From assembly GCF_038592905.1 (NCBI RefSeq), contig NZ_CP151943.1, forward strand, positions 4,972,501 through 5,036,500: a stretch of DNA of 64,000 nt, given 5' to 3'. Origin of the DNA: Neobacillus sp. FSL H8-0543. GTDB lineage: Bacteria; Bacillota; Bacilli; Bacillales; Cytobacillaceae. The notes under the pieces were generated by a model. The model searched no databases. It saw only the letters and a list, made by a program, of their open reading frames with translations, and was not told where the DNA came from. Positions 1-64,000 of this stretch are shown piece after piece; position 1 is the first letter of the stretch; each line of letters opens with the position of its first letter. The translations under genes and the position numbers were made by a program.

Positions 1-70
1 GTATAATACTTGGGGATATGGCCCGAGAGTTTCTACCAAGCTACCATTAATAGCTTGACTACGAGGTTGT
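1..70 (+). promoter_or_regulatory. Purine riboswitch aptamer, guanine class (5' edge cut by window)
   Basis: The segment fits the purine aptamer. P2 is CTTGGG (9-14) with CCCGAG (22-27) around the loop GATATGG. The J2/3 core TTTCTACC follows, and P3 is AAGCTA (38-43) with TAGCTT (51-56) around CCATTAA. The P1 3' strand is CGAGG from 62; its 5' partner lies mostly before base 1. The discriminating pyrimidine in GACTACG (C59) is C, as in guanine/hypoxanthine aptamers; adenine aptamers have U. A terminator hairpin follows at 129, so transcription termination control of the nucleoside transporter downstream is expected. Confidence 0.93.
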
Positions 71-128
71 GTATATAAATTCGGAGATTAGCTTATTTTT
101 TATTTCCATTATCTACCTTCCTGAAGTC

Positions 129-160
129 AAGCACCGGTGTAACTCGGTGCTTTTTATTTT
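129..160 (+). terminator. Riboswitch expression-platform terminator
   Basis: AAGCACCG (129-136) and CGGTGCTT (145-152) form a perfect 8-bp stem followed by a T-rich run. It lies between the purine aptamer and the lipoprotein gene, the position of an intrinsic terminator switched by ligand binding. Confidence 0.88.
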
Positions 161-205
161 TTACAAAAACAATACAACATGATTAACTCAAGGAGGAAAA
201 TTTCA

Positions 206-1357
206 ATGAAAAAAAGTACAAAGAAAATAGTATTGGTGTTATTCGTTGCTTTAATGACTGCTATTATGGCAGCATGCGGAAATGACTCAGCTAATGAAAA
301 GGAAGCTAAGGCTGGATCAGGTGAAGAAGGATTAAAAATTGCGATTGTAACAAGCCCTTCAGGCGTTGATGATGGCAGCTTTAATGAAGATAACTATAAC
401 GGTATCTTGAGCTTTATTGAAAAAAATTCAACAGCAACAGTAAAGGCTATTAAAGAAGAAACTGGCGATCCTGCTGCGGCTGTACAAGCGGTTGCTGATA
501 TTGTGGCAGATTATGATGTGATTGTAACACCAGGGTTTCAATTTGCTGGAGTTTCTAGTATTGCTATGGAAAATCCTGATAAAATCTTTATTTTAAATGA
601 CTCTGAGCCCGCACCTGTAGGTGACCAAACAAAGTTCGATAATATATATGCTATGAATTTCGCTGAGCAAGAAAGTGGATTTTTTGCAGGAATGGCTGCA
701 GCACTCGAAACAAAATCAAATAAAGTAGCAGTTGTAAATGGTATAGCTTATCCTTCAAATGTAAATTATCAATTTGGCTTTGAATCGGGAGTCAATTATG
801 CTAATAAGGTTTTTGGAAAAAGTGTTGAAGTTCTTGAATTATCAGGTTATGCAGGGACTGATGTAACTGGTGCTGATGTTGGTGGTAACTATGCAGGATC
901 TTTTGCAGATGAAGCAACTGGGAAAGTTATCGGTAATGCGTTAATTAAACAAGGTGCAGATATCATCTTTGTTGCTGCAGGTGGTACTGGCAATGGTGTA
1001 TTTACATCAGTTAAAGAGGCTAAAGACGACGTAAAAGTGATTGGTGTGGATGTTGACCAATTTGATGAAGGTGTAAATGGTTCAGAAAATATCGTATTAA
1101 CATCTGCGGTTAAATTCATGAGTATGAATATTGAAAAGTCATTAAACTCTGTTGTTGATGGAAGCTTTAAAGGCGGAAATGTCGTTCTTCATGCAGATAC
1201 AGATTCAACTGGTTTTATTAAAGAAGAAGGTCGTCATCAATTATCAGAGGACACACTTGGTAAAATGAATGAAGCTTACGAGTTAGTTAAAGAGGGTACA
1301 ATCGTACCTGCATCAAATTTTAATGGTCATACTCCAGAAAAGTTTCCAGGGTTATAA
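206..1357 (+). CDS. nupN: BmpA-family nucleoside-binding lipoprotein
   Basis: This is the substrate-binding lipoprotein of a nucleoside ABC importer (BmpA/Med, PF02608 type). Translation from the ATG at 206, 10 nt after AGGAGG, gives a lysine-rich n-region, a hydrophobic stretch and the lipobox AIMAAC with the lipidated cysteine at residue 24. A start 27 nt upstream at 179 has no ribosome site. The mature part has the family pattern: IAIVTSPSGVDDGSFNE near the N-terminus, then GFQFAGVS and later FVAAGGTGNGVF and VIGVDVDQF. An ATPase and two permeases follow in the same order as nupNOPQ of B. subtilis, a guanosine importer. The guanine-class riboswitch upstream supports a purine nucleoside or nucleobase substrate, but the exact ligand is inferred. 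Confidence 0.9.
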   Translation: MKKSTKKIVLVLFVALMTAIMAACGNDSANEKEAKAGSGEEGLKIAIVTSPSGVDDGSFNEDNYNGILSFIEKNSTATVKAIKEETGDPAAAVQAVADIVADYDVIVTPGFQFAGVSSIAMENPDKIFILNDSEPAPVGDQTKFDNIYAMNFAEQESGFFAGMAAALETKSNKVAVVNGIAYPSNVNYQFGFESGVNYANKVFGKSVEVLELSGYAGTDVTGADVGGNYAGSFADEATGKVIGNALIKQGADIIFVAAGGTGNGVFTSVKEAKDDVKVIGVDVDQFDEGVNGSENIVLTSAVKFMSMNIEKSLNSVVDGSFKGGNVVLHADTDSTGFIKEEGRHQLSEDTLGKMNEAYELVKEGTIVPASNFNGHTPEKFPGL

Positions 1358-1479
1358 TTTATATTTAAAACAATAATGGAATATACCATTAGAAGTTTAT
1401 CATTTCCCTATTTAAGAAACATAATAGGGAATGGTGAACTTCTTTTATATTATTTTTCCTAAGATAAAGGAGACGAAAG

Positions 1480-3012
1480 ATGTCTGATTATATTGTAGAA
1501 ATGAAACATATAACCAAACGATTTCCTGGAATAGTGGCAAACGATGACGTGACCATTGGAATAAAAAAAGGAGAAATTTTTGCCTTACTTGGAGAAAATG
1601 GTGCAGGCAAATCGACGTTGATGAGTATTCTAGGTGGTATGTACGAACCCGATGAAGGAGAAATATATATTCGGGGAGAGAAAGTGCAAATTAGTTCACC
1701 TAACCATGCGGCAAAGCTAAATATTGGAATGGTGCATCAGCATTTTAAGCTAGTCTCAGATTATACGATTACTGAGAATATTATCTTAGGAGTTGAGCCA
1801 ATCAAGAAATTTGCAGGTCTTTTTCCATACGTAGACATTCGAAATGCGAATCGGAAAATTGAAGAACTGTCTAAAAACTTTGGCTTAGAAGTGGACCCTA
1901 CGAAAAAAATCACCGATCTTACTGTTTCGATGCAGCAACGGGTGGAAATTTTAAAAGTGCTTTATCGTGAAGCGGAAATCCTTATTTTTGATGAACCAAC
2001 TGCCGTCTTAACACCACAAGAAATTGATTTCTTGCTCGGTATTATCGAAGGCTTACGAAACGGTGGAAAAACAATCGTATTAATTACTCATAAGCTAGAG
2101 GAAATTAAGAAAGTGGCTGATCGATGTGCTGTATTGAACAAAGGTAAATTAGTAGATGTGTTGGATGTAAAGAAAACATCTGTTAGTCATATGGCTCAAT
2201 TAATGGTGGGTAGAGAGGTAAGCTTTGAATCTGAAAAAGTACCTGCTCAGTTTAAAGAGGAAGTTTTGAAGGTAGAACATCTAACCGTTAAAAATGAAGA
2301 TGGTTTTGAAGTAGTTAAAGATGTATCCTTTACCATTCATAGTGGTGAAATATTTGCTATCGCTGGAGTCGCAGATAATGGTCAGGTTGAAATAGCGGAT
2401 GCCATTGCTGGATTAACGAGAGTTAGTGGTGGGAAAATATTCCTAGAAGGTAAGGATATTACGAATGAAAGTATAAGAAACAGAACCGAAACGGGAATAT
2501 CTTATATACCAGAAGATAGACAAAGCTTTGGACTAGTATTGGATTTTGATTTATCAACTAATTTAGCCTTAAAGCAGTATTATAGGGAGCCCTTTTCTAG
2601 AAAGGGAATCTTAAGCAAAGAGGAATTTGAGCAGTTTGGCAGTAAGCTGATTGATAAATTTGATATTAGAAGCGGACAAGGTATTAAGACGCAAGTTCGT
2701 TCGATGAGTGGCGGTAATCAGCAAAAAGCAATTATTGCTCGCGAAATCGAATTACAATCGCCGCTTATGATTTTCGTTCAACCAACACGAGGAATAGATA
2801 TTGGTGCGATTGAAAATATTCATAAAATGATGATTCAAGAACGTGATCAAGGAAAAGCGATCTTACTTGTTTCATTGGAGTTAGATGAAATTATGAATGT
2901 AGCGGATACCATTGGAGTTATATATAATGGCCAACTTCAAAAAATTGCTAGTAGTGAATCATTAACGACGAATGAAGTCGGCGAATATATGATGGGGGCA
3001 AAACATGAGTAA
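1480..3012 (+). CDS. nupO: Nucleoside ABC transporter ATP-binding protein, two ABC domains
   Basis: A 510-residue ATPase made of two fused ABC domains, as is usual for BmpA-linked and ribose-type importers. The first half has Walker A GENGAGKST, the signature region VSMQQRVEILK and Walker B LIFDEPTAVL. The second half has the degenerate P-loop typical of this family (GVADNGQVEIADAI), the signature SGGNQQKAIIARE and MIFVQPTRGID. The ribosome site is AAAGGAG before the ATG. About 120 bp separate it from the lipoprotein gene, and it overlaps the next permease gene by 8 bp, so the ATPase and permeases are co-translated. Energiser of nucleoside uptake, acting at the inner face of the membrane. Confidence 0.92.
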   Translation: MSDYIVEMKHITKRFPGIVANDDVTIGIKKGEIFALLGENGAGKSTLMSILGGMYEPDEGEIYIRGEKVQISSPNHAAKLNIGMVHQHFKLVSDYTITENIILGVEPIKKFAGLFPYVDIRNANRKIEELSKNFGLEVDPTKKITDLTVSMQQRVEILKVLYREAEILIFDEPTAVLTPQEIDFLLGIIEGLRNGGKTIVLITHKLEEIKKVADRCAVLNKGKLVDVLDVKKTSVSHMAQLMVGREVSFESEKVPAQFKEEVLKVEHLTVKNEDGFEVVKDVSFTIHSGEIFAIAGVADNGQVEIADAIAGLTRVSGGKIFLEGKDITNESIRNRTETGISYIPEDRQSFGLVLDFDLSTNLALKQYYREPFSRKGILSKEEFEQFGSKLIDKFDIRSGQGIKTQVRSMSGGNQQKAIIAREIELQSPLMIFVQPTRGIDIGAIENIHKMMIQERDQGKAILLVSLELDEIMNVADTIGVIYNGQLQKIASSESLTTNEVGEYMMGAKHE

Positions 3013-4156
3013 AGTTAAAAGGAAAAAAATCTTAAGGTATAGTCTTGTTCGACCAATAAGTAATGAGAAATGGCAACCTATCTCCATTCCATTAGTCTCT
3101 ATAATAATAAGTTTTATTGCTGCGGCTATTGTTATCCTTTTAATTGGCAAAAATCCCTTACAGGCCTTTTATAACTTATTCCAAGGGGCAGGAATCTTGC
3201 CCAAGCCTTCTTATGCTGGCTATAAGAGCATGATGACTGACTTTTTGAGTTTGCTAAATGCCATGACGCCACTTGTGTTCGCTAGCTTGGCAGTTGCTGT
3301 TGCTTTTAAAGCTGGCCTATTTAACATTGGGGTTTCAGGTCAAATGCTCGTCGCTGGTTTTTTAGCGTCGATTATCGTTGGTTACAGTGGTTTAGATGCC
3401 CTAATCGCAAAGCCTCTTGTGTTATTAATCGGAATTATCGCTGGAGGATTAATGGGAGGATTAGTAGGGTGGCTAAAATATAGATTTAACATTAATGAAG
3501 TAGTATCTACGATTATGTTAAATTATATTGCACAATATGTCATAAGCTTCTTTATTCAAATGTATTATGTTGATCCTGTTTCAAGACAGTCCAAATATAT
3601 TTCAGAAGCAGCAAGGTTAACTTTAGTAAATGTCGAAATAGCCAACTTGAAAATGGATATTCCGTTAGGCTTTATTTTAGCTATCATTATCGCCATTTTA
3701 TTAAAGTTTGTCATGGACAAAACAGTGGTTGGTTTTGAAATAAAAGCAGTAGGTTCCAATCGTAATGCAGCGAAATATGCAGGAATTAATGTCGGAAGAA
3801 ATACAGTCTTAGCCATGGTTATTTCAGGAGGCTTGGCAGGTCTTGCAGGTGTCACTTATTATTTAGGTTATTTTTCTTCGATACAACCCAAAGTTTTATC
3901 AAGTATCGGTTTTGATTCCATTGCTGTATCTCTGTTAGGGAACTCTCATCCAATTGGTGTAATATTTTCATCATTTTTAATATCTATTATTGACCAGGGA
4001 AGTACCTACATGAGTTCACAGGCTGGAATTAGACAAGAAATATCTGCTGTTATCGTTGGGTTAATCTTATTGTTTAGTGCATGTGGTGCATACTTGAAAC
4101 ATAAAGTCAGCCGCGTCCATGATAAAGAAGTGGATCGAAAGGAGAGTGAATCCTAA
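3005..4156 (+). CDS. nupP: Nucleoside ABC transporter permease 1
   Basis: A polytopic membrane protein of the branched-chain amino acid/ribose permease type (BPD_transp_2). Long hydrophobic segments run through the protein and the family loop VGSNRNAAKYAGINVGRN is present, followed by GGLAGLAGV. At 383 residues it is the longer of the two permeases, as NupP is relative to NupQ. It starts inside the end of the ATPase gene and its stop codon overlaps the next start (TAATG), showing tight coupling. With the next gene it forms the transmembrane channel for the nucleoside delivered by the lipoprotein. Confidence 0.9.
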   Translation: MSKVKRKKILRYSLVRPISNEKWQPISIPLVSIIISFIAAAIVILLIGKNPLQAFYNLFQGAGILPKPSYAGYKSMMTDFLSLLNAMTPLVFASLAVAVAFKAGLFNIGVSGQMLVAGFLASIIVGYSGLDALIAKPLVLLIGIIAGGLMGGLVGWLKYRFNINEVVSTIMLNYIAQYVISFFIQMYYVDPVSRQSKYISEAARLTLVNVEIANLKMDIPLGFILAIIIAILLKFVMDKTVVGFEIKAVGSNRNAAKYAGINVGRNTVLAMVISGGLAGLAGVTYYLGYFSSIQPKVLSSIGFDSIAVSLLGNSHPIGVIFSSFLISIIDQGSTYMSSQAGIRQEISAVIVGLILLFSACGAYLKHKVSRVHDKEVDRKESES

Positions 4157-5115
4157 TGGATACAATAATTATTGATGGATTATCCTTTGCTCTGCCTCTT
4201 TTTATTATGGCAATAGGCGGAATATATAGTGAAAAGAGTGGTATTACCAATTTAGCACTTGAAGGCTTTCAAGGATTTGGGGCATTCACCGGAGCGCTGT
4301 CAGCTGTTTTAATCGCAAATGCTACTGGGATGGATATTCAAAATCTATTTTACGTGGCGTTACTATTTTCGATGATTGGCGGGATGGCTTTTTCGATTAT
4401 TCATGCTGTACTAAGTATTAAGTTTAAGGCAGATCAAGTTATTAGCGGTGTCGTGATTAATATTTTGGCGTTAGCACTAACGACTTTCTTAACGACACAA
4501 ATAAATGTACTTGTGTTTGGATCGGCATCGGACAAGTTCAGATTAGGTGTATCAGAGCGGTTTACGATTGAAGGTTTAGCTAATATACCTGTGATTGGTG
4601 CGGTCTTTACCAATGTGTATCCCTTCGAAGTAATAATCATAGTGATTGCCTTTTTTGCGTGGTATCTATTATATAAAACAAAATTTGGCATGCGCTTAAG
4701 AGCAAGCGGGGAAAATCCTCATTCGGTTGATGCTGCAGGTATAAATGTATCGAAAATTAGGTTTTCTGCGGTTCTTATATCGGGTTTATTATCAGGTCTA
4801 GGTGGCATGTGTTTTGCCTATTCCATTTCCGCTAACTTTTCTTCAAATATTTATATGGGATATGGATTCTTAGCCATTGCTGCATTAATTTTTGGTAATT
4901 GGAGGATTCTTCCTACTTTAGCGGCTTGTCTTTTATTTGGTTTTGCAAAATCTGGGGGCGCGTTTATTGCTCAGTCGATGGCATTACCAAGTAGTTTCAC
5001 CGACCTATTCATGATTTTACCGTATGTATTAACGTTATTATTATTAATCTTTTTCTCTAAATCAAATCGGGCTCCGAGAGCATTAGGTGAAATTTATGAC
5101 AAAGGAAAGAGATAG
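4156..5115 (+). CDS. nupQ: Nucleoside ABC transporter permease 2
   Basis: The second permease, 319 residues and very hydrophobic. It has the family signatures ITNLALEGFQGFGAF near the N-terminus and RASGENPHSVDAAGINV followed by LISGLLSGLGGM in the second half. Its start codon shares one base with the stop of the first permease, so expression is coupled. It is the last gene of the riboswitch-controlled operon; hairpins from 5156 and a clear terminator at 5299 follow. Confidence 0.9.
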   Translation: MDTIIIDGLSFALPLFIMAIGGIYSEKSGITNLALEGFQGFGAFTGALSAVLIANATGMDIQNLFYVALLFSMIGGMAFSIIHAVLSIKFKADQVISGVVINILALALTTFLTTQINVLVFGSASDKFRLGVSERFTIEGLANIPVIGAVFTNVYPFEVIIIVIAFFAWYLLYKTKFGMRLRASGENPHSVDAAGINVSKIRFSAVLISGLLSGLGGMCFAYSISANFSSNIYMGYGFLAIAALIFGNWRILPTLAACLLFGFAKSGGAFIAQSMALPSSFTDLFMILPYVLTLLLLIFFSKSNRAPRALGEIYDKGKR

Positions 5116-5256
5116 GTAAATTATCTTTGCAATTCCCTTTTGGGATACTTAATACACCAAAAAACTCTTTTAGAGGTTTTTCATCAGTTCACCGTGAACT
5201 CTTGGAAAGCCTCTTTTTCGTATTTTTGGCGAAACATGAAGTTAACTCTTGGTTTT

Positions 5257-5300
5257 GGGGTCCCCCAGGAAACTAAAGCTTTAACGCATTGAGGGACCCC
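5257..5300. repeat. Dispersed hairpin repeat, copy 1
   Basis: GGGGTCCC (5257-5264) and GGGACCCC (5293-5300) are inverted and enclose a core (5264-5289) that recurs identically over 26 bases at 14825-14850. The core contains the palindrome TAAAGCTTTA. The outer arms in copy 2 are altered but still inverted, so the stem seems to be what is conserved. Confidence 0.75.
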
Positions 5301-5331
5301 GAATTTCCCTGAAATTCGGTTTTTCTTTTTT
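5299..5331 (+). terminator. Intrinsic terminator after the nucleoside transporter operon
   Basis: CCGAATTTC and GAAATTCGG form a perfect 9-bp stem with loop CCT, then TTTTTCTTTTTT. A weaker bulged hairpin (about 5156-5181) lies upstream. The rest of the 508-bp gap 5116-5623 holds only the dispersed repeat at 5257 and AT-rich sequence before the next gene, with no ORF of note. Confidence 0.85.
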
Positions 5332-5623
5332 AACTATCATAAACTTATCAAAGTTACTAATTTCGACAAATTTCTACCTAATGGTAAAAATGGTGAAGGA
5401 ATACAAGAAAATCAGCAGTACCATGGACTCTAAGGATTAAAGAGAGGTTTCTGTATTTAGAAAATCGATTAATTTTCATTCGTTTTATAGATAGATTGAA
5501 TTTAATAGAGGAAATCATTGTTTATATAATGATAAAGGGAGCAATATTTGAAAAGTAGAAAGTATAAATAGATCACCTACAGATTCTTTTTGCAGCCCAA
5601 CACACAAATAGGAGGAGAACATA

Positions 5624-6988
5624 ATGGTATTAAATAGAAAGGCAATATTATTCTTTTTACTAAGCAGTTTGATATTGCTTGCTGCCTGTTCTAATAATTC
5701 AACTACTGAAAAGGTAGAAAAGAAGAATAAAGTTGATACATCAGTAGTATTGGAAACGATCAACACAGATGACCTGAAAGCAAATATCGAAAAAGAAGAC
5801 TGGGTTATTGTCGATACAAGATTAAATGATGCTTTTAACGGTTGGCCATTAGACGGGGTCGAAAGGGGCGGCCATATTGAAGGAGCGGTCGATTTTTCCG
5901 CTAGCTGGCTCGAGACAGAGGTTGAAAAAATAGATGAAAAATTAACAGAAGTATTGCAAAGCAAAGGCATTACAGCTGACAAAAACATCGTTCTTTACGA
6001 TGCAAATGGAAAAGACGCTCAAAGCGTTGGTAACTATCTAAATAAGGCAGGATTCAAAAACATTTATAAATATGATGTGAAAGAATGGGCAGCCAATCAA
6101 GACCTACCATTGGTAAGCTACCCTAATTACGAAATGCTTGTTCCAGCAACATGGGTCAATGACCTAACGAAGAATAATAATAACGGAAAATCCTTTAAAA
6201 TTTTTGAAGTAAGCTGGGGAGACGAAGCAAAGGATTATAAGAAGGGACATATTCCGGGAGCGGTCCATATTAATACGGATGAAGTAGAGGAAGGCCCAGT
6301 CTGGAATCGCCTGGCGGATAAAGAACTTGAAAAGTTTGCCTTGAAAAATGGAATTGATTTGGACACCACAGTCGTTCTATATGGCAGCGACCCAATGCCG
6401 GCTTATCGAGTAGCGGTCATCCTAAAATATATGGGTGTTAAGGATGTACGAGTATTAAACGGAGGATATGCAGCTTGGGCAAATGCTGATTATAAAGTAG
6501 AAACAAAGGTGAATAAGAAGAAATCAGTGGCATCATTTGGAGCTGAAGTACCTGCGAATCCGGAATATATCGTTGATTTGGCAGAAGCTAAAGAAATCCT
6601 TGCTGATCCAGAAAACAGTACACTTGTTGATATAAGAAGCTGGGATGAATTTATTGGTAAAATTTCAGGATACGATTATATCGATGCAAAAGGACGACCT
6701 GCTGGAGCCGTTTGGGGACATGCAGGATCGGATTCTAGTAATCTTGAAGATTATAGAAGTGTGGATAATTCTATGCGCAATGGTGCAGAAATTATGGCGA
6801 TGTGGGAAAAAGATGAAATAGACCTTGATAATCAGCTGGCTTTTTATTGTGGAACTGGATGGAGAGCAGCGGAGGTACTATTTTTTGCTAAGGTTTTAGG
6901 CTTTGAAAATACTACATTGTACGACGGGGGCTGGAATGAATGGAGTATGGATTCTTCCAATCCTGTAGAAACTGGTGAACCAAAATAA
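5624..6988 (+). CDS. Lipoprotein with three rhodanese domains
   Basis: A secreted, lipid-anchored sulfurtransferase-like protein of 454 residues. The signal peptide ends in the lipobox LLAAC (Cys22). Three rhodanese modules follow, at about residues 45-160, 170-300 and 315-445. Each carries the typical opening (VIVDTRLNDAF; IFEVSWGDEA; LVDIRSWDEF) and a GA-V segment. Only the third has the catalytic-loop cysteine, in FYCGTGWRAAE (Cys409). The first two have DANGK and GSDPMPAYR in that place and are probably inactive structural copies. AGGAGG lies 8 nt before the ATG. It would act outside the membrane on sulfane sulfur, thiosulfate or 3-mercaptopyruvate; the substrate cannot be told from sequence. 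It appears to be a single-gene transcript. Confidence 0.88.
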   Translation: MVLNRKAILFFLLSSLILLAACSNNSTTEKVEKKNKVDTSVVLETINTDDLKANIEKEDWVIVDTRLNDAFNGWPLDGVERGGHIEGAVDFSASWLETEVEKIDEKLTEVLQSKGITADKNIVLYDANGKDAQSVGNYLNKAGFKNIYKYDVKEWAANQDLPLVSYPNYEMLVPATWVNDLTKNNNNGKSFKIFEVSWGDEAKDYKKGHIPGAVHINTDEVEEGPVWNRLADKELEKFALKNGIDLDTTVVLYGSDPMPAYRVAVILKYMGVKDVRVLNGGYAAWANADYKVETKVNKKKSVASFGAEVPANPEYIVDLAEAKEILADPENSTLVDIRSWDEFIGKISGYDYIDAKGRPAGAVWGHAGSDSSNLEDYRSVDNSMRNGAEIMAMWEKDEIDLDNQLAFYCGTGWRAAEVLFFAKVLGFENTTLYDGGWNEWSMDSSNPVETGEPK

Positions 6989-7002
6989 TGTAATACTGTA
7001 GA

Positions 7003-7036
7003 AAAAGGACAATACGAAAGAGGGTATTGTCTTTTT
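7003..7036 (+). terminator. Intrinsic terminator after the rhodanese lipoprotein
   Basis: GACAATAC (7008-7015) pairs with GTATTGTC (7024-7031), extended by flanking A and T tracts and followed by TTTTTC. Confidence 0.8.
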
Positions 7037-7059
7037 CTACATGAATTAGGAGAATAGCT

Positions 7060-7473
7060 ATGATTAAAAACAAAATGATGTATTTGCTGATTTTCATCCT
7101 ACAATTTTCAGGTCTGATCTTAGCGTTTGTTTTAGAGGATTTGTCATCAAAAAAAATGGGAGTTGCAAGATATTTACAATTTAAAAGACAAGAGTTTGAT
7201 ACCTCGTTTTTTACTCCAGTTTTAAATAATATTTATACCATCTTTTTCATTGCTGGTGCTATTCTATGTATAGTCCTTCTAATTATCAAAGGAAAAAGTA
7301 GAAAAATAATCATTTCACTTTTATTTGGAGCAATAGTCAATATAATTGGGATCCTTTTGATTCAATCCAAATTAGAATGGCAAGCGTCTCACTTTTTTTT
7401 AATCGGAATGTTTATTCTAGTCTTTTTTCAATATTTTTGGATTTTCAGATCCTTTTATAAAAATAAAGTTTAA
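7060..7473 (+). CDS. Small membrane protein of unknown function
   Basis: 137 residues with four predicted membrane segments: near residues 7-25, 58-78, 84-102 and 112-130. A polar loop rich in basic residues (about 29-50) lies between the first two. The ribosome site TTAGGAG is well placed before the ATG. It sits alone between two terminators (7003 and 7489). I recognise no family. Confidence 0.7.
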   Translation: MIKNKMMYLLIFILQFSGLILAFVLEDLSSKKMGVARYLQFKRQEFDTSFFTPVLNNIYTIFFIAGAILCIVLLIIKGKSRKIIISLLFGAIVNIIGILLIQSKLEWQASHFFLIGMFILVFFQYFWIFRSFYKNKV

Positions 7474-7488
7474 CGCTTTTCAGCCAAG

Positions 7489-7515
7489 CCGAGTTTCAAT
7501 TGAAATTCGGTTTTT
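7489..7515 (+). terminator. Intrinsic terminator after the small membrane protein
   Basis: CCGAGTTTCAA and TTGAAATTCGG form an 11-bp inverted repeat (one G-T pair) followed by TTTTTC. Confidence 0.85.
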
Positions 7516-7528
7516 CTATGGAGAAAAG

Positions 7529-7562
7529 TGACAGGGACCATCCAATTGGATGGTGCCTGTCA
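7529..7562. repeat. Long hairpin of the GACAGG...CCTGTC intergenic repeat type
   Basis: The arms 7529-7543 and 7548-7562 are complementary over 15 positions with one G-G mismatch, around an AATT loop; CATTTTTT follows. Sequences of the form GGTGCCTGTC are common intergenic repeats in Bacillus relatives. A related short form, GGTGTCAGGCACC, occurs near 17500. It could also work as a terminator. Confidence 0.7.
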
Positions 7563-7682
7563 TTTTTTGGTGAAAATGGCAGCGGACATTGTCTGAATCG
7601 AATCTGCAAGCGGATACTTAAACGGTTCTAAATCAATTTCTTCCCCAATAATATAGGTGTTGTTTTTGCCTAAGGAGCACTT
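7560..7682 (-). pseudogene. C-terminal remnant of a protein-coding gene
   Basis: Read on the minus strand, the stretch is open for about 40 codons and ends in TGA at 7560. It encodes LGKNNTYIIGEEIDLEPFK and then a helix-like tail ending IFTKK. Composition and codon use look coding, but there is no start or N-terminal part: the frame breaks at about 7682 where the duplicated leader of the GC-rich island begins. I read it as the 3' stub of a host gene truncated at the island boundary. The family is unknown to me. Confidence 0.45.
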
Positions 7683-7857
7683 AAACCTGGCGGGTTTGGC
7701 AAACCACGAGCCGGGGGCCTTTTCTCTTTCCTCATAGCTCCCGATTGTTCAATCACCACATAAATCACCACATATTGTGATGCCGTCTCACCATATGAAC
7801 GTGTATCTTTTGAGATGTGAAGATGAATCCGCAGGAGGAACATGAAGGAGGTGCAGA
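7683..7857 (+). repeat. Leader duplication, copy 1 (partner at 11540-11733)
   Basis: In order, this stretch has a degenerate terminator-like block (GGGTTTGGCAAACC), TTTCCTCA, tandem ATCACCACAT boxes (7752-7774), TCTCACCA and GAGGAACATGAAGGAGG. The same blocks occur in the same order at 11550-11727 downstream of the LuxR-type gene. The similarity continues into the decayed coding copy at 7858. Confidence 0.75.
7751..7783. promoter_or_regulatory. Candidate operator: tandem ATCACCACAT boxes, copy 1
   Basis: Two AATCACCACAT boxes are spaced 12 bp apart. The second also forms an inverted pair, TCACCA-CATA-TTGTGA (7765-7780), with one mismatch. The same arrangement is at 11607-11637. The likely binder, by position, is the MalT/LuxR-type protein encoded between the two copies; this is inference. 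Confidence 0.5.
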
Positions 7858-7935
7858 AGGAGTAAAACACACGTACCAACGGAGGACCATCACGAGCCTA
7901 GACTGTACGTAATTTACATCAAGGAACATCTATAA
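7858..7935 (+). pseudogene. Decayed copy of the gene at 11734
   Basis: The reading SKTHVPTEDHHEPRLYVIY... aligns without gaps to SDTHIRTEGNYESGLYEIR... of the intact protein at 11734. It then reaches a TAA at 7933-7935, after about 25 codons. The start codon position reads AGG (7858-7860) where the intact gene has ATG. The upstream AAGGAGG is still present. This is direct evidence for an old duplication followed by decay. Confidence 0.7.
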
Positions 7936-8033
7936 GGAAGTTCATTTCTTATTATCAGATTATGATTCTTTCTAAGTGGAAGACGGATGTCTAATTAGGA
8001 TCAAATTTATATTTAAAAGATGGGGGAAAAAAA

Positions 8034-8474
8034 ATGAATGTAAGCAAAAATGCTGAAAAATTGAACGAGGTCTCGTTGTTTCGTCTTTATTTGCTGAGAG
8101 GGCTATACCTTTTTATCGTGGTGGGGCTCGCAATCGTACGATGGCCGGATGTCATCCAACAGGTTTTCTTTCAGGAGAAGCCCTGGGAGTTAATGGAGGG
8201 TGTAGTCATCAGCATGCTGACTGCCTTCTCGGCTTTGTTAATCCTGGGGCTGCGGTATCCGTTGCAGATGATACCTTTACTTCTGTGGGAATTGGTGTGG
8301 AAGTCGATCTGGCTGCTCGTCGTTGCGCTCCCACTGTGGACAGCCGGTCAAATGGACGAATCAACCTGGGCGATGGCCTATAAATGTTTATTTGTCATTA
8401 TTGTTCCTTTCTGCCTTCCTTGGCGCTATGTGTTTACACACTACGTGAAGAAGCGCGGAGATCGGTGGCGCTGA
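8034..8474 (+). CDS. Membrane protein of unknown function in the GC-rich island
   Basis: 146 residues with four hydrophobic segments: about residues 20-38, 55-75, 82-103 and 118-135. A basic tail (KKRGDRWR) follows. GGGGG lies 7-8 nt before the ATG. Third-position GC is clearly higher than in the transporter genes to the left, as in the regulator downstream. The tandem ATCACCACAT boxes and a decayed gene copy lie upstream. I recognise no family. It may be a target of the adjacent regulator. Confidence 0.7.
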   Translation: MNVSKNAEKLNEVSLFRLYLLRGLYLFIVVGLAIVRWPDVIQQVFFQEKPWELMEGVVISMLTAFSALLILGLRYPLQMIPLLLWELVWKSIWLLVVALPLWTAGQMDESTWAMAYKCLFVIIVPFCLPWRYVFTHYVKKRGDRWR

Positions 8475-8591
8475 GGGAAGCCTGACTTTCAAAAGGTCGA
8501 CTTTTTTCAAGTAAACCAGCTTATAGTTTGTCAACATTTTTCAATAAAAAACTAAACTTTTGCAGGCTATATTAAAAATAGGCATACCAAG

Positions 8592-8625
8592 AAACCTTCC
8601 TTAAATTACTTTTTGGAAGGTTTTG
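8592..8625 (+). terminator. Probable intrinsic terminator
   Basis: AAACCTTCC (8592-8600) and GGAAGGTTT (8615-8623) form a 9-bp stem with a 14-nt loop and a short T-containing tail. The rest of the 327-bp gap 8475-8801 is AT-rich. I see no ORF or clear promoter in it. Confidence 0.6.
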
Positions 8626-8801
8626 TGCTATTAAGTTAAATATTGATATTAGTCTATATCGAGGAAGCCGTTGGTGAAGTAACTTGTAGTGGTAAGGGGT
8701 TTTATTGTAGATATCTTAATTGGTATGAAGTTATAGGATGGGGTAATTAATTATCTAGAATTATGTGTGCGGAAGTCTTTTTTTCGTGTTATTATTAATC
8801 T

Positions 8802-11516
8802 ATGAATATGCCAATTTTATCCACTAAACTATATATCCCTCTGCCACGGACTAATGTTGTCCTCCGACCGTTCCTGATCGAGCGGCTGAACGAGGGTCTG
8901 GACCGCAAGCTGACCCTCATCTCTGCCGCCGCTGGCTTTGGCAAGACTACGCTGGTCAGTCAATGGATAGCCGGTTGTGAGCGACCTGTTGCATGGCTGT
9001 CGCTGGACGAAGGGGATCACGACTCTACACGCTTCTTAACTCACCTTGTCGCCGCATTGCAGACGATTTCTGAGAATATTGGAGAAAGCGTGGTTGGTTC
9101 TATCAAATCCCCTCAGCCACCGTCTACTGAATCGATTCTGACGGCCTTACTCAATGAAATCTCAGCCATCCCGTACAAATTTGTCTTCGTCCTTGACGAT
9201 TACCATGTTATTGATTCCAAACGGATAGATGTTGCCCTCATTTTCTTACTTGAACATCTCCCACCACAGATGCACCTGATGATCTCTACCCGTGAAAATC
9301 CGCAGCTACCCTTAAGCCGGTTACGTGCCCAGGGCCACTTGACAGAGTTACGTTCCACCGACCTGCGCTTTACTCCAAGCGAAACGGCTACGTTCCTCAA
9401 TCAGGTGATGGGCCTGAGTCTCTCGGCCAGCGAGATTACTGCACTGGAGACCCGTACCGAAGGCTGGATTGCTGGACTCCAGCTGGCTGCGCTCTCCATG
9501 CAGGGGCGCGAGGACATTCCTGCGTTTATTCAGGCATTCGCTGGAGACAATCGGTACATATTGGACTATTTGGTCGAAGAGGTCCTTCAGCGTCAGACTG
9601 ACGATGTCCGGAGCTTCTTACTTCGTACCTCCATTCTCGGCCGGTTGCATGGCCCGCTGTGTGATGCCGTCACTGGCCAGGATGATGGAAACGCGCGGTT
9701 GCAGGCCCTTGAGCGAGGCAACTTCTTTGTTGTTCCACTGGATGACAAGCGCCACTGGTATCGCTATCATCACCTCTTTGCCGAGGTTCTTTTTGCGCAT
9801 TTGAGAGAGGATCATCCCGATCAGGTAGCTACACTGCACCGGCGCGCGAGCACATGGTGTGAGCACCATGGCTCGACGCCCGATGCGATCCGCCATGCGC
9901 TTGCTGCCGAGGATTTCGTGCGTGTTGCAGACTTGGTCGAGCTGGCATGTCCAGCCTTGGTCAGGAGTGGACAGGAGGCTTTGGTATTGGGCTGGTTGAA
10001 TGCGCTCCCCGACGAGCTGCTCCACTGTAGGCCCGTGCTCAGCGTTTGGTATGCCGGTGCTTTACTGGCTGGCGGCAAGTTAGAGGACGTTGAGGACCGA
10101 CTGCGAGGCGCCGAAAAGTGGCTGGAGACAACGGCAGACATGCGTGAGCGACAGGAAGCCCCACCGGCTGAAATGGTCGTCGTGGACGAAGAGGAATTTC
10201 GCCGTCTCCCGGGTTCGATTGCCGTGTACCGTGCCGGGCTAGCCCTGGTTCTGGGTGATGTGCCCGCTACCGTGAAATATGCCCGGCGGGTGCTTGACCT
10301 CGTACCTGAAGACGACCACCTCCGGCGCGGAGCGGCAACTGCTCTCCTGGGACTCGCATCCTGGAGGAGCGGGGATCTCGAGGAAGCACACCGGATGTTT
10401 GCAGACGGCATTGCTAGTGTACTGCTAGAAGGGGCCATCTCTGATGCAATCAATGGAGCAATCGCTCTGGCTGATATAAGGATTGCGCAAGGTCGACTCC
10501 TCGAAGCGATGAGTTCCTATGAGCGGGGATTGCGGCTTGCAACGGAGCAGGGTGAGCCTTTACTACGTGGGACGGCTGACATTTACGTGGGAATGAGTGA
10601 ACTCCACCGAGAGCATGACGATCTGCACACCGCCACGCAGTACCTGCTGAGAAGCAAGGAGCAGGGCGAGCACACCGGGTTCCCGCAAAACCGATATCGC
10701 TGGTGCGTCGCAATGGCTAGAATACGGGAGACACAAGGAGATTTGGACGGAGCGCTCGACCTGCTCCACGAGGCAGAGCACCTGTATGTAAGTGACTTTT
10801 TCCTAAATGTACGTCCTATAGCGGCGTTGAAGACAAGGGTGTGGGTCACGCAGGGGAAGTTGAGTGAAGCCCTCAACTGGGCACGGGAACAGGGCCTGTC
10901 CGCTTCGGATGACCTTTGCTACATGCGTGAATTTGAGCACATCACCCTGGCTAAATTGCTCCTAGCCCAGTATAAGCGAGACCGTGCAGACCGCTCCATG
11001 CTTGAGGCAATGGGACTACTACAACGCCTCATCCAAGCAGCGGAAGAGGGCGGGAGGACGGGAAGTGCGATCGAAATCCTGATCGTGCAGGCACTTGCTT
11101 ACCATATGCAAGGCGACATCCCTGCTGCTCTTGTGCCGCTGGAACGCGCCCTGGCCCTGGCAGAGCCAGAGGGCTACTTCCGCAACTTTGTTGACGAAGG
11201 ACGACCTATGGTGGCCTTGCTGGAAGCGTCCCTGAAACAGGGGATCGCCCCGAACTATGTTCGTCACCTCCTGAGGGCCTTTGGCAAGACTGAGGGTAGA
11301 ACGCCTGAAAAAATAGTTATGATCGAGCCACTGAGCGAACGTGAACGTGAAGTACTTAGACTGCTCAGAACTGACTTGAATGGCCCGGACATTGCCCGCG
11401 AACTAATGGTGTCCCTGAACACCTTGCGGACCCACACCAAGAACATTTATGCAAAGCTTGAAGTGAACAACCGTAGGGCAGCAGTCCGCCGGGCAGAGGA
11501 ACTCGATTTGTTCTAG
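8802..11516 (+). CDS. MalT/LuxR-type ATP-dependent transcriptional activator
   Basis: A 904-residue STAND-type regulator. The N-terminus (LSTKLYIPLPRTNVVLRP) is that of the MalT/LAL group. A P-loop, AAAGFGKTT, is at residues 42-50 and a Walker B-like FVFVLDDYH near 128-136. Helical TPR-like repeats fill about residues 340-800. A C-terminal LuxR helix-turn-helix runs from about 840 to 904 (LSEREREVLRLL, then SLNTLRTHTKNIYAKLEV). Proteins of this type bind an inducer and ATP, oligomerise and activate promoters. GC content is much higher than in flanking genes, suggesting transfer. No convincing ribosome site precedes the ATG at 8802 or the next in-frame ATG at 8808, so translation may be weak. 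A strong terminator follows. Targets are probably the flanking island genes. Confidence 0.9.
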   Translation: MNMPILSTKLYIPLPRTNVVLRPFLIERLNEGLDRKLTLISAAAGFGKTTLVSQWIAGCERPVAWLSLDEGDHDSTRFLTHLVAALQTISENIGESVVGSIKSPQPPSTESILTALLNEISAIPYKFVFVLDDYHVIDSKRIDVALIFLLEHLPPQMHLMISTRENPQLPLSRLRAQGHLTELRSTDLRFTPSETATFLNQVMGLSLSASEITALETRTEGWIAGLQLAALSMQGREDIPAFIQAFAGDNRYILDYLVEEVLQRQTDDVRSFLLRTSILGRLHGPLCDAVTGQDDGNARLQALERGNFFVVPLDDKRHWYRYHHLFAEVLFAHLREDHPDQVATLHRRASTWCEHHGSTPDAIRHALAAEDFVRVADLVELACPALVRSGQEALVLGWLNALPDELLHCRPVLSVWYAGALLAGGKLEDVEDRLRGAEKWLETTADMRERQEAPPAEMVVVDEEEFRRLPGSIAVYRAGLALVLGDVPATVKYARRVLDLVPEDDHLRRGAATALLGLASWRSGDLEEAHRMFADGIASVLLEGAISDAINGAIALADIRIAQGRLLEAMSSYERGLRLATEQGEPLLRGTADIYVGMSELHREHDDLHTATQYLLRSKEQGEHTGFPQNRYRWCVAMARIRETQGDLDGALDLLHEAEHLYVSDFFLNVRPIAALKTRVWVTQGKLSEALNWAREQGLSASDDLCYMREFEHITLAKLLLAQYKRDRADRSMLEAMGLLQRLIQAAEEGGRTGSAIEILIVQALAYHMQGDIPAALVPLERALALAEPEGYFRNFVDEGRPMVALLEASLKQGIAPNYVRHLLRAFGKTEGRTPEKIVMIEPLSEREREVLRLLRTDLNGPDIARELMVSLNTLRTHTKNIYAKLEVNNRRAAVRRAEELDLF

Positions 11517-11539
11517 CAAGCCCGCAAACACCACCCCGA

Positions 11540-11580
11540 CCCCAGCAGGTTTGACAAACCGCCTGCTGGGGCTTTTTTTC
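11540..11580 (+). terminator. Strong terminator after the MalT/LuxR-type gene
   Basis: CCCCAGCAGG (11540-11549) pairs with CCTGCTGGGG (11562-11571), followed by CTTTTTTTC. A degraded homologue sits at about 7685-7722, which suggests that the left copy once followed a similar gene. Confidence 0.92.
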
Positions 11581-11606
11581 TTTCCTCACAGCCTCCCAAT
11601 TAATAA

Positions 11607-11637
11607 ATCACCACATCAATCACCACATATGGTGATG
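11607..11637. promoter_or_regulatory. Candidate operator: tandem ATCACCACAT boxes, copy 2
   Basis: AAATCACCACAT and CAATCACCACAT are adjacent direct repeats with a 12-bp period. The second overlaps a perfect inverted repeat, TCACCA-CATA-TGGTGA (11620-11635). It lies upstream of the three-gene unit starting at 11734 and matches the arrangement at 7751. Confidence 0.55.
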
Positions 11638-11733
11638 ACTTCTCACCAAATGAAAGAGTAATTTAATGAAGAGAGGAACGTAAAAAACGACGTGGAGATG
11701 CATTCACGCGAGGAACATGAAGGAGGAACTTAT

Positions 11734-12042
11734 ATGAGTGATACACACATAAGAACGGAGGGCAATTACGAGTCCGGACTGTATGAAATTCGCGTCAAGG
11801 GACATCTTGATGCCCGGTGGGCCGACCAGTTTGAGGGTCTGAGCTTCATCCACGAAAGTGACGGAACAACCATCCTCACCGGAAAAGTGGTCGATCAAGC
11901 TGCATTACATGGCTTCCTGAGGAAAGTGCGTGATCTCGCCCTGCCATTGGTCTCGGTCATTCAGATTGATCCCAAACAGGTGAACGGACCAGATATCAAC
12001 GTAGACACAACAAATAGTACAAAAAGGGAGACAAACAGATGA
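11734..12042 (+). CDS. Small soluble protein of unknown function
   Basis: 102 residues from the ATG at 11734, chosen because AAGGAGG lies 7 nt before it; an upstream in-frame ATG at 11692 has no such site. There are no membrane segments. The protein is mixed alpha/beta in look: the middle has GLYEIRVKGHLDARWADQFE and the second half ALHGFLRKVRDLALPLVSV. I recognise no named family. The stop overlaps the next start (ATGA), so it is co-translated with the membrane protein that follows. A decayed copy of its first 25 codons lies at 7858. GC-rich like the rest of the island. Confidence 0.75.
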   Translation: MSDTHIRTEGNYESGLYEIRVKGHLDARWADQFEGLSFIHESDGTTILTGKVVDQAALHGFLRKVRDLALPLVSVIQIDPKQVNGPDINVDTTNSTKRETNR

Positions 12043-12833
12043 AAAAAAACCCCCGGACATCAGTCATTGATGGGAACAAGAATACGCACATGAACCAGCC
12101 CTCCGAGTCCGGTTTGGAGAGCAAAATGAAGGTAACAGCCTCAAGTCTCATCCGTTGGGCAGGTTTATCAGCTATGCTGGCAGGGTTCCTTTTCATAGTC
12201 ATTCAGACGATTCATCCAGCTGATATTCTTTCGTCTGTTATCACCGATCGATGGGCAATCGTCCACTACTTGAGCATCGCCATGTGTCTCTTCGGCCTGC
12301 TCGGCATTACGGGGATTTACGCTAGGCAAGTGGAAGAGGCAGGTTGGCTTGGTCTGGCCGGCTATCTCATGTTTAGCCTCTTCTATGCGCTCACAATGGG
12401 CTTTCAATTCACCGAAGCCTTTATCTCACCGCTGTTGCCGACCGAGGCACCGAAATTAGTAGAGAGCTTCTTAGCGCTCGCCAGTGGGTCCGCTGGAGAG
12501 ATGAACCTCGGAGCCGTCGCAGCGGTATATTCGTTAGTAGGGGTACTGTATATGCTCGGCGGCCCACTGTTTGGTATAGCGACAATTCGAGCAAGCATCC
12601 TGCCGCGCTGGGCGGCAATACTTTTTGCCTCCGCAGGTCCCGTGTCGGCCCTAGTGGTTTCGCTGATCCCACACCCGCTCGACCGGATAGCAGCGGTTCC
12701 TCTTGGAGTAGGTCTGGCCTGGCTGGGATATGCGCTCTGGTCTGAACGGCCAGAGAAACACTCGAAACCTTTACCTGCCAAGGGAAGCCCCCAAACCCAA
12801 GGAGCTGAAAATGAAAGTGAAAATCTACGATAA
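12039..12833 (+). CDS. Multi-pass membrane protein of unknown function
   Basis: 264 residues. A hydrophilic N-terminal 40 residues is followed by about six hydrophobic segments (from SLIRWAGLSAMLAGFLFIVI near residue 36 to VPLGVGLAWLGYALW near 235) and a polar tail. Its start overlaps the previous stop by 4 bp and its end overlaps the next gene by 23 bp, so the three genes form one translational unit. GGGAG lies before the ATG. I cannot assign a family with confidence; the layout recalls DUF4386-like membrane proteins. Confidence 0.75.
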   Translation: MKKNPRTSVIDGNKNTHMNQPSESGLESKMKVTASSLIRWAGLSAMLAGFLFIVIQTIHPADILSSVITDRWAIVHYLSIAMCLFGLLGITGIYARQVEEAGWLGLAGYLMFSLFYALTMGFQFTEAFISPLLPTEAPKLVESFLALASGSAGEMNLGAVAAVYSLVGVLYMLGGPLFGIATIRASILPRWAAILFASAGPVSALVVSLIPHPLDRIAAVPLGVGLAWLGYALWSERPEKHSKPLPAKGSPQTQGAENESENLR

Positions 12834-13563
12834 AGGTCGAGCCCCCGATGTGCCTGAGCACAATGAGTTAGGGAAACCTACGTCTCAGAAAACCAAAGTA
12901 CCGGCAAAAGCAGGTTCATCAAAGTGGCTCGTCACCGCACTGCTAGTACTTAGCTTTGTTCCTCTCGCCAGCGGCATATTCCGCCTAATCGGGCTGGCCG
13001 GCGGTGTGGAAATCATGCCAGCCAATGCAAGGTTTTCTGCGTCGCCCCTGCCGGTGGTGCTGCATATCCTGACCGTCAGCCTGTATGCCATTTTGGGCGC
13101 ATTTCAATTCGCAGCCGGTTTCCGTCTGCGCAGGCCAGGCTGGCACCGTGCGGCAGGAAAACTCCTGGTTTTATGCGGACTGATGGCTGGGCTTACAGGG
13201 CTGTGGCTGAACTTGTTTTATTCCCGCCCGGCTGGCAGCGGTGAGCTGCTGTATGCATTTCGGCTCCTTTTTGGGTCAGCCATGGTTGTGTCCATCCTTC
13301 TAGGCTTTGCAGCGATCCTGCGAGGGGACGTGATCCGGCACCGCGCATGGATGATACGCGGCTATGCGATCGGGCTTGGCGCGGGAACACAGGTGCTGAC
13401 TGAGTTCGCAGGGGCATTGACCCTCGGGCCGCCAGATGAGATCAGCAAAGCGCTATTGATGGGAGCGGGTTGGGTGATCAACCTCTCCGTGGCCGAATGG
13501 GCCATCCGCAGGCGGTCGATCCCTTCAGCTCGCACGGCATCAGCTGATATTTCCCATTTGTAA
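12811..13563 (+). CDS. DUF2306-type membrane protein
   Basis: 250 residues from the ATG at 12811, preceded by AAGGAG 6 nt away; an in-frame ATG at 12730 lies deep in the previous gene and lacks a ribosome site. A polar N-terminus of about 40 residues is followed by six to seven hydrophobic segments. The pattern LHILTVSLYAILGAFQFAAG then RPGWHRAAGKLLV, with a later HRAWMIRGYAI, is that of the DUF2306 family, whose conserved histidines lie at membrane edges. Biochemical function is unknown. It is the last gene of the unit starting at 11734. Confidence 0.75.
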   Translation: MKVKIYDKGRAPDVPEHNELGKPTSQKTKVPAKAGSSKWLVTALLVLSFVPLASGIFRLIGLAGGVEIMPANARFSASPLPVVLHILTVSLYAILGAFQFAAGFRLRRPGWHRAAGKLLVLCGLMAGLTGLWLNLFYSRPAGSGELLYAFRLLFGSAMVVSILLGFAAILRGDVIRHRAWMIRGYAIGLGAGTQVLTEFAGALTLGPPDEISKALLMGAGWVINLSVAEWAIRRRSIPSARTASADISHL

Positions 13564-13723
13564 TGAGGAAAGTCTGAATGAAGCCGCCTATTCAACAACA
13601 CAAAGCATCGTTATTTGAAGTAAAGCTTTAAGAACACGATGAGTGAAACACTCGTTACCGCAACGAACATGACAATATTCGTTTTAGGCGACTTCATGAA
13701 TAAAACGACTTGGAGGAGAATAA

Positions 13724-14719
13724 ATGAAAGCAATTGTGTACACAAAGTACGGCCCTCCCGATGTTCTTCAACTAAAAGAGGTAAAAAAACCTGCTCCTAA
13801 AGAAAATGAAATACTGATAAGAGTCAAAGCGACAACCGTTTCAGTAGCAGATATTCGCGCACGGAGTTTTACCGTTCCTCTCGCTTTTTGGCTGCCTGCC
13901 CGAATATCATTGGGTTTTAAACAACCCAAAAAAGAAATATTAGGTATGGAGCTAGCTGGAGATGTGGAGTCAGTAGGCAAAAATGTCAAGAAGTTTAAGG
14001 GAGGTGACCAGATTTTTGCCGCTTCTTTGAAGGGTTTTGGTGCATATGCCGAGTATATATGTCTGCCTGAAGATGGACCTGTTTCGATCAAACCTTCTAG
14101 TATAACTTATGAAGAAGCCGCAGCCCTTCCGATAGGGGCACGTACAGCCTTGCATTTTTTGAGAAAAGCTAACATTCAGAAAGACCAAAAGGTCCTTGTT
14201 TATGGTGCTTCAGGAAGTGTAGGAAGTTATGCTGTACAGATTGCCAAGTATTTCGGAGCACAAGTTACAGGAGTATGCAGTACCGCAAATTTAGAATGGG
14301 TAAGATCTTTAGGAGCTGATGAGGTCATTGATTACACTAAAGAGGATTTTTCTAGTAAAGGCGAGTCTTACGATGTGATCTTTGAAACGGTAGGCAAGAG
14401 CTCGTTTTCAGCTTGTGTGAAATCGCTTAAGAAAGACGGCACCTATATGAATGTCACGATATTGTTGCCAGGTGTTCGAATGCTATGGACGAAATTCACT
14501 AGCAAAAGGAAATTCATATTGGCTCAAAATTCACCTGAAACTTCCGAAGCACTAAACTTCCTTAAAGAACTTGTTGAGAAGGGAAAGTTAAAAGTAATCA
14601 TTGACAGGCACTATCTGTTTGAAGAGATTGTGGAAGCTCATCGATATGTCGAAAAAGGTCACAAAAAGGGAAATGTGGTCATCAATCTGGAACAAAACAA
14701 CAAATCCCTAAAAGTATGA
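13724..14719 (+). CDS. Zinc-free medium-chain NAD(P)H oxidoreductase
   Basis: 331 residues of the medium-chain dehydrogenase superfamily, quinone-oxidoreductase branch. The N-terminal GroES-like part starts [20 protein letters not shown]. The nucleotide-binding motif YGASGSVG is at 160-167, followed by a Rossmann fold ([15 protein letters not shown]). The cysteines and histidines that bind zinc in alcohol dehydrogenases are absent. Proteins of this group reduce quinones, enones or similar substrates with NADPH; the substrate is unknown here. GGAGG is present before the ATG. Base composition returns to the low-GC level of the host, so it probably marks the right side of the island. Confidence 0.85.
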
Positions 14720-14731
14720 ACTAAATGCAAG

Positions 14732-14762
14732 CCGCCAAAAGGTGAATGGCAATTTTTGGCGG
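14732..14762 (+). terminator. Hairpin after the oxidoreductase gene, terminator-like
   Basis: CCGCCAAAA and TTTTGGCGG form a 9-bp stem. There is no T tract beyond the stem, so termination is uncertain. Confidence 0.4.
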
Positions 14763-14812
14763 TTGGAAATGCTCGAATTTTCTCCTCGATGTGAATGTAT
14801 GATGACGGGCAT

Positions 14813-14862
14813 TGGGGTCAGTCTCCCAGGAAACTAAAGCTTTAACGCATCGGGGGACCCGA
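14813..14862. repeat. Dispersed hairpin repeat, copy 2
   Basis: This carries the same 26-base core as 5264-5289, here at 14825-14850. It is flanked by GGGGTCAGTCTCCC on the left and GGGGGACCC on the right, which are again inverted relative to each other. Confidence 0.75.
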
Positions 14863-14961
14863 TTTTCAGTTGATATAATATGGGTCACAAATTCATTTGT
14901 GTATTTTTTGTTAACATTTCATCCAACTCATAAAAATATCAGTACCTTAATTCTATAAAAA

Positions 14962-15036
14962 AGACTGCCGTAAACCCGAATCTTTTCGGATTTGTCGACA
15001 GTCTGAGCCTATCTCTGTAAAGATAGGCTTTTTTGC
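14962..15036 (+). terminator. Imperfect hairpin followed by a strong terminator
   Basis: AGACTG (14962) and CAGTCT (14999) close an imperfect hairpin with CCGAA/TTCGG inside. Next, AGCCTATCT (15006-15014) and AGATAGGCT (15021-15029) form a 9-bp stem followed by TTTTTT. The rest of the gap 14720-15247 holds the dispersed repeat and the regulated promoter at 15106. Confidence 0.85.
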
Positions 15037-15105
15037 ATCTTCTGAAATGGAAAGTTTTCCGTTCTCCCTTATTTTTTCCCCTTCGTATAAATTTTCAGAA
15101 AATAT

Positions 15106-15140
15106 CCGAGTATTGACCCCCATAGCCGAAATTTATCACC
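15106..15140. promoter_or_regulatory. Rhamnose operator A: two CCGA boxes 20 bp apart
   Basis: CCGAGTATTGACCCC starts at 15106 and CCGAAATTTATCACC at 15126. The CACC end (15137-15140) is followed 23 nt later by TATTCT (15164), a -10-like hexamer, and CTAAATGTA. There is no good -35, as expected for an activator-dependent promoter. Sites B, C and D share box spacing and CACC position exactly. Confidence 0.75.
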
Positions 15141-15196
15141 TTTTTACTTTTTGGGATAGTTTGTATTCTAAATGTATGGGTTTTATGTCTTATAAC

Positions 15197-15211
15197 TTGG
15201 AAGCGTATACA
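15197..15211. promoter_or_regulatory. cre-like site (CcpA), operator A unit
   Basis: TTGGAAGCGTATACA fits WTGNAANCGNWNNCW at every defined position. It lies in the early transcribed region of the isomerase-rhaM unit, a roadblock position for carbon catabolite repression. Confidence 0.75.
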
Positions 15212-15247
15212 TGTAATTGTTTTTGAGATTATGAAGGGGGTATTAAG

Positions 15248-16744
15248 ATGCTGGAGTCTATCAAACCAGTAAAAAAAGCCAGAGTGGGTTTATACACCAT
15301 TGGCCTACAGGCATATTGGAGTCAATTTCCGGGGTTAAAAGACAGATTAATCGAATACGGGAAATTTATCGAAACCAAAATGTCCCAGCATGGTGAAGTC
15401 TATAATTATGGGTTAGTAGATAGTGAAGCCGAAGCAAGACGTGCTGGGGAATGGTTCAACGAAAAGAATGTCGATCTTGTTTTTTGCCATTCCGGAACCT
15501 ATTCCACCAGCTCCGCCGTTCTTCCTGTTCATCAGATATGCAAGGCACCGGCTATTATTTTAAATCTTCAGCCAACAGAGCGGATCAATTACGAACAAAC
15601 CACCACGGGCGAATGGCTTGCGCATTGTGGAGCCTGCCCAACTCCGGAAATAGGCAATGCTTTTAACAGAAGTGGAATTAAATTCAGAGTAGTCAATGGT
15701 CTTTTGGGGTTGAATTATACACCCGAAATATCCTTAACAAATGAAAAATCAAGTGAGAGACCTGAAGCGATTCATGCTTGGAGCCAAATCAATGATTGGA
15801 TTCGGGCAGCCTCAGTTCCGCGGACGTTACGGCAAAGCCGCTTTGGATTTTTAGGAAATACATACAGCGGCATGCTGGATATGTACAGTGATTTTACGAT
15901 GATTCAAGCACAAACGGGTGTTCATATCGAAGTTCTTGAAATGTGTGATCTTGACCAGCTGCTGAAAGGGGTATCGGAGGCTGATGTAAAAAAGAAAATG
16001 GAGGAGGTCTATGAATTTTTCGAAATTAGTGGCGACTCTCCATCTGACCCCATTGCCCGGAAACCTACACTGGAACAATTGGAATGGTCGTGTAAAGTGG
16101 CATCTGCACAAGAGAAACTGGTAAAAGAATTTGACTTGGATGCGCTAACTTATTATTACCATGGTGCGCCTAATAGTGTTTATGAGAAACTGCAAGCCAG
16201 TTTTATCGTTGGCCACTCTCTGCTCACAGCAAAAGGTATCCCGTGCTCGGGGGAAGGCGATTTAAAAACAGCTATCGCCATGAAAATCTGTGACATTTTA
16301 GGGACAGGCGGCAGTTTTTCAGAAATTGTTGTAGTGGACTATATTGACGAAACGATTTTGTTAGGGCATGACGGCCCCTTTCATTTAGCGATTTCCGATG
16401 GAAAGCCGATCCTTCGGGGAATGGGATTGTACCATGGCAAGCAAGGTTCAGGTGTTTCCGTTGAAGCTAAGGTTAAAACCGGTCCCATCACAACACTGAA
16501 TGTCACCCAAACTGGTGATGGAAAGCTCAAGCTTATTATCAGTGAAGGCGTTTCAACGGATGGCCCGATTATGCGAATCGGAAATACCCAGACGCCAGTG
16601 AAGTTCAATGAGCACCCGGATCTCTATATGGAAAGATGGTTCCATGAAGCGCCGACTCATCACTGCGCCATGTCGATTGGAAACAATGCAGCTTTGTTTA
16701 GTAAAGCAGGGGAGCTATTGAATTGCAAAACTGTCACACTATAA
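15248..16744 (+). CDS. Sugar isomerase of the L-arabinose/L-fucose isomerase family
   Basis: 498 residues, cytoplasmic. The fold family is that of L-arabinose and L-fucose isomerases, which interconvert aldoses and ketoses with a divalent metal. Likely metal ligands and acid/base residues by position are Glu336 in SGEGDLKTA, an acidic residue in FSEIVVVDYID, His374 in LGHDGP and His471 or His472 in THHCAMSIGN. It is followed by rhaM with a 30-bp gap and controlled by rhamnose operator A plus a cre-like site. A canonical RhaA is encoded at 53621, so this could be a second isomerase for L-rhamnose, or for another sugar released with it (L-fucose, L-arabinose, L-lyxose). AAGGGGG precedes the ATG. 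Family assignment is firm, substrate is open. Confidence 0.82.
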   Translation: MLESIKPVKKARVGLYTIGLQAYWSQFPGLKDRLIEYGKFIETKMSQHGEVYNYGLVDSEAEARRAGEWFNEKNVDLVFCHSGTYSTSSAVLPVHQICKAPAIILNLQPTERINYEQTTTGEWLAHCGACPTPEIGNAFNRSGIKFRVVNGLLGLNYTPEISLTNEKSSERPEAIHAWSQINDWIRAASVPRTLRQSRFGFLGNTYSGMLDMYSDFTMIQAQTGVHIEVLEMCDLDQLLKGVSEADVKKKMEEVYEFFEISGDSPSDPIARKPTLEQLEWSCKVASAQEKLVKEFDLDALTYYYHGAPNSVYEKLQASFIVGHSLLTAKGIPCSGEGDLKTAIAMKICDILGTGGSFSEIVVVDYIDETILLGHDGPFHLAISDGKPILRGMGLYHGKQGSGVSVEAKVKTGPITTLNVTQTGDGKLKLIISEGVSTDGPIMRIGNTQTPVKFNEHPDLYMERWFHEAPTHHCAMSIGNNAALFSKAGELLNCKTVTL

Positions 16745-16774
16745 AAACGATTTATGATAAAGGAGGATTCTGTG

Positions 16775-17101
16775 ATGGAAAAAAGCAGCAAATACGCCTG
16801 GACATGGGAGATTAAAGAAGAGAAGCTCGAGGAATATATCGAGATGCATGTAAATCCATGGCCGGAAATCTTGGAGGAGCATCGTAAAGCAGGCATAAAA
16901 AATTACTCAATCTTTCAAAATGGAAACCAATTTTTTTACTGTTTTGAATGCGATGATGTGGATGCTGCGTTCGCGTATATTGCAAAAAGTGAAGCCTGTA
17001 ACCACTGGAACGCGATTACATCAAAAATGGTAAAGGGGTCCTTTAACTTCATTGAACCAGAACCCATTAAGCCTCTTCATGAAGTATTCTATTTAAAATA
17101 A
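16775..17101 (+). CDS. rhaM: L-rhamnose mutarotase
   Basis: 108 residues from the ATG at 16775, with AAAGGAGG 9-10 nt upstream. It matches the RhaM family (PF05336): a basic start, then EEYIEMHVNPWPEILEEHRK and NYSIFQNGNQFFYCFE, and a late CNHWNAITSKMV. His and Trp in the MHVNPWPE region correspond to the active-site positions of the family. RhaM interconverts alpha and beta L-rhamnose so that the isomerase gets the anomer it uses. Co-transcribed with the isomerase upstream and followed by a hairpin at 17109. Confidence 0.9.
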   Translation: MEKSSKYAWTWEIKEEKLEEYIEMHVNPWPEILEEHRKAGIKNYSIFQNGNQFFYCFECDDVDAAFAYIAKSEACNHWNAITSKMVKGSFNFIEPEPIKPLHEVFYLK

Positions 17102-17108
17102 TGAACGC

Positions 17109-17142
17109 AAGGAGGCAGGATAAATGGCTGCCTCCTTATTCT
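17109..17142 (+). terminator. Hairpin after rhaM
   Basis: AAGGAGGCAG (17109-17118) and CTGCCTCCTT (17128-17137) form a 10-bp stem, then ATTCT. The stem is strong but the T tract is weak. Confidence 0.6.
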
Positions 17143-17187
17143 AACAGTCAAATTAATCATGATGGTATAACCCATATATTTCAACTT

Positions 17188-17222
17188 CCGAAGTTTATCC
17201 CCCTTATCCGAGGATTACCACC
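17188..17222. promoter_or_regulatory. Rhamnose operator B
   Basis: CCGAAGTTTATCCCC starts at 17188 and CCGAGGATTACCACC at 17208, a 20-bp period as at sites A, C and D. TAAAAT (17245) starts 22 nt after CACC and GATAAT (17251) 28 nt after it. It controls the rhamnosidase gene at 17534 through a leader of about 280 nt, which also holds a cre-like site and a GGTGTCAGGCACC repeat near 17500. Confidence 0.72.
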
Positions 17223-17310
17223 TTTCCAATAGTTGAAAACATTATAAAATGATAATTATATGGTTATTCTCTGTTACTTCCCTAAGATATTTCCTTTCTT
17301 ACACATAAAT

Positions 17311-17325
17311 TTGAAAACGCTACCA
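17311..17325. promoter_or_regulatory. cre-like site (CcpA), operator B unit
   Basis: TTGAAAACGCTACCA fits WTGNAANCGNWNNCW at every defined position. It lies in the leader of the first rhamnosidase gene. Confidence 0.65.
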
Positions 17326-17533
17326 TCACGCCTCTACTATCCTATCTTTTCATTAGATTTGTCCTATTGTAATTACATCCAGTTTTACTGGTTTGTAAAA
17401 ATCCACTATAAAAGGAGGTTGTGTAAATCCCTAAAAATAACAATTGGCACAACAAAGGTTTCATGAAGAAAAAACATCGTGTCTGATGATTCATGAAAAA
17501 GGTGTCAGGCACCAAAAAGAGAAGGAGTGGACC

Positions 17534-20500
17534 ATGGTAAAGAGAAAAAAGGTATTACCCTGCTTTTCGATTCTTATCATCCTTTTGGGGCTTTTAATTC
17601 CAGTCAATCATGTGCCTGAAAACAAAGTGTTCGCGAGTGAGGCAGAAAATAACGCGGGGGAGAGCAGTTGGAAGGACCAATGGATCAACAACGATTGGAA
17701 AGCAAAATGGATATGGGACTCTGAGAAAAGCAATCCGAATACATGGATGATTTTTCGGAAAAGCTTGGAAATTGATCGTGTTCCCAAGAAAGCCATCACA
17801 AAAATAGCTGTAGATTCGAAATACTGGCTTTGGATAAACGGTCAGCTTGTTGTCTTTGAAGGCGGCTTAAAACGAGGACCCAGCCCAGAAGACACTTATT
17901 ACGACGAAGTAGATATTGCTCCATATTTAAACAGCGGAAACAACACAATTGCTGTCTTGGCTCAGTATTGGGGCAAGGATGGTTTTTCTCATAAAAGCAG
18001 CGGGAAAGCAGGTTTTATTTTCGAATCAAGTATAAATGGCGGTCTGATTATCAGTGACAATACCTGGAAGGTAAAACAGCATTCTGCTTATAAGAATCAT
18101 CCGGATAACCCTAATTACCGATTGTCTGAAAGCCACGTCTATTTTGACGCCCGAGTGGAGTTAGGACAATGGTACTTAAATGAATTTAATGACTCGGAGT
18201 GGGGGAAGGCGGTTGAACTTGGCGGAGTACCTTCAGAGCCCTGGAACAATCTATGGAAAAGGCCCATCCCATTATGGAAAGACTTTGGCTTAAAGGATTT
18301 TGTCAATAACGAATCATTTCCTAAAGTCAGTGACGGAACCGTTTTAAAGGCAAGGCTTCCATATAATGCCCAGTTCACCCCATACCTCAAGGTGAAGGCC
18401 ACTGCAGGCAAAGTAATTGAGATGATTCCGGATAGCTACTATGTCCCAAATGGCCCTGCTATTAAAGCTTCCTATGTGACAAAAGAGGGAATTCAAGAAT
18501 ATGAATCATTTGGCTGGTTTAACGGACAAGAGGTTAGCTTCCATATTCCTGAAGGGGTAGAAATACTTTCGCTCCAATTTCGTGAAACCGGCTATAAAAC
18601 AGAATTTGCAGGCTCGTTTTCATCGAATGATGAATTTTACAATAAGTTGTGGGAAAAATCCTTACGCACCCTCTACATTACAATGAGGGATAACTATATG
18701 GATACTCCTGACCGTGAACGTGCGCAATGGTGGGGCGATGCTGTGAATGAAATGGAAATGGCCTTTTATTCACTTGACCCCAAATCCTATTTGCTTGGGG
18801 AAAAAGGTATAAGCAATGTCGTTGAATGGAGATCGCCTGAAGGTGCCTACCCAACCATCTCTCCATATGGTTTAAATTTCTTTGAATTGCCGGCGCAGGC
18901 CATGGCTGGAGTAACATCGTTCTGGACTCATTACGAGTATACCGGAAACAAAGAGTTAATGGAATATGTGTACCCTAGTGTAAAACAATACTTAGGTTTA
19001 TATGAATTTGATGGAGAGGGAGTCGTTATTCATAGACCCGGAACCTGGGATTGGAGCGATTGGGGATCAAACATAGACCAACGTCTGATCACAAATGCCT
19101 GGTACTATATTTCCCTCCAAAGTGCCGTCAATCTTGCGAAACTGACCGGTAATGAAGAGGACGTTCCAGGCTATGAGCTTAAGATGGCTATGATACAACG
19201 GAATTTTGACCGTGTTTTCTGGAATGGCAATGAATACAGATCCCCGAATTATACGGGCAAAACAGATGACCGCGGCAACGCTCTAGCTGTAATAGCCGGC
19301 TTAGTCGATCAATCCCAATATGCTAAAGTAAAAAATGTGTTGGGCAAGCAGTTTCATGCAAGCCCATATATGGAGAAATATGTACTGGAAGCATTATTTG
19401 AAATGGGTTATGAACAAGATGCACTGACGCGGATGAAATCCAGATATACCAATATGGTAAGGGAACCGTATTCAACATTATGGGAATTCTGGGATACCGG
19501 AAGCGGAACGAAGAATCACGCCTGGTCGGGCGGTCCATTAACCCTTCTATCAAAATATGTAGCAGGGGTTTCACCCATCGAACCGGGATATGAAAAGTAT
19601 CAAATCATCCCTCAACTTGGAAATTTGAATGATGTAAATGCCGTTGTCCCTACTTTAAAGGGGGATATAGGTGTAGGCATCAAAAAAACAGCTGATACTG
19701 AAATTGTAATGACAGTTAATTCCCCTGGGGATACCGAAGCTAGAATTGGCATTCCGAGATACGGAGAGTCCAACACAATCATTTATGCCGGAGATCAAGT
19801 AGTTTGGGAGGATGGCAGATTTACTGGGGAAGTGACAGGACTTAAATATTACTCCAATGATTCCAACTATATTTATGTAACTGCTGCTCCTGGAACCTGG
19901 AATTTCTCCTCAAAAGTAAAGCAGCCGGATCCGAACGCGTCCCAATTCTTACTATCCATTGACCGAGCCGAAGGCGGGAAGGTAAAGGTAGACGGAGAAG
20001 AAGTGGCCATACCATTGAAAAAGACGTTTGCAAAAGGTACAGAAGTGAAGCTTGAGGCTGTCCCTGACCAGAACAAAACATTTGTCCATTGGGATGGCAG
20101 TATTGCTAATACATCCAACCCGCTTACGGTAACCATGGATAGTGCGAAAACTATCAATGCCAACTTTACCGCAGTTAAAGAAGAAGCATACACCGAATTG
20201 GTGATTCATAACGAACCTGACTTCAGCGGTGTCATCAAAGTCGATGATGAAATTTTCAACTTGCCGTACAGAGGATTATTTGAAAAAGGAAAGAACGCAA
20301 CGCTTGAAGCGATCTCAAAAGACGGGATGCAATATCAATTTTCCCATTGGAATAACGATCCTAACAATACAAAGAATCCTTTATCCGTCACATTGGATAA
20401 AGATGTGGAATTGACCGCAAACTTCAAAGATTTAATGCCAAATTTGGCGCTTCATAAGCAAGTAAATACAGTTAGAAGTCTAGAAGCCGGCAAAACTTGG

Positions 20501-22042
20501 AGCAAGAATAACCTGACAGATGGCCTGACCGCAGTTTCGGGTGGTGTGAACGGTTTTACAACGGATGTCTTCCCATCTACAGACATTAGTAAAGACCCGC
20601 ATTGGATTGAAATTGACTTGGGACAAAACATGGATATTAATACCCTGCGGCTTTATCCAAGGACAGATGCTTTTGCGAGGGATCAGCAAACACCTAACTT
20701 TCCGGTTGATTTTACTATTGACGTCAAACCTGAAAACGGACAGTTTTCCACTGTGAAAGAGGTCAAGAATCAGCCCAATCCTAAAGGGAAGGTCCAAACC
20801 TATGAGTTTGAGACCCAAACTGCAAGATTTATCAGGGTTAAAACTACGAAACTTGGCCTTCCTGCTATTGATGAGGGGTTTCAAAATGCCTTCCGTATCC
20901 AATTGGCGGAAATATCGGTACACAAGCAATTACCGAACCTGGCCTTTAACAAGCAAGCAAAAACCAATAACAGTCTGGAAAGTTTGCCTTCGTGGTCGGT
21001 GAACAACTTGACCGATGGACAAAAGGAGTCGAATGTTGCTGTTAAAGGTTTTACAACAGATACCTATCCATCCCGTGATGTCAGCAGCAATCCACATTGG
21101 ATTGAAATCGATTTAGGGAAAGAGCAATACCTCAATTTAATACGGTTATTCCCAAGAACGGACGCGTTTGCCCTGAACGAATTGACCGCAAACTTCCCTG
21201 TCGATTTTAAAATCCAATTGAAGGGTGAAACTGGGGACTATCAGACTGTTAAAGAGGTGGAAGGTCAGGAAAATCCAAAAGGAATCGTGCAATCCTATGA
21301 GTTTGAAAGACAAAATGCGAGATATATCAGAATTCAAACGACCAAACTCGGGCTTCCTGCTGCAGATGAAGGGATTTCGAATCCTTTCCGTATCCAATTA
21401 GCAGAAATCAGTGTCCACTACGTGGACCAGACACCACCAACAACAACACTTTCTGTTGACAAGCTGGAGATAAATGGATGGTTCCAATCTGATGTGAAAG
21501 TTACACTTTCTGCCGAGGATGATGCAACAACCGTTACGAAAATAGAATACCAAATTAATAATGGCGATTGGCATGAGTATAAGGAGCCTGTCACTTTCAC
21601 GGAGGAAGGGAAGCATACATTCAACTATCGAAGCGTTGACAAAGAAGGGAATGTAGAGGAAGTCAAAACGAAGAGTGTCAATATCGATAAATCAAAACCC
21701 CAGCTGGAAATTAAGTTGGATAAAACCGTATTATCGCCGCCAAACCACATGCTCATTCCAATCAATTTAACCATTCAAGCCAAGGATGATGTTTCAGGTA
21801 TATCATCAGTGAAGTTAATTTCTGTTACTAGCAATGAACCTGACAATGGTTTAGGTGATGGTGATACAGATAAGGATATCCAAGAAGCAGAATATGGCAC
21901 AGAAGATACTGCCTTTAGTCTTCGCGCCGAACGTTCCGGTAAAGGAAGCGGAAGAGTCTATACCATTACCTACAAAGCAATCGACCAAGCCGGCAATGAG
22001 ACAACCGTAACAGGCGAGGTACTCGTACCTAAATCAAACTGA
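17534..22042 (+). CDS. Secreted GH78-type alpha-L-rhamnosidase, multidomain
   Basis: 1502 residues from the ATG at 17534 (GAAGGAG 8 nt upstream; an in-frame start at 17444 has none). Signal peptide: MVKRKKVL, a hydrophobic run, then VFASEA. The six-hairpin catalytic region carries DTPDRERAQWWGDAV near residue 390, the variant of the GH78 RDERxGWTGD motif that keeps the acidic residue, and LWEFWDTGS near 650 (Glu651, likely second catalytic acid). Then come two InlB-B-like repeats (about 800-965, each ending in ANF), two F5/8 type C domains (about 967-1130 and 1132-1300) with HWIEIDLG cores, and Ig-like domains to the end. There is no LPXTG or SLH anchor. It probably binds polysaccharide through the C-type domains. 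First gene under operator B; the next rhamnosidase follows after 77 bp. Confidence 0.82.
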   Translation: MVKRKKVLPCFSILIILLGLLIPVNHVPENKVFASEAENNAGESSWKDQWINNDWKAKWIWDSEKSNPNTWMIFRKSLEIDRVPKKAITKIAVDSKYWLWINGQLVVFEGGLKRGPSPEDTYYDEVDIAPYLNSGNNTIAVLAQYWGKDGFSHKSSGKAGFIFESSINGGLIISDNTWKVKQHSAYKNHPDNPNYRLSESHVYFDARVELGQWYLNEFNDSEWGKAVELGGVPSEPWNNLWKRPIPLWKDFGLKDFVNNESFPKVSDGTVLKARLPYNAQFTPYLKVKATAGKVIEMIPDSYYVPNGPAIKASYVTKEGIQEYESFGWFNGQEVSFHIPEGVEILSLQFRETGYKTEFAGSFSSNDEFYNKLWEKSLRTLYITMRDNYMDTPDRERAQWWGDAVNEMEMAFYSLDPKSYLLGEKGISNVVEWRSPEGAYPTISPYGLNFFELPAQAMAGVTSFWTHYEYTGNKELMEYVYPSVKQYLGLYEFDGEGVVIHRPGTWDWSDWGSNIDQRLITNAWYYISLQSAVNLAKLTGNEEDVPGYELKMAMIQRNFDRVFWNGNEYRSPNYTGKTDDRGNALAVIAGLVDQSQYAKVKNVLGKQFHASPYMEKYVLEALFEMGYEQDALTRMKSRYTNMVREPYSTLWEFWDTGSGTKNHAWSGGPLTLLSKYVAGVSPIEPGYEKYQIIPQLGNLNDVNAVVPTLKGDIGVGIKKTADTEIVMTVNSPGDTEARIGIPRYGESNTIIYAGDQVVWEDGRFTGEVTGLKYYSNDSNYIYVTAAPGTWNFSSKVKQPDPNASQFLLSIDRAEGGKVKVDGEEVAIPLKKTFAKGTEVKLEAVPDQNKTFVHWDGSIANTSNPLTVTMDSAKTINANFTAVKEEAYTELVIHNEPDFSGVIKVDDEIFNLPYRGLFEKGKNATLEAISKDGMQYQFSHWNNDPNNTKNPLSVTLDKDVELTANFKDLMPNLALHKQVNTVRSLEAGKTWSKNNLTDGLTAVSGGVNGFTTDVFPSTDISKDPHWIEIDLGQNMDINTLRLYPRTDAFARDQQTPNFPVDFTIDVKPENGQFSTVKEVKNQPNPKGKVQTYEFETQTARFIRVKTTKLGLPAIDEGFQNAFRIQLAEISVHKQLPNLAFNKQAKTNNSLESLPSWSVNNLTDGQKESNVAVKGFTTDTYPSRDVSSNPHWIEIDLGKEQYLNLIRLFPRTDAFALNELTANFPVDFKIQLKGETGDYQTVKEVEGQENPKGIVQSYEFERQNARYIRIQTTKLGLPAADEGISNPFRIQLAEISVHYVDQTPPTTTLSVDKLEINGWFQSDVKVTLSAEDDATTVTKIEYQINNGDWHEYKEPVTFTEEGKHTFNYRSVDKEGNVEEVKTKSVNIDKSKPQLEIKLDKTVLSPPNHMLIPINLTIQAKDDVSGISSVKLISVTSNEPDNGLGDGDTDKDIQEAEYGTEDTAFSLRAERSGKGSGRVYTITYKAIDQAGNETTVTGEVLVPKSN

Positions 22043-22060
22043 TGACCAAATTCTCCATTG

Positions 22061-22088
22061 ATTCAGCGGGGTACTTCTCCCGCTGAAT
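22061..22088 (+). other. Perfect 10-bp hairpin between two rhamnosidase genes
   Basis: ATTCAGCGGG and CCCGCTGAAT pair perfectly around an 8-nt loop. No T tract follows. It may be an RNA-stability or processing element that allows different levels of the two co-transcribed genes, or a weak attenuator. Confidence 0.5.
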
Positions 22089-22119
22089 ACATTCTTAAAA
22101 AGTTGGAAAGGGTGAAACG

Positions 22120-25100
22120 ATGAAAACTATCATTCGGCAATACCTCCTTTTGATTTTAGTTGCTTTACTGATTATTCCGCCGTTCTCAACAACAGCGGCT
22201 AATCAGGAGGAAATAAAGTCAGCAGAAATTCAAGTAGGCCAAACCACCACCGAGTATTCGGAAAATCCGCTGGGCATTGATGTGAAAAAGCCAATGCTCA
22301 GCTGGACCCTTGAATCCGCTGAACGCGGACAAAAGCAATCAGCTTATCATGTTCTTGTTGCTTCAAGTTTGGAAAAACTTAACAATAACCAAGGTGATAT
22401 TTGGGATACGGGCAAAGTGGAATCTGATCAATCTATTAATATCGCATATGGCGGGAAAGGTTTAGAATCAGCCAAACGATATTACTGGAAAGTCCGCGTT
22501 TGGGATAAAAATGATAAAGCATCCTCTTGGAGCAGTCCTTCCTGGTGGGAAATGGGGCTTCTTAATCAAGATGATTGGAAAGCAAAATGGATCAATAGCA
22601 AGGGAGCTTCTTCCATTAATAATCCAAACCAAAATTATCCTGCACGATTAGAGAATGACCGCACGCTTGGCCAAACCTTTACAATGGAGTCTAGCTTTAA
22701 AACAGTTGCCGGCAGATTCCCTACCTGGAACACGGTAGGTGCGGACATGACGTTAACCCTTTACAAGGATGGACCAAATGGTGAAGTCCTTCAACGAAAA
22801 CAAATACTCGATGTTGTCGACAATGATTGGGTTTCCCTGGAATTTGAGAAGGAACTTCCAGCCGGAACCTATTATTTTGAAGCATCGGCACCTGTAGGGA
22901 TCATTGGCTGGTGGAGCCATTCAGGAGATATGTTAAAGGGAGGGCAGGCCTATGCAGATGGCAAACCAGTCAACGGCGACAGAACTCTTCAAGTCGGCAA
23001 GCCGTCGGAAAACACTCCAGCCTCCTACCTGCGCAATGAATTTACAATCGAGAAAGAGGTAAAACAGGCACGGCTTTATTCCACTGCCCTTGGAATCTAT
23101 GAGCCGCACCTAAATGGAAAGCATGTTGGAAAAGATCTATTCGCCCCGGGATGGACGGACTACAAAGACCGGGTTCAATATCAAACCTATGATGTAACCA
23201 AACTATTAAAAGAAGGAAAAAATGCTCTGGGTGCTATATTAGGCGACGGATGGTACTCCGGATACCTTGCGCATCTTCCGCCTGATGTTTACGGCAGCAC
23301 CACTTCTTTATTGATGCAATTGGAAATTGAATATAATGATGGATCTACTGAGAGCGTCGTAACGGACAACTCGTGGAAAATAGCTGAAGGACCAATCGTC
23401 TCTCAAGACATGTTAATGGGAGAAACATTTGATGCCAGACTGGAAATGCCAGGATGGGACCAACCGGGGTTTGAGGATGCCAATTGGTCTTCGGTTAAAA
23501 TGAGAAGTGACGAGGTTACTGCAAAGCTTGTCGCTCAAAGTGACCCTCCCGTACAAGTCATTGAGGAAATCAAGCCGGTCAAAATGACTGAGCCAAAACC
23601 GGGAGTCTATATCTTTGATTTAGGCCAAAACATGGTTGGTGACGTTCGGCTAAAAGTTCAAGGGGAAGCAGGAACAAAGGTTACCTTAAGACATGGAGAG
23701 GTGCTGAATCCTGATGGAACGCTTTATACTGGAAATCTCCGTTCCGCCAAAGCGACAGACTACTATATTTTAAAAGGTGATGGGGAAGAAGTTTACGAAC
23801 CTACCTTTACTTTCCATGGCTTTAGGTACGTCGAAGTAGCCGGTTATCCTGGTACTCCAACACTTGAGTCCATTACGGGAAGAGTCATGCACTCCGCCAT
23901 GCCTTTTACCGGAACATTTGAAACTTCAAATCCTATGATTAATCAGCTGCAAAGTAATATTATGTGGGGCCAGCGCGGGAATTTCTTAAGCATCCCGACT
24001 GACACACCTGCACGTGACGAGCGGATGGGCTGGACCGGTGATATCAACGTCTTTGTCGATACTTCCACTTTTAATATGAACGTGGCTACCTTCTTGGGAA
24101 CAAAATGGCTCCAAGACCTGCGTGATGCCCAATTTGCTGACGGTGCGTTTCCAAATGTCGCGCCTGATATATGCTGCGGCGGCGGAGCGGCAGGTTGGGG
24201 AGATGCCGGAATTACGGTTCCATACGCCATTTGGCAGCGGTATGGCGACACTCGAGTAATTGAGGAAAATTATACGCCAATGACGCGCTGGATTGATTAT
24301 TTAAAGAAACACAGCAGTAGCCACATCCGTCCGGCAGAAGGATTTGGGGACTGGTTGAATGTTAACGATGAAACCCCTAAAGATGTCATAGCCACAGCCT
24401 ATTATGCATACAGTACCAAGCTGCTGGCGGAAATGGCCAAGGCGATTGGGAAAGATCAGGACGCACAGAAGTACCAAAATCTCGCAAATGAAATTAAAGC
24501 AGCCTTTAATAAAGCTTTTGTCAACGAAGATGGAAAGGTAAAGGGTGACACGCAGACAGCTTATGTCTTAGCACTTTATATGGATTTACTACCTGCTGAA
24601 AAACAAAAAGCTGCTTCCGATAGGCTTGTGCAGTTAATTGAAAGCCGTGATTGGCATTTATCCACAGGCTTCCTTGGCACACGCGATCTGCTGCCAGTAT
24701 TAACGAAGTCAGGCCATCTTGATGTGGCGTATCGCTTGCTCAATAATGATACGTACCCATCATGGGGCTATCAAATCAAAAATGGTGCAACCACGATGTG
24801 GGAGCATTGGGGCTCGTTAAGACCGGATGGCACTTTTTCAGATCCAAGCATGAATTCCTTCAATCACTATGCCTATGGTGCAGTAGGAAATTGGATGTAT
24901 CAAAACATTGCCGGATTAAAGCCTGATGGGGCTAAACCTGGTTTTAAGCATTTCTTTATTGAACCGCAGCCAGGCGGCGGCTTGACAAGTGCGAAGGCCG
25001 ATTATGATTCGGTTTATGGCAAGATCGTCAGTGAGTGGGAAATCAAAGGTGATGTGTTCAACCTTCACGTAAAGATTCCTGTCAATACCACTGCAACAGT

Positions 25101-26652
25101 ATCCATTCCGGCAGGAAATCAATGGGCCATTATGGAAGGGAAACAATCTGCATTAGATGTGGATGGTGTTAAGTTCTTAACATATGAGGATGGCAAAGCA
25201 AAATTCCTAGTAGAATCGGGATCCTATCAGTTTGCATCCGACCCGGTCGTCGGGAAGCTTGGTTATGTACTCGACCAAAGTGAAGAGTTGAAAACTTTAG
25301 CAAGCAAGGTAGATGATAAAGGTTTAACGAATCATCTGATGACAAAACTTAAAAAACTGGATGAGCAGGTTTTGAATGGGAAAACAGCTTACCTCTCAGG
25401 TGAAAAAGAAAACTTAATGCAGCAAGTGCAGGGCGGACTTGTAACAGCAACTCAACTGCAAAAATGGGCCAATACCCATGGTAAAGAGCTTGGTGCAGAG
25501 ACATTAAAGGCTATGAACGGGCATTTGGCGAATATCATCGGAGCCCTTTCATCGCTAAGCTCCACTTTATATGGGGTTGACGTAAAATTAACGGAAAATA
25601 TGTATACCGCTATACCTGGCAATACCTTCACCGTAAAAGCAGGAATCACCAATAATGGTAAGGAGAATATTAACAAGGTTGATTTTTCGCTAAACGTACC
25701 GGAGGGATGGAGAGCAGCGGCAGACGGAAATAGCAGCACTGGGGTTGTCAAACCTGGCGAAACATTTACGGCCGAATTTGATGTAACGGTAGCAGTTGAC
25801 CAAACACCATCATCAGGACTAGTTATGGAGGCAGAAGCAAGTTTCAAACGGAATGGGGGAACAGCGGTCGTTCCGCTCGTAGCACTGGTAACAGTAGAAC
25901 CGCCAGTAGCCATTACTGCCATCTCCGCTGAAAAGGATACGTTTGAACCTGGCGCTGCCACAACCGTTATGGCGACAGTAAAAAATAGAGGTAAGCTGGA
26001 AGTTTCAGGCGAAGCCCAAATCAAATTACCCGCTGGGTGGACTGCAGATGCTCAGGGAGTTGCCTATACCCTTAAAGCAGACGAAGAACGGACCGTAGAA
26101 TTTAAGGTTGCTTCACCGATTGAAGCTTCAGATTCCAAACAAAAGATTGACGTGACCGCCAGTTATCATGGGGGCATCGGAGATCAGGAAAGCCTGTTCA
26201 TCGCCTTAAAATTTACCAATCCTCCTGCTGTAAGCTATGACCACGTTGATGCAGGAGTAGCTGCATCTGAACAGCAGCATAATCTGAAGGCTTCTGCCCG
26301 TTCAGGTACAACCGTGGAGGCGGGACTGACTCGAAGATATGCTCAAGCAGGTGAACCAAATGCATACTTCCAATACGACATGAAAATAGAAAAAGGCAAA
26401 CCGTTTATCATTCGCTCCATTGAGACATATGACGGGGTTCAAACAAAAGATTATTATGTTTTTGTTAACGGAACAAAGGTTCATACCCGCGACTACCAAT
26501 CTACCGGGGCAGGAACTGTTACCTATCAATTTGTTGTCGACGATGCTGCTTTAATCAATAACGATGTGGTAACAATTCGATTCCAAGAGGATGAGGAAGG
26601 AAGAAACCACGATCCATCTATCGCGGATGTTTGGACGTTACCATTAAACTAG
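22120..26652 (+). CDS. Secreted GH78 alpha-L-rhamnosidase with NEW3/CARDB-like tail
   Basis: 1510 residues, with AAGGG about 8 nt before the ATG. A signal peptide (IPPFSTTAA) is followed by an Ig-like rhamnosidase N-domain (TEYSENPLGIDVKKPMLSW) and further beta domains that fit the CBM67/Bac_rhamnosid_N pattern (YLRNEFTIEKEVKQARLYST, GWTDYKDRVQYQTYDVT). The (alpha/alpha)6 catalytic region has the classical TPARDERMGWTGD, with Glu634 as probable general acid, and MWEHWGS with Glu895 as probable base. After about residue 1040 come a helical linker and two NEW3/CARDB-like Ig domains (PGNTFTVKAGITNNGKENI; PGAATTVMATVKNRGK), then a C-terminal beta domain. It releases terminal L-rhamnose outside the cell. 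Shares its overall plan with the protein at 28289. Confidence 0.92.
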   Translation: MKTIIRQYLLLILVALLIIPPFSTTAANQEEIKSAEIQVGQTTTEYSENPLGIDVKKPMLSWTLESAERGQKQSAYHVLVASSLEKLNNNQGDIWDTGKVESDQSINIAYGGKGLESAKRYYWKVRVWDKNDKASSWSSPSWWEMGLLNQDDWKAKWINSKGASSINNPNQNYPARLENDRTLGQTFTMESSFKTVAGRFPTWNTVGADMTLTLYKDGPNGEVLQRKQILDVVDNDWVSLEFEKELPAGTYYFEASAPVGIIGWWSHSGDMLKGGQAYADGKPVNGDRTLQVGKPSENTPASYLRNEFTIEKEVKQARLYSTALGIYEPHLNGKHVGKDLFAPGWTDYKDRVQYQTYDVTKLLKEGKNALGAILGDGWYSGYLAHLPPDVYGSTTSLLMQLEIEYNDGSTESVVTDNSWKIAEGPIVSQDMLMGETFDARLEMPGWDQPGFEDANWSSVKMRSDEVTAKLVAQSDPPVQVIEEIKPVKMTEPKPGVYIFDLGQNMVGDVRLKVQGEAGTKVTLRHGEVLNPDGTLYTGNLRSAKATDYYILKGDGEEVYEPTFTFHGFRYVEVAGYPGTPTLESITGRVMHSAMPFTGTFETSNPMINQLQSNIMWGQRGNFLSIPTDTPARDERMGWTGDINVFVDTSTFNMNVATFLGTKWLQDLRDAQFADGAFPNVAPDICCGGGAAGWGDAGITVPYAIWQRYGDTRVIEENYTPMTRWIDYLKKHSSSHIRPAEGFGDWLNVNDETPKDVIATAYYAYSTKLLAEMAKAIGKDQDAQKYQNLANEIKAAFNKAFVNEDGKVKGDTQTAYVLALYMDLLPAEKQKAASDRLVQLIESRDWHLSTGFLGTRDLLPVLTKSGHLDVAYRLLNNDTYPSWGYQIKNGATTMWEHWGSLRPDGTFSDPSMNSFNHYAYGAVGNWMYQNIAGLKPDGAKPGFKHFFIEPQPGGGLTSAKADYDSVYGKIVSEWEIKGDVFNLHVKIPVNTTATVSIPAGNQWAIMEGKQSALDVDGVKFLTYEDGKAKFLVESGSYQFASDPVVGKLGYVLDQSEELKTLASKVDDKGLTNHLMTKLKKLDEQVLNGKTAYLSGEKENLMQQVQGGLVTATQLQKWANTHGKELGAETLKAMNGHLANIIGALSSLSSTLYGVDVKLTENMYTAIPGNTFTVKAGITNNGKENINKVDFSLNVPEGWRAAADGNSSTGVVKPGETFTAEFDVTVAVDQTPSSGLVMEAEASFKRNGGTAVVPLVALVTVEPPVAITAISAEKDTFEPGAATTVMATVKNRGKLEVSGEAQIKLPAGWTADAQGVAYTLKADEERTVEFKVASPIEASDSKQKIDVTASYHGGIGDQESLFIALKFTNPPAVSYDHVDAGVAASEQQHNLKASARSGTTVEAGLTRRYAQAGEPNAYFQYDMKIEKGKPFIIRSIETYDGVQTKDYYVFVNGTKVHTRDYQSTGAGTVTYQFVVDDAALINNDVVTIRFQEDEEGRNHDPSIADVWTLPLN

Positions 26653-26677
26653 TGCAATAGATAAGTGCTTGCAAAAA

Positions 26678-26723
26678 AGCACCCCATTACGCTGCCGAAC
26701 TTTGAAGAAGGTGATGGGGTGCT
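26678..26723 (-). terminator. Hairpin after the second rhamnosidase; T tract on the minus strand
   Basis: AGCACCCCAT (26678-26687) pairs with ATGGGGTGCT (26714-26723), extended by inner bases. The A6 tract before it gives a T6 tract only in minus-strand transcripts, so it looks like a minus-oriented terminator. On the plus strand it is at most a stability hairpin. Confidence 0.45.
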
Positions 26724-26881
26724 AAAGTGAGTTGCATCCAGCTGACAGAAAAACAATGGGAAGTGAGTTGAGATGGTTGAAAAAAAGCGTATCTTATTAG
26801 AATTTAAAGAATAAGGGGCCAATTTTGTTTTGCCCCTCAAACCTCATAATTTAGAAAGTTTTTTAAATTTTTAAAAAATTA

Positions 26882-26916
26882 CCGAAAATCGTCCCCCTTA
26901 ACCGAAAAATATCACC
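26882..26916. promoter_or_regulatory. Rhamnose operator C
   Basis: CCGAAAATCGTCCCC starts at 26882 and CCGAAAAATATCACC at 26902. CACC (26913-26916) is followed after exactly 23 nt by TAATCT (26940) and then CTATATGTA, parallel to sites A and D. It drives rhaS copy 1 and probably the rhamnosidase gene at 28289. Confidence 0.75.
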
Positions 26917-26961
26917 TTTCCCCGTTTACTAAATATCAGTAATCTATATGTAACCGCATAG

Positions 26962-26976
26962 CAGGAAACGCTTACA
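26962..26976. promoter_or_regulatory. cre-like site (CcpA), operator C unit
   Basis: CAGGAAACGCTTACA matches WTGNAANCGNWNNCW except at its first two bases. It is placed just downstream of the inferred promoter, as in units A, B and D. Confidence 0.55.
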
Positions 26977-27138
26977 ACGTGCGTTTTATAGGTTATAAGA
27001 ACCACAATAGTTACATTTACAGTCAGCGGCGGGAAATGGGTTCGTGCACACCAAACGTCGGATGAGGAGCCATTTTTTGATACTAAGCAGGCTCGTCCTG
27101 TTTTGTATAAGAAACAAAAAAACAAAGGGGAGAAAAAA

Positions 27139-28182
27139 ATGAAAAAGCTAGCTCTATTATTTACTTCGATTATGCTGGTGTTTTCCATGTTGGCAGCCTG
27201 CACCCAGTCTGCACCAAGCAGCGGGGGAAAAAGTGATCAGTCAAAAGATGGAAAGAAAAGATTTGCGATTGTCTTCAAAAACACTGGAAATCCTTATGGC
27301 GAAAAGCAAATGGAAGGATTTAAGAAAGCTATTGAAGAGCTTGGTCATGAAGCCATTCTAAAAGCTCCTGACCAGCCTACTGCAGAAGCGCAAATTCAAA
27401 TGATTGAAGAGCTTATTTCACAGAAAGTAGATAGTATCGCAATTGTCGGAAATGATCCTGATGCGCTTGAACCAGCACTGAAAAAAGCCATGGACCAAGG
27501 GATTAAGGTTCTCTCTTTAGACTCTGCGGTTAATAGCAAGAGCCGTATGGTACACGTAAACCAAGCTGACCCTGAAAGAATTGGTCGCATCCAAATTCAA
27601 GCCATTTCTGAGATGATTGGCGGCAAGGGCCAGATTGCTGTACTTAGCGCGACATCTCAAGCAACCAACCAAAATACATGGATTGAGTGGATGAAAAAAG
27701 AATTAGAAGATCCAAAATACAAAGATATTGAATTGGTAAAAGTTGCCTATGGTGATGACTTACGTGATAAGAGTGTATCAGAAACAGAAGCTCTATTAAA
27801 ATCTTATCCGGATCTTAAGGGAATTATTGCTCCTACTACAGTAGGGATTGCCGCTGCAGGTAAAGTGTTAACGGATAAAGGATTAAAAGGAGAAGTAAAA
27901 CTAACAGGTCTTGGATTACCAAGTGAAATGGCTGAGTATATTGAAAGCGGCGTCTGTGATTGGATGTACTTATGGAACCCAATTGATGTAGGCTACTTAT
28001 CTGGATTTGCAGCTGAAGCATTAGTAACCGGCAAAATCCAAGGGAAAGTCGGTGATAAATTTACTGCCGGCGACCTCGGTGAAAATGAAGTTGTGGCTGA
28101 CGGCGACGGCACACAAATCATGCTCGGCGACCCGTTCAAATTTGACCCAAGCAACATCGCTGAGTGGAAAGATGTTTATTAA
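27139..28182 (+). CDS. rhaS: Rhamnose ABC transporter substrate-binding lipoprotein, copy 1
   Basis: 347 residues from the ATG at 27139 (AAGGGGAG upstream; an in-frame ATG at 27103 has no ribosome site). The lipobox SMLAAC puts the lipid on Cys21. The rest is a periplasmic-binding-protein type I fold of the RhaS/RbsB class: FAIVFKNTGNPYGEKQMEGF, then ISQKVDSIAIVGNDPDAL and VLSLDSAVN. The middle, from QADPERIGR to VLTDKGLK, is almost identical to copy 2 at 46404, while the DNA there differs at many synonymous sites. No permease or ATPase genes adjoin it, so it must share the RhaT/RhaP/RhaQ channel or act as a capture or sensing protein. Followed by a rhamnosidase gene in the same unit. Confidence 0.9.
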   Translation: MKKLALLFTSIMLVFSMLAACTQSAPSSGGKSDQSKDGKKRFAIVFKNTGNPYGEKQMEGFKKAIEELGHEAILKAPDQPTAEAQIQMIEELISQKVDSIAIVGNDPDALEPALKKAMDQGIKVLSLDSAVNSKSRMVHVNQADPERIGRIQIQAISEMIGGKGQIAVLSATSQATNQNTWIEWMKKELEDPKYKDIELVKVAYGDDLRDKSVSETEALLKSYPDLKGIIAPTTVGIAAAGKVLTDKGLKGEVKLTGLGLPSEMAEYIESGVCDWMYLWNPIDVGYLSGFAAEALVTGKIQGKVGDKFTAGDLGENEVVADGDGTQIMLGDPFKFDPSNIAEWKDVY

Positions 28183-28211
28183 TATTTAATTAGTATTTGG
28201 AATAAAGTAAT

Positions 28212-28250
28212 GGCCTGTTGTTGCTCCATTTGAAGACTTCAGGCTTTTAC
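28212..28250 (+). other. Weak hairpin between rhaS copy 1 and the third rhamnosidase
   Basis: GCCTG and CAGGC are followed by TTTTAC. The stem is only five pairs with a long loop. It could lower read-through without blocking it, but support is thin. Confidence 0.3.
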
Positions 28251-28288
28251 TATGTTAAAGCAATAAAAGAGGGAGGAATTAATGTTTC

Positions 28289-31200
28289 ATGCAGAAATCC
28301 TTTAGTATCTTTTTGTCAGTCATGTTAGTCATTGCGATGCTGATGCCAACAGCTGTACCTGTAGCCGCTAATGATGAAAAAGCAGAATTTGATGGCATTG
28401 AGGTTATGAAATCCACGACAGAATATGCAGAAAATCCATTAGGGATCGATGTGAAAGAACCTCGTCTTAGTTGGGAACTGGATTCAAACGAACGAGGACA
28501 AAAACAAACGGCTTATGAGGTAATGGTTTCAACAGGTTTAGACAAACTAAACGATGAAAATGGTGATATGTGGGAAACTGGCAAGATAGCGTCTGATCAA
28601 TCTATTAACATTGAATATGGCGGTAAGCAATTACAATCAGGGAAGCGCTATTACTGGAAGGTTAGAGTTTGGGACAATGATGGTCAAGTATCGTCTTGGA
28701 GTAAACCTGCCTGGTGGGAGATGGGATTTCTTAACGAATCTGATTGGTCAGCAAACTGGATTGGAAAAGGCAAAAAAGTAGCCGGTTCATCTATAAATCT
28801 AGGAGATAGCTATTGGATATGGTACCCAGAAGGTGACCCTACTGTGCAGGCACCAGCCGAGTACCGCTATTTCAAGCGTGATTTTGAGATATCCAGTATA
28901 GATGATGTAACCAATGCACAATGGGCTCTCACCGCCGATGATCAATATGAGTTGTATGTGAACGGGGATCTGATTGTTAAAACTGAGGGTGTTGTGGATG
29001 AATGGAAACAAGGTGAAATTTATGATTTAACTGACTTTCTAGCTTCAGGGAAAAATTCGATTGCAGTAAAAGTACTTAACAAATCAGTAAGCCCTGCTGG
29101 CCTATTAGGGAAGCTGAGGATTAACTATGCTTCTGGAGAATCGGATATTTTATTAACCGATGACAAGTGGAAATCTGCCAAAATTGCTGATGGAGAGTGG
29201 CAAAGTGTAAATTATGATATTTCTGGATGGTCCAATGCTAAGCAGATTGCTAAATATGGCAGCGGCCCTTGGGGTTCTAATGTTGTACTTTCCGAAGGGA
29301 ATATGCCCGCTCCTTTGTTACGGAAGCACTTTTCAGCTGAAAAAGACATTAAATCTGCACGCGTATATGTTTCAGGACTTGGCTACTATGAATTGCATTT
29401 AAACGGAAATAAAGTTGGTGACCGTGTCCTTGATCCTGGCCACACAGACTATGATCGTACGGTGCTATATTCTACCTTTGACGTTACCGATCAATTAGTC
29501 AAAGGTGATAATGCGATTGGGGTTGAACTGGGACGTGGCTGGTATGGAATGACAACACCAAGTGTTTGGTTTTGGGAAAGAGCACCATTTCACGATGAAC
29601 CGAAGCTATTATTACAGCTTGAGATTATTTACGCTGATGGAACGAAGAAAACAGTGGTTACTGACGATACCTGGAAAGTAACAGATGGACCGACCCTGTT
29701 TGATTCGGTTTATGCAGGCGAAACCTATGATGCAAGACAGGAAAAAGCAGGGTGGGCGAAGGCAGGTTTTAATGACAGCAGCTGGAATCAGGCTGCTAAA
29801 GTTGAACCACCGAAAGGCAAGCTAAAACCTTTTCAACATGAACCAATAAAAATAACTGAAACAATAAAGCCAATAAGTGTTAAAGAACCAAAAGAAGGCG
29901 TTTATGTGTTTGACTTTGGTAAAAATGTTGCAGGCTGGACAAGGCTCCATGTAAAAGGACAACGCGGGACAGAGGTGACACTTACTTACGGTGAGAAGCT
30001 GTATCAAGATGGGACTGTGAATATGAGTCAAGGTGATATTATTGGTCAGATTCAACAGGATCATTATATTTTATCCGGGGAAGACAATGAAACGTGGGCA
30101 CCGAAATTTAGCTATAAAGGATATCAGTATGTACAGGTTACAGGTTTTCCAGGTGAACCAACGTTAGATAACCTTGAAGGGTATATCATTCACACTGATG
30201 TAGCAAATAATGGGATTTTTTCAAGCTCCAACTCACTTATTAATCAAATCCATGATAATACGAGACGTGCCTTATTAAGCAATTTATATAGCAAGCCGAC
30301 CGATACCCCCATTTATGAGAAAAATGGTTGGACCGGAGATGCGCAAATCATGGCAGTATCAGCTATTTACAATTTTAATATGCCACGATTCTATACAAAG
30401 TGGATGAACGATTTCCTTGATGCTCAGAAACCATCTGGGGAAATACCTGACATTATTCCGACTAGCGGCTGGAGTTATGATGGTTCAGAAGGATGGACTG
30501 CCGTACATGGACCCACACCTGATTGGGACTTTGCCTATTTTGAAATCCCGTGGGATATGTACCATTATTATGGAGATGAGCGTTTCTTAGGTGAAATGTA
30601 TGATGGCTGGAAAAAGTATTTTGCCTATCTTTCTTCATACGCGACGAACAATATTGTCTCGGTCGGTCTCGGTGATTGGCTGCCGGCTCCCGGAGGTGGA
30701 GGCGATACTTCGTTAACTTCTACTGCCTATTATTACAAAATGGCTGACATTATTGCTCAGGCCGCAAAAATAATGGGATTGGAATATGATTTCGAGTTGT
30801 ATAATCAAAAAGCTCAAGCTATTAATCAATCCTTTAACAATACTTTCTTTGACCAAAAAGAGAGAATATATAAAGCACGTGCAGGCATCTCCTATAAACA
30901 AACATCGAATTTAATGCCGCTTGCCCTAGATTTGGTTCCTGATGAGGCAAAAGAGGATGTGGCAGCAAGCATTGTTAAGGACATAAAAGCTCGTGATGGG
31001 CACCTTGCTACCGGTATTATCGGCACCAAGTTTTTACTTCCTGTCCTGACAGAGTATGGATTTGGTGATGTGGCCTATCAATTGGCGACTCAAACGAGTT
31101 ACCCCAGCTGGGGAAATTGGATTGTAAATGGTGGTGCAACTTCCCTTTATGAACATTGGGATCTTGGATCAAGATCACGAAATCACCATATGTTTGGATC

Positions 31201-33028
31201 GATTGATGAGTGGTTTTATAGTCATCTTGCCGGTATCAAGCCAGACAGTCCTGGATATAAGGAATTCACCATCCGGCCATTTCCTTCTTTTAACAAGGAT
31301 ACCCAAACTGGCTTAACACATGCTAAGGCAGATTATGATTCGCCTTATGGAAAAATAAGCAGTCAATGGTCGGTGAGTGACAATAATAATCTAACATTAG
31401 GTATTTCCGTTCCAGTAAATACAACTGCCAAGGTATATTTGCCTGTTGGAAGTAAATGGGCAGTCTTTGAGGGAACTAAAGTCGCTCATGAGGCAGAAGG
31501 AATCGAATTTCTCAAGATTGAAGATGGTAACGCCGTTTATTCAGTAGGATCTGGAACCTATCAATTCGTGGTCTACCCAGAACTGGAACTATTGGGTAAC
31601 GGTTACGACGAAGCAGTTGAATTATCAAATAAGCTTAACCGTTGGAAGGAAGATGAAAGTATCAATGGGGGGCACACAGGTTATCTTGCTTCACAGGTAA
31701 ATAAGCTGGAAAAACAAATTAATGACAGTATGAAAATCTTTTTAACTGATGATAAAAAAGGGCTATTACAAACCATTCAGCATGCATTAAAAACGAATTC
31801 ACAACTTTCAGATTGGATTAACAATAAACAGAAATCACTTCCAGTTGATGTAGTAGACCTAGTAACCAAGTCGCTTGATACGATTTCTACAAATCTCTCA
31901 AAAGTAAGCAGCTACTATTTAAACATTGAACCAAAATTAACCTTATCTAAAACTGAGGTGTTCCCTGGGGAGAGCTTCCAGGTAAAAGCCGAGATAAGCA
32001 ACACCAGTAATGAAAATCTTAATGATGTACATGCTGCTTTAGAAGTACCAGAAGGGTGGAGTGTTACAGATAAGGGTGGGACGAAAGCCCCTGTTCTCAA
32101 AAGAGGAGAAACATTCGCTGCAACATTTAATGTTACGGTTGCCAAAGGTCAAGCACCTATAAAGGATGCAAAACTTGCGGGGATAGTAAGCTACAAAAAA
32201 ATGGGTGGAACAGCTACTACTAAGACAACGGCCGCGGTTCATATTAATTCGCCTATTACTATTGCTTCTGTAGAAACAAGTTCGGATCAGGTGCATTTAG
32301 GGGAGGTGATCTCCATTGAGGTTATTGTTGAAAACAAAGCTGCAGTGAAAGTGGATGGACAAGTAGAGCTTTATTTAACGAATATTGAGGGTTCTGCTCC
32401 GTTAACTCAATCAGTTCAGTTAGATGCAGACGCTTCGAAGAAAGTAACATTTGAGATCGATACTTACAAATTCAACAAATTAACCCTCCAGCTTGGAGTA
32501 GTTGCAAAGTACGAAGGTAATAATTCAGATGAAAGAAATGTAATCATTAATCTTTCAGTGCCTGGAACAAACCTTGCCCTCAATAAATCAGTATCTGCGT
32601 CCAGCAGCATCGATGCATGGGGGTGGGGACTAAAGCTCGCAGTCGATGGTCAAAGAGGAAGTACTGGCAGTTCGATGGGTTGGACGACAAATGACAAAAC
32701 CAATGTTAATCATACAGAGTGGATTACCGTTGACTTAAAAGAACAGCAAACGATTAATACGGTTGTTTTATATCCACGAAATGATGCAGATGCCGGCTTT
32801 GGTTTCCCAATTGATTTTACAATTCAAGTATCGAATGATAATACAAATTGGAAAACTGTCGTTACCGAAACCAACTATCCTTTCCCAGGAGCAGAAGCGC
32901 AAATGTTCTCGTTCGAAGTACAGGAGGCACGCTATGTAAGGATACACGGTACGAATTTAAGGCCTAACCCAAATGATGGTAACCTTTATAGAATGCAATT
33001 AGCGGAAATTGAGATATACAACCATTAA
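28289..33028 (+). CDS. Secreted GH78 alpha-L-rhamnosidase with CARDB-like and F5/8 C domains
   Basis: 1579 residues. A signal peptide (MQKSFSIFLSVML ... VPVAA) precedes the same Ig-like N-domain as the protein at 22120 (TEYAENPLGIDVKEPRLSW). Lectin-like beta domains include AEYRYFKRDFEI and PLLRKHFSAEKDIKSARVYV. The catalytic motif is TDTPIYEKNGWTGDA: Glu677 is kept, but the usual Arg-Asp before it is Ile-Tyr. LYEHWD supplies the second acid, Glu955. Two CARDB/NEW3-like domains follow (about 1210-1430), then an F5/8 type C domain (NLALNKSVSASSS ... ISLEIYN-type end, about 1430-1579). GGGAGG lies 12 nt before this ATG and only 5 nt before an out-of-frame ATG at 28282. Sequence variation at the motif suggests a substrate range different from its neighbour. 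Confidence 0.88.
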   Translation: MQKSFSIFLSVMLVIAMLMPTAVPVAANDEKAEFDGIEVMKSTTEYAENPLGIDVKEPRLSWELDSNERGQKQTAYEVMVSTGLDKLNDENGDMWETGKIASDQSINIEYGGKQLQSGKRYYWKVRVWDNDGQVSSWSKPAWWEMGFLNESDWSANWIGKGKKVAGSSINLGDSYWIWYPEGDPTVQAPAEYRYFKRDFEISSIDDVTNAQWALTADDQYELYVNGDLIVKTEGVVDEWKQGEIYDLTDFLASGKNSIAVKVLNKSVSPAGLLGKLRINYASGESDILLTDDKWKSAKIADGEWQSVNYDISGWSNAKQIAKYGSGPWGSNVVLSEGNMPAPLLRKHFSAEKDIKSARVYVSGLGYYELHLNGNKVGDRVLDPGHTDYDRTVLYSTFDVTDQLVKGDNAIGVELGRGWYGMTTPSVWFWERAPFHDEPKLLLQLEIIYADGTKKTVVTDDTWKVTDGPTLFDSVYAGETYDARQEKAGWAKAGFNDSSWNQAAKVEPPKGKLKPFQHEPIKITETIKPISVKEPKEGVYVFDFGKNVAGWTRLHVKGQRGTEVTLTYGEKLYQDGTVNMSQGDIIGQIQQDHYILSGEDNETWAPKFSYKGYQYVQVTGFPGEPTLDNLEGYIIHTDVANNGIFSSSNSLINQIHDNTRRALLSNLYSKPTDTPIYEKNGWTGDAQIMAVSAIYNFNMPRFYTKWMNDFLDAQKPSGEIPDIIPTSGWSYDGSEGWTAVHGPTPDWDFAYFEIPWDMYHYYGDERFLGEMYDGWKKYFAYLSSYATNNIVSVGLGDWLPAPGGGGDTSLTSTAYYYKMADIIAQAAKIMGLEYDFELYNQKAQAINQSFNNTFFDQKERIYKARAGISYKQTSNLMPLALDLVPDEAKEDVAASIVKDIKARDGHLATGIIGTKFLLPVLTEYGFGDVAYQLATQTSYPSWGNWIVNGGATSLYEHWDLGSRSRNHHMFGSIDEWFYSHLAGIKPDSPGYKEFTIRPFPSFNKDTQTGLTHAKADYDSPYGKISSQWSVSDNNNLTLGISVPVNTTAKVYLPVGSKWAVFEGTKVAHEAEGIEFLKIEDGNAVYSVGSGTYQFVVYPELELLGNGYDEAVELSNKLNRWKEDESINGGHTGYLASQVNKLEKQINDSMKIFLTDDKKGLLQTIQHALKTNSQLSDWINNKQKSLPVDVVDLVTKSLDTISTNLSKVSSYYLNIEPKLTLSKTEVFPGESFQVKAEISNTSNENLNDVHAALEVPEGWSVTDKGGTKAPVLKRGETFAATFNVTVAKGQAPIKDAKLAGIVSYKKMGGTATTKTTAAVHINSPITIASVETSSDQVHLGEVISIEVIVENKAAVKVDGQVELYLTNIEGSAPLTQSVQLDADASKKVTFEIDTYKFNKLTLQLGVVAKYEGNNSDERNVIINLSVPGTNLALNKSVSASSSIDAWGWGLKLAVDGQRGSTGSSMGWTTNDKTNVNHTEWITVDLKEQQTINTVVLYPRNDADAGFGFPIDFTIQVSNDNTNWKTVVTETNYPFPGAEAQMFSFEVQEARYVRIHGTNLRPNPNDGNLYRMQLAEIEIYNH

Positions 33029-33114
33029 AAAGAAAAGTTGAAAAACCAACATAGGAGAGTTAAATTCCTGCTCCTTACATTATTACAGTTATTGATAACT
33101 ATATAAACAATGAA

Positions 33115-33150
33115 AGCCGCTATACTGTAATTAAGTAAGCGGTTTTTTTA
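33115..33150 (+). terminator. Intrinsic terminator after the third rhamnosidase
   Basis: CCGCTATACT pairs with AGTAAGCGG with one bulged A, followed by TTTTTTT. Confidence 0.75.
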
Positions 33151-33169
33151 AAATTCTTTATTTACAATT

Positions 33170-33187
33170 CAAAAATAAAACAAATAT
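33170..33187. promoter_or_regulatory. Possible DeoR-family operator before lutABC
   Basis: CAAAAATAAAACAAATAT resembles the exact 15-mer shared by the rhaEW and rhaD promoters, with one extra A in the middle. A partial inverted arm (CTTTATTTA) lies just upstream. It would link lactate oxidation to rhamnose supply. Confidence 0.4.
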
Positions 33188-33225
33188 CAGTTAGGTTAAG
33201 TGATAATCAAAGGGGTTGGAATAAT

Positions 33226-33942
33226 ATGAAGGTAAGTTTATTTGCCACCTGCCTTGTCGATATGTTTCATAGGAATGTAGGAAAAGCAACGGTTGAGCTC
33301 CTTGAGAGACTTGGCTGTGAGATTGATTTTCCCGAATCACAAGTTTGTTGCGGCCAGCCGGCTTACAATAGCGGCTATACAAAGGAATCGAAAGAAGCGA
33401 TGAAGCGGATGATTGATACATTTCAACATGCTGATTATGTCGTGTCACCATCAGGTTCTTGTGCCTATATGTTTCATGAGTATCCACATATTTTTAAAGG
33501 AGACCCTGTTTGGGAGCCGAAAGCGAAAAAATTGGCGAAAAAAACCTATGAGCTTACTCAATTCATTGTGGATGTATTAAAGATAGAAGATGTTGGGGCA
33601 AAATTTGAAGGAACTGCCACCTATCATACTTCCTGCCATATGACAAGATTGCTAGGCGTAAAAGAAGCTCCTATGATTCTCTTAAAAAACATCAAAGGGT
33701 TAAAATTTTCAGAGCTACCGGGAAAAGAACAGTGCTGCGGTTTTGGCGGCACCTTCTCGGTTAAAATGTCACAAATATCGGAGCAGATGGTCGATGAAAA
33801 GGTATGCCATGTCGAGGAAACAGAAGCAAAGTATCTGATTGGTGCCGATGCAGGCTGTTTGATGAACATCGGCGGCCGAATTGAACGAAAAGGAAAACCA
33901 ATTAAGGTTCTTCATATTGCCGAAGTTTTGAATAGTAATTGA
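33226..33942 (+). CDS. lutA: L-lactate oxidation complex subunit LutA
   Basis: 238 residues, with AAGGGG upstream. Two cysteine-rich CCG domains are present: [13 protein letters not shown] near residue 40 and [13 protein letters not shown] near 168. This is the layout of LutA/YkgE-type iron-sulfur proteins. With LutB and LutC it oxidises L-lactate to pyruvate in B. subtilis. Here the operon lies between rhamnosidase genes and rhaEW. Since RhaW makes L-lactate from L-lactaldehyde, LutABC probably completes rhamnose oxidation. Cytoplasmic or loosely membrane-associated. Confidence 0.92.
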
Positions 33943-33975
33943 TAGTTTTACATAAGGAATAGGAATGGAGGGAAC

Positions 33976-35412
33976 ATGAAAATGGCTATGAAAATTGGCA
34001 ATGATCAATTTAAGGAACGAGTTGACAAAGGGATCCATGACGATTTTATGCGCGGTGCTGTTACGAGTGCTCAGGATGGAATGGATATAAAGAGGCGCCT
34101 TGCTGCGGAGGAACTTGGAAACTGGGAAGATTGGCGCTCGCATGGGGAAGAAATTCGCCAACATGTCCTTGAGAATTTGGATTATTATTTGGAGCAATTA
34201 AGTGAAAATGTTGCCAAGCGGGGTGGGCATGTGTTTTTTGCCCAAACAAAAGAAGAAGCAAATGATTATATTCGGGGAGTCGTCCGAGAAAAAAATGCCA
34301 AAAAGATTGTTAAATCCAAATCAATGGTAACGGAAGAAATCAGCCTTAATGCCACTCTTGAACAAGAAGGCTGCCAGGTAATTGAAACGGACCTAGGTGA
34401 ATACATCCTCCAAGTGGACGATCATGATCCCCCGTCACATATTGTCGTACCCGCTCTCCATAAAAATAAAGAGCAAATACGTGAAGTGTTTACTGAAAAG
34501 CTTGGTTATACAAAGACCTCAAAGCCGGAGGAGCTTGCATGGCATGCCCGGGAAATGCTGCGCCAGGAATATTTGTCAGCGGACATCGGCATAACAGGCT
34601 GTAACTTTGCGGTAGCCGAAACCGGCTCGATTACGTTAGTGACGAATGAAGGAAATGCTGATTTGGTTACGGCTTTGCCGAAAACGCAAATTACGGTCAT
34701 GGGGATGGAACGGCTGGTTCCTACCTTTGAAGAAATGGAAGTATTGGTTTCGCTTTTAACAAGAAGTGCAGTTGGTCAGAAATTAACAAGCTATATAACG
34801 GTCTTGACGGGGCCCAAAGAAGAATTGGATGTGGACGGTCCGGAGGAATTTCATCTTGTGATTGTGGATAACGGCCGCTCCAATATTCTTGGCGGAGAAT
34901 TCCAGTCCGTTCTGCAATGCATTCGCTGTGCTGCTTGCGTCAATGTTTGTCCGGTCTATCGCCATGTCGGCGGCCATTCATATGGCTCCATCTATTCAGG
35001 ACCAATTGGAGCGGTACTTTCGCCATTGCTTGGAGGATATGACGAATATAAAGAATTACCATATGCCTCGACGCTATGCGGGGCTTGCACAGAGGTTTGT
35101 CCGGTGAAAATTCCGCTACACAACCTGCTTCATAAACACCGAGAAGTGATTGTTGAACAAGAAGGAAAGGCACCGATATCCGAGAAACTTGCAATGAAGG
35201 CATTTGGCTTGGGCGCAGCATCCCCAATCTTATATAAAATCGGCTCGAAAATCGCCCCAACAGCAATGAATCCATTCACTGTCGGGGACAAAATATCCAA
35301 AGGACCGGGTCCATTAAAGGCCTGGACAGAAATTCGCGAGTTCCCGGCACCAAATAAAGAGAGATTCAGAGATTGGTTTAAAAACCGCAAAAAGGAGGGC
35401 GAAAAAATTTGA
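33976..35412 (+). CDS. lutB: L-lactate oxidation complex iron-sulfur subunit LutB
   Basis: 478 residues. An LUD domain (N-terminal 300 residues, with [16 protein letters not shown] and [15 protein letters not shown]) is followed by two 4Fe-4S motifs, [12 protein letters not shown] near residue 315 and CGACTEVCP near 365, and a basic C-terminus. This fits LutB/LldF. GGAGGG lies 4 nt before the ATG at 33976 and 10 nt before the in-frame ATG at 33982, so the true start may be the second. The stop overlaps the start of lutC (TTGA). Likely electron-transfer subunit of lactate dehydrogenase. Confidence 0.92.
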
Positions 35413-36128
35413 CTGGAACAATCCAAAATCGGGAGACATTTTTAAATAAAATTGCTGGCCAGCTTGGGCGTCCACGTCGATCGACTCCTGTTGAACGTCC
35501 AAATTGGAAATTTCACCCCCAGGATGAAGTCCTAAAAGATGCCACCCAGGATGATTTGGTAGATGTATTGACCGAGCAGTGTAAAAAAATCCATACAACT
35601 CTATATACAACAGATTTGAAGGAATTACCGTCCGTCCTTAACGAGGTCGTGCTGGGTTACGGCGGAGGTCCAGTCGTCACCTGGAAGGATGACAGGTTCA
35701 CTGAATGGGGACTTGAACACCTGATGAGGGTTGATTGGCCTAGTCTAAATATTGAGGTCTATGAATGGAATCATACCAGAGGTGCGGATAATGTAGCAAA
35801 AGCGGAAAATGCAAACGTGGGTATTACGATTAGTGAAGTGACACTCGCCGAATCAGGGACAGTTGTATTATTTAGCGATGAAAACAAAGGCAGAACAGTA
35901 AGCTTCTTGCCAGCGACCTATTTAGCCCTTATTCCGAAGAGTACGCTGGTGCCAAGAATGACTCAGGCAGCGCAAAAGATGCGTGAAATTCATCAACAAA
36001 CAGGTCATGCTGCCTCGTGCATTAATTTCATTACTGGACCAAGTAATTCCGCAGATATCGAGTTAAATCTTGTCGTTGGTGTACATGGGCCGGTGAAGGC
36101 CTCTTATATCGTCATTAATGATTTGTAA
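35409..36128 (+). CDS. lutC: L-lactate oxidation complex subunit LutC
   Basis: 239 residues starting at TTG 35409, which overlaps the lutB stop; AGGAGGG lies 8 nt before it. A single LUD domain is present, with [19 protein letters not shown], then [12 protein letters not shown] and [22 protein letters not shown], as in LutC/YkgG. It ends the lutABC operon. Required with LutA and LutB for growth on L-lactate in B. subtilis; the exact biochemical role of LutC is not clear. Confidence 0.92.
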
Positions 36129-36130
36129 TG

Positions 36131-36166
36131 TAAAAATCTGTCTCGTTATAGGGCGGATTTTTTTTT
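36131..36166 (+). terminator. Probable terminator after lutC
   Basis: AAATCTGTCTC pairs with GGGCGGATTT using several G-U pairs and is followed by a nine-T run. Confidence 0.6.
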
Positions 36167-36297
36167 GATTGTGCCCGTACAAATTTTTATCCGTCGTCAT
36201 AATCAATAGCAAATGATAAGCTGGTTTTTGCGGGGTTTCTTTGAAAATAAAAAAATAACTGCAAAGCAAATAAAAACGGGAATTGAATATTTTCGTA

Positions 36298-36326
36298 TTC
36301 AAAAATAAACAAAAATATATTATAAT
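36298..36326 (+). promoter_or_regulatory. rhaEW promoter with overlapping DeoR-type operator
   Basis: TTCAAA (36298) and TATAAT (36321) are separated by 17 bp. The spacer is filled by CAAAAATAAACAAAA (36300-36314), which recurs exactly at 55927-55941 before rhaD. A site between -35 and -10 fits a repressor. Confidence 0.65.
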
Positions 36327-36365
36327 AAAACAGAAGTTAACAAACATTTAAACGGGGGGTTTCGG

Positions 36366-38435
36366 ATGGTGAATAATCTTTGGAATCATGAGAAAGCTTC
36401 ACAAGTAACAAATGGGGTAGAGGAATTAAGATATCGTTCCAACTTAATCGGAACGGATCGTGCCGTTTGTAACTGGGGTGGCGGCAACACTTCCATGAAA
36501 AAAATTGAAAAGGATTTCCGCGGCCGTGATATCGAGGTAATGTGGGTAAAAGGAAGCGGTTCCGACCTAGCGACAATGCAAGCTAAAAATTTCACCGGTT
36601 TAAGATTGGATGATATCCGTCCATTATTCGATCACGATGAAATGACGGACGAAGACATGGTTGCGTATCTTGCTCATTGCATGATTGACAACAAGCATCC
36701 AAGAGCATCCATCGAAACTTTATTACATGCGTTCCTTCCATTCAAGCATGTAGACCATTCACATCCAGATGCCATCATCAGCATTTGCTGTGCTGACAAT
36801 GGCAAGCAAATTGCAGAAGAGATTTTTGGCAACCGTTTTATTTGGGTTCCATATGTGCGTCCTGGCTTCACTCTTTCAAAAATGATTGCAGAGGGTGTAC
36901 AAAATAACCCGAACGCGGAGCTAGTCTTAATGGAAAAGCATGGTCTTGTCACTTGGGGAGAAAATTCTGAAGAGTGCTATGCAAAAACTATCACTATTAT
37001 TAATGAAGCAGAACAATATATTAATGAAAGAATCAATGAAGAAAGCGTATTTGGCGGTCAAAAATATGTTTCCCTTTCGGACGAAGACGCAATGGTTATA
37101 TTAGCGAAGGTAATGCCTGTTATCCGTGGGGCTGTAAGTGAAGAAAAGAAAATGCTTCTAACTTACCACCGTGGTGAAGATGTTCTTCAATTTGTAAACA
37201 GCTACAACGCTCCTGAACTTTCACTAATCGGAGCAGCATGCCCGGACCATCTTGTTCATACCAAAATGGTCCCGCTTTATATCAATTGGGATCCGCAGAC
37301 AAAGGATGTAGAAGGCTTAACTGCTGCAATCAAGGAAGGAATAGCCCGCTTCAAGGCAGCATACAAAGAATACTTTGAACGCAACAAAAACGAAGGCGAC
37401 AAAATGTTCGAACCAGCGCCACGTGTAATCCTAATCCCAGGATTAGGAATGGTAAACACTGGTAAGGATGTCGCGAATTCTCGAGTAAGCGGTGCCTTAT
37501 ACCACCGTGCTATAGCGGTTATGAAAGGTTCAACGACTCTAGGAAACTTTGTTTCTTTAAGTGAAAATGAATCCTATAACGTGGAATACTGGCCACTAGA
37601 ATTATATAAATTAACTCTCGCCCCAGCTGAAGCAGAATTCTCCAGAAAGGTAACATTCATAACTGGCGGAGCAGGAGGAATTGGCAGTGCAACGGCTCAC
37701 CGCCTAGTTTCTGAGGGTGCCCATGTCGTTCTGGCTGACCTTAATCATGAAGGCGCTGAAAAGGTTGCTGCCGAAATTAACGAACAATACGGCGCAAACC
37801 GTGCCCTAGCAGTAAAAATGGATGTAACAAAAGAAGAAGAAGTGCAGGTTGCATTCGACAAAGCCGCACTCACATTTGGTGGTGTGGACATCATTGTTAA
37901 CAACGCTGGTCTTGCAACATCAAGCCCTATCGATGAAACTACTCTACAAGAGTGGAATTTGAATATGAATGTTTTAGGAACAGGCTATTTCCTTGTTGCC
38001 CGTGAAGCATTCAAGCAAATGAAGCAGCAGGGAATTGGCGGCAACATGGTATTTATCGGTTCGAAAAACTCTGTTTATGCCGGAAAAAATGCTGCTGCCT
38101 ATAGCTCTGTCAAAGCGCTAGAAACTCATTTGGCCAGATGTATTGCAGCAGAAGGCGGGGAGTACGGCATTCGCGTAAATTCTGTGCTGCCGGATGCAGT
38201 CCTTCAAGGCTCTGCGATTTGGGGTTCCAGATGGCGTGAAGAGCGTGCGGCGGCGTACGGAATTCACCCTGATCAATTAGAAGAGCACTATCGTAAGCGT
38301 ACAACTCTTCTAGTAAATATTTATCCATCTGATATTGCTGAATCGATTGCATTCTTTGCATCATCCAAGTCAGATAAAACTACTGGATGTATGTTAACTG
38401 TAGACGGCGGTGTACCTGCTGCCTTTACAAGATAA
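36366..38435 (+). CDS. rhaEW: Bifunctional rhamnulose-1-phosphate aldolase / lactaldehyde dehydrogenase
   Basis: 689 residues joining two enzymes. The N-terminal half is a class II aldolase/adducin-type fold, RhaE, with the metal-binding histidines in HVDHSHPDA and EKHGLVTW. It splits L-rhamnulose-1-phosphate into DHAP and L-lactaldehyde. The C-terminal half (from about residue 425) is a short-chain dehydrogenase, RhaW, with TGGAGGIG, NNAG, a serine in GSKNS and the YSSVK catalytic pair. It oxidises L-lactaldehyde to L-lactate with NAD(P). This fusion is the common form in Bacillus and relatives. A G-rich ribosome site precedes the ATG. Placed between lutABC, which uses the product, and the sensor genes. 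Confidence 0.95.
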   Translation: MVNNLWNHEKASQVTNGVEELRYRSNLIGTDRAVCNWGGGNTSMKKIEKDFRGRDIEVMWVKGSGSDLATMQAKNFTGLRLDDIRPLFDHDEMTDEDMVAYLAHCMIDNKHPRASIETLLHAFLPFKHVDHSHPDAIISICCADNGKQIAEEIFGNRFIWVPYVRPGFTLSKMIAEGVQNNPNAELVLMEKHGLVTWGENSEECYAKTITIINEAEQYINERINEESVFGGQKYVSLSDEDAMVILAKVMPVIRGAVSEEKKMLLTYHRGEDVLQFVNSYNAPELSLIGAACPDHLVHTKMVPLYINWDPQTKDVEGLTAAIKEGIARFKAAYKEYFERNKNEGDKMFEPAPRVILIPGLGMVNTGKDVANSRVSGALYHRAIAVMKGSTTLGNFVSLSENESYNVEYWPLELYKLTLAPAEAEFSRKVTFITGGAGGIGSATAHRLVSEGAHVVLADLNHEGAEKVAAEINEQYGANRALAVKMDVTKEEEVQVAFDKAALTFGGVDIIVNNAGLATSSPIDETTLQEWNLNMNVLGTGYFLVAREAFKQMKQQGIGGNMVFIGSKNSVYAGKNAAAYSSVKALETHLARCIAAEGGEYGIRVNSVLPDAVLQGSAIWGSRWREERAAAYGIHPDQLEEHYRKRTTLLVNIYPSDIAESIAFFASSKSDKTTGCMLTVDGGVPAAFTR

Positions 38436-38491
38436 TGAGTGTTATGGGAAAACCGCTGCAAGAAGTATTATATTTGAAATAGGAACCGATG

Positions 38492-38524
38492 AAAAAAGGC
38501 ATCAAGGAATGCCTTTTTTCTTTT
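38492..38524 (+). terminator. Intrinsic terminator after rhaEW
   Basis: AAAAAAGGCAT and ATGCCTTTTTT form an 11-bp stem around CAAGGA. Confidence 0.85.
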
Positions 38525-38631
38525 TAATAAGACGAATAGCCCAAAAATATGTTAAAATAATTGAAAAGTGCGAATTTTTAATCAGTATCACTTTACATAT
38601 GGTTCTTATAGTAAAATGGAGGGGACGGAGG

Positions 38632-39666
38632 ATGGGTAGAAGATGTACTAGCTTATTCACCTTACTGTTACTTATTCTTGCAAGCGGTTGCAGTACAACC
38701 GCAAAATATGACATTGTCTATTCTAAAGGTGAAGTAGACCGCCCGGTTGAGAACTATACAAGGAAGTCGTACACCATTGCACTTGTCCCGAAGCTTGTAA
38801 ATATTCCCTATTTTAATGCTGTTGAAGAGGGGGCTATGGAGGCGGGGGAAGAACTAGGGGTAAATGTGATTTATAGAGGTCCTGCTGTTGCTGACCCCAA
38901 TCAGCAAGTCAAAATAATCGAAGAATTAATACAACAAAAGGTAGATGTGATTGCCGTTTCTGCGAATGATCCTGAAAAATTGGTTGCAGTGATGAAGAAG
39001 GCACAAAGCCAAAATATTAAAGTCATTACCTGGGATGCTGATACACATTTTGATTCCAGGGAGTTTTTTATCAATATGGTGGATCCTGAGAAATTGGGCA
39101 GACATTTAATGGATACTCTAGCTTGGAATGTAAATGAAGAGGGAGATTTTGCGATTATTACTGGTGCGGAATCAGCAGCGAATCTAAATGTCTGGCTAAA
39201 TTGGATAAAAATTCAACAAAGGGAATATTATCCGAAAATGAACTTGGTTAAGGTAGTAGCCTCAAATGATGATCCTCATAAGGCCTATATTCTGGCAAAA
39301 GAACTTTTGGCCGGCTATCCAAATTTAAAGGGGATTATCGGTAATTCCTCCGTTGGTCCGCCTGCTGCCGCCCAAGCAGTGAAAGAAGAAGGGAAATCAG
39401 GTGAGGTCACTGTTGTTGGCTTATCTCCGCCGAATCCAATGAATGAATACCTAAAAACTGATGCTGCACAGGTGGTTACTTTATGGAGCCCAAAAAAGCT
39501 TGGGTTTTTAACGGTAGCACTTGCAAAAAACCTTCTTGATGGAATGAAACCGTCTGATCGTCAAGAAATCCCGCAAGTTGGAAAAATTAGAGTTAAGGAC
39601 GACATAGTTATTATGGGAGAACCAATTGATTTTACAAAGGAAAATGTGGACCAGTATGATTTTTAG
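38632..39666 (+). CDS. RhaS-like sugar-binding lipoprotein, probable co-sensor of the kinase
   Basis: 344 residues from the ATG at 38632 (GGAGGGG 7 nt upstream; longer readings start far upstream across the terminator). The lipobox ILASGC anchors it outside the membrane. The fold is that of a type I sugar-binding protein, clearly related to RhaS: QQKVDVIAVSANDPEKLVAVMKKA, FINMVDPEKLGRHLM, GYPNLKGIIGNSSVGPPAA. It has no ABC genes of its own; its end overlaps the histidine kinase gene and they are followed by the response regulator. This order fits a binding protein that hands sugar information to a YesM-type sensor. I infer that it detects L-rhamnose or a rhamnose oligosaccharide. Confidence 0.85.
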   Translation: MGRRCTSLFTLLLLILASGCSTTAKYDIVYSKGEVDRPVENYTRKSYTIALVPKLVNIPYFNAVEEGAMEAGEELGVNVIYRGPAVADPNQQVKIIEELIQQKVDVIAVSANDPEKLVAVMKKAQSQNIKVITWDADTHFDSREFFINMVDPEKLGRHLMDTLAWNVNEEGDFAIITGAESAANLNVWLNWIKIQQREYYPKMNLVKVVASNDDPHKAYILAKELLAGYPNLKGIIGNSSVGPPAAAQAVKEEGKSGEVTVVGLSPPNPMNEYLKTDAAQVVTLWSPKKLGFLTVALAKNLLDGMKPSDRQEIPQVGKIRVKDDIVIMGEPIDFTKENVDQYDF

Positions 39667-41482
39667 ATGGAAAAAATTCAAGAATTTCAGACTGATGACC
39701 AAATTAATCGTTTCGTATTTTTTCATTACGGTCATTCCTTTGGCTTTGTTGGGTTATTTTGCCTATGCCCAATATTCAAAATCAATCGAAGAACAAGTTG
39801 GTGAAAATATACCAAAATTGCTGGACCAAGCAAATGAACGAATCGGCATCTATATCCGGGATTTAAAACAGCTGCCGTACCTCCTGTATAATTCTGCACA
39901 AGTGATTGAAGTGTTAAGGAAGGACTCCTACCAAAGCAATTCATCCTTGCTGCAGGATACATTTATTGTTAATAGTTATCTGGCTAAAACATATAGCAAT
40001 GGGGGAAATCCGGACATTTTAGGAGTTTTTATTTTATCAAAGAACAGGTTGTATGAAAGTTCGAAGGTCCCATATACCGGTTTCGAGAGCATTGAATTGC
40101 CATATGGCCAAGATATGGAGTTAAACGGTAAACAGGCCATCATTTATCCTTCCCATACGAATCTCAAATTTAAAAATAACCCGCCTTATATTTTGTTGAT
40201 GCACCAAATTACCGATACAGAAAACCGGCAGAACTTGGGCACGATGTTTATTGTTGTGGAGATGTCATCATTTCAACAGATTATCGAAAATATTAAGGTA
40301 AATGATCAATCGGAGCTCTCGCTTATGAATGAGTATGGGTACATAATCTACCATACAAATCCTGATCTTATTGGAAAATTAAATAAGGAATTAGTAGATT
40401 ATCCTAATATAAATGGAAGCTTTCGAACCACAACAATAGAGGATAACAGGTTAATTAGTATTAGCAGAAACGGCCCGGATGAATGGATTCTGGAGCATAG
40501 CGTCCCTTTGAAGAATTTGACTGAAAGAACGGATGTAGTACGAAATACTACGATTATCGTATTTATCATAGTCGTCATTTTAAGTACAATTATTTCGATT
40601 TTCCTTGCATGGAATGTAGCACGGCCTATGAACCGTCTAACCAGATTAATGAAGCGGGTTGAAAAAGGGGATTTTGATGTAGACCTTACCATTAACACTA
40701 CGGATGAGGTCGGTATTCTTGCCAATAGTTTCAATTCAATGGTACTCGAGATTCGAGAATTGATTAAAATAAACTATCAAATCAAATTGCAGCAAAAGGA
40801 AGCCGAACTGTATGCGCTTCAGTCTCAAATCAATCCACATTTTATGTACAATACCCTTGAAACAATCGGAATGGCAGTCGAGGAAGGAGAAGATGACACG
40901 GTAGTAGAAATGGTGTCCATCCTCGGTAGAATGTTACGTTTCTCCATTAATAATAAAGATAAGGTGGTCACTGTTAATCAAGAAGTCCAGCATATGAAGG
41001 ATTATTTGACAATTCAAAAAATAAGATTTGAAGAGCGAATTGATTTTTATATCCAAGAAGAAGTAAACAGCCAGTCTTTTCTGACTCCCAAGTTTATCTT
41101 ACAGCCCATTGTTGAGAATGCAATAAAACATGGTCTTGACCACCAGCAGCATTTTAAGCTCGAAATCCTGATCAAAAAAGCACCTAACAAAGAAGAATTG
41201 ATATTTAAGGTAATTGATAACGGTCCCGGAATTCCGGAAGAATTGTTGGAGGAGCTTAATTGGTACTTGGCATCTGATCCAATGGGGCGAAGGGACTCGA
41301 AATTTGGTTTAATCAATGTTCATGGAAGAATCGTCATGATGTATGGACAACCGTTTGGTCTTCAACTAGATAGTAAGATTAAACAAGGGACAGAAGTGAC
41401 AATAAAAATCCCTTTATTGACAGTTGACATTGCAGAAAGGTCAGTGAGTGGAGGTGGGACGATTGAGTACAAGACTGGTTAA
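39656..41482 (+). CDS. YesM-type sensor histidine kinase
   Basis: 608 residues from the ATG at 39656, which overlaps the upstream stop; the start is uncertain because the ribosome site is weak and other ATG codons lie at 39626 and 39695. Two membrane helices (about residues 17-38 and 290-315) flank an extracytoplasmic dCache-like sensor domain. A HAMP segment follows (NRLTRLMKRVEKGDFDVDL), then the His_kinase domain with QSQINPHFMYNTLE (phospho-acceptor His395) and HATPase_c (ILQPIVENAIKHG, DNGPGIP, FGLINVHGR). This is the lytS/yesM class that pairs with AraC-type regulators. Partner genes are immediately upstream and downstream. Confidence 0.92.
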   Translation: MIFRWKKFKNFRLMTKLIVSYFFITVIPLALLGYFAYAQYSKSIEEQVGENIPKLLDQANERIGIYIRDLKQLPYLLYNSAQVIEVLRKDSYQSNSSLLQDTFIVNSYLAKTYSNGGNPDILGVFILSKNRLYESSKVPYTGFESIELPYGQDMELNGKQAIIYPSHTNLKFKNNPPYILLMHQITDTENRQNLGTMFIVVEMSSFQQIIENIKVNDQSELSLMNEYGYIIYHTNPDLIGKLNKELVDYPNINGSFRTTTIEDNRLISISRNGPDEWILEHSVPLKNLTERTDVVRNTTIIVFIIVVILSTIISIFLAWNVARPMNRLTRLMKRVEKGDFDVDLTINTTDEVGILANSFNSMVLEIRELIKINYQIKLQQKEAELYALQSQINPHFMYNTLETIGMAVEEGEDDTVVEMVSILGRMLRFSINNKDKVVTVNQEVQHMKDYLTIQKIRFEERIDFYIQEEVNSQSFLTPKFILQPIVENAIKHGLDHQQHFKLEILIKKAPNKEELIFKVIDNGPGIPEELLEELNWYLASDPMGRRDSKFGLINVHGRIVMMYGQPFGLQLDSKIKQGTEVTIKIPLLTVDIAERSVSGGGTIEYKTG

Positions 41483-42545
41483 AACAGTGGTGGTTGATGA
41501 TGAAGCACGGATTCGAAGGGGGATTGAACGGTTGGTCACGTCGTGCTCCGACGAATTTCATGTTATTGGAGGCTTTTCCAGCGGGAACGAATTACTAGCC
41601 TTTTATCACCAAGAAAAGCTGGAATTTGATCTGTTAATTACAGATATTAGAATGCCTGGCATGGATGGATTGGAATTAATAAAGGAACTAAAGAACCATG
41701 TTTCATTTGAAGCGGTAGTCATTAGCGGCTTTAATGATTTTAAATACCTGCAATCAGCCATTCGTGAAGGGGCTGTTGATTATATGGTTAAGCCGATTAT
41801 TCGGGAGGAATTTCGCCTGCAGCTCCACCGTGTTAAGGAAAAAATTTATCGTAAACGGTCGGAAGAAGAGCGTCTTTTAAAGCTGGATTTAGAGTTTTTG
41901 CATGTGAAACAGATAGAAGGCATCATACAATCCATGCAGCAGGCGAAAATAGAAGAAACATTATCTCTTTTACATCAGTTTCTGAATGTACTTGAGAATC
42001 ACACGTCTCCCGGGGAAATTGAACGGAACATTCAATCACTTGCTGTTCAGATTGTAAACCTTTTTGGGAAAAATTCATATGCGAATAATGAATCAGATTT
42101 CCTGTATGATGCTATAAATATGACAAAAAGAGCAAGGAATTTTAAAGTATTAAGGCATGGCCTCAATGAATGGATACAAAAAGTTTATTTATCTTTAAAC
42201 AAATTAATGAACCCTGTGAAAGTGGATCCGATTCAAACAGCAAAGCAGTGGATATTGAGCAATATGGCTGAAAATATAACAATTGAAAAGATTGCACGGG
42301 AAATTCCGATGAATCCAACCTATTTTAGCGAGTACTTTAAAAATCAAACAGGTGAAACCGTATTGGATTTTGTGACAAGAACCAGGATCGAAAAAGCAAG
42401 GGAATTGCTGTTCTCAACTGATTTAAAAGTTTATAATATCGCGGAAAAGGTAGGTTATACCGATACTAAATACTTTAGCAAACTTTTCAAGAAGTATTTT
42501 GGAGAGGTCCCTTCCAAGTATAAGGAGAAAATCAAATATGGCTGA
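41463..42545 (+). CDS. YesN-type response regulator with AraC DNA-binding domain
   Basis: 360 residues from TTG 41463, about 5 nt after GGAGGTGGG and inside the end of the kinase gene; a GTG at 41448 precedes the ribosome site and is less likely. The receiver domain has DDEA (12-15), phospho-acceptor Asp61 in LLITDIRMPGMDG and the VKPI lysine. A middle helical region is followed by an AraC/XylS double helix-turn-helix (about 260-358: ITIEKIAREIPMNPTYFSEYF, then YNIAEKVGYTDTKYFSKLFKK). Such regulators bind two direct repeats on one DNA face. The nearest unexplained sites are the four CCGA box pairs in this locus, one of them directly downstream at 42592. I infer it activates transport and rhamnosidase genes when L-rhamnose is sensed. 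Confidence 0.92.
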   Translation: MSTRLVKTVVVDDEARIRRGIERLVTSCSDEFHVIGGFSSGNELLAFYHQEKLEFDLLITDIRMPGMDGLELIKELKNHVSFEAVVISGFNDFKYLQSAIREGAVDYMVKPIIREEFRLQLHRVKEKIYRKRSEEERLLKLDLEFLHVKQIEGIIQSMQQAKIEETLSLLHQFLNVLENHTSPGEIERNIQSLAVQIVNLFGKNSYANNESDFLYDAINMTKRARNFKVLRHGLNEWIQKVYLSLNKLMNPVKVDPIQTAKQWILSNMAENITIEKIAREIPMNPTYFSEYFKNQTGETVLDFVTRTRIEKARELLFSTDLKVYNIAEKVGYTDTKYFSKLFKKYFGEVPSKYKEKIKYG

Positions 42546-42550
42546 CATCC

Positions 42551-42580
42551 AAACCTCCATTCCGGAGGTTTTTTAAATTT
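42551..42580 (+). terminator. Intrinsic terminator after the response regulator
   Basis: AAACCTCC and GGAGGTTT form an 8-bp stem followed by TTTTAAATTTTTT. Confidence 0.85.
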
Positions 42581-42591
42581 TTTGAAAACTC

Positions 42592-42626
42592 CCGAAAATC
42601 GTCACCCCAATCCGAGATCTGTCACC
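42592..42626. promoter_or_regulatory. Rhamnose operator D
   Basis: CCGAAAATCGTCACC starts at 42592 and CCGAGATCTGTCACC at 42612. CACC ends at 42626, and TATGCT (42650) starts 23 nt later, followed by CTAAATGTA. The two boxes end in the same GTCACC, making this the clearest direct repeat of the four sites. It controls rhaTPQS. Confidence 0.78.
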
Positions 42627-42657
42627 TTTTTCCCATAAAGAATACTAGGTATGCTAA

Positions 42658-42672
42658 ATGTAAACGTATACA
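42658..42672. promoter_or_regulatory. cre-like site (CcpA), operator D unit
   Basis: ATGTAAACGTATACA fits WTGNAANCGNWNNCW at all defined positions. It lies at the expected transcription start of rhaTPQS. Confidence 0.75.
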
Positions 42673-42752
42673 ATGAAATATTCCATATCATGTGGCATGT
42701 TAGAAAGTATGATTCTACCTTTGATATAAAACTCAACTGAGGAGTGAAAAAA

Positions 42753-44288
42753 ATGTCCGAGTTTGTACTCGAACTTAGAGGGATTACAAAAACCTTTCCT
42801 GGTGTGAAAGCTCTCGATCATGTTCAATTTCAATTAAAGCCGGGTGAAATTCATGCCTTGATGGGAGAGAATGGTGCCGGCAAATCAACGTTTATAAAAG
42901 TCATTACAGGAGTCCATCAGCCGGATGAAGGAAAGATGTACTTAAATGGACAGGAGGTTGAATTTCGAAATCCAAAGGATGCACAGAATTGTGGGATTGC
43001 TGCCATATACCAGCATGTAACCTGCTTTCCGGATTTAAGTGTAACGGAAAATATATTCATGGGACATGAAAAAATTAACAGAGCAACAAAGAGAATTCTA
43101 TGGAAGGAAATGCATGCAGAAGCGAATCGCCTTCTGAAAGAGCTTGGGGCCAATTTTGATGCCAAAGCCCAAATGGGAACCCTCAGTGTGGCACAGCAGC
43201 AAATCGTTGAGATAGCAAAAGCCCTGTCAACCAATGCGAAAATTATTATCATGGATGAGCCTACTGCTGCCTTGACCAGAAATGAAAGTGAGGAGCTTTA
43301 TCGAATCACGGAGAAATTAAGAGATCAGGGCACATCCATCATCTTTATCTCTCACCGCTTTGAAGATATGTATCGTCTTGCCAGTAAAGTGACTGTTTTC
43401 CGTGATTCGAAATACATCGATACCTGGGGAGTAAACGAGATTACCAATGAAGATTTAATCGTGGCCATGGTAGGAAGGGAAATAAAAAAGCTATTTCCAA
43501 AAACGGAGGCCAAAATTGGTGAAGAAGTTTTACGGGTGGACAACATGGGGAGAACAGGATTCTTTGCCGGAGTATCTTTCACGCTAGGGAAGGGAGAAAT
43601 ACTGGGGTTAACCGGTCTTGTTGGTGCGGGCCGCAGTGAAGTGTGTCAGGCATTGTTCGGGATCGATGCTGCTGATAAAGGAAAGATTTTTATTAATGGA
43701 AAGGAAACAAAGATTACGAATCCACTGCAAGCTATGAAGAAAGGAATCGGTTATTTACCAGAAGACAGGCAACAGCAGGGGCTGATCCTTTCATGGGGAA
43801 TCGATAAAAATATTACGCTACCTTCGCTTAATCTATTATCCCGAAAAGGATGGTTAAACCGGAAGAAGGAAAAAGAGATTGCCAGTAAACTTGCCAAAAA
43901 AGTAAATGTGAAAACACCAAGTATTTATAATCTTGTAAGTTCATTATCAGGCGGGAACCAGCAAAAAGTGGCGGTTGCCAAACTTCTTACGACTGATTTG
44001 GATATCATCATTCTCGATGAACCGACAAAAGGGGTAGATGTCGGGGCAAAGTCAGCCATTTATGAAATTATCAGCGACCTGGCCAGCCAGGGATATGGCA
44101 TCATCATGGTTTCCTCAGAAATGCCCGAAATCCTCAGTATGAGTGACCGAATTCTCGTTATGCGTGAAGGCAGAATTACAGCAGAATTGGATGGGAGAAC
44201 AGCCACTCAGGAAGCCATTTTGGAAGCAGCGATGAAAAATACAGAGACGCGGCCAATCGATGGAACATTGGGAGCGGCTGGTATATAA
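42753..44288 (+). CDS. rhaT: Rhamnose ABC transporter ATP-binding protein
   Basis: 511 residues from the ATG at 42753 (GAGGAG 8 nt upstream; GTG 42744 is too close to it). Two ABC domains: Walker A GENGAGKST, signature LSVAQQQIVEIAKAL and IIMDEPTAAL in the first half; GLVGAGRSE, SGGNQQKVAVAKLL and IILDEPTKGVDVG in the second half. The class is that of sugar importers RbsA/AraG/RhaT. Permeases and a RhaS lipoprotein follow in one operon, behind operator D and a cre-like site. RhaT here denotes the ABC ATPase, not the unrelated E. coli symporter. Confidence 0.92.
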   Translation: MSEFVLELRGITKTFPGVKALDHVQFQLKPGEIHALMGENGAGKSTFIKVITGVHQPDEGKMYLNGQEVEFRNPKDAQNCGIAAIYQHVTCFPDLSVTENIFMGHEKINRATKRILWKEMHAEANRLLKELGANFDAKAQMGTLSVAQQQIVEIAKALSTNAKIIIMDEPTAALTRNESEELYRITEKLRDQGTSIIFISHRFEDMYRLASKVTVFRDSKYIDTWGVNEITNEDLIVAMVGREIKKLFPKTEAKIGEEVLRVDNMGRTGFFAGVSFTLGKGEILGLTGLVGAGRSEVCQALFGIDAADKGKIFINGKETKITNPLQAMKKGIGYLPEDRQQQGLILSWGIDKNITLPSLNLLSRKGWLNRKKEKEIASKLAKKVNVKTPSIYNLVSSLSGGNQQKVAVAKLLTTDLDIIILDEPTKGVDVGAKSAIYEIISDLASQGYGIIMVSSEMPEILSMSDRILVMREGRITAELDGRTATQEAILEAAMKNTETRPIDGTLGAAGI

Positions 44289-44302
44289 AGGAGGGGAGAG
44301 AA

Positions 44303-45310
44303 ATGGCTGAAAAATCACTGGAGAGAGTATCAATCAGTGCCAGTATAGCAAAATTTCGTGAAGTTGGATTACTGGGATTTATTATCCTGTTGTCCATAGC
44401 CGTTCAAATCAGGAATCCAAGTTTTTTAACACTTGAAAACTTGAATGACATGATTACCAATACAGCCATTTTGAGTATTTTGGCAGTTGGGATGATGCTA
44501 GTCATTATTACAAGGGGGATTGACCTATCAATTGGTGCGACACTTGCTTTATCCGGGATGAGTTCTGCCCTGGCAGTCGGAGCCATGCCGACACTTCATC
44601 CCATCTTGGCCATCCTTTTGGGTATCTTGATCGGTGTCGTTAGTGGCGGAATTCTCGGCCTGATTATTGCAAAAGGCAGTGTTTTACCTATCATCGCTAC
44701 CTTAGGGATGATGTATATCTTTCGGGGACTTACCTATATGGTCAGTGGCGGAAAATGGGTAAGTGCCCACCAAATGCCGGAAAGCTTTAAGGGCATTGCA
44801 ACAGGGACATTCATGGGGATCAATCACCTGATACTGATTGCTATTATTATTTACCTTATTTTCTACTATTTCATTAATCATACCAGAACTGGCAGACAGA
44901 TTTACGCTGTCGGAAGCAATCCAGAATCGGCTATCATTACGGGAATTAATCATGACCGAATCATTTTTCTTGTCTATACGATAATGGGCGGATTGGCAGG
45001 ACTTGCTGGAGTGTTATGGGTTTCAAAGTTTGCCTCGGCCCAGGGTGACACCGCATCAGGATATGAATTAACGGTTATTGCTGCCTGTGTATTGGGCGGG
45101 GTTAATATTGCCGGCGGTTCCGGAAAAATATCCGGGTTAATTTTGGGTTCTGTTCTGATTGGAATTTTAAATAATGCCCTGCCACTCATTAATGTTTCGC
45201 CTTTCTGGCAAAGCGGAATTCAAGGCGGGATCATCCTGGCTGCGGTGGTTTTAAATGCTGTTGTAAAAAGAGGAGTAGATTTGAATGCGCTCATGAGGAG
45301 GAAAATCTAG
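44303..45310 (+). CDS. rhaP: Rhamnose ABC transporter permease 1
   Basis: 335 residues with about nine hydrophobic segments, BPD_transp_2 type. Family motifs: ITRGIDLSIGATLALSGM in the first half, GRQIYAVGSNPESAIITGIN and MGGLAGLAGV in the second, and CVLGGVNIAGGSGKISG near the end. Starts 14 bp after the ATPase stop with AAGGAGGGG, and the next permease follows after 2 bp. Forms the sugar channel with its partner. Confidence 0.9.
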   Translation: MAEKSLERVSISASIAKFREVGLLGFIILLSIAVQIRNPSFLTLENLNDMITNTAILSILAVGMMLVIITRGIDLSIGATLALSGMSSALAVGAMPTLHPILAILLGILIGVVSGGILGLIIAKGSVLPIIATLGMMYIFRGLTYMVSGGKWVSAHQMPESFKGIATGTFMGINHLILIAIIIYLIFYYFINHTRTGRQIYAVGSNPESAIITGINHDRIIFLVYTIMGGLAGLAGVLWVSKFASAQGDTASGYELTVIAACVLGGVNIAGGSGKISGLILGSVLIGILNNALPLINVSPFWQSGIQGGIILAAVVLNAVVKRGVDLNALMRRKI

Positions 45311-45312
45311 CT

Positions 45313-46323
45313 ATGGAGACGATAAACAAAAAAGAGTTCTCATTTAAGAAGTTTTTCCTTCAGTGGGAATGGATGCTGATTTTGTTATTTATCGTGGTGA
45401 ACATTATTAATATAAGTTTATCTCCTTACTATTGGGATTTTAATAATTTGCGAGACGCAACGATGACGTTTCTTGATAAAGCATTCATTGTATTTCCAAT
45501 GGTATTGATTATGATCTTACGAGATATTGATATTTCGGTCGCATCTATTGTCGCCTTGGCATCAGTTATCATGGCTCATTTATATACATTAGGGGTACCG
45601 ATGGAAATTGCGGTGGTGATTTGTCTTACTGTTGGTGCAATTTGTGGGCTGATAAACGGATTGCTGATTGTGAAGTTCAAGGAATTATCGGCCGTCATTG
45701 TTACACTGGCAACGATGATTATTTATCGGGGGATCGCCTATATCATCCTTGAGGACCAATCTGCCGGCTCCTTTCCGGAATGGTTTGGCTTCTTCGGTTG
45801 GGGATATGTCTTTGGTATTCCATTCATCCTCATCGCCTTTGTTGTATTAGCCGTCTGTTTTGGGCTGGTACTGCACATAACAACCTTTGGAAGAAGAGTC
45901 TATGCGATAGGTAACAACCCGACTGCATCCCGCTTTTCAGGGGTCCAGGTAGATAAAATCAAAATTATCGTGTTTACGCTTGCAGGTTTAATGGCAGCGA
46001 TTACAGCCCTGTTTTTAACATCAAGAATGGGCAGTACCAGACCAAACATAGCACAGGGTTATGAACTGGATGTAATTGCGATGGTCGTCTTAGGTGGAAT
46101 TAGCACAGCAGGCGGAAAAGGAAAAATGCTGGGGGCGATTATTGCCGTTTTCCTAATCGGCTACTTGCGATATGGGCTGGGATTAATTAATATCCCTGCA
46201 CAAGTTCTCATGATTATCATTGGGTTGCTTCTCGTCATGGCCGTAATGATTCCGAATCTGAAGCCGAAAGTCAAGGCAAAAACGAAGCAAGTGAAGAACG
46301 CATCCCGGCAAATAGCGGGTTAA
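45313..46323 (+). CDS. rhaQ: Rhamnose ABC transporter permease 2
   Basis: 336 residues, a paralogue of the preceding permease. MILRDIDISVASIVALASV replaces the ITRGIDLS motif, and GRRVYAIGNNPTASRFSGVQV and VVLGGISTAGGKGKMLG are conserved. A lysine-rich tail follows the last helix. The ribosome site (AGGAGGAAAA) lies in the end of rhaP. The gap to rhaS copy 2 is 80 bp with no terminator. Confidence 0.9.
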   Translation: METINKKEFSFKKFFLQWEWMLILLFIVVNIINISLSPYYWDFNNLRDATMTFLDKAFIVFPMVLIMILRDIDISVASIVALASVIMAHLYTLGVPMEIAVVICLTVGAICGLINGLLIVKFKELSAVIVTLATMIIYRGIAYIILEDQSAGSFPEWFGFFGWGYVFGIPFILIAFVVLAVCFGLVLHITTFGRRVYAIGNNPTASRFSGVQVDKIKIIVFTLAGLMAAITALFLTSRMGSTRPNIAQGYELDVIAMVVLGGISTAGGKGKMLGAIIAVFLIGYLRYGLGLINIPAQVLMIIIGLLLVMAVMIPNLKPKVKAKTKQVKNASRQIAG

Positions 46324-46403
46324 ACGATGAAATTCGTCATACTAAACAGTCAACCAGACTGTTTCTGTATATAAAAAAACAAATAACAAGGGGAGATAAA
46401 AAG

Positions 46404-47450
46404 ATGAAAAAGCTGCTTATGGTTTTTGTATCAATCTTCATGGTTTTTTCAGTGCTCGCAGCATGCAGCCAAGGCTCACCAAGCAGCGGCGGTGAGAAGA
46501 GCGGCGAAAGCAAGGATGGCAAAAAACGATTCGCCATTGTTTTCAAAAATACAGGGAATCCATATGGCGAAAAGATGATGGAAGGCTTCAAAAAGGCAAT
46601 TGAAGCGCAGGGGCATGAAGCAATTCTGAAAGCGCCGGACCAGCCTACGGCTGAAGCGCAGATCCAAATGATTGAAGAATTAATTTCCCAAAAAGTAGAC
46701 AGTATCGCGATTGCGGGAAATGATCCGGATGCTCTCGAGCCTGCTTTGAAAAAGGCAATGGACCAAGGTATCAAGGTACTTTCACTAGACTCTGCGGTTA
46801 ACACGAAAAGCCGTATCGTACACATCAACCAGGCAGACCCTGAAAGAATTGGCCGCGTCCAAATCGAAGCCATTTCTGAAATGATTGGCGGCAAAGGTCA
46901 AATCGCCGTTCTTAGTGCCACTTCCCAGGCAACCAACCAAAACACTTGGATTGAGTGGATGAAGAAAGAACTCGAAGATCCTAAATACAAGGATATCGAG
47001 CTTGTAAAGGTCGCATATGGAGATGACCTCCGTGATAAGAGTGTTTCTGAAACGGAAGCTCTATTAAAATCTTATCCTGATCTAAAAGGGATTATTGCTC
47101 CAACCACTGTTGGTATTGCTGCGGCAGGTAAAGTGTTAACAGACAAAGGGTTAAAAGACAAGGTGCACTTAACAGGCCTGGGATTGCCAAGTGAAATGGC
47201 CGAGTATATCGAGTCCGGAGTTTCCGATTGGATGTATTTATGGAATCCTATTGATGTTGGATACCTGGCAGGCTACGCTGCTGACAGATTAGTGAGCGGC
47301 AAAATCACGGGCAAAGTCGGCGAAAAATTCTCTGTCGGTGACCTTGGCGAGAAAGAAGTCGTTGCTGACGGCGACGGCGCACAGATCATGCTCGGCGACC
47401 CATTCAAATTTGACAAGAGCAATATTGCTGAGTGGAAGGAAGTTTACTAA
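46404..47450 (+). CDS. rhaS: Rhamnose ABC transporter substrate-binding lipoprotein, copy 2
   Basis: 348 residues, with AAGGGGAG before the ATG and lipobox SVLAAC (Cys21). The mature protein closely matches copy 1 at 27139; most changes are in the signal peptide, the linker after it, and a few later positions (for example DKVHL for GEVKL, VSDWMY for VCDWMY). This copy lies in the transporter operon and is the expected main binding protein for L-rhamnose uptake. A strong terminator follows. Confidence 0.92.
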   Translation: MKKLLMVFVSIFMVFSVLAACSQGSPSSGGEKSGESKDGKKRFAIVFKNTGNPYGEKMMEGFKKAIEAQGHEAILKAPDQPTAEAQIQMIEELISQKVDSIAIAGNDPDALEPALKKAMDQGIKVLSLDSAVNTKSRIVHINQADPERIGRVQIEAISEMIGGKGQIAVLSATSQATNQNTWIEWMKKELEDPKYKDIELVKVAYGDDLRDKSVSETEALLKSYPDLKGIIAPTTVGIAAAGKVLTDKGLKDKVHLTGLGLPSEMAEYIESGVSDWMYLWNPIDVGYLAGYAADRLVSGKITGKVGEKFSVGDLGEKEVVADGDGAQIMLGDPFKFDKSNIAEWKEVY

Positions 47451-47480
47451 GACAGAACGTAACAGCATAAGGACAAGGAA

Positions 47481-47528
47481 AATAACCGAACCAATTAAAA
47501 TATATATAAGAGGTTCGGTTATTTTTTG
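47481..47528 (+). terminator. Terminator after rhaS copy 2
   Basis: AATAACCGAACC (47481-47492) and GGTTCGGTTATT (47512-47523) form a 12-bp stem, followed by TTTT. Confidence 0.85.
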
Positions 47529-47631
47529 GACACTATTATTGGAGCATTTATCCTAAGGGGATTTAACCAGAATCAATAAAACAAGTGTAAAGTGGTTGGG
47601 TTGACGAAGGAACAGGAGGTAAGGGGAAGAA

Positions 47632-50600
47632 ATGTTTATAAACAAAGCATTTAAGGGAACGAAAAAAAGAATGATAGCGATTGCTCTTACATCAATGCTT
47701 GTACTATCCTCATTCCCTGGTATCAATGGAACAAATAGTGTAAAGGCTGAAACGAACAAGGCACCGGGTGCTCCGACTGGCCTGCTTACGGATCTTCTGC
47801 CTGCTCCATTGGCCGTTGAGGATTTAACTAATCCAAAATTTAGTTGGGAAGTAAATGATGAGAACAGGGGAGAAAAACAAACGGCTTACCAGATACGGGT
47901 AGATACAGATCCTAACAAACTATTATCGGATGACTCTGTTGTATGGGACTCAGGTAAAGTTGCTTCGGGAAAATCATCAAATGTTCCTTATGATGGTCCA
48001 ACCCTTAAACCTGCTACTCGATATTACTGGACGGTAAAAACATGGGATAAGGATGATCAAGCAGGTCCGTTTTCACATCCTGGAATGTTTGGAACGGGGT
48101 TAAAGGATGAATGGACAGGGTCTTCCATTTGGCAAAACCCGAATGAATATGGAAGCTGGGATAATTATACGATTGAAGTTGATATAACTATTGAAAGTAA
48201 TGCTGCAGGAATAAAATTCAGGGCGAAGGACAATAACAATTCCTATATGTGGCAATTCAGCGCTCAAAAGCAGGCTCTTGCCCCGCATGTTAAAAATGCC
48301 GGCACATGGAGAGAAATTACGCAGATCGCTTACCCTTTTAAAATTGGAGTGCAATACCACATCAAAATTGTCGCAAATGGAAATGAAATTACTACATTTG
48401 TTAATGACTCAAAAATAGATACACGAAGCCTTTCCGACCACATGACTGGTTCGATTGGTTTTCGTCACGGCAGTACAGAAAGTGCTTTTTACGATAATGT
48501 GACAGTCACATCAGATAAAAATAAGGTCCTCTACCATGCAGATTTTTCATCTGGTGAAGCAATTGGCTGCGGATCTGTTAGAGATGGAAAATTATATGTC
48601 GGAAGAAGTGCTGAATGTTTAATCGGCGCATCCGATAACATGGCTTTTTTCAGAAAGAATTTCACCTTGGAGGATAAAGACATCTCCAGTGCAACCGCGT
48701 ATGTGACAGGGCAATCTCCAAGCCCTGCGAGACAATATGTTTACAAGCTTTTTGTGAATGGTGAGTTTGTTGGTGTTGGTCCTGTTGAGGGATATAACGG
48801 ACAGCTTTTTTATAATGCATATGATGTTACCGGCTTGTTAAAGAAAGGGAAAGAAAATGCTGTCGGAGCGATTGCCTATACGCAACAGGATAAACGGTTC
48901 CTAGCCGAGCTGCATGTTACCTATGTAGATGGCAGCAAACAGGTTATCAAAACAGATAACACATGGGAATCTCTGAATGCCCATCAAGCAATTCGGGATG
49001 GTGGGAATGCAGGTACAGGTTATTATTATGCGCCATCTGAATATATAAACTCAATTGAATACCCGCATGGATTTAGCAAACCAGACTTTGACAGCAGTTC
49101 GTGGTCCAAAGTCCTCGTTAAAGCCGTAATTCCTAAAGGACAATTGACCGGCCAGCCGTCACAGAATCTCGAAGAAGTGGTGGTAACTCCCCAGAAGGTC
49201 GTTGATAAGGGGAATGGAAGATATTTTATTGACTTTGGCCACTCTGTAACTGGAGGTATCAAACTAGCAATAAATTCTTCAACAGAAAAGGAAGTGGAAA
49301 TCCGTTTAGGTGAAGAGCTTTCTGCTCCTGAAACCGTTCGTTATAATATGCGGACCGGCAATAATTACCGAGAAATCTGGAATCTGAAGCCAGGCGAACA
49401 AACCTTGCAGCATTGGGGATACCGCGTGTTCCGCTATGCTGAAATTTATGGGCTGCATGAAGGTTTGACAAACGTGGAAGAAATCGTTTCAGCGGTTGCT
49501 CTCCGTTATCCATTTAACGAAGAAGCATCAGAGTTTGCATCATCCGACCAAACGCTTAATACAGTATGGGAGTTCTCAAAAAATTCTATTCGTGATTTAA
49601 ACTTTGACCTGTACTATGACTCTACCACTAGGGAACGAAGAGCCTATGAAGCGGATGCCTATATTCAACAGCTTTCCCATTATGCATTAGATCGAGAATT
49701 TGCACTTGCAAGGATTTCTCATGAATATCTTTATGACCATGAAACATGGCCGACAGAATGGAAACAGATATCGATTATGGCTGCATGGCAGGATTATTTG
49801 TATACCGGTGATAAAACTTCTTTAGAAAAAAATTATGAGGTATTGAAATCAAAGGCTTATGACCGATTTATGACAGCTGAAGGACTTCTAAAAAAATCGA
49901 CCGTCAATGATATTGTAGACTGGCCAGATACTATGCGTGACGGCTATCAATTTACCGAAGTAAACACGGTAATTAATGCCTATAATTACCGGGACATGGT
50001 TGACTTGGCAAATATCGCACAGGTGTTGAATAAATCAGAGGATGTCAAAAAATACAAAGAACTTGCGTCAACACAAAAGGAAGCGATTAATAAACAACTA
50101 TTTGACTCAAGTGTCAATCGGTTCCGCGATGGTCTGGGAGTGAATCATTATGCTTCGCATGCCAACTTCTTCCCAGTTGCATTAGGAGCGGCAACTGACG
50201 AGAATGCCAAATTGGCTAGCGAGTATATTGCGAGCCGCGGAATGGTTCCAAGTGTGTATGGTGCACCATTTTTACTAGAGTCACTTTTCCAAAATAATCA
50301 AGAAAGCAAAGCCATCGATTTATTAACTTCTCATGAGAAAAACAGCTGGATGAACATGATTAAATTGGGTGCTGGTTCGACAATGGAAGCCTGGGACCCT
50401 AGCCAGAAACCAAACCTGACCTATTCCCATCCATGGGCCGCATCACCAGCTTATATCATCCCGCGTGAAATGTTTGGGATTGTTCCAGTTCTTCCGGCGT
50501 TTGAAAAATTTGAAGTCAAACCAAGGCCAGGACAAATCGGTTCTGCAGAGATTAAAGTTCCAACAATTAAAGGTAAAGTTGAAGCTTCCTTTACACAATC

Positions 50601-50919
50601 AGAAGACAAATTTGAATTAACAGTAAGCGTACCTGCTAATACGACGGCGATTGTTTCTGTACCGGCGGCCAATAAATCGGAAGTATCGGTGGATGGAGAA
50701 GTCAAATATCTTGATGAGAACAATCGTTATATTGTTTATGAGGTGGGTTCTGGTAAGTATAACTTTGTAGTCAATAAAGAGAATGTCATTCCTTTTGCTC
50801 CTGACAACGTAACTGTTGAACCTGGAACAAAAGAAATTAGCAATATTCTAAAGTGGAAAGATAATTCCAACTATGAAAAAGGCTTTCTGATAGAGAGGAA
50901 TGAAGGGGAGAATGGATAG
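47632..50919 (+). CDS. GH78-type rhamnosidase, 5' part of a frameshifted gene
   Basis: 1095 residues with AAGGGGA before the ATG. A signal peptide (TSMLVLSSFPGINGTNSVKA) leads to the Ig-like rhamnosidase N-domain (LTNPKFSWEVNDENRGEKQTAY). A LamG/concanavalin-like insert follows (WDNYTIEVDITIESNAAGIKF), then a lectin-like domain and the six-hairpin catalytic part with STTRERRAYEADAY (Glu668) and STMEAWDP (Glu919). The reading ends at TAG 50917 inside a fibronectin type III domain (LKWKDNSNYEKGFLIERNEG). The missing half of that domain and the rest of the protein continue in the -1 frame from 50904. The catalytic region is intact, so a shortened enzyme could still be made and secreted. Confidence 0.82.
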   Translation: MFINKAFKGTKKRMIAIALTSMLVLSSFPGINGTNSVKAETNKAPGAPTGLLTDLLPAPLAVEDLTNPKFSWEVNDENRGEKQTAYQIRVDTDPNKLLSDDSVVWDSGKVASGKSSNVPYDGPTLKPATRYYWTVKTWDKDDQAGPFSHPGMFGTGLKDEWTGSSIWQNPNEYGSWDNYTIEVDITIESNAAGIKFRAKDNNNSYMWQFSAQKQALAPHVKNAGTWREITQIAYPFKIGVQYHIKIVANGNEITTFVNDSKIDTRSLSDHMTGSIGFRHGSTESAFYDNVTVTSDKNKVLYHADFSSGEAIGCGSVRDGKLYVGRSAECLIGASDNMAFFRKNFTLEDKDISSATAYVTGQSPSPARQYVYKLFVNGEFVGVGPVEGYNGQLFYNAYDVTGLLKKGKENAVGAIAYTQQDKRFLAELHVTYVDGSKQVIKTDNTWESLNAHQAIRDGGNAGTGYYYAPSEYINSIEYPHGFSKPDFDSSSWSKVLVKAVIPKGQLTGQPSQNLEEVVVTPQKVVDKGNGRYFIDFGHSVTGGIKLAINSSTEKEVEIRLGEELSAPETVRYNMRTGNNYREIWNLKPGEQTLQHWGYRVFRYAEIYGLHEGLTNVEEIVSAVALRYPFNEEASEFASSDQTLNTVWEFSKNSIRDLNFDLYYDSTTRERRAYEADAYIQQLSHYALDREFALARISHEYLYDHETWPTEWKQISIMAAWQDYLYTGDKTSLEKNYEVLKSKAYDRFMTAEGLLKKSTVNDIVDWPDTMRDGYQFTEVNTVINAYNYRDMVDLANIAQVLNKSEDVKKYKELASTQKEAINKQLFDSSVNRFRDGLGVNHYASHANFFPVALGAATDENAKLASEYIASRGMVPSVYGAPFLLESLFQNNQESKAIDLLTSHEKNSWMNMIKLGAGSTMEAWDPSQKPNLTYSHPWAASPAYIIPREMFGIVPVLPAFEKFEVKPRPGQIGSAEIKVPTIKGKVEASFTQSEDKFELTVSVPANTTAIVSVPAANKSEVSVDGEVKYLDENNRYIVYEVGSGKYNFVVNKENVIPFAPDNVTVEPGTKEISNILKWKDNSNYEKGFLIERNEGENG

Positions 50920-52013
50920 AAGTCGACTCTGTTTCTGCAAATGTTACAACCTACACAGATAAAAATGTAATACATGAAAAACAGTATTTTTATAGAGTTA
51001 CTGCTTTTAATGATAATAGCAGCAATCCAAGTAGTATCGTTTCGATTTTCGCTGTAGATATTCGTAATGTGGCTTATAAAAAAACTGTGACCGCAACGAA
51101 AGAGGAAGGCGGGAATGAAGTACCAGGAATTGTTGATGGAAATCCAAATACACGCTGGGCGGCAGAAGGCATGCCGCAAACAGTAATAGTTGATTTGGAA
51201 GATGTGTATTCAATTAACGAAGTGGGTCTGACACCTTATCAGAATCGTGCTTATCAGTATAAAGTCGAAACCTCTTTAGACGGGAAGGATTATACCTTTG
51301 TGGTTGATCGTACGGGTAATACAGATGGGGCATCATTCTTGAAAGATGAATTCCCAACGGTCAATGCACGCTATGTAAAGCTTACTGCCACAGGAGCACA
51401 TGGCTATACAGGTGGATGGGTTAGTTTTCATGAGTTTAGGATATATGGAACAAAATTTGAGCTGGATAAAGTAACGTTAAAGGCTGCTTCACAGACTGTC
51501 CTGCCAGAAGAGCATGTTTCCTTATCACTAACTGGTGTAATGACGGATAAGAAAGAAGCTGATCTTTCCAACGCAACAGTCAAATTTGAATCAAGTCAGC
51601 CGGAAGTAGTCTCGTTTAGTAAAGACGGGAAAATAATAATTGCTGATTATGTTAAAGATGTACGTTCATTTGATGTATGGGCTACTGTTGTCCTTGATGA
51701 AAAAGAGGTAAAATCTGAAGCAATTTCTATTACCATTCATCCGACAATTGAACATACCCAACAACTTCTAAGCAACTATGAAAATTCAAAGATGGTAAAA
51801 GGACCGTTAGTTCCACAGCTTAGGAATTCATTACAGCAAGCATTGCATCATAAAGAGAAAGGTCATCTTGATCAAGAGATCCATCATCTCAGTAATTTTA
51901 TAAAACACATCAGTAATGAGTCTTTGAAAGAATACGTGACACCAGAAGCAAAAGATGTGTTACTTCAAGATGTTCAAAAACTAATTTTAATTCTTAAGGG
52001 TGAAGAAAATTAA
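50904..52013 (+). pseudogene. 3' part of the frameshifted GH78-type gene
   Basis: This frame is open from 50904 to the TAA at 52013 and continues the fibronectin domain as EWIEVDSVSANVTTYTD, then YFYRVTAFND. An F5/8 type C domain follows (KKTVTATKEEGGNEVPGIVDG to HEFRIYGTKF), then a bacterial Ig-like domain and a helical C-terminus. The only ATG near the start of it is internal (51069) and has no ribosome site, so independent translation is unlikely. The two frames join if two bases of GGGGAGAATGG are removed or one base is added. The join could be a natural mutation, a sequence error or a programmed -1 shift. Confidence 0.8.
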
Positions 52014-52028
52014 ATTTTCCGGGTAATT

Positions 52029-52064
52029 CCTAACTCAGTGTACCTCACTGAGTTAGGATTTTTT
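52029..52064 (+). terminator. Terminator after the fourth rhamnosidase
   Basis: CCTAACTCAGTG (52029-52040) and CACTGAGTTAGG (52046-52057) form a perfect 12-bp stem followed by ATTTTTTG. Confidence 0.92.
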
Positions 52065-52180
52065 GAGATTATTATGCTCAAATAAGGACAATAAACTTGT
52101 CAGCTCAGGATATAGGAGAAACGTAATTTCCTAGAAAAATAGAGTTTTCAGTAAGCGTTTCAAATGGGAAGGTGATGCGT

Positions 52181-53599
52181 ATGACAAAATACAGTATAGC
52201 CGTTGATATCGGCGCTTCCAGCGGCCGCCTTATTCTCGGATACCTCGAAAATGAATTTTTAAAGCTAGAGGAGATTCACCGGTTCGAAAACAAAATTGTC
52301 AAAAAAGGTAACTTCTTTTGCTGGGAGGCCGATAAGCTGTTTCAAGAAATCATCAATGGACTAAAGAAATGCAGGGAACAGGGCATTAAGCCTGACAGCA
52401 TCGGGATTGATACCTGGGCTGTTGACTTTGTGCTCTTGGACGAAAACGACCAGCCCTTAACAGAAGCAGTGGCCTATCGCGACCCACGGACCGATGGGAT
52501 GATGGAAGAAGTCTTCAAGCTGTTTTCCAAGGAAAGACTTTATCTCGAAACAGGTATTCAGTTCCAAAAATTTAATACCATCTATCAACTTTATTCTATT
52601 AAAAAGAACAATCCGGACATTTTTAAAAAAGCCAAATCGTTCCTGATGATCCCTGACTACTTCAATTTCTTATTAACGGGAAAGAAAGCAAACGAGTATA
52701 CAAATGCCACTTCCACACAACTGGTGAATGCTTTTACGAAAAAGTGGGATCGGCCATTATTAGATATCCTTGGAATCAACAAAGAAATGTTCCATGAGAT
52801 AAAAACACCAAGAACGGTTCTTGGCACGTTAAGGGAAGAGCTCGTCTCCGAACTGGGGTTTAATCTGGAGGTTATCCTGCCAGCCACCCATGATACGGGT
52901 TCCGCCGTTATTGCGGTCCCGGAGCAGGATGAAACCATCTATATCAGCTCCGGTACTTGGTCCTTAATTGGAACAGAAAACTATTTTCCCATTTGTGTGA
53001 CCAAGGCATTGGAATACAATTTTACGAATGAAGGCGGAATCGATTACCAATACCGCTTCCTAAAGAATATCATGGGCCTTTGGATGATTCAGGAAGTGAA
53101 GCGTATGTACAATGATGAATATTCGTTTGCCAGGCTGGTGGAATTAGCCAAGGAAGCAAAGGATTTCAAAGCCATTGTGAATGTGAATGATGACCGGTTC
53201 CTAAAACCGGATCATATGATAGAAGCTATTCAGAATTATTGTATCCAAACGGGACAGCCAGTCCCAAGTACTCCTGGTGAGGTAGCCAAATGTGTATTTG
53301 ATAGTTTGGCAGTAAGCTATCAGGAAGCCATTAGCCAAATCGAAGAAATTTTTGAAAAGAAATTTGAAAAAATCAATGTCATCGGCGGCGGCTGCCAAAA
53401 CGAAATATTGAACCAGCTTATCGCAGATGTAACCCATAAAGAGGTATATGCGGGACCTGTTGAGGCGACCGCAATCGGCAACATTGCGGCTCAATTAATG
53501 GCTCTGGGGGAAATAAAGGATGTAAAGGAAGCACGCGCCATTATCAACCATTCATTTGAAGTAAAAAAATATACACCATCCCATAAAGTAGTCAGTTAA
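52181..53599 (+). CDS. rhaB: L-rhamnulokinase
   Basis: 472 residues from the ATG at 52181 (GGGAAGG 8 nt upstream; GTG 52172 and ATG 52175 overlap that site). FGGY-family kinase with the phosphate-binding start SIAVDIGASSGRLILGYL, the rhamnulokinase hallmark LEEIHRFENKIV followed by FFCWEADKLFQEI, GIDTWAVDFVLLD, the ATP site YISSGTWSLIGTE and GGGCQNEILNQLIADV. It phosphorylates L-rhamnulose at O1 with ATP. rhaA follows after 21 bp. Upstream lie a terminator and about 115 bp with no clear copy of either operator type. Confidence 0.95.
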   Translation: MTKYSIAVDIGASSGRLILGYLENEFLKLEEIHRFENKIVKKGNFFCWEADKLFQEIINGLKKCREQGIKPDSIGIDTWAVDFVLLDENDQPLTEAVAYRDPRTDGMMEEVFKLFSKERLYLETGIQFQKFNTIYQLYSIKKNNPDIFKKAKSFLMIPDYFNFLLTGKKANEYTNATSTQLVNAFTKKWDRPLLDILGINKEMFHEIKTPRTVLGTLREELVSELGFNLEVILPATHDTGSAVIAVPEQDETIYISSGTWSLIGTENYFPICVTKALEYNFTNEGGIDYQYRFLKNIMGLWMIQEVKRMYNDEYSFARLVELAKEAKDFKAIVNVNDDRFLKPDHMIEAIQNYCIQTGQPVPSTPGEVAKCVFDSLAVSYQEAISQIEEIFEKKFEKINVIGGGCQNEILNQLIADVTHKEVYAGPVEATAIGNIAAQLMALGEIKDVKEARAIINHSFEVKKYTPSHKVVS

Positions 53600-53620
53600 A
53601 TATAGAAAGGAAGAAGGAAA

Positions 53621-54874
53621 TTGTCCATTAAAGAAAACTATGAACTTGCCAAACAAGCTTATGCCAAATGGGGAGTCGACGTTGATGGAGTGTTGGAAAA
53701 ACTAAAAAATATCCCTATTTCGATTCATTGCTGGCAAGGTGATGATATTGGGGGATTTGAAGTAAACCAAAACAAATTATCTGGCGGTATTGACGTAACC
53801 GGTAACTATCCTGGAAAAGCCAGCACTCCTGAAGAGTTAAGAAGCGACTTAGAAAAAGCACTTTCATTAATTCCAGGCAAGCACCGTGTTAACCTTCATG
53901 CCATTTATGCAGAAACAAATGGAGAAGTGGTCGAAAGAGATCAACTGGAACCGAAGAATTTTGAAAATTGGGTAAAATGGGCAAAGGAACATGGACTAGG
54001 GTTAGATTACAATCCAACCCTATTCTCTCATCCAAAAGCAGCCGATGGTTTGACACTTTCCCATCCAAACGAAGAGATTCGGGAATTCTGGATTAATCAC
54101 TGCATCGGCAGCCGTAAAATTGGCGAATACTTTGGAAAGGAGCTAGGAACACCTGCGTTAACGAACATTTGGATACCAGATGGCTATAAGGATATTCCAA
54201 GTGACCGCTTAACTCCCAGAAAAAGATTAAAGGAATCATTGGATAAGATATTTGCCGTGGAAATTGACGATAAATATAATCTGGATGCAGTGGAAAGCAA
54301 ACTATTCGGTATTGGCTCCGAAGCATATGTGGTTGGTTCTCATGAATTCTATTTAAACTATGCGATGAAAAATAACAAATTGTGCTTGCTTGATACGGGC
54401 CACTATCATCCAACAGAAACGGTTTCGAATAAAATATCTTCCATGCTGCTGTTTAGCGACAAGGTTGCCCTGCATGTTTCGAGACCGGTTCGTTGGGATA
54501 GTGACCATGTCGTCATTCTCGATGATGAATTGAGAGAAATTGCACATGAGATCGTCCGCAATGATGCGCTTGATCGTGTCATCATTGGCCTTGATTTCTT
54601 TGATGCCAGCATCAACCGTGTGGCAGCCTGGACAATTGGAACAAGAAACATAATTAAAGCCCTGCTTTATGCGATGCTGGTGCCAAATGAACACTTAAAG
54701 CAACTTCAAGAAGAAGGCAACTTTACCGAAAGATTAGCCTTAATGGAAGAATTCAAAACCTACCCATTTGGGGCCGCATGGGATTACTATTGCGAAAAAA
54801 TGGGTGTTCCAGTAAGAGAATCTTGGTTAGAAGAAGTAAAGGCATATGAACAAGAGGTTTTATCAAAACGATAA
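53621..54874 (+). CDS. rhaA: L-rhamnose isomerase
   Basis: 417 residues starting at TTG 53621, preceded by AAGGAAGAAGG; no ATG is suitably placed. The sequence follows the RhaA family throughout: [15 protein letters not shown] near residue 30, [41 protein letters not shown] and [14 protein letters not shown]. The conserved His, Asp and Glu residues bind the two divalent metals. Converts L-rhamnose to L-rhamnulose. Co-transcribed with rhaB and followed by a terminator. Confidence 0.96.
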
Positions 54875-54887
54875 AGTGAAATAAGCA

Positions 54888-54942
54888 AAGGCAGACTTCA
54901 GAAAGGACATGAAAGTGTTCCTTAAGAGTCTGCCTTTTTTTA
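54888..54942 (+). terminator. Terminator after rhaBA
   Basis: AAAGGCAGACT and AGTCTGCCTTT close a stem with an inner hairpin (AAGGA/TTCCTT), followed by TTTT. Confidence 0.88.
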
Positions 54943-55002
54943 TGGAATATGTTTGTTTTTCAAAAATTGTGTTATATTTATATTGGAAACAGACGAAAAA
55001 GT

Positions 55003-55040
55003 AAATATAAATAAACCTAAATAAATATAAATAAACATAA
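55003..55040. promoter_or_regulatory. Tandem AAATAAAC boxes before the DeoR-family gene
   Basis: Two 20-bp units follow each other, with AAATATAAATAAACCTAA and ATAAATATAAATAAACATAA as their cores. Each contains AAATAAAC, the core of the 15-mer at the rhaEW and rhaD promoters. The boxes lie 32 bp before the start codon, a place suited to autoregulation. Confidence 0.55.
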
Positions 55041-55071
55041 TGGGTAGTGGATTCTGAAAGGGGATTTTCAA

Positions 55072-55839
55072 ATGCTTGTGGCAGAAAGACAAAAAAAGAT
55101 TGTTGAATTAGTAAATGAACGGTTGAGTATTCGGGTCTCCGAACTGAGCAAAATTTTCTCCGTAACAGAGGAAACGATACGTCGTGACTTAGAGAAGCTT
55201 GAAAAAGAGAATCTATTAATGCGAAGTCATGGCGGCGCTGTCAGTATTGGGAAGGACCAAGCAGAAACCTCATATTTAGAAAGAGAAATCACCAATGCAA
55301 CTGAAAAAAAAGCTATTGCTTCAGTGGCTGTTGGGTTAATTGAGCCCGGTGACAAAATTGTCTTGGATGCGAGCACTACTGCCTGGTATGTGGCGAAGGA
55401 GCTGTCTGACATGCCTTTAACCGTGTTGACAAACTCGATAAAAGTTGCCATTGAGTTGAGTAAAAAAGAACAAATTAAAGTGATATCCACTGGGGGAACG
55501 TTATTATCGCAGTCGCTTTCCTTTGTGGGGCCTCTGGCAGAACGATCCCTGGGGTTGTATCACGTGAACAAAGTATTTCTCTCCTGTAAGGGAATTCATA
55601 TTGAAAAAGGGCTGAGTGACTCTAACGAATCACAAGCGTTAGTAAAGAAGCAAATGATGGAGATAACCGATGAGACAATCCTAATGGTGGACTCTAGTAA
55701 ATTTGGTACAAGGGCCTTTTCACAAATAGAACCTCTTGCTAAAATCAATCGGATAATTACAGATTCAAACATTGGTGAAGACACAAGAAAACAGTTGGAA
55801 GAGAAACAAATTAATTTAGACATAGCATCCATTGTATAG
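55072..55839 (+). CDS. DeoR-family transcriptional repressor
   Basis: 255 residues, with AAAGGGG before the ATG. N-terminal DeoR helix-turn-helix (VAERQKKIVELVNERLSIRVSELSK, then EETIRRDLEKLEKENL and SHGGAV). The C-terminal DeoRC sensor domain has LDASTTAWYVAKEL, TVLTNSIKVAIEL, STGGTLL and MVDSSKFG, a site that binds phosphorylated sugars in this family. By position its ligand is probably L-rhamnulose-1-phosphate or DHAP. It sits between rhaBA and rhaD. The AAATAAAC boxes in front of its own gene and the catabolic genes are its likely operators. Confidence 0.9.
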   Translation: MLVAERQKKIVELVNERLSIRVSELSKIFSVTEETIRRDLEKLEKENLLMRSHGGAVSIGKDQAETSYLEREITNATEKKAIASVAVGLIEPGDKIVLDASTTAWYVAKELSDMPLTVLTNSIKVAIELSKKEQIKVISTGGTLLSQSLSFVGPLAERSLGLYHVNKVFLSCKGIHIEKGLSDSNESQALVKKQMMEITDETILMVDSSKFGTRAFSQIEPLAKINRIITDSNIGEDTRKQLEEKQINLDIASIV

Positions 55840-55926
55840 AAACCTTGCAGACTGAATTGGGTGTGTTTTTTGTTTGTTAAAAATAAAAGGAATCAAACTT
55901 AAATTGTGACGAAAATCGCAACTAAT

Positions 55927-55968
55927 CAAAAATAAACAAAACTACATATCTGTTTTTATGTTTATTTT
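55927..55968. promoter_or_regulatory. rhaD operator: inverted AAATAAAC boxes
   Basis: CAAAAATAAACAAAA (55927-55941) is identical to the box at the rhaEW promoter. Eleven bases further on, TTTTTATGTTTATTTT (55953-55968) is its approximate inverse. TATCAT (55984) is a possible -10; the right box would overlap the -35 region. Confidence 0.62.
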
Positions 55969-56034
55969 AGTTAGAGATAGGGTTATCATGTAGACATAAA
56001 GAAAAGAACTTTTCTCAAAAGGAGAGAAATAAAC

Positions 56035-56871
56035 ATGAATATGACAATAACCCGAAATTCAATATATACTGCTCCGTTTTTACAAGAAATGATGGAAACT
56101 GCCGCTAACCTATACCGTCTAGGCTGGGCTGAACGAAATGGCGGGAATATCAGTTATTTATTACATGAATATGAGGTTCTTCCATACGTGGATGTAGACT
56201 ATGTTATAAGAACAGTACCAATGAACTTTGATGCTTCCGATCTTGCAGGCAAATATTTTATTGTGACAGGCTCTGGTAAATATTTTAAAAACGTAGAAAA
56301 GAATCCAGTAAGAAACTTAGGGATCATTCGTATTGCAGAAGATGGAAAAAGCTACGAAATCCTTTGGGGATTTGAAGATGGCGGTGTTGCTACAAGTGAG
56401 CTTCCTACACACTTAATGAATCATATGCAGCGCTTGTCAGTAGATAAAAACCATCGTGTTATTATGCACTGCCATGCGACAAATCTTATAGCGATGACAT
56501 TTACACACAGCTTAATGGAAGAAGATTTTACAAAAACACTATGGGAAATGTGTACAGAATGTATCGTTGTTTTCCCTGAAGGTGTAGGTGTAGTTCCATG
56601 GATCACCCCTGGTACAAATGAAATTGGTAAAGCAACGGCAGAAAGAATGAAGGACGTCCGTATTGTATTGTGGCCACATCATGGGGTGTTTGGTGCTGGA
56701 ACCACAATTGATGAAACGTTTGGGCTGATTGAAACAGCAGAAAAAGCTGCTGAAGTTTATACCATTGTATGTGCCCAAGGCGGCAAAAAACAAACCATCA
56801 CTGACAAGCAGCTGCAAGATCTTGCTGATGCATGGCATGTAGTTCCCCGTAAAGGAATCTTGAAACTTTAA
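56035..56871 (+). CDS. rhaD: Rhamnulose-1-phosphate aldolase, stand-alone
   Basis: 278 residues, with GGAGAG 10 nt before the ATG. It matches RhaD of the class II aldolase/adducin fold: GWAERNGGNISYLL near residue 33, FIVTGSGKYFKN near 78, zinc ligands in VIMHCHATN near 143 and in WPHHGVFGAG near 214. Produces DHAP and L-lactaldehyde from L-rhamnulose-1-phosphate. The same reaction is assigned to the RhaE half of the fusion at 36366, so the locus carries two non-homologous or distantly related aldolases for one step. No dehydrogenase is fused to it. Confidence 0.93.
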   Translation: MNMTITRNSIYTAPFLQEMMETAANLYRLGWAERNGGNISYLLHEYEVLPYVDVDYVIRTVPMNFDASDLAGKYFIVTGSGKYFKNVEKNPVRNLGIIRIAEDGKSYEILWGFEDGGVATSELPTHLMNHMQRLSVDKNHRVIMHCHATNLIAMTFTHSLMEEDFTKTLWEMCTECIVVFPEGVGVVPWITPGTNEIGKATAERMKDVRIVLWPHHGVFGAGTTIDETFGLIETAEKAAEVYTIVCAQGGKKQTITDKQLQDLADAWHVVPRKGILKL

Positions 56872-57476
56872 TGAAGGGACATTTTTGTGGGGAAGAAGTA
56901 AAATTATTTAAACTGTATTGGCATAATATAAGAAAATCTTGTTTAGGAATCTTGGCAATGTCAAAAGCTCTCTTCCTGGAGTCGTTTTTTCTTGAAGTAG
57001 CAGAACAACATAGGTAAAAGCTGACAGCAAAACAATAATCACTCCTAATATAAATATGACTCCACCAGACACACTTATGAGTATTACTTTTCATGTAAAA
57101 GTAAAACCGTAGAAATTAATGTTGTCGACTCGTTTTTATTATGTATTTTTGTGAAATACAAATGTTCACTGTTTTGTTGAAAATAACAATTATGAGTTGT
57201 AGTATAACAATAATGAGATTGTTATACTAATAGTATTGTTTTTCAATTTTTGTTATATAACAGACAAGTGTTTTTAAACTCACAATAATTATTCCGAATA
57301 ATAATACTATTGTAACATATCCTAATATTCGCTATAATTCTACTTATTACAATTCAGAGTTAAATAGAAAGGATTTCGATATTTTATAAAAAATAAGAGA
57401 GATACATAGGTGTTGGTGGCACACGGAAAGTTAGTAGTGTAGGGAAAGATTATCTTTTACAAGCGGGGGAGCATCT
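56872..57476. other. Intergenic region between rhaD and sstT
   Basis: This is a 605-bp gap. It contains a perfect 12-bp inverted repeat at 57200-57229 and AT-rich palindromic sequence to about 57340. A minus-strand reading at 56908-57072 could encode a 54-residue peptide with one membrane helix (GVIFILGVIIVLLSAFTYVV), but it lacks a ribosome site. I see no RNA gene. Confidence 0.4.
57200..57229. promoter_or_regulatory. 12-bp inverted repeat upstream of sstT
   Basis: TAGTATAACAAT and ATTGTTATACTA are perfectly inverted around AATGAG. Fragments of the same sequence (AATAGTATT, AATACTATT) recur in the next 90 bases. This looks like a protein-binding palindrome, possibly controlling the symporter gene. 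Confidence 0.55.
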
Positions 57477-58715
57477 ATGAAAAAATTATTGAAAAAATGG
57501 AATCAAATAAGTCTGGTAAAACAAATTGCACTTGGTTTGATTATTGGTATTATCCTGGCTGTAACGATTCCAGCAGTAGCAAAACCTATTGTCATTTTAG
57601 GCTCCTTGTTTGTAGGTGCTTTAAAGGGGATAGCACCAGTATTGGTTCTCTTCTTGGTTATGTCGGCCATCGCCCAACATCAAAGCGGTAAACAAACAAA
57701 TATGAAATCAATTATCTATTTATACCTTTTGGGAACTTTTCTAGCTGGATTAATCGCTGTGATTGTAAGTTTTGCTTTTCCTGTCAGTATAACCCTAACA
57801 AAGGGTGCTGAGGATTTGGCGGCTCCAGGTGGTGTGGTAGAGGTTCTCAAAACATTATTGTTGAACGTTGTCGATAACCCTGTTAAAGCCATTTATAATG
57901 CGAATTACATCGGAATTTTAGCTTGGGCAATCATACTTGGTTTGGCTTTAAGAAATGCCCCTGATTCGACAAAAACAGTAATCTCTAATTTTTCAGATGC
58001 CATAAGCAAAATTGTTACATGGGTAATCAAGTTTGCCCCATTTGGAATTATGGGTCTCGTGATTGAATCTATTACAACAAATGGGATTGAGTCACTACTA
58101 AGTTATGGAAAATTACTTGCCATTTTGATTGGATGTATGCTCTTTGTCGCACTTGTTGTTAACCCAATCATTGTTTATGCATACGTACGCCAGAACCCCT
58201 ATCCACTAGTATTCACGTGTATAAGGGAAAGTGGTATTACCGCATTCTTTACACGCAGCTCGGCTGCAAACATTCCTGTAAATATGAAATTATGTGAAAA
58301 ACTTGGTTTAGATAAAGATACGTATTCGGTATCGATTCCATTAGGAGCAACTGTCAATATGGCTGGTGCTGCAGTTACTATTTCTGTTTTGACCCTTGCC
58401 GCAGTTCATACACTTAATATTCCAGTGGACATCCCTACAGCAATCCTCCTTAGCGTAGTGGCAGCTATATGTGCTTGTGGTGCTTCAGGGGTTGCAGGTG
58501 GATCACTCTTATTGATTCCATTAGCTTGTAGCTTATTCGGAATCTCCAATGATGTTGCGATGCAGGTGGTTGGAGTTGGCTTTATCATTGGTGTTTTACA
58601 AGACTCCTTTGAAACGGCACTTAACTCATCAACTGACGTCCTCTTTACAGCAACAGCTGAATATAAGAAGCGCCTTAAAGAAGGAGAAAAAATAAATATC
58701 AAAAAAGTAGCTTAA
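57477..58715 (+). CDS. sstT: SstT-type Na+/serine(threonine) symporter
   Basis: 412 residues, about eight to nine membrane segments, of the dicarboxylate/amino acid:cation symporter family. The start [20 protein letters not shown] is followed by [42 protein letters not shown] with the serine-rich loop, [22 protein letters not shown] and a late [17 protein letters not shown], all as in SstT. GGGGGAG lies 6-7 nt before the ATG. No operon partner; hairpins follow. Confidence 0.92.
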
Positions 58716-58756
58716 CAAGCGGCTTTTAATATAATAAATACAGCTAATAAAATAAT

Positions 58757-58796
58757 CCCTTTTGTAAGGACGGTAGGATACCGTCTTACAGAAGGG
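58757..58796. repeat. Long hairpin downstream of sstT
   Basis: CCCTTTTGTAAG, one bulged G and ACGGTA pair with TACCGTCTTACAGAAGGG across a three-base loop, giving 18 pairs. It is not followed by a T tract, so it is probably a repeat or RNA element and not a terminator. Confidence 0.6.
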
Positions 58797-58894
58797 GCTG
58801 CGGTAGCGCAAATTTTCGAAGCTATGAAGTGGCTTCTTGTGAATTCATTCGAATCCGATAAATAGTAATTAAGGTAGTATCTTTTTATTGAAAA

Positions 58895-58930
58895 AAATAC
58901 GTTTCTACATTAGTAGAGACGCGGTTTTTT
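58895..58930 (+). terminator. Terminator-like hairpin
   Basis: CGTTTCTAC (58900-58908) and GTAGAGACG (58913-58921) pair with one G-T; CGGTTTTTT follows. Likely the effective end of the sstT transcript. Confidence 0.7.
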
Positions 58931-59017
58931 GAATCTGTGCCAGGTACAACAGCATTATACTATTTGTAAAATTGATTTAGATGTGAGAGGTTACCTGATA
59001 TTTATAACTCAAAGAAG

Positions 59018-59048
59018 GTACCATTCCTAAAAGGAAGGTACTTTTTTA
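59018..59048 (+). terminator. Hairpin with T tract, probably bidirectional
   Basis: GTACCATTCC and GGAAGGTAC pair with a bulged A; TTTTTT follows on the plus strand. The SRP RNA gene runs towards it on the minus strand, so it may end that transcript too. Confidence 0.55.
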
Positions 59049-59082
59049 TGTATAAAATTTCGCTGTAGAATTAATAAAATCA

Positions 59083-59348
59083 CCGTGCACCTACCATTGA
59101 TTGAAATAATCAAGCGTTACTTGTAAAAAATAGCTCAAACTCGGTAACCCTACGGCACATAGAAAGGACTACTTAAGGCTGCTTCCTTCCGGACCTGACC
59201 CGATTCATAGGTTTCCATTGCGTAGGACCAAGTTATCAACACTATTTTCACAAGGCAGACCTTGCTTCATCCAACCTCAGGTAGGATTTCAACCCCGCTA
59301 TGGCGGACCTGCGGGTTAAGGGACCGCCAACTCCCCGTCTAGCACGGT
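59083..59348 (-). ncRNA. scr: Signal recognition particle RNA, large bacterial type
   Basis: On the minus strand the sequence begins CCGTGCTAGACGGGGAG and ends near GGTGCACGG, so the two ends pair. In between are the Alu-type part (GCGGTCCCTTAACCCGC) and the S-domain hallmark GTCAGGTCCGGAAGGAAGCA, followed by GTGCCGTAGGGTTACC. The length of about 266 nt fits the Bacillus-type scRNA with Alu domain, not the short 4.5S form. It binds Ffh to target membrane and secreted proteins. Ends are accurate to a few bases. Confidence 0.95.
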
Positions 59349-59427
59349 ATGTATAGGCTAGACTCTTGCTTATGTTTATATTAGTAATGGAAAAATTAAA
59401 GGGAAAATCCCGAACAGTTGATGAATA

Positions 59428-59840
59428 CGGCGCATGAAATGGCTGTAAGCCAGGTTCTGTTCCTGCGTGCTCAAGCGATGCCAATCTGGCACAACAGGTG
59501 TAATCATATGACTATCAGTCAAGAAGACCGATCCATCCATTTGGTTCATGATTCCCGCAGGATGGTGCCCCTACCATAGTTTGGGTTGCTCGCTCGTGGG
59601 GTTTACCCGTTCCATTTCTTCTGTTTCCAAAAGAACTCGTCACTGTGGCACTTTCAGGTTACTCTCAGCATATCCGTTAAGGACTTAGCATGATTTCTCC
59701 GCCGTCAGCAGAATGAAATCTGCTGCCCACCTTTGCAGATGGCACGAACACTCCGGGCATCTCAGCACCGGGCGAGCCTGGACTTTCCTCAACTCATGTA
59801 AACATGAGCCGCGATTACTCACCATTTCATGTTTCTTTGC
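59428..59840 (-). ncRNA. rnpB: RNase P RNA, type B
   Basis: The minus strand reads GAGGAAAGTCCAGGCTCGC, then GGTGCTGAGATGCCCGGAGT, GAAAGTGCCACAGTGACGAG, GTAAACCCCACGAGCGAGC and finally CTGGCTTACAGCC, the conserved blocks of bacterial RNase P RNA. The 5' ACATGAAATGG pairs with the 3' CCATTTCATG as helix P1. The block order and a length near 410 nt fit type B of Bacillus. A TATATT -10-like element lies about 15 nt upstream on the minus strand (near 59860). Ends are approximate. Confidence 0.95.
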
Positions 59841-60031
59841 TCATCGACTACGTTAATCAATATAACATAAAAGAAAAGATATGGTCATTAGGAGACTGAC
59901 TCCATAGATGGGATATTTAGGGTTTGGTTAAATCCAGATTACTTTTTAAATTGTAATAGTGCATCTTAATAATCATAATGATGTCTAAATACCTTCTAGT
60001 GGCAAAGATTGAATTTTTACATTTGACGTGG

Positions 60032-60361
60032 TTATCTAATCTTCCGATGGAGCTTGTATCTCTTACCCTCAAATTCAAAGGACTTTTTATTTGCTGCGGC
60101 TTGTACAGCTCTGGTCACATCTTTGTGTAATACAGTAAGATCACGCTCGATTTGCACGAGTTCAGATTTATCCTTATTGATAACGAGGTAATAGGAATTT
60201 CCTGTCTTCAATGCCATTAATGCTTTTCTGCCCTTCAATAATCCTTCTAATAGAAAGTCTAGTATTTGAATCTTGGGGCTTTGGATTTCTTCTTGAATAA
60301 GGTCATAAATAGTTGCATCCTTTGAGGTTAATTCCATTAATTTCTCTTCATATTTATTCAT
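60032..60361 (-). CDS. Small soluble protein of unknown function
   Basis: 109 residues from the ATG at 60361, chosen for GGAG 7 nt upstream; an in-frame ATG at 60379 has no ribosome site. Helical N-terminal half (KYEEKLMELTSKDATIYDL), a basic patch (LLKGRKALMALK) and a C-terminal half rich in lysine (AAANKKSFEFEGKRYKLHRKIR). Overlaps the end of the membrane protein gene upstream by 8 bp, so it is co-translated with it. I do not recognise the family. Confidence 0.65.
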   Translation of the reverse strand: MNKYEEKLMELTSKDATIYDLIQEEIQSPKIQILDFLLEGLLKGRKALMALKTGNSYYLVINKDKSELVQIERDLTVLHKDVTRAVQAAANKKSFEFEGKRYKLHRKIR

Positions 60362-60881
60362 ATTTATTCTCCAAATCATCTAGTTTTTGATTGTATCTTT
60401 TAATATTCCATTCATCCCATAGGTAACTGATAGCATAAAACACAATAATACTGATAATAAATTCCATGGATAGTGTAACAAAAATGTTTGTCATTACACT
60501 CCATTGCGGGAACAAAAGAAGATTCTGCCAATCCTTTTCAATGAGGAACGTACCAATGATTGTGAGAATCAGAAACACAGTTGCTAAACCAAGTGAATCC
60601 CAAAAGTAATATCTTTTCCTTCTTTTCTTAGACTGGTCATCAGAGCCTGTCGGTATTTGTTCTCCTGTTACCATTTTTGGTATCATCAGGCTTTCATCTT
60701 TACGTGCAAACCATCCAATTGATGCAGGAATCATTACAATTAGGATGATTTCCCAGGTGCTATTTGTAATATCCTTAGTACTGACATACTTCCAAATACC
60801 CGAAACAAGTAGGTACAGATACACAAGGCCTAGCGTTATTGCCATTCCCCTAGCAATAAACTTTTGACTTCTTTCATCCAT
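60354..60881 (-). CDS. Four-helix membrane protein, DUF6773-like
   Basis: 175 residues. Hydrophobic segments at about 10-30, 42-60, 95-115 and 128-150, with a polar middle containing a basic run (QSKKRRKRYYF). It starts 2 bp after the stop of an XRE regulator gene, with AGAGGAGG in front. Regulator plus this kind of membrane protein plus a small basic protein is a recurring firmicute arrangement; function unknown. The family label is tentative. Confidence 0.7.
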   Translation of the reverse strand: MDERSQKFIARGMAITLGLVYLYLLVSGIWKYVSTKDITNSTWEIILIVMIPASIGWFARKDESLMIPKMVTGEQIPTGSDDQSKKRRKRYYFWDSLGLATVFLILTIIGTFLIEKDWQNLLLFPQWSVMTNIFVTLSMEFIISIIVFYAISYLWDEWNIKRYNQKLDDLENKYE

Positions 60882-60883
60882 TT

Positions 60884-61087
60884 CTATTCCTCCTCTACAT
60901 ATTCAAAAAGTTCTTCAATGGTAACGTTAAAAATTTTGGAAATGTCCCATGCTAATTTAAGCGACGGACTATAATTTCCACGTTCTAGGTGTCCAATTGT
61001 TTCTCTTCTGACACCCACTAAACCAGCTAAAGTTTCCTGATTCATATTGTGTTTAGCCCGATATTCTCTTAGTTTAGTTTTTAGCAC
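60884..61087 (-). CDS. XRE-family (Cro/CI-like) transcriptional regulator
   Basis: 67 residues from GTG 61087, with AAGGAAGGTGG 6 nt upstream (the ATG two bases before it is out of frame and stops at once). It consists of one helix-turn-helix: LREYRAKHNMNQETLAGLVGV, RRETIGHLERGNYSPSLKLA, then IFNVTIEELFEY. Same layout as the short YozG-like regulators that control a following membrane protein gene. First gene of the minus-strand trio ending at 60032. Confidence 0.9.
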   Translation of the reverse strand: MLKTKLREYRAKHNMNQETLAGLVGVRRETIGHLERGNYSPSLKLAWDISKIFNVTIEELFEYVEEE

Positions 61088-61220
61088 ATGTAACCACCTT
61101 CCTTTTAAAAATGTTATGTATTTCGCTCTTTATGTTATAAATATATCTCGTTAATTTGAAGATGTCAAGAGTTCTGGCATTTTTATCAAAACTACAATTG
61201 GATGGGCATTCACTTTTTTA

Positions 61221-61454
61221 ATTCAGAAGAGTGATGAACAACAAAACCCAGTCAGATGGGAATGGAAATGTCGTTCAAAAGGGTGATGTACAACAAAAAC
61301 AGGTCGGAGGGAAGTGGAAAAGTCGTTCAAAAGGGTGATGAACGACAAAACCGAGTCAGGCGGAAGCGGATATGTTGTTCATAAGAGTGATGAACGACAA
61401 AACCCTATCAAAGGGAAGTGGAAATGTCGTTCATAAGAATGATAAAAGACGATG
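61221..61454. repeat. 52-bp tandem repeat array, four units plus a partial fifth
   Basis: Units starting GTGATGAACGACAAAAC lie at 61231, 61283, 61335 and 61387, with a decayed start at 61439: the spacing is 52 each time. Each unit ends near GGAAATGTCGTTCATAAGA. GAACGACA at the front and TGTCGTTC at the back are inverted, so every unit can fold into a hairpin. The array fills most of the 512-bp gap 61088-61599 between the divergent regulator and membrane protein genes. I see no coding potential in it. Confidence 0.9.
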
Positions 61455-61599
61455 TGGAAAAAATTTATAGAAAACTCAAAGATAAAGAAACCAAAAGTAG
61501 TGTTCAGGTTTTTTGCTACCAGACATTGCCGAATATGATGGGGGAAAATGGAAAATACTATAATACATAATAATTTTATCGGGATGGGAGTACTGAAAC

Positions 61600-62103
61600 A
61601 TGCTGATAGAGCGTTTGATCCTGATAGCAATGTGGCCGATCGGCATTGTTGCCTTTATTCTGTTTATTCCACTTAAAGACCGACGTAACGGTTTATTGGC
61701 ATTATTAATGTTTCAAGCAATCATTTGGCTTTGTGATATGTTTGCTTTTAAATATGGCTTGCTAAGTGCTCCAGTACGGGAGTTGCCAAAAGCGACAGAT
61801 CTCCCCCTTACCATCAATTATTTTTTTTATCCTGTTTTATTTTCCATCTTTTACGTCCGAAAGAAGGCAAATAGCAGTCTATTGCCCAGAATCACTTACT
61901 TTTTAATATGGATATCTGCGGGCACGTTATTTGACATTGTTATCGAGAGAAATACTGATTTGTTAAACTATGAAAAATCGCCCTGGTATGGAATGTGGAT
62001 TTACATTGGGTTTCTCTTTTTCGTAACTCAAGTTTGCTGTAATTGGTTCTTTAAAGACAAAGCCTTGTTTCAAGCGGAACGGTGGAAGACGAATGAGAAT
62101 TGA
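61600..62103 (+). CDS. CBO0543-like membrane protein, first of a tandem pair
   Basis: 167 residues with five hydrophobic segments (first: IERLILIAMWPIGIVAFILF). It carries family-type blocks: FQAIIWLCDMFAFKYGLLSAPVREL, NYFFYPVLFSIFYV, SAGTLFDIVIERNTDLLNY and WYGMWIYIGFLFFVTQVCCNWFF. These match the CBO0543 group of small firmicute membrane proteins, whose role is unknown. GGGAG lies before the ATG. Overlaps the next gene by 11 bp; the two products share the same order of motifs. Confidence 0.75.
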   Translation: MLIERLILIAMWPIGIVAFILFIPLKDRRNGLLALLMFQAIIWLCDMFAFKYGLLSAPVRELPKATDLPLTINYFFYPVLFSIFYVRKKANSSLLPRITYFLIWISAGTLFDIVIERNTDLLNYEKSPWYGMWIYIGFLFFVTQVCCNWFFKDKALFQAERWKTNEN

Positions 62104-62560
62104 ATGGTGGATCTTGATATCTGTTTACGCATTGGCAACAGGCATTCTTTTGTTCATTCCGAAAAATAAAATTCGCCTTGCCGTTGTTGCTTTTTTGTTC
62201 AAACAGGTAATCACCATTCTATTTGGTCTAGTAGTCGTAGAGTTAGGGTTGCTTGAATATCCTATTCGGCTTTTTGCATCGGTTAATCGGACGAGCTTCA
62301 CGTATGAATATTTTGCTTTTCCGGTAGTTTGTGCTGCCTTTAATGTATGGTACCCTAATGGTCGAAATCCAGTTTTTCAAATTGGATATTATAGTGGAGT
62401 TGTTTCTGTTTTAACTGCTGTTGAAGTCATCATTGAAAAACACACCGATCTCATCAATTTCATACACTGGGAATGGTATACAAGCTGGATTACAATCTGC
62501 CTATCTTTTTATATAACGCGTTTATTTTGTGTCTGGTTTTTCGCAAAGGGGAGAGTGTAG
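62093..62560 (+). CDS. CBO0543-like membrane protein, second of a tandem pair
   Basis: 155 residues, a divergent paralogue of the protein just upstream: VITILFGLVVVELGLLEYPIRLF, TYEYFAFPVVCAAFNVWY, TAVEVIIEKHTDLINF and WYTSWITICLSFYITRLFCVWFF line up block by block with it. GGTGGAAG lies before the ATG inside the end of the first gene. The pair arose by tandem duplication. The overlap suggests joint translation and perhaps a heteromer. Confidence 0.75.
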   Translation: MRIEWWILISVYALATGILLFIPKNKIRLAVVAFLFKQVITILFGLVVVELGLLEYPIRLFASVNRTSFTYEYFAFPVVCAAFNVWYPNGRNPVFQIGYYSGVVSVLTAVEVIIEKHTDLINFIHWEWYTSWITICLSFYITRLFCVWFFAKGRV

Positions 62561-62625
62561 TCCTTGGTCCATTGGGAATAAAGTATTCAACACTATTAGA
62601 AAATATGATTCCAATATAACGTAAC

Positions 62626-62660
62626 AAGGTACCATTCACTGAGAATGGTACCTTATTTTT
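62626..62660. terminator. Bidirectional terminator between convergent genes
   Basis: AAGGTACCATTC and GAATGGTACCTT form a perfect 12-bp stem with loop ACTGA, followed by ATTTTTT. The minus-strand cysteine desulfurase stop codon (62653-62655) is inside the right arm. Confidence 0.88.
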
Positions 62661-63813
62661 TAAAAAGCTCAACATTTTGTATACGACAATACTCAACAAG
62701 GGATTGTAGAAGGGTATCAATATCACTTTTAGTATTATGGTAGGAGAAACTTACACGCAGTGCACTGTCAGCTAGAGCACGGTTAATTCCAAGTGATTCG
62801 AGCACAGAAGGACCGCGGGAAATCGCTGATTTAGATTTACAAGCTGCTGCACTGGAAATAAATATATCCCTGGAATCAAGGAATTCTACCACTTTTATAT
62901 TATGAAGACCGGGTAGCGAGAAATTTACAATATGTGGTGCTCCTTGCTTATTGGAATTTAACAAGGCTTTTGGTACTAGTTGGACTATCTCATCGATACA
63001 ATAATCCCGAAGCTCTTTCATATGCAAAATATCCTCTTGCATATTGGCAAAGGTAATTCGTACCGCTTCACCAAAAGCACTAATAAAAGCAGTGTTTTCT
63101 GTTCCCGAGCGCAAACCGTTTTCCTGTCCACCGCCTAGAACACTTGAAAACATTTTTGTACCCTTTTTCACGTACAGTGCACCAATCCCTTTGGGACCAT
63201 GTATTTTATGGGCACTTATACTAATTAGGTCGGCTCCAATGCTCGCTGCAGTGAAGGAGAGCTTTCCATAGCCCTGTACCGCATCACAATGTAATAGGGC
63301 GGGGGATTGTTTTTTTCTAATGATTTGTTTAATCTCGTTTATCTGGAAAATACAACCAATTTCATTATTAACCAACATCACACTTACAAGGACAGTCTTG
63401 TCATTAATCGCATGTTCCAATTCTTCCAAGTCTAGTACGCCATTAGGTGCGGAAATATAGCTCACAGTCCATCCCTGTTTTTTAAAATCCCTGATTGTTT
63501 TTGTAACAGCAGCGTGTTCAGCAACTGTGGTAACGATATGATTACCATATTTGGAATTAGCCAAGCATGCTCCCTTGATAGCAAGATTGTCAGACTCGGT
63601 ACCACCTGAAGTAAAATAGATTTCATCAAATTCTGCTTCAAGCGAATCTGCAATGATTTGACGTGCATGATTAAGCTCCAACTTACTTTCCTTGCCTAGA
63701 CGGTATAATGATGAAGGATTGCCGTATACCTCCGTAAGCATTTTCACCACTTTCTTCGTTACATCTGGGTATGGTTTAGTCGTTGCGCAATTATCTAAAT
63801 AAATTTCGGGCAT
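62653..63813 (-). CDS. Cysteine desulfurase, class V aminotransferase family
   Basis: 386 residues from the ATG at 63813 (GGAAGTGAG 7-8 nt upstream; GTG 63825 sits inside that site). Fold type I PLP enzyme of the NifS/IscS family: YLDNCATTKP at the start, TSGGTESDNLAIKG, AVQGYGK and the PLP lysine Lys203 in ISAHKIHGPKG. The catalytic cysteine is probably Cys325 in SAAACKSKSAISRG. It transfers cysteine sulfur to partner proteins for Fe-S clusters, tRNA thiolation or thiamine. In Bacillus, genes of this type often stand next to thiI; the neighbour would lie downstream at lower coordinates, where it is absent. Confidence 0.92.
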   Translation of the reverse strand: MPEIYLDNCATTKPYPDVTKKVVKMLTEVYGNPSSLYRLGKESKLELNHARQIIADSLEAEFDEIYFTSGGTESDNLAIKGACLANSKYGNHIVTTVAEHAAVTKTIRDFKKQGWTVSYISAPNGVLDLEELEHAINDKTVLVSVMLVNNEIGCIFQINEIKQIIRKKQSPALLHCDAVQGYGKLSFTAASIGADLISISAHKIHGPKGIGALYVKKGTKMFSSVLGGGQENGLRSGTENTAFISAFGEAVRITFANMQEDILHMKELRDYCIDEIVQLVPKALLNSNKQGAPHIVNFSLPGLHNIKVVEFLDSRDIFISSAAACKSKSAISRGPSVLESLGINRALADSALRVSFSYHNTKSDIDTLLQSLVEYCRIQNVELFKK

Positions 63814-64000
63814 TTGGATTCTCACTTCCTAATGAATAGAAAACTCGTTCTTTTGATACTTAGTCTCTATTATTGTAACAATTAAAAACATAGTTAGTAA
63901 AATGACAAATTAACAATTTGTAGCTTTATAGCCCACGCAATATTTTTTAAAAAATATGTAGGAAAAAAATATATTTAACCGTAAAAAATCTCATATTCCA

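Follow-up and report, generated by a model that had tools for sequence, protein, structure and literature searches.

Gene organisation

The stretch of DNA analysed here (64 kb, from a Bacillus relative, referred to as the window) contains three adjoining genes for a RhaS-like sugar-binding lipoprotein, a sensor histidine kinase and an AraC-type response regulator, together with four groups of predicted genes for rhamnose, a plant sugar (Table 1). When a sugar-binding protein is encoded beside a kinase and a regulator, the arrangement is that of a three-component sensor, and the gene order is conserved in relatives. The sensor lipoprotein has a lipobox, read by eye, which marks it as exported and anchored, and it is separate from the binding proteins of the transporter, RhaS1 and RhaS2, which are encoded by other genes. 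Its best NCBIfam match is to TIGR02637, at 286 bits against a cut-off of 342. The ligand would be rhamnose or a rhamnoside, although the structure matches to rhamnose-binding (3e-45) and to LsrB-type, AI-2-binding proteins (9e-44) are nearly equal.

The DNA-binding domain of the regulator matches PF12833 and PF00165, and thus has the double helix-turn-helix of the AraC type. Its relatives of solved structure include MarA and other AraC-family proteins, and it aligns to MarA (1bl0) across residues 13-110 of both. It is worth adding that the regulator in the window is shorter in its middle region than its 21 aligned relatives, by some 160 to 190 residues, so that its activity is not certain.

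Table 1 Features of the window
Feature	Position	Strand	Comment
Terminator-like hairpin	15005..15030	+	ahead of site A
Site A, predicted tandem operator	15106..15140	+	ahead of sugar-isomerase-like and rhaM-like genes; pattern search
-10-like TATTCT, site A	15164..15169	+	23 nt after CACC
Perfect cre match TTGGAAGCGTATACA, site A	15197..15211	+	cre consensus
Sugar-isomerase-like protein	15248..16744	+	weak AraA_central match
Rhamnose-mutarotase-like (rhaM-like) protein	16754..17101	+	TIGR02625, under cut-off
Site B, predicted tandem operator	17188..17222	+	ahead of two GH78-type rhamnosidase genes; pattern search
-10-like TAAAAT, site B	17245..17250	+	22 nt after CACC
Perfect cre match TTGAAAACGCTACCA, site B	17311..17325	+	cre consensus
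GH78-type alpha-L-rhamnosidase	17444..22042	+	behind site B
GH78-type alpha-L-rhamnosidase	22120..26652	+	behind site B
Site C, predicted tandem operator	26882..26916	+	ahead of rhaS1 and GH78-type rhamnosidase gene; pattern search
-10-like TAATCT, site C	26940..26945	+	23 nt after CACC
Perfect cre match TTGTAAGCGTTTCCT, site C	26963..26977	-	cre consensus
rhaS1, rhamnose ABC transporter binding protein	27103..28182	+	TIGR02637, 384 bits, above cut-off
GH78-type alpha-L-rhamnosidase	28289..33028	+	behind site C
RhaS-like sugar-binding lipoprotein, sensor component	38632..39666	+	lipobox LASGC
Sensor histidine kinase	39626..41482	+	dCache_1, HAMP, His_kinase; LytS/YesM type
AraC-type response regulator, 365 aa	41448..42545	+	receiver and HTH_18; proposed binder of sites A-D
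Terminator-like hairpin	42551..42571	+	between regulator gene and site D
Site D, predicted tandem operator	42592..42626	+	between response regulator gene and rhaTPQS; pattern search
-10-like TATGCT, site D	42650..42655	+	23 nt after CACC
Perfect cre match ATGTAAACGTATACA, site D	42658..42672	+	2 nt past -10, overlaps expected start site
rhaT-like sugar ABC ATPase	42744..44288	+	named from context; NCBIfam matches under cut-offs
rhaP-like permease	44303..45310	+	named from context
rhaQ-like permease	45313..46323	+	named from context
rhaS2, rhamnose-binding protein	46404..47450	+	TIGR02637, 381 bits, above cut-off

The tandem motif and its promoters

A preliminary description of this DNA reported two CCGA boxes followed by CACC at positions 15106, 17188, 26882 and 42592, and took them to be the likely operator of the AraC-type regulator for a rhamnose regulon. 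The full pattern CCGA-N16-CCGA-N7-CACC is indeed present at all four positions, always on the + strand, while the bare CCGA-N16-CCGA is matched once more within the window, at 19734, where it lies in a reading frame and has no CACC. The description had called the genes behind site A an isomerase and rhaM; the matches in Table 1 make them isomerase-like and rhaM-like only.

A scan of the 5.3-Mb genome found the full pattern four times, only at sites A-D, against about 0.17 matches expected from base composition and none for a reversed control, and all four matches stand before rhamnose genes. A longer pattern with up to three mismatches still gave the same four (control: one).

The spacing of the -10 elements was also borne out, being 23 nt in three sites and 22 nt in the fourth. 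When 34 distinct sites from the window and its relatives were examined, 24 passed the -10 test at an offset of 23 and at most 6 at any other offset in the range 8-44. A direct repeat with a period of 20 bp, or some two helical turns, that precedes the -10 element is what would be expected for the operator of an AraC-family activator.

Distribution in other genomes

In a collection of GTDB species, a relaxed form of the pattern was scanned for exactly and matched at 12 places, each of which precedes rhamnose transport or rhamnosidase genes. Six of these were known when the pattern was set; the six new ones are every one upstream of rhaT. In a survey of the family covering 193 genomes, all 13 having a sensor of 65% identity or more carried the site, as did 1 of the 180 others, the threshold having been chosen after the list had been seen.

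The site is generally found close to the sensor genes. In 27 of 30 sets of sensor, kinase and regulator genes (including that of the window) there is a tandem site with 20-bp spacing no more than 520 nt past the regulator gene; 25 of these were found by the pattern, one (L053) by a matrix and one (L051) by eye, and in the L069 set no site was found. Two further sites, an exact one (L043) and one with a single mismatch (L039), precede GH106 rhamnosidase genes that lie on other contigs than the sensor genes, and were first singled out from the motif alone. In genome G038 the pattern occurs only at the GH106 gene, the rhaT site being weaker with CAGA as its first half. One match, in G129 (L007/L052), consists of a triple CCGAGAGT repeat, after which no reading frame of at least 100 codons begins on the strand concerned over the next 2.2 kb, and was judged to be a chance or repeat match. 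A matrix scan found no site scoring 12 or more before the sensor, kinase and regulator genes, and autoregulation is therefore not seen.

Box sequence and recognition helix

In diverged relatives the 20-bp repeat and the -10 element at 23 nt are kept, and the CCGA box is altered along with residues of the first recognition helix, as in L045, L048 and L050. The co-varying residues align with residues 40, 42, 45 and 46 of MarA, from which alone the register was taken; of these, 42, 45 and 46 contact bases. Across the different lines the box may be CCGA or CTGA, or may have no GA at all (for example CTTA and CGTT). The co-variation tracks few clades and has an exception, in that four systems with an NPTYF/L-CE helix carry one CTGA half; the helix residues thus do not fully determine the box. 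There is roughly an even chance that the promoters and their relatives represent a natural recognition code for AraC-type response regulators, in which the lines split from a single family of rhamnose-type three-component systems and have kept CNCC and the promoter geometry while the CCGA box shifted with the residues equivalent to MarA 40, 42, 45 and 46. Genomes G162 and G164 each contain both a CCGA system and a CTGA system, and the change of box may keep two such sister systems apart inside one cell.

cre-type boxes

CcpA acts at cre boxes, which share a consensus. The window contains five perfect matches to the consensus, four of which lie within 138 bases downstream of the start of a site, whereas a random model of the whole window gave 1.2 matches, with a maximum of 4 over 60 trials. 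The placement of the box at site D is repeated at the same offset in many relatives: of 23 sites, 13 have a perfect cre-type box at offset 66-68 and 3 more have one with a single mismatch. No box with 0 or 1 mismatch stands at this fixed offset at sites A-C in the window, which have instead their own perfect matches, beginning between 81 and 123 bases from the start of the site. All four promoters therefore have a match to the consensus near the start site, as expected for promoters regulated by CcpA, and the boxes are likely to be sites for override by glucose.

The preliminary description also noted a CTAAATGTA-like stretch after the -10 elements. At site D this is the start of the perfect cre-type box and at site C a version with two mismatches, but the likeness is poor at site A and absent at site B.

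Proposed mechanism and alternatives

On the basis of the scans, the co-occurrence with the sensor and the joint divergence of box and helix, which all support the operator originally proposed, the paired motif is very probably the landing site of the adjoining sensor-controlled activator. We infer binding, its dependence on phosphorylation, activation, the ligand and the action of CcpA from sequence, and hypothesise the following sequence of events. Extracellular rhamnose or a rhamnoside would bind the lipoprotein, which in its loaded form would engage the Cache domain histidine kinase, and the kinase would phosphorylate the regulator. Each CCGA-N7-CNCC unit would take up a single DNA-binding domain of the AraC type, whose first helix-turn-helix would recognise CCGA and whose second would recognise CNCC, a helical turn further on. 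With the two units 20 bp apart, the phosphorylated regulator would sit as a tandem dimer next to a weak -35 region and, by class II activation, recruit RNA polymerase to the -10 element that follows after 23 nt. In the presence of glucose, CcpA would sit on the cre box, over or just past the start site, and shut the promoters. The best reading of such a promoter is that rhamnose turns it on and glucose turns it off, and we consider the proposal as a whole to be highly likely.

The sites could instead be bound by another regulator, for which the most likely candidate is a DeoR-family (RhaR-like) protein encoded at 55072-55839, beside rhaB, rhaA and rhaD, which would serve as a repressor. In several groups rhamnose genes are under the control of DeoR-type RhaR proteins, for which direct repeats are likewise predicted as sites, but with a periodicity of 10-11 bp, against 21 bp for the AraC type (PMC3870299); the repeats described here have a period of 20 bp and not 10-11 bp. 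They also sit upstream of the -10 element and not over it, and the matrix scan of the window found no site ahead of rhaB. In L045, L048 and L050 a DeoR protein 66-68% identical stands beside rhaB, rhaA and rhaD, yet the boxes have changed along with the helix of the response regulator. The DeoR protein is thus disfavoured as the binder, and regulation of the sites by a protein of this kind is unlikely.

It is also conceivable that a single promoter was recently duplicated to give all four sites, which would then be alike by copying and not by selection, since the likeness does extend beyond the boxes, sites C and D both opening with CCGAAAATCGTC. The stretches from box to -10 element are nevertheless different in all four sites, and the boxes are retained in different genera and also ahead of rhamnosidase genes that are unlinked, which makes this very improbable. 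A role as RNA or DNA structure, such as a leader element or attenuator, would fit the intergenic position of the repeats and the hairpins directly ahead of sites A and D, although terminator-like hairpins are no commoner near the sites than in shuffled sequence. The boxes lie upstream of the -10 element, at a fixed 23 nt, and would therefore not be transcribed from these promoters, and both the spacing of two helical turns and the co-variation with the recognition helix suit binding of a protein, so that a structural role is hardly credible.

Relation to known systems

AraPST of Geobacillus stearothermophilus consists of a sugar-binding lipoprotein, a kinase and an AraC-type response regulator for arabinose. 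The system described here has the same three-part make-up, and is likened to AraPST on this basis and on that of structure matches: the only solved structure matched by the kinase is 6swj, and the domains of the regulator have high matches to 6swi and 6swl. We take these to be AraPST entries; the molecule names in the matches do not name AraPST. It differs in that the binding protein is nearest to the RhaS/rhamnose family (under the TIGR02637 cut-off) and that rhamnose genes are served. The switch is thus, on good support, a further example of an already known type, the AraPST-like three-component systems.

Related combinations are known for other sugars. In CuaDSR of Ruminiclostridium cellulolyticum (cellobiose) and XylFII-LytS of Clostridium beijerinckii (xylose), a solute-binding protein, kinase and regulator jointly induce transporter genes, in contrast to rhamnose here; that text contains neither 'binding site' nor 'direct repeat' (PMC10384115). 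AraC-family rhamnose regulators of Bacillales, for example RhgR, have predicted sites that are direct repeats with 21-bp periodicity, compared with 20 bp at sites A-D; that paper contains neither 'two-component' nor 'response regulator' (PMC3870299). For Caldicellulosiruptor bescii, the published report describes tandem repeats upstream of promoter elements for AraC-type two-component regulators, taken as activator sites in three of five such systems, but gives the rhamnose genes to DeoR-family regulators (PMC8579813). Among the papers listed by our literature search, which covered only a minority of subscription journals, there was no description of such a rhamnose three-component system and none joining Neobacillus, rhamnose, rhamnosidase and regulator.

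Compared with the preliminary description, the regulator is now seen to belong to a three-component sensor, a cre-type box is present at every promoter, and there are relatives with altered boxes. These observations give a concrete predicted operator to what is probably a three-component system for sensing rhamnose. Its regulon is predictable from the sequence, as two unlinked GH106 rhamnosidase genes were singled out by the motif. A single promoter seems to join activation by rhamnose with override by glucose, and, given the naturally occurring variants of box and helix, the rules by which AraC-type response regulators read DNA become open to swap tests.

Distribution of the tandem site

The preliminary description proposed that four promoters share a tandem operator, CCGA-N16-CCGA-N7-CACC, and this layout is confirmed at all four (sites A to D in the table). 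In the strain's own genome (5,295,870 bases, one contig) the pattern occurs at these four positions only, against about 0.17 occurrences expected from base composition, and the reversed control gives none. Extended to CCGAN3TN3CNCCN5CCGAN7CACCTTT, with as many as three mismatches allowed, the pattern still finds sites A to D alone, its control giving one match.

An initial search, in 151 family genomes and with up to two mismatches, gave 14 matches, 4 of them in the own genome, with 3 in controls. Run over the 84,980 genomes of the GTDB species collection (a scan that may miss short contigs as well as records close to the own genome), a relaxed pattern built from these matches, CCGARN5WCMCCN5CCGARN5YCNCCTTT, gave 12 matches on 11 contigs, where by our own arithmetic about one would be expected at equal base frequencies. 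The contig titles are Neobacillus, Robertmurraya, Mesobacillus or Bacillus sp. All 12 matches precede rhaT or rhamnosidase genes, which agrees with the suggested link of the pattern to rhamnose genes: rhaT follows ten of them, a GH106 rhamnosidase follows one, and the remaining one stands before a GH78-like rhamnosidase with 28–34% identity to the GH78 enzymes of the window. Six had appeared in the first search (loci L019, L023, L025, L028 and two in L026), and the six new ones (L020, L021, L022, L024, L027, L029) all lie 3' of the regulator gene and 5' of rhaT. With one mismatch, 193 family genomes yield 16 matches, not counting the own genome, and the controls give none; 11 are followed by rhaT, 2 by GH78-like genes, 2 by GH106 genes, and one, in genome G129, has no fitting gene behind it. 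The three sets of matches overlap.

The sensor protein is present at 65% identity or more (a line chosen after the list was seen) in 13 of the 193 genomes, own included, and all 13 have the site; among the other 180 only G129 has a match, these counts being not fully independent because the genomes are related. The G038 match (65%) belongs to a GH106 gene, and the rhaT site there is weaker. For the next sensor, in G043 (63%), the contig ends 30 nt after the regulator gene, before any readable site.

Genes behind the sites

Features of the window, in order of position
Feature	Position	Strand	Remark
Terminator-like hairpin	15005-15030		before site A
Site A	15106	+	
cre match	15197		perfect, after site A
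Sugar-isomerase-like protein	15248-16744		behind site A
Rhamnose-mutarotase-like (rhaM-like) protein			behind site A
Site B	17188	+	
cre match	17311		perfect, after site B
Two GH78-type rhamnosidases			behind site B
Site C	26882	+	
cre match	26977	-	perfect, after site C
rhaS1	27103-28182		behind site C; TIGR02637, 384 bits (cut-off 342)
Third GH78-type rhamnosidase			after rhaS1
lutABC-like genes, rhaEW, then sensor set			further along, between C and D
Terminator-like hairpin	42551-42571		before site D
Site D	42592	+	
cre match	42658		perfect, after site D
Sugar ABC ATPase, two permeases			behind site D
rhaS2	46404-47450		behind site D; 381 bits (cut-off 342)
Fourth rhamnosidase			after rhaS2
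rhaB, rhaA, DeoR-family regulator, rhaD	52172-56871		second rhamnose block

The isomerase and rhaM genes named in the preliminary description correspond to the isomerase-like and rhaM-like genes behind site A, of which the former has a weak family match and the latter falls below the family cut-off. The hairpin scan lists none adjoining site B or C, and terminator-like hairpins overall are not above shuffled sequence (12 against 18.3, and 16 against 16.1). The window has two full rhamnose-binding protein genes, where the stretches of relatives that were read show one beside rhaTPQ. A clear rhaA (53621-54874) exists besides the isomerase-like gene, which adjoins the rhaM-like gene. Scanning the window found no tandem site in front of the second block, so the rhamnose genes are likely to be under two layers of control.

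The sensor set

The reading frame of the sensor lipoprotein (38410-39666) overruns the true start. Alignments of most relatives begin at residue 64-85, and starting from the ATG at 38632, which has a GGAGG box, gives a 344-residue lipoprotein with the lipobox LASGC. Of the curated families it fits the rhamnose-binding one best, at 286 bits, below the cut-off of 342. Among solved structures, rhamnose-binding 4kvf (3e-45) and LsrB-type 1tjy (9e-44; PDB name, sugar transport protein) score almost equally, and entries named as AI-2-binding LsrB follow closely. The gene is followed by those for a dCache-HAMP-His_kinase protein and a receiver-AraC-HTH regulator, a make-up common to known three-component sugar sensors (PMC10384115).

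The regulator (41448-42545; 365 residues) lacks a segment of some 160 to 190 residues that separates the receiver from the DNA-binding domain in 21 aligned relatives; its nearest relative, at L061, has an open frame of 547 residues. The four sites remain intact, which suggests that the shortened regulator still works.

Promoter geometry and cre-type boxes

Over 34 distinct sites, the best mean match to TATAAT (4.18 of 6) falls at offset 23 after the second CNCC. When at least four matches to TATAAT are required, with A2 and T6, 24/34 sites pass at this offset and 6/34 at the runner-up. The -35 position has TTTnnn or TAnnnn in most sites, a poor element, as would be expected of an activator-dependent promoter.

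Counting both strands, the window contains five perfect matches to the cre consensus WTGNAANCGNWNNCW, against a mean of 1.2 and a maximum of 4 in 60 trials of a first-order random model. At offset 66-68, 23 listed sites show 13 perfect boxes, three with one mismatch and seven with neither; in the set that includes the CTGA and non-GA classes, 14/34 have a box with 0 or 1 mismatch. The fifth match in the window (38678-38692) lies in signal-sequence codons of the sensor lipoprotein and may be chance. Four CTGA-type promoters (L062, L065, L066, L067) carry, between operator and -10, sequence resembling TAAGCGNTTT (in L066 it reads AAAGCGTTTT), perhaps a shifted cre box.

Upstream box and recognition helix

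Thirty regulators were read, the window's included, and a tandem CNCC...CNCC with 20-bp spacing was sought up to 500 nt after the regulator stop codon, the best-scoring match being kept (the scoring rewards an upstream box that begins with C and ends with A). A tandem site was found in this way after 25; those of L053 (by matrix) and L051 (by eye) each have one altered CNCC. No tandem site was found after the L069 regulator gene. For L038 and L044 the contig ends and the readable stretch contains no site; in G010, the genome of L038, a site precedes rhaT at the edge of a different contig.

The helix NPTYF(C/S)E (15 cases) goes with CCGA-CCGA in 11, CAGA-CCGA in one and CCGA-CTGA in three, a fourth CCGA-CTGA case being L068, with NPTYLCE. 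NPNYFCD has CTGA-CTGA in 6/6, the single NPNYFCE has a mixed box, and SPTYFS(H/A/V) has a box without GA in 4/4. The DNA-binding fragment aligns with MarA (1bl0) over residues 13-110 of both with no net gap, placing the changing helix residues at MarA 40, 42, 45 and 46; Trp42, Gln45 and Arg46 are the base contacts of MarA (PMC3315485). A tree built from the remainder of the regulator requires five changes in total to account for the box classes, so independent box events are few.

Proposed mechanism and the wider family

What the sequences show is the anatomy of the system and its conservation. Judged from sequence, the most likely mechanism is that extracellular rhamnose would be bound by the lipoprotein, which would signal through the kinase to give phosphorylated regulator; this would occupy the tandem site and recruit polymerase, with CcpA as a probable override. 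The three-component make-up and operator type are already known. Among the matches listed in a literature search, none describes a rhamnose version, its operator or the variation of box and helix.

First genes were read for five CTGA or non-GA systems: L045, L048 and L065 begin with a rhaM-like gene and then a transporter, and L046 and L062 begin with the transporter. The transporter was called major-facilitator-like by eye from its sequence, and the rhaM match is above cut-off in the two tested (L045, L065). The sister systems L045, L048 and L065 have altered boxes before rhaM-like and MFS-like genes, not ABC genes, and both kinds of regulator are present in genomes G162 and G164. Elsewhere the first gene is an epimerase of ribulose-phosphate type (L064, with a first gene of similar look, by eye, in L047) or a hexuloisomerase (L051), and the sensor family would therefore serve rhamnose and possibly further sugars.
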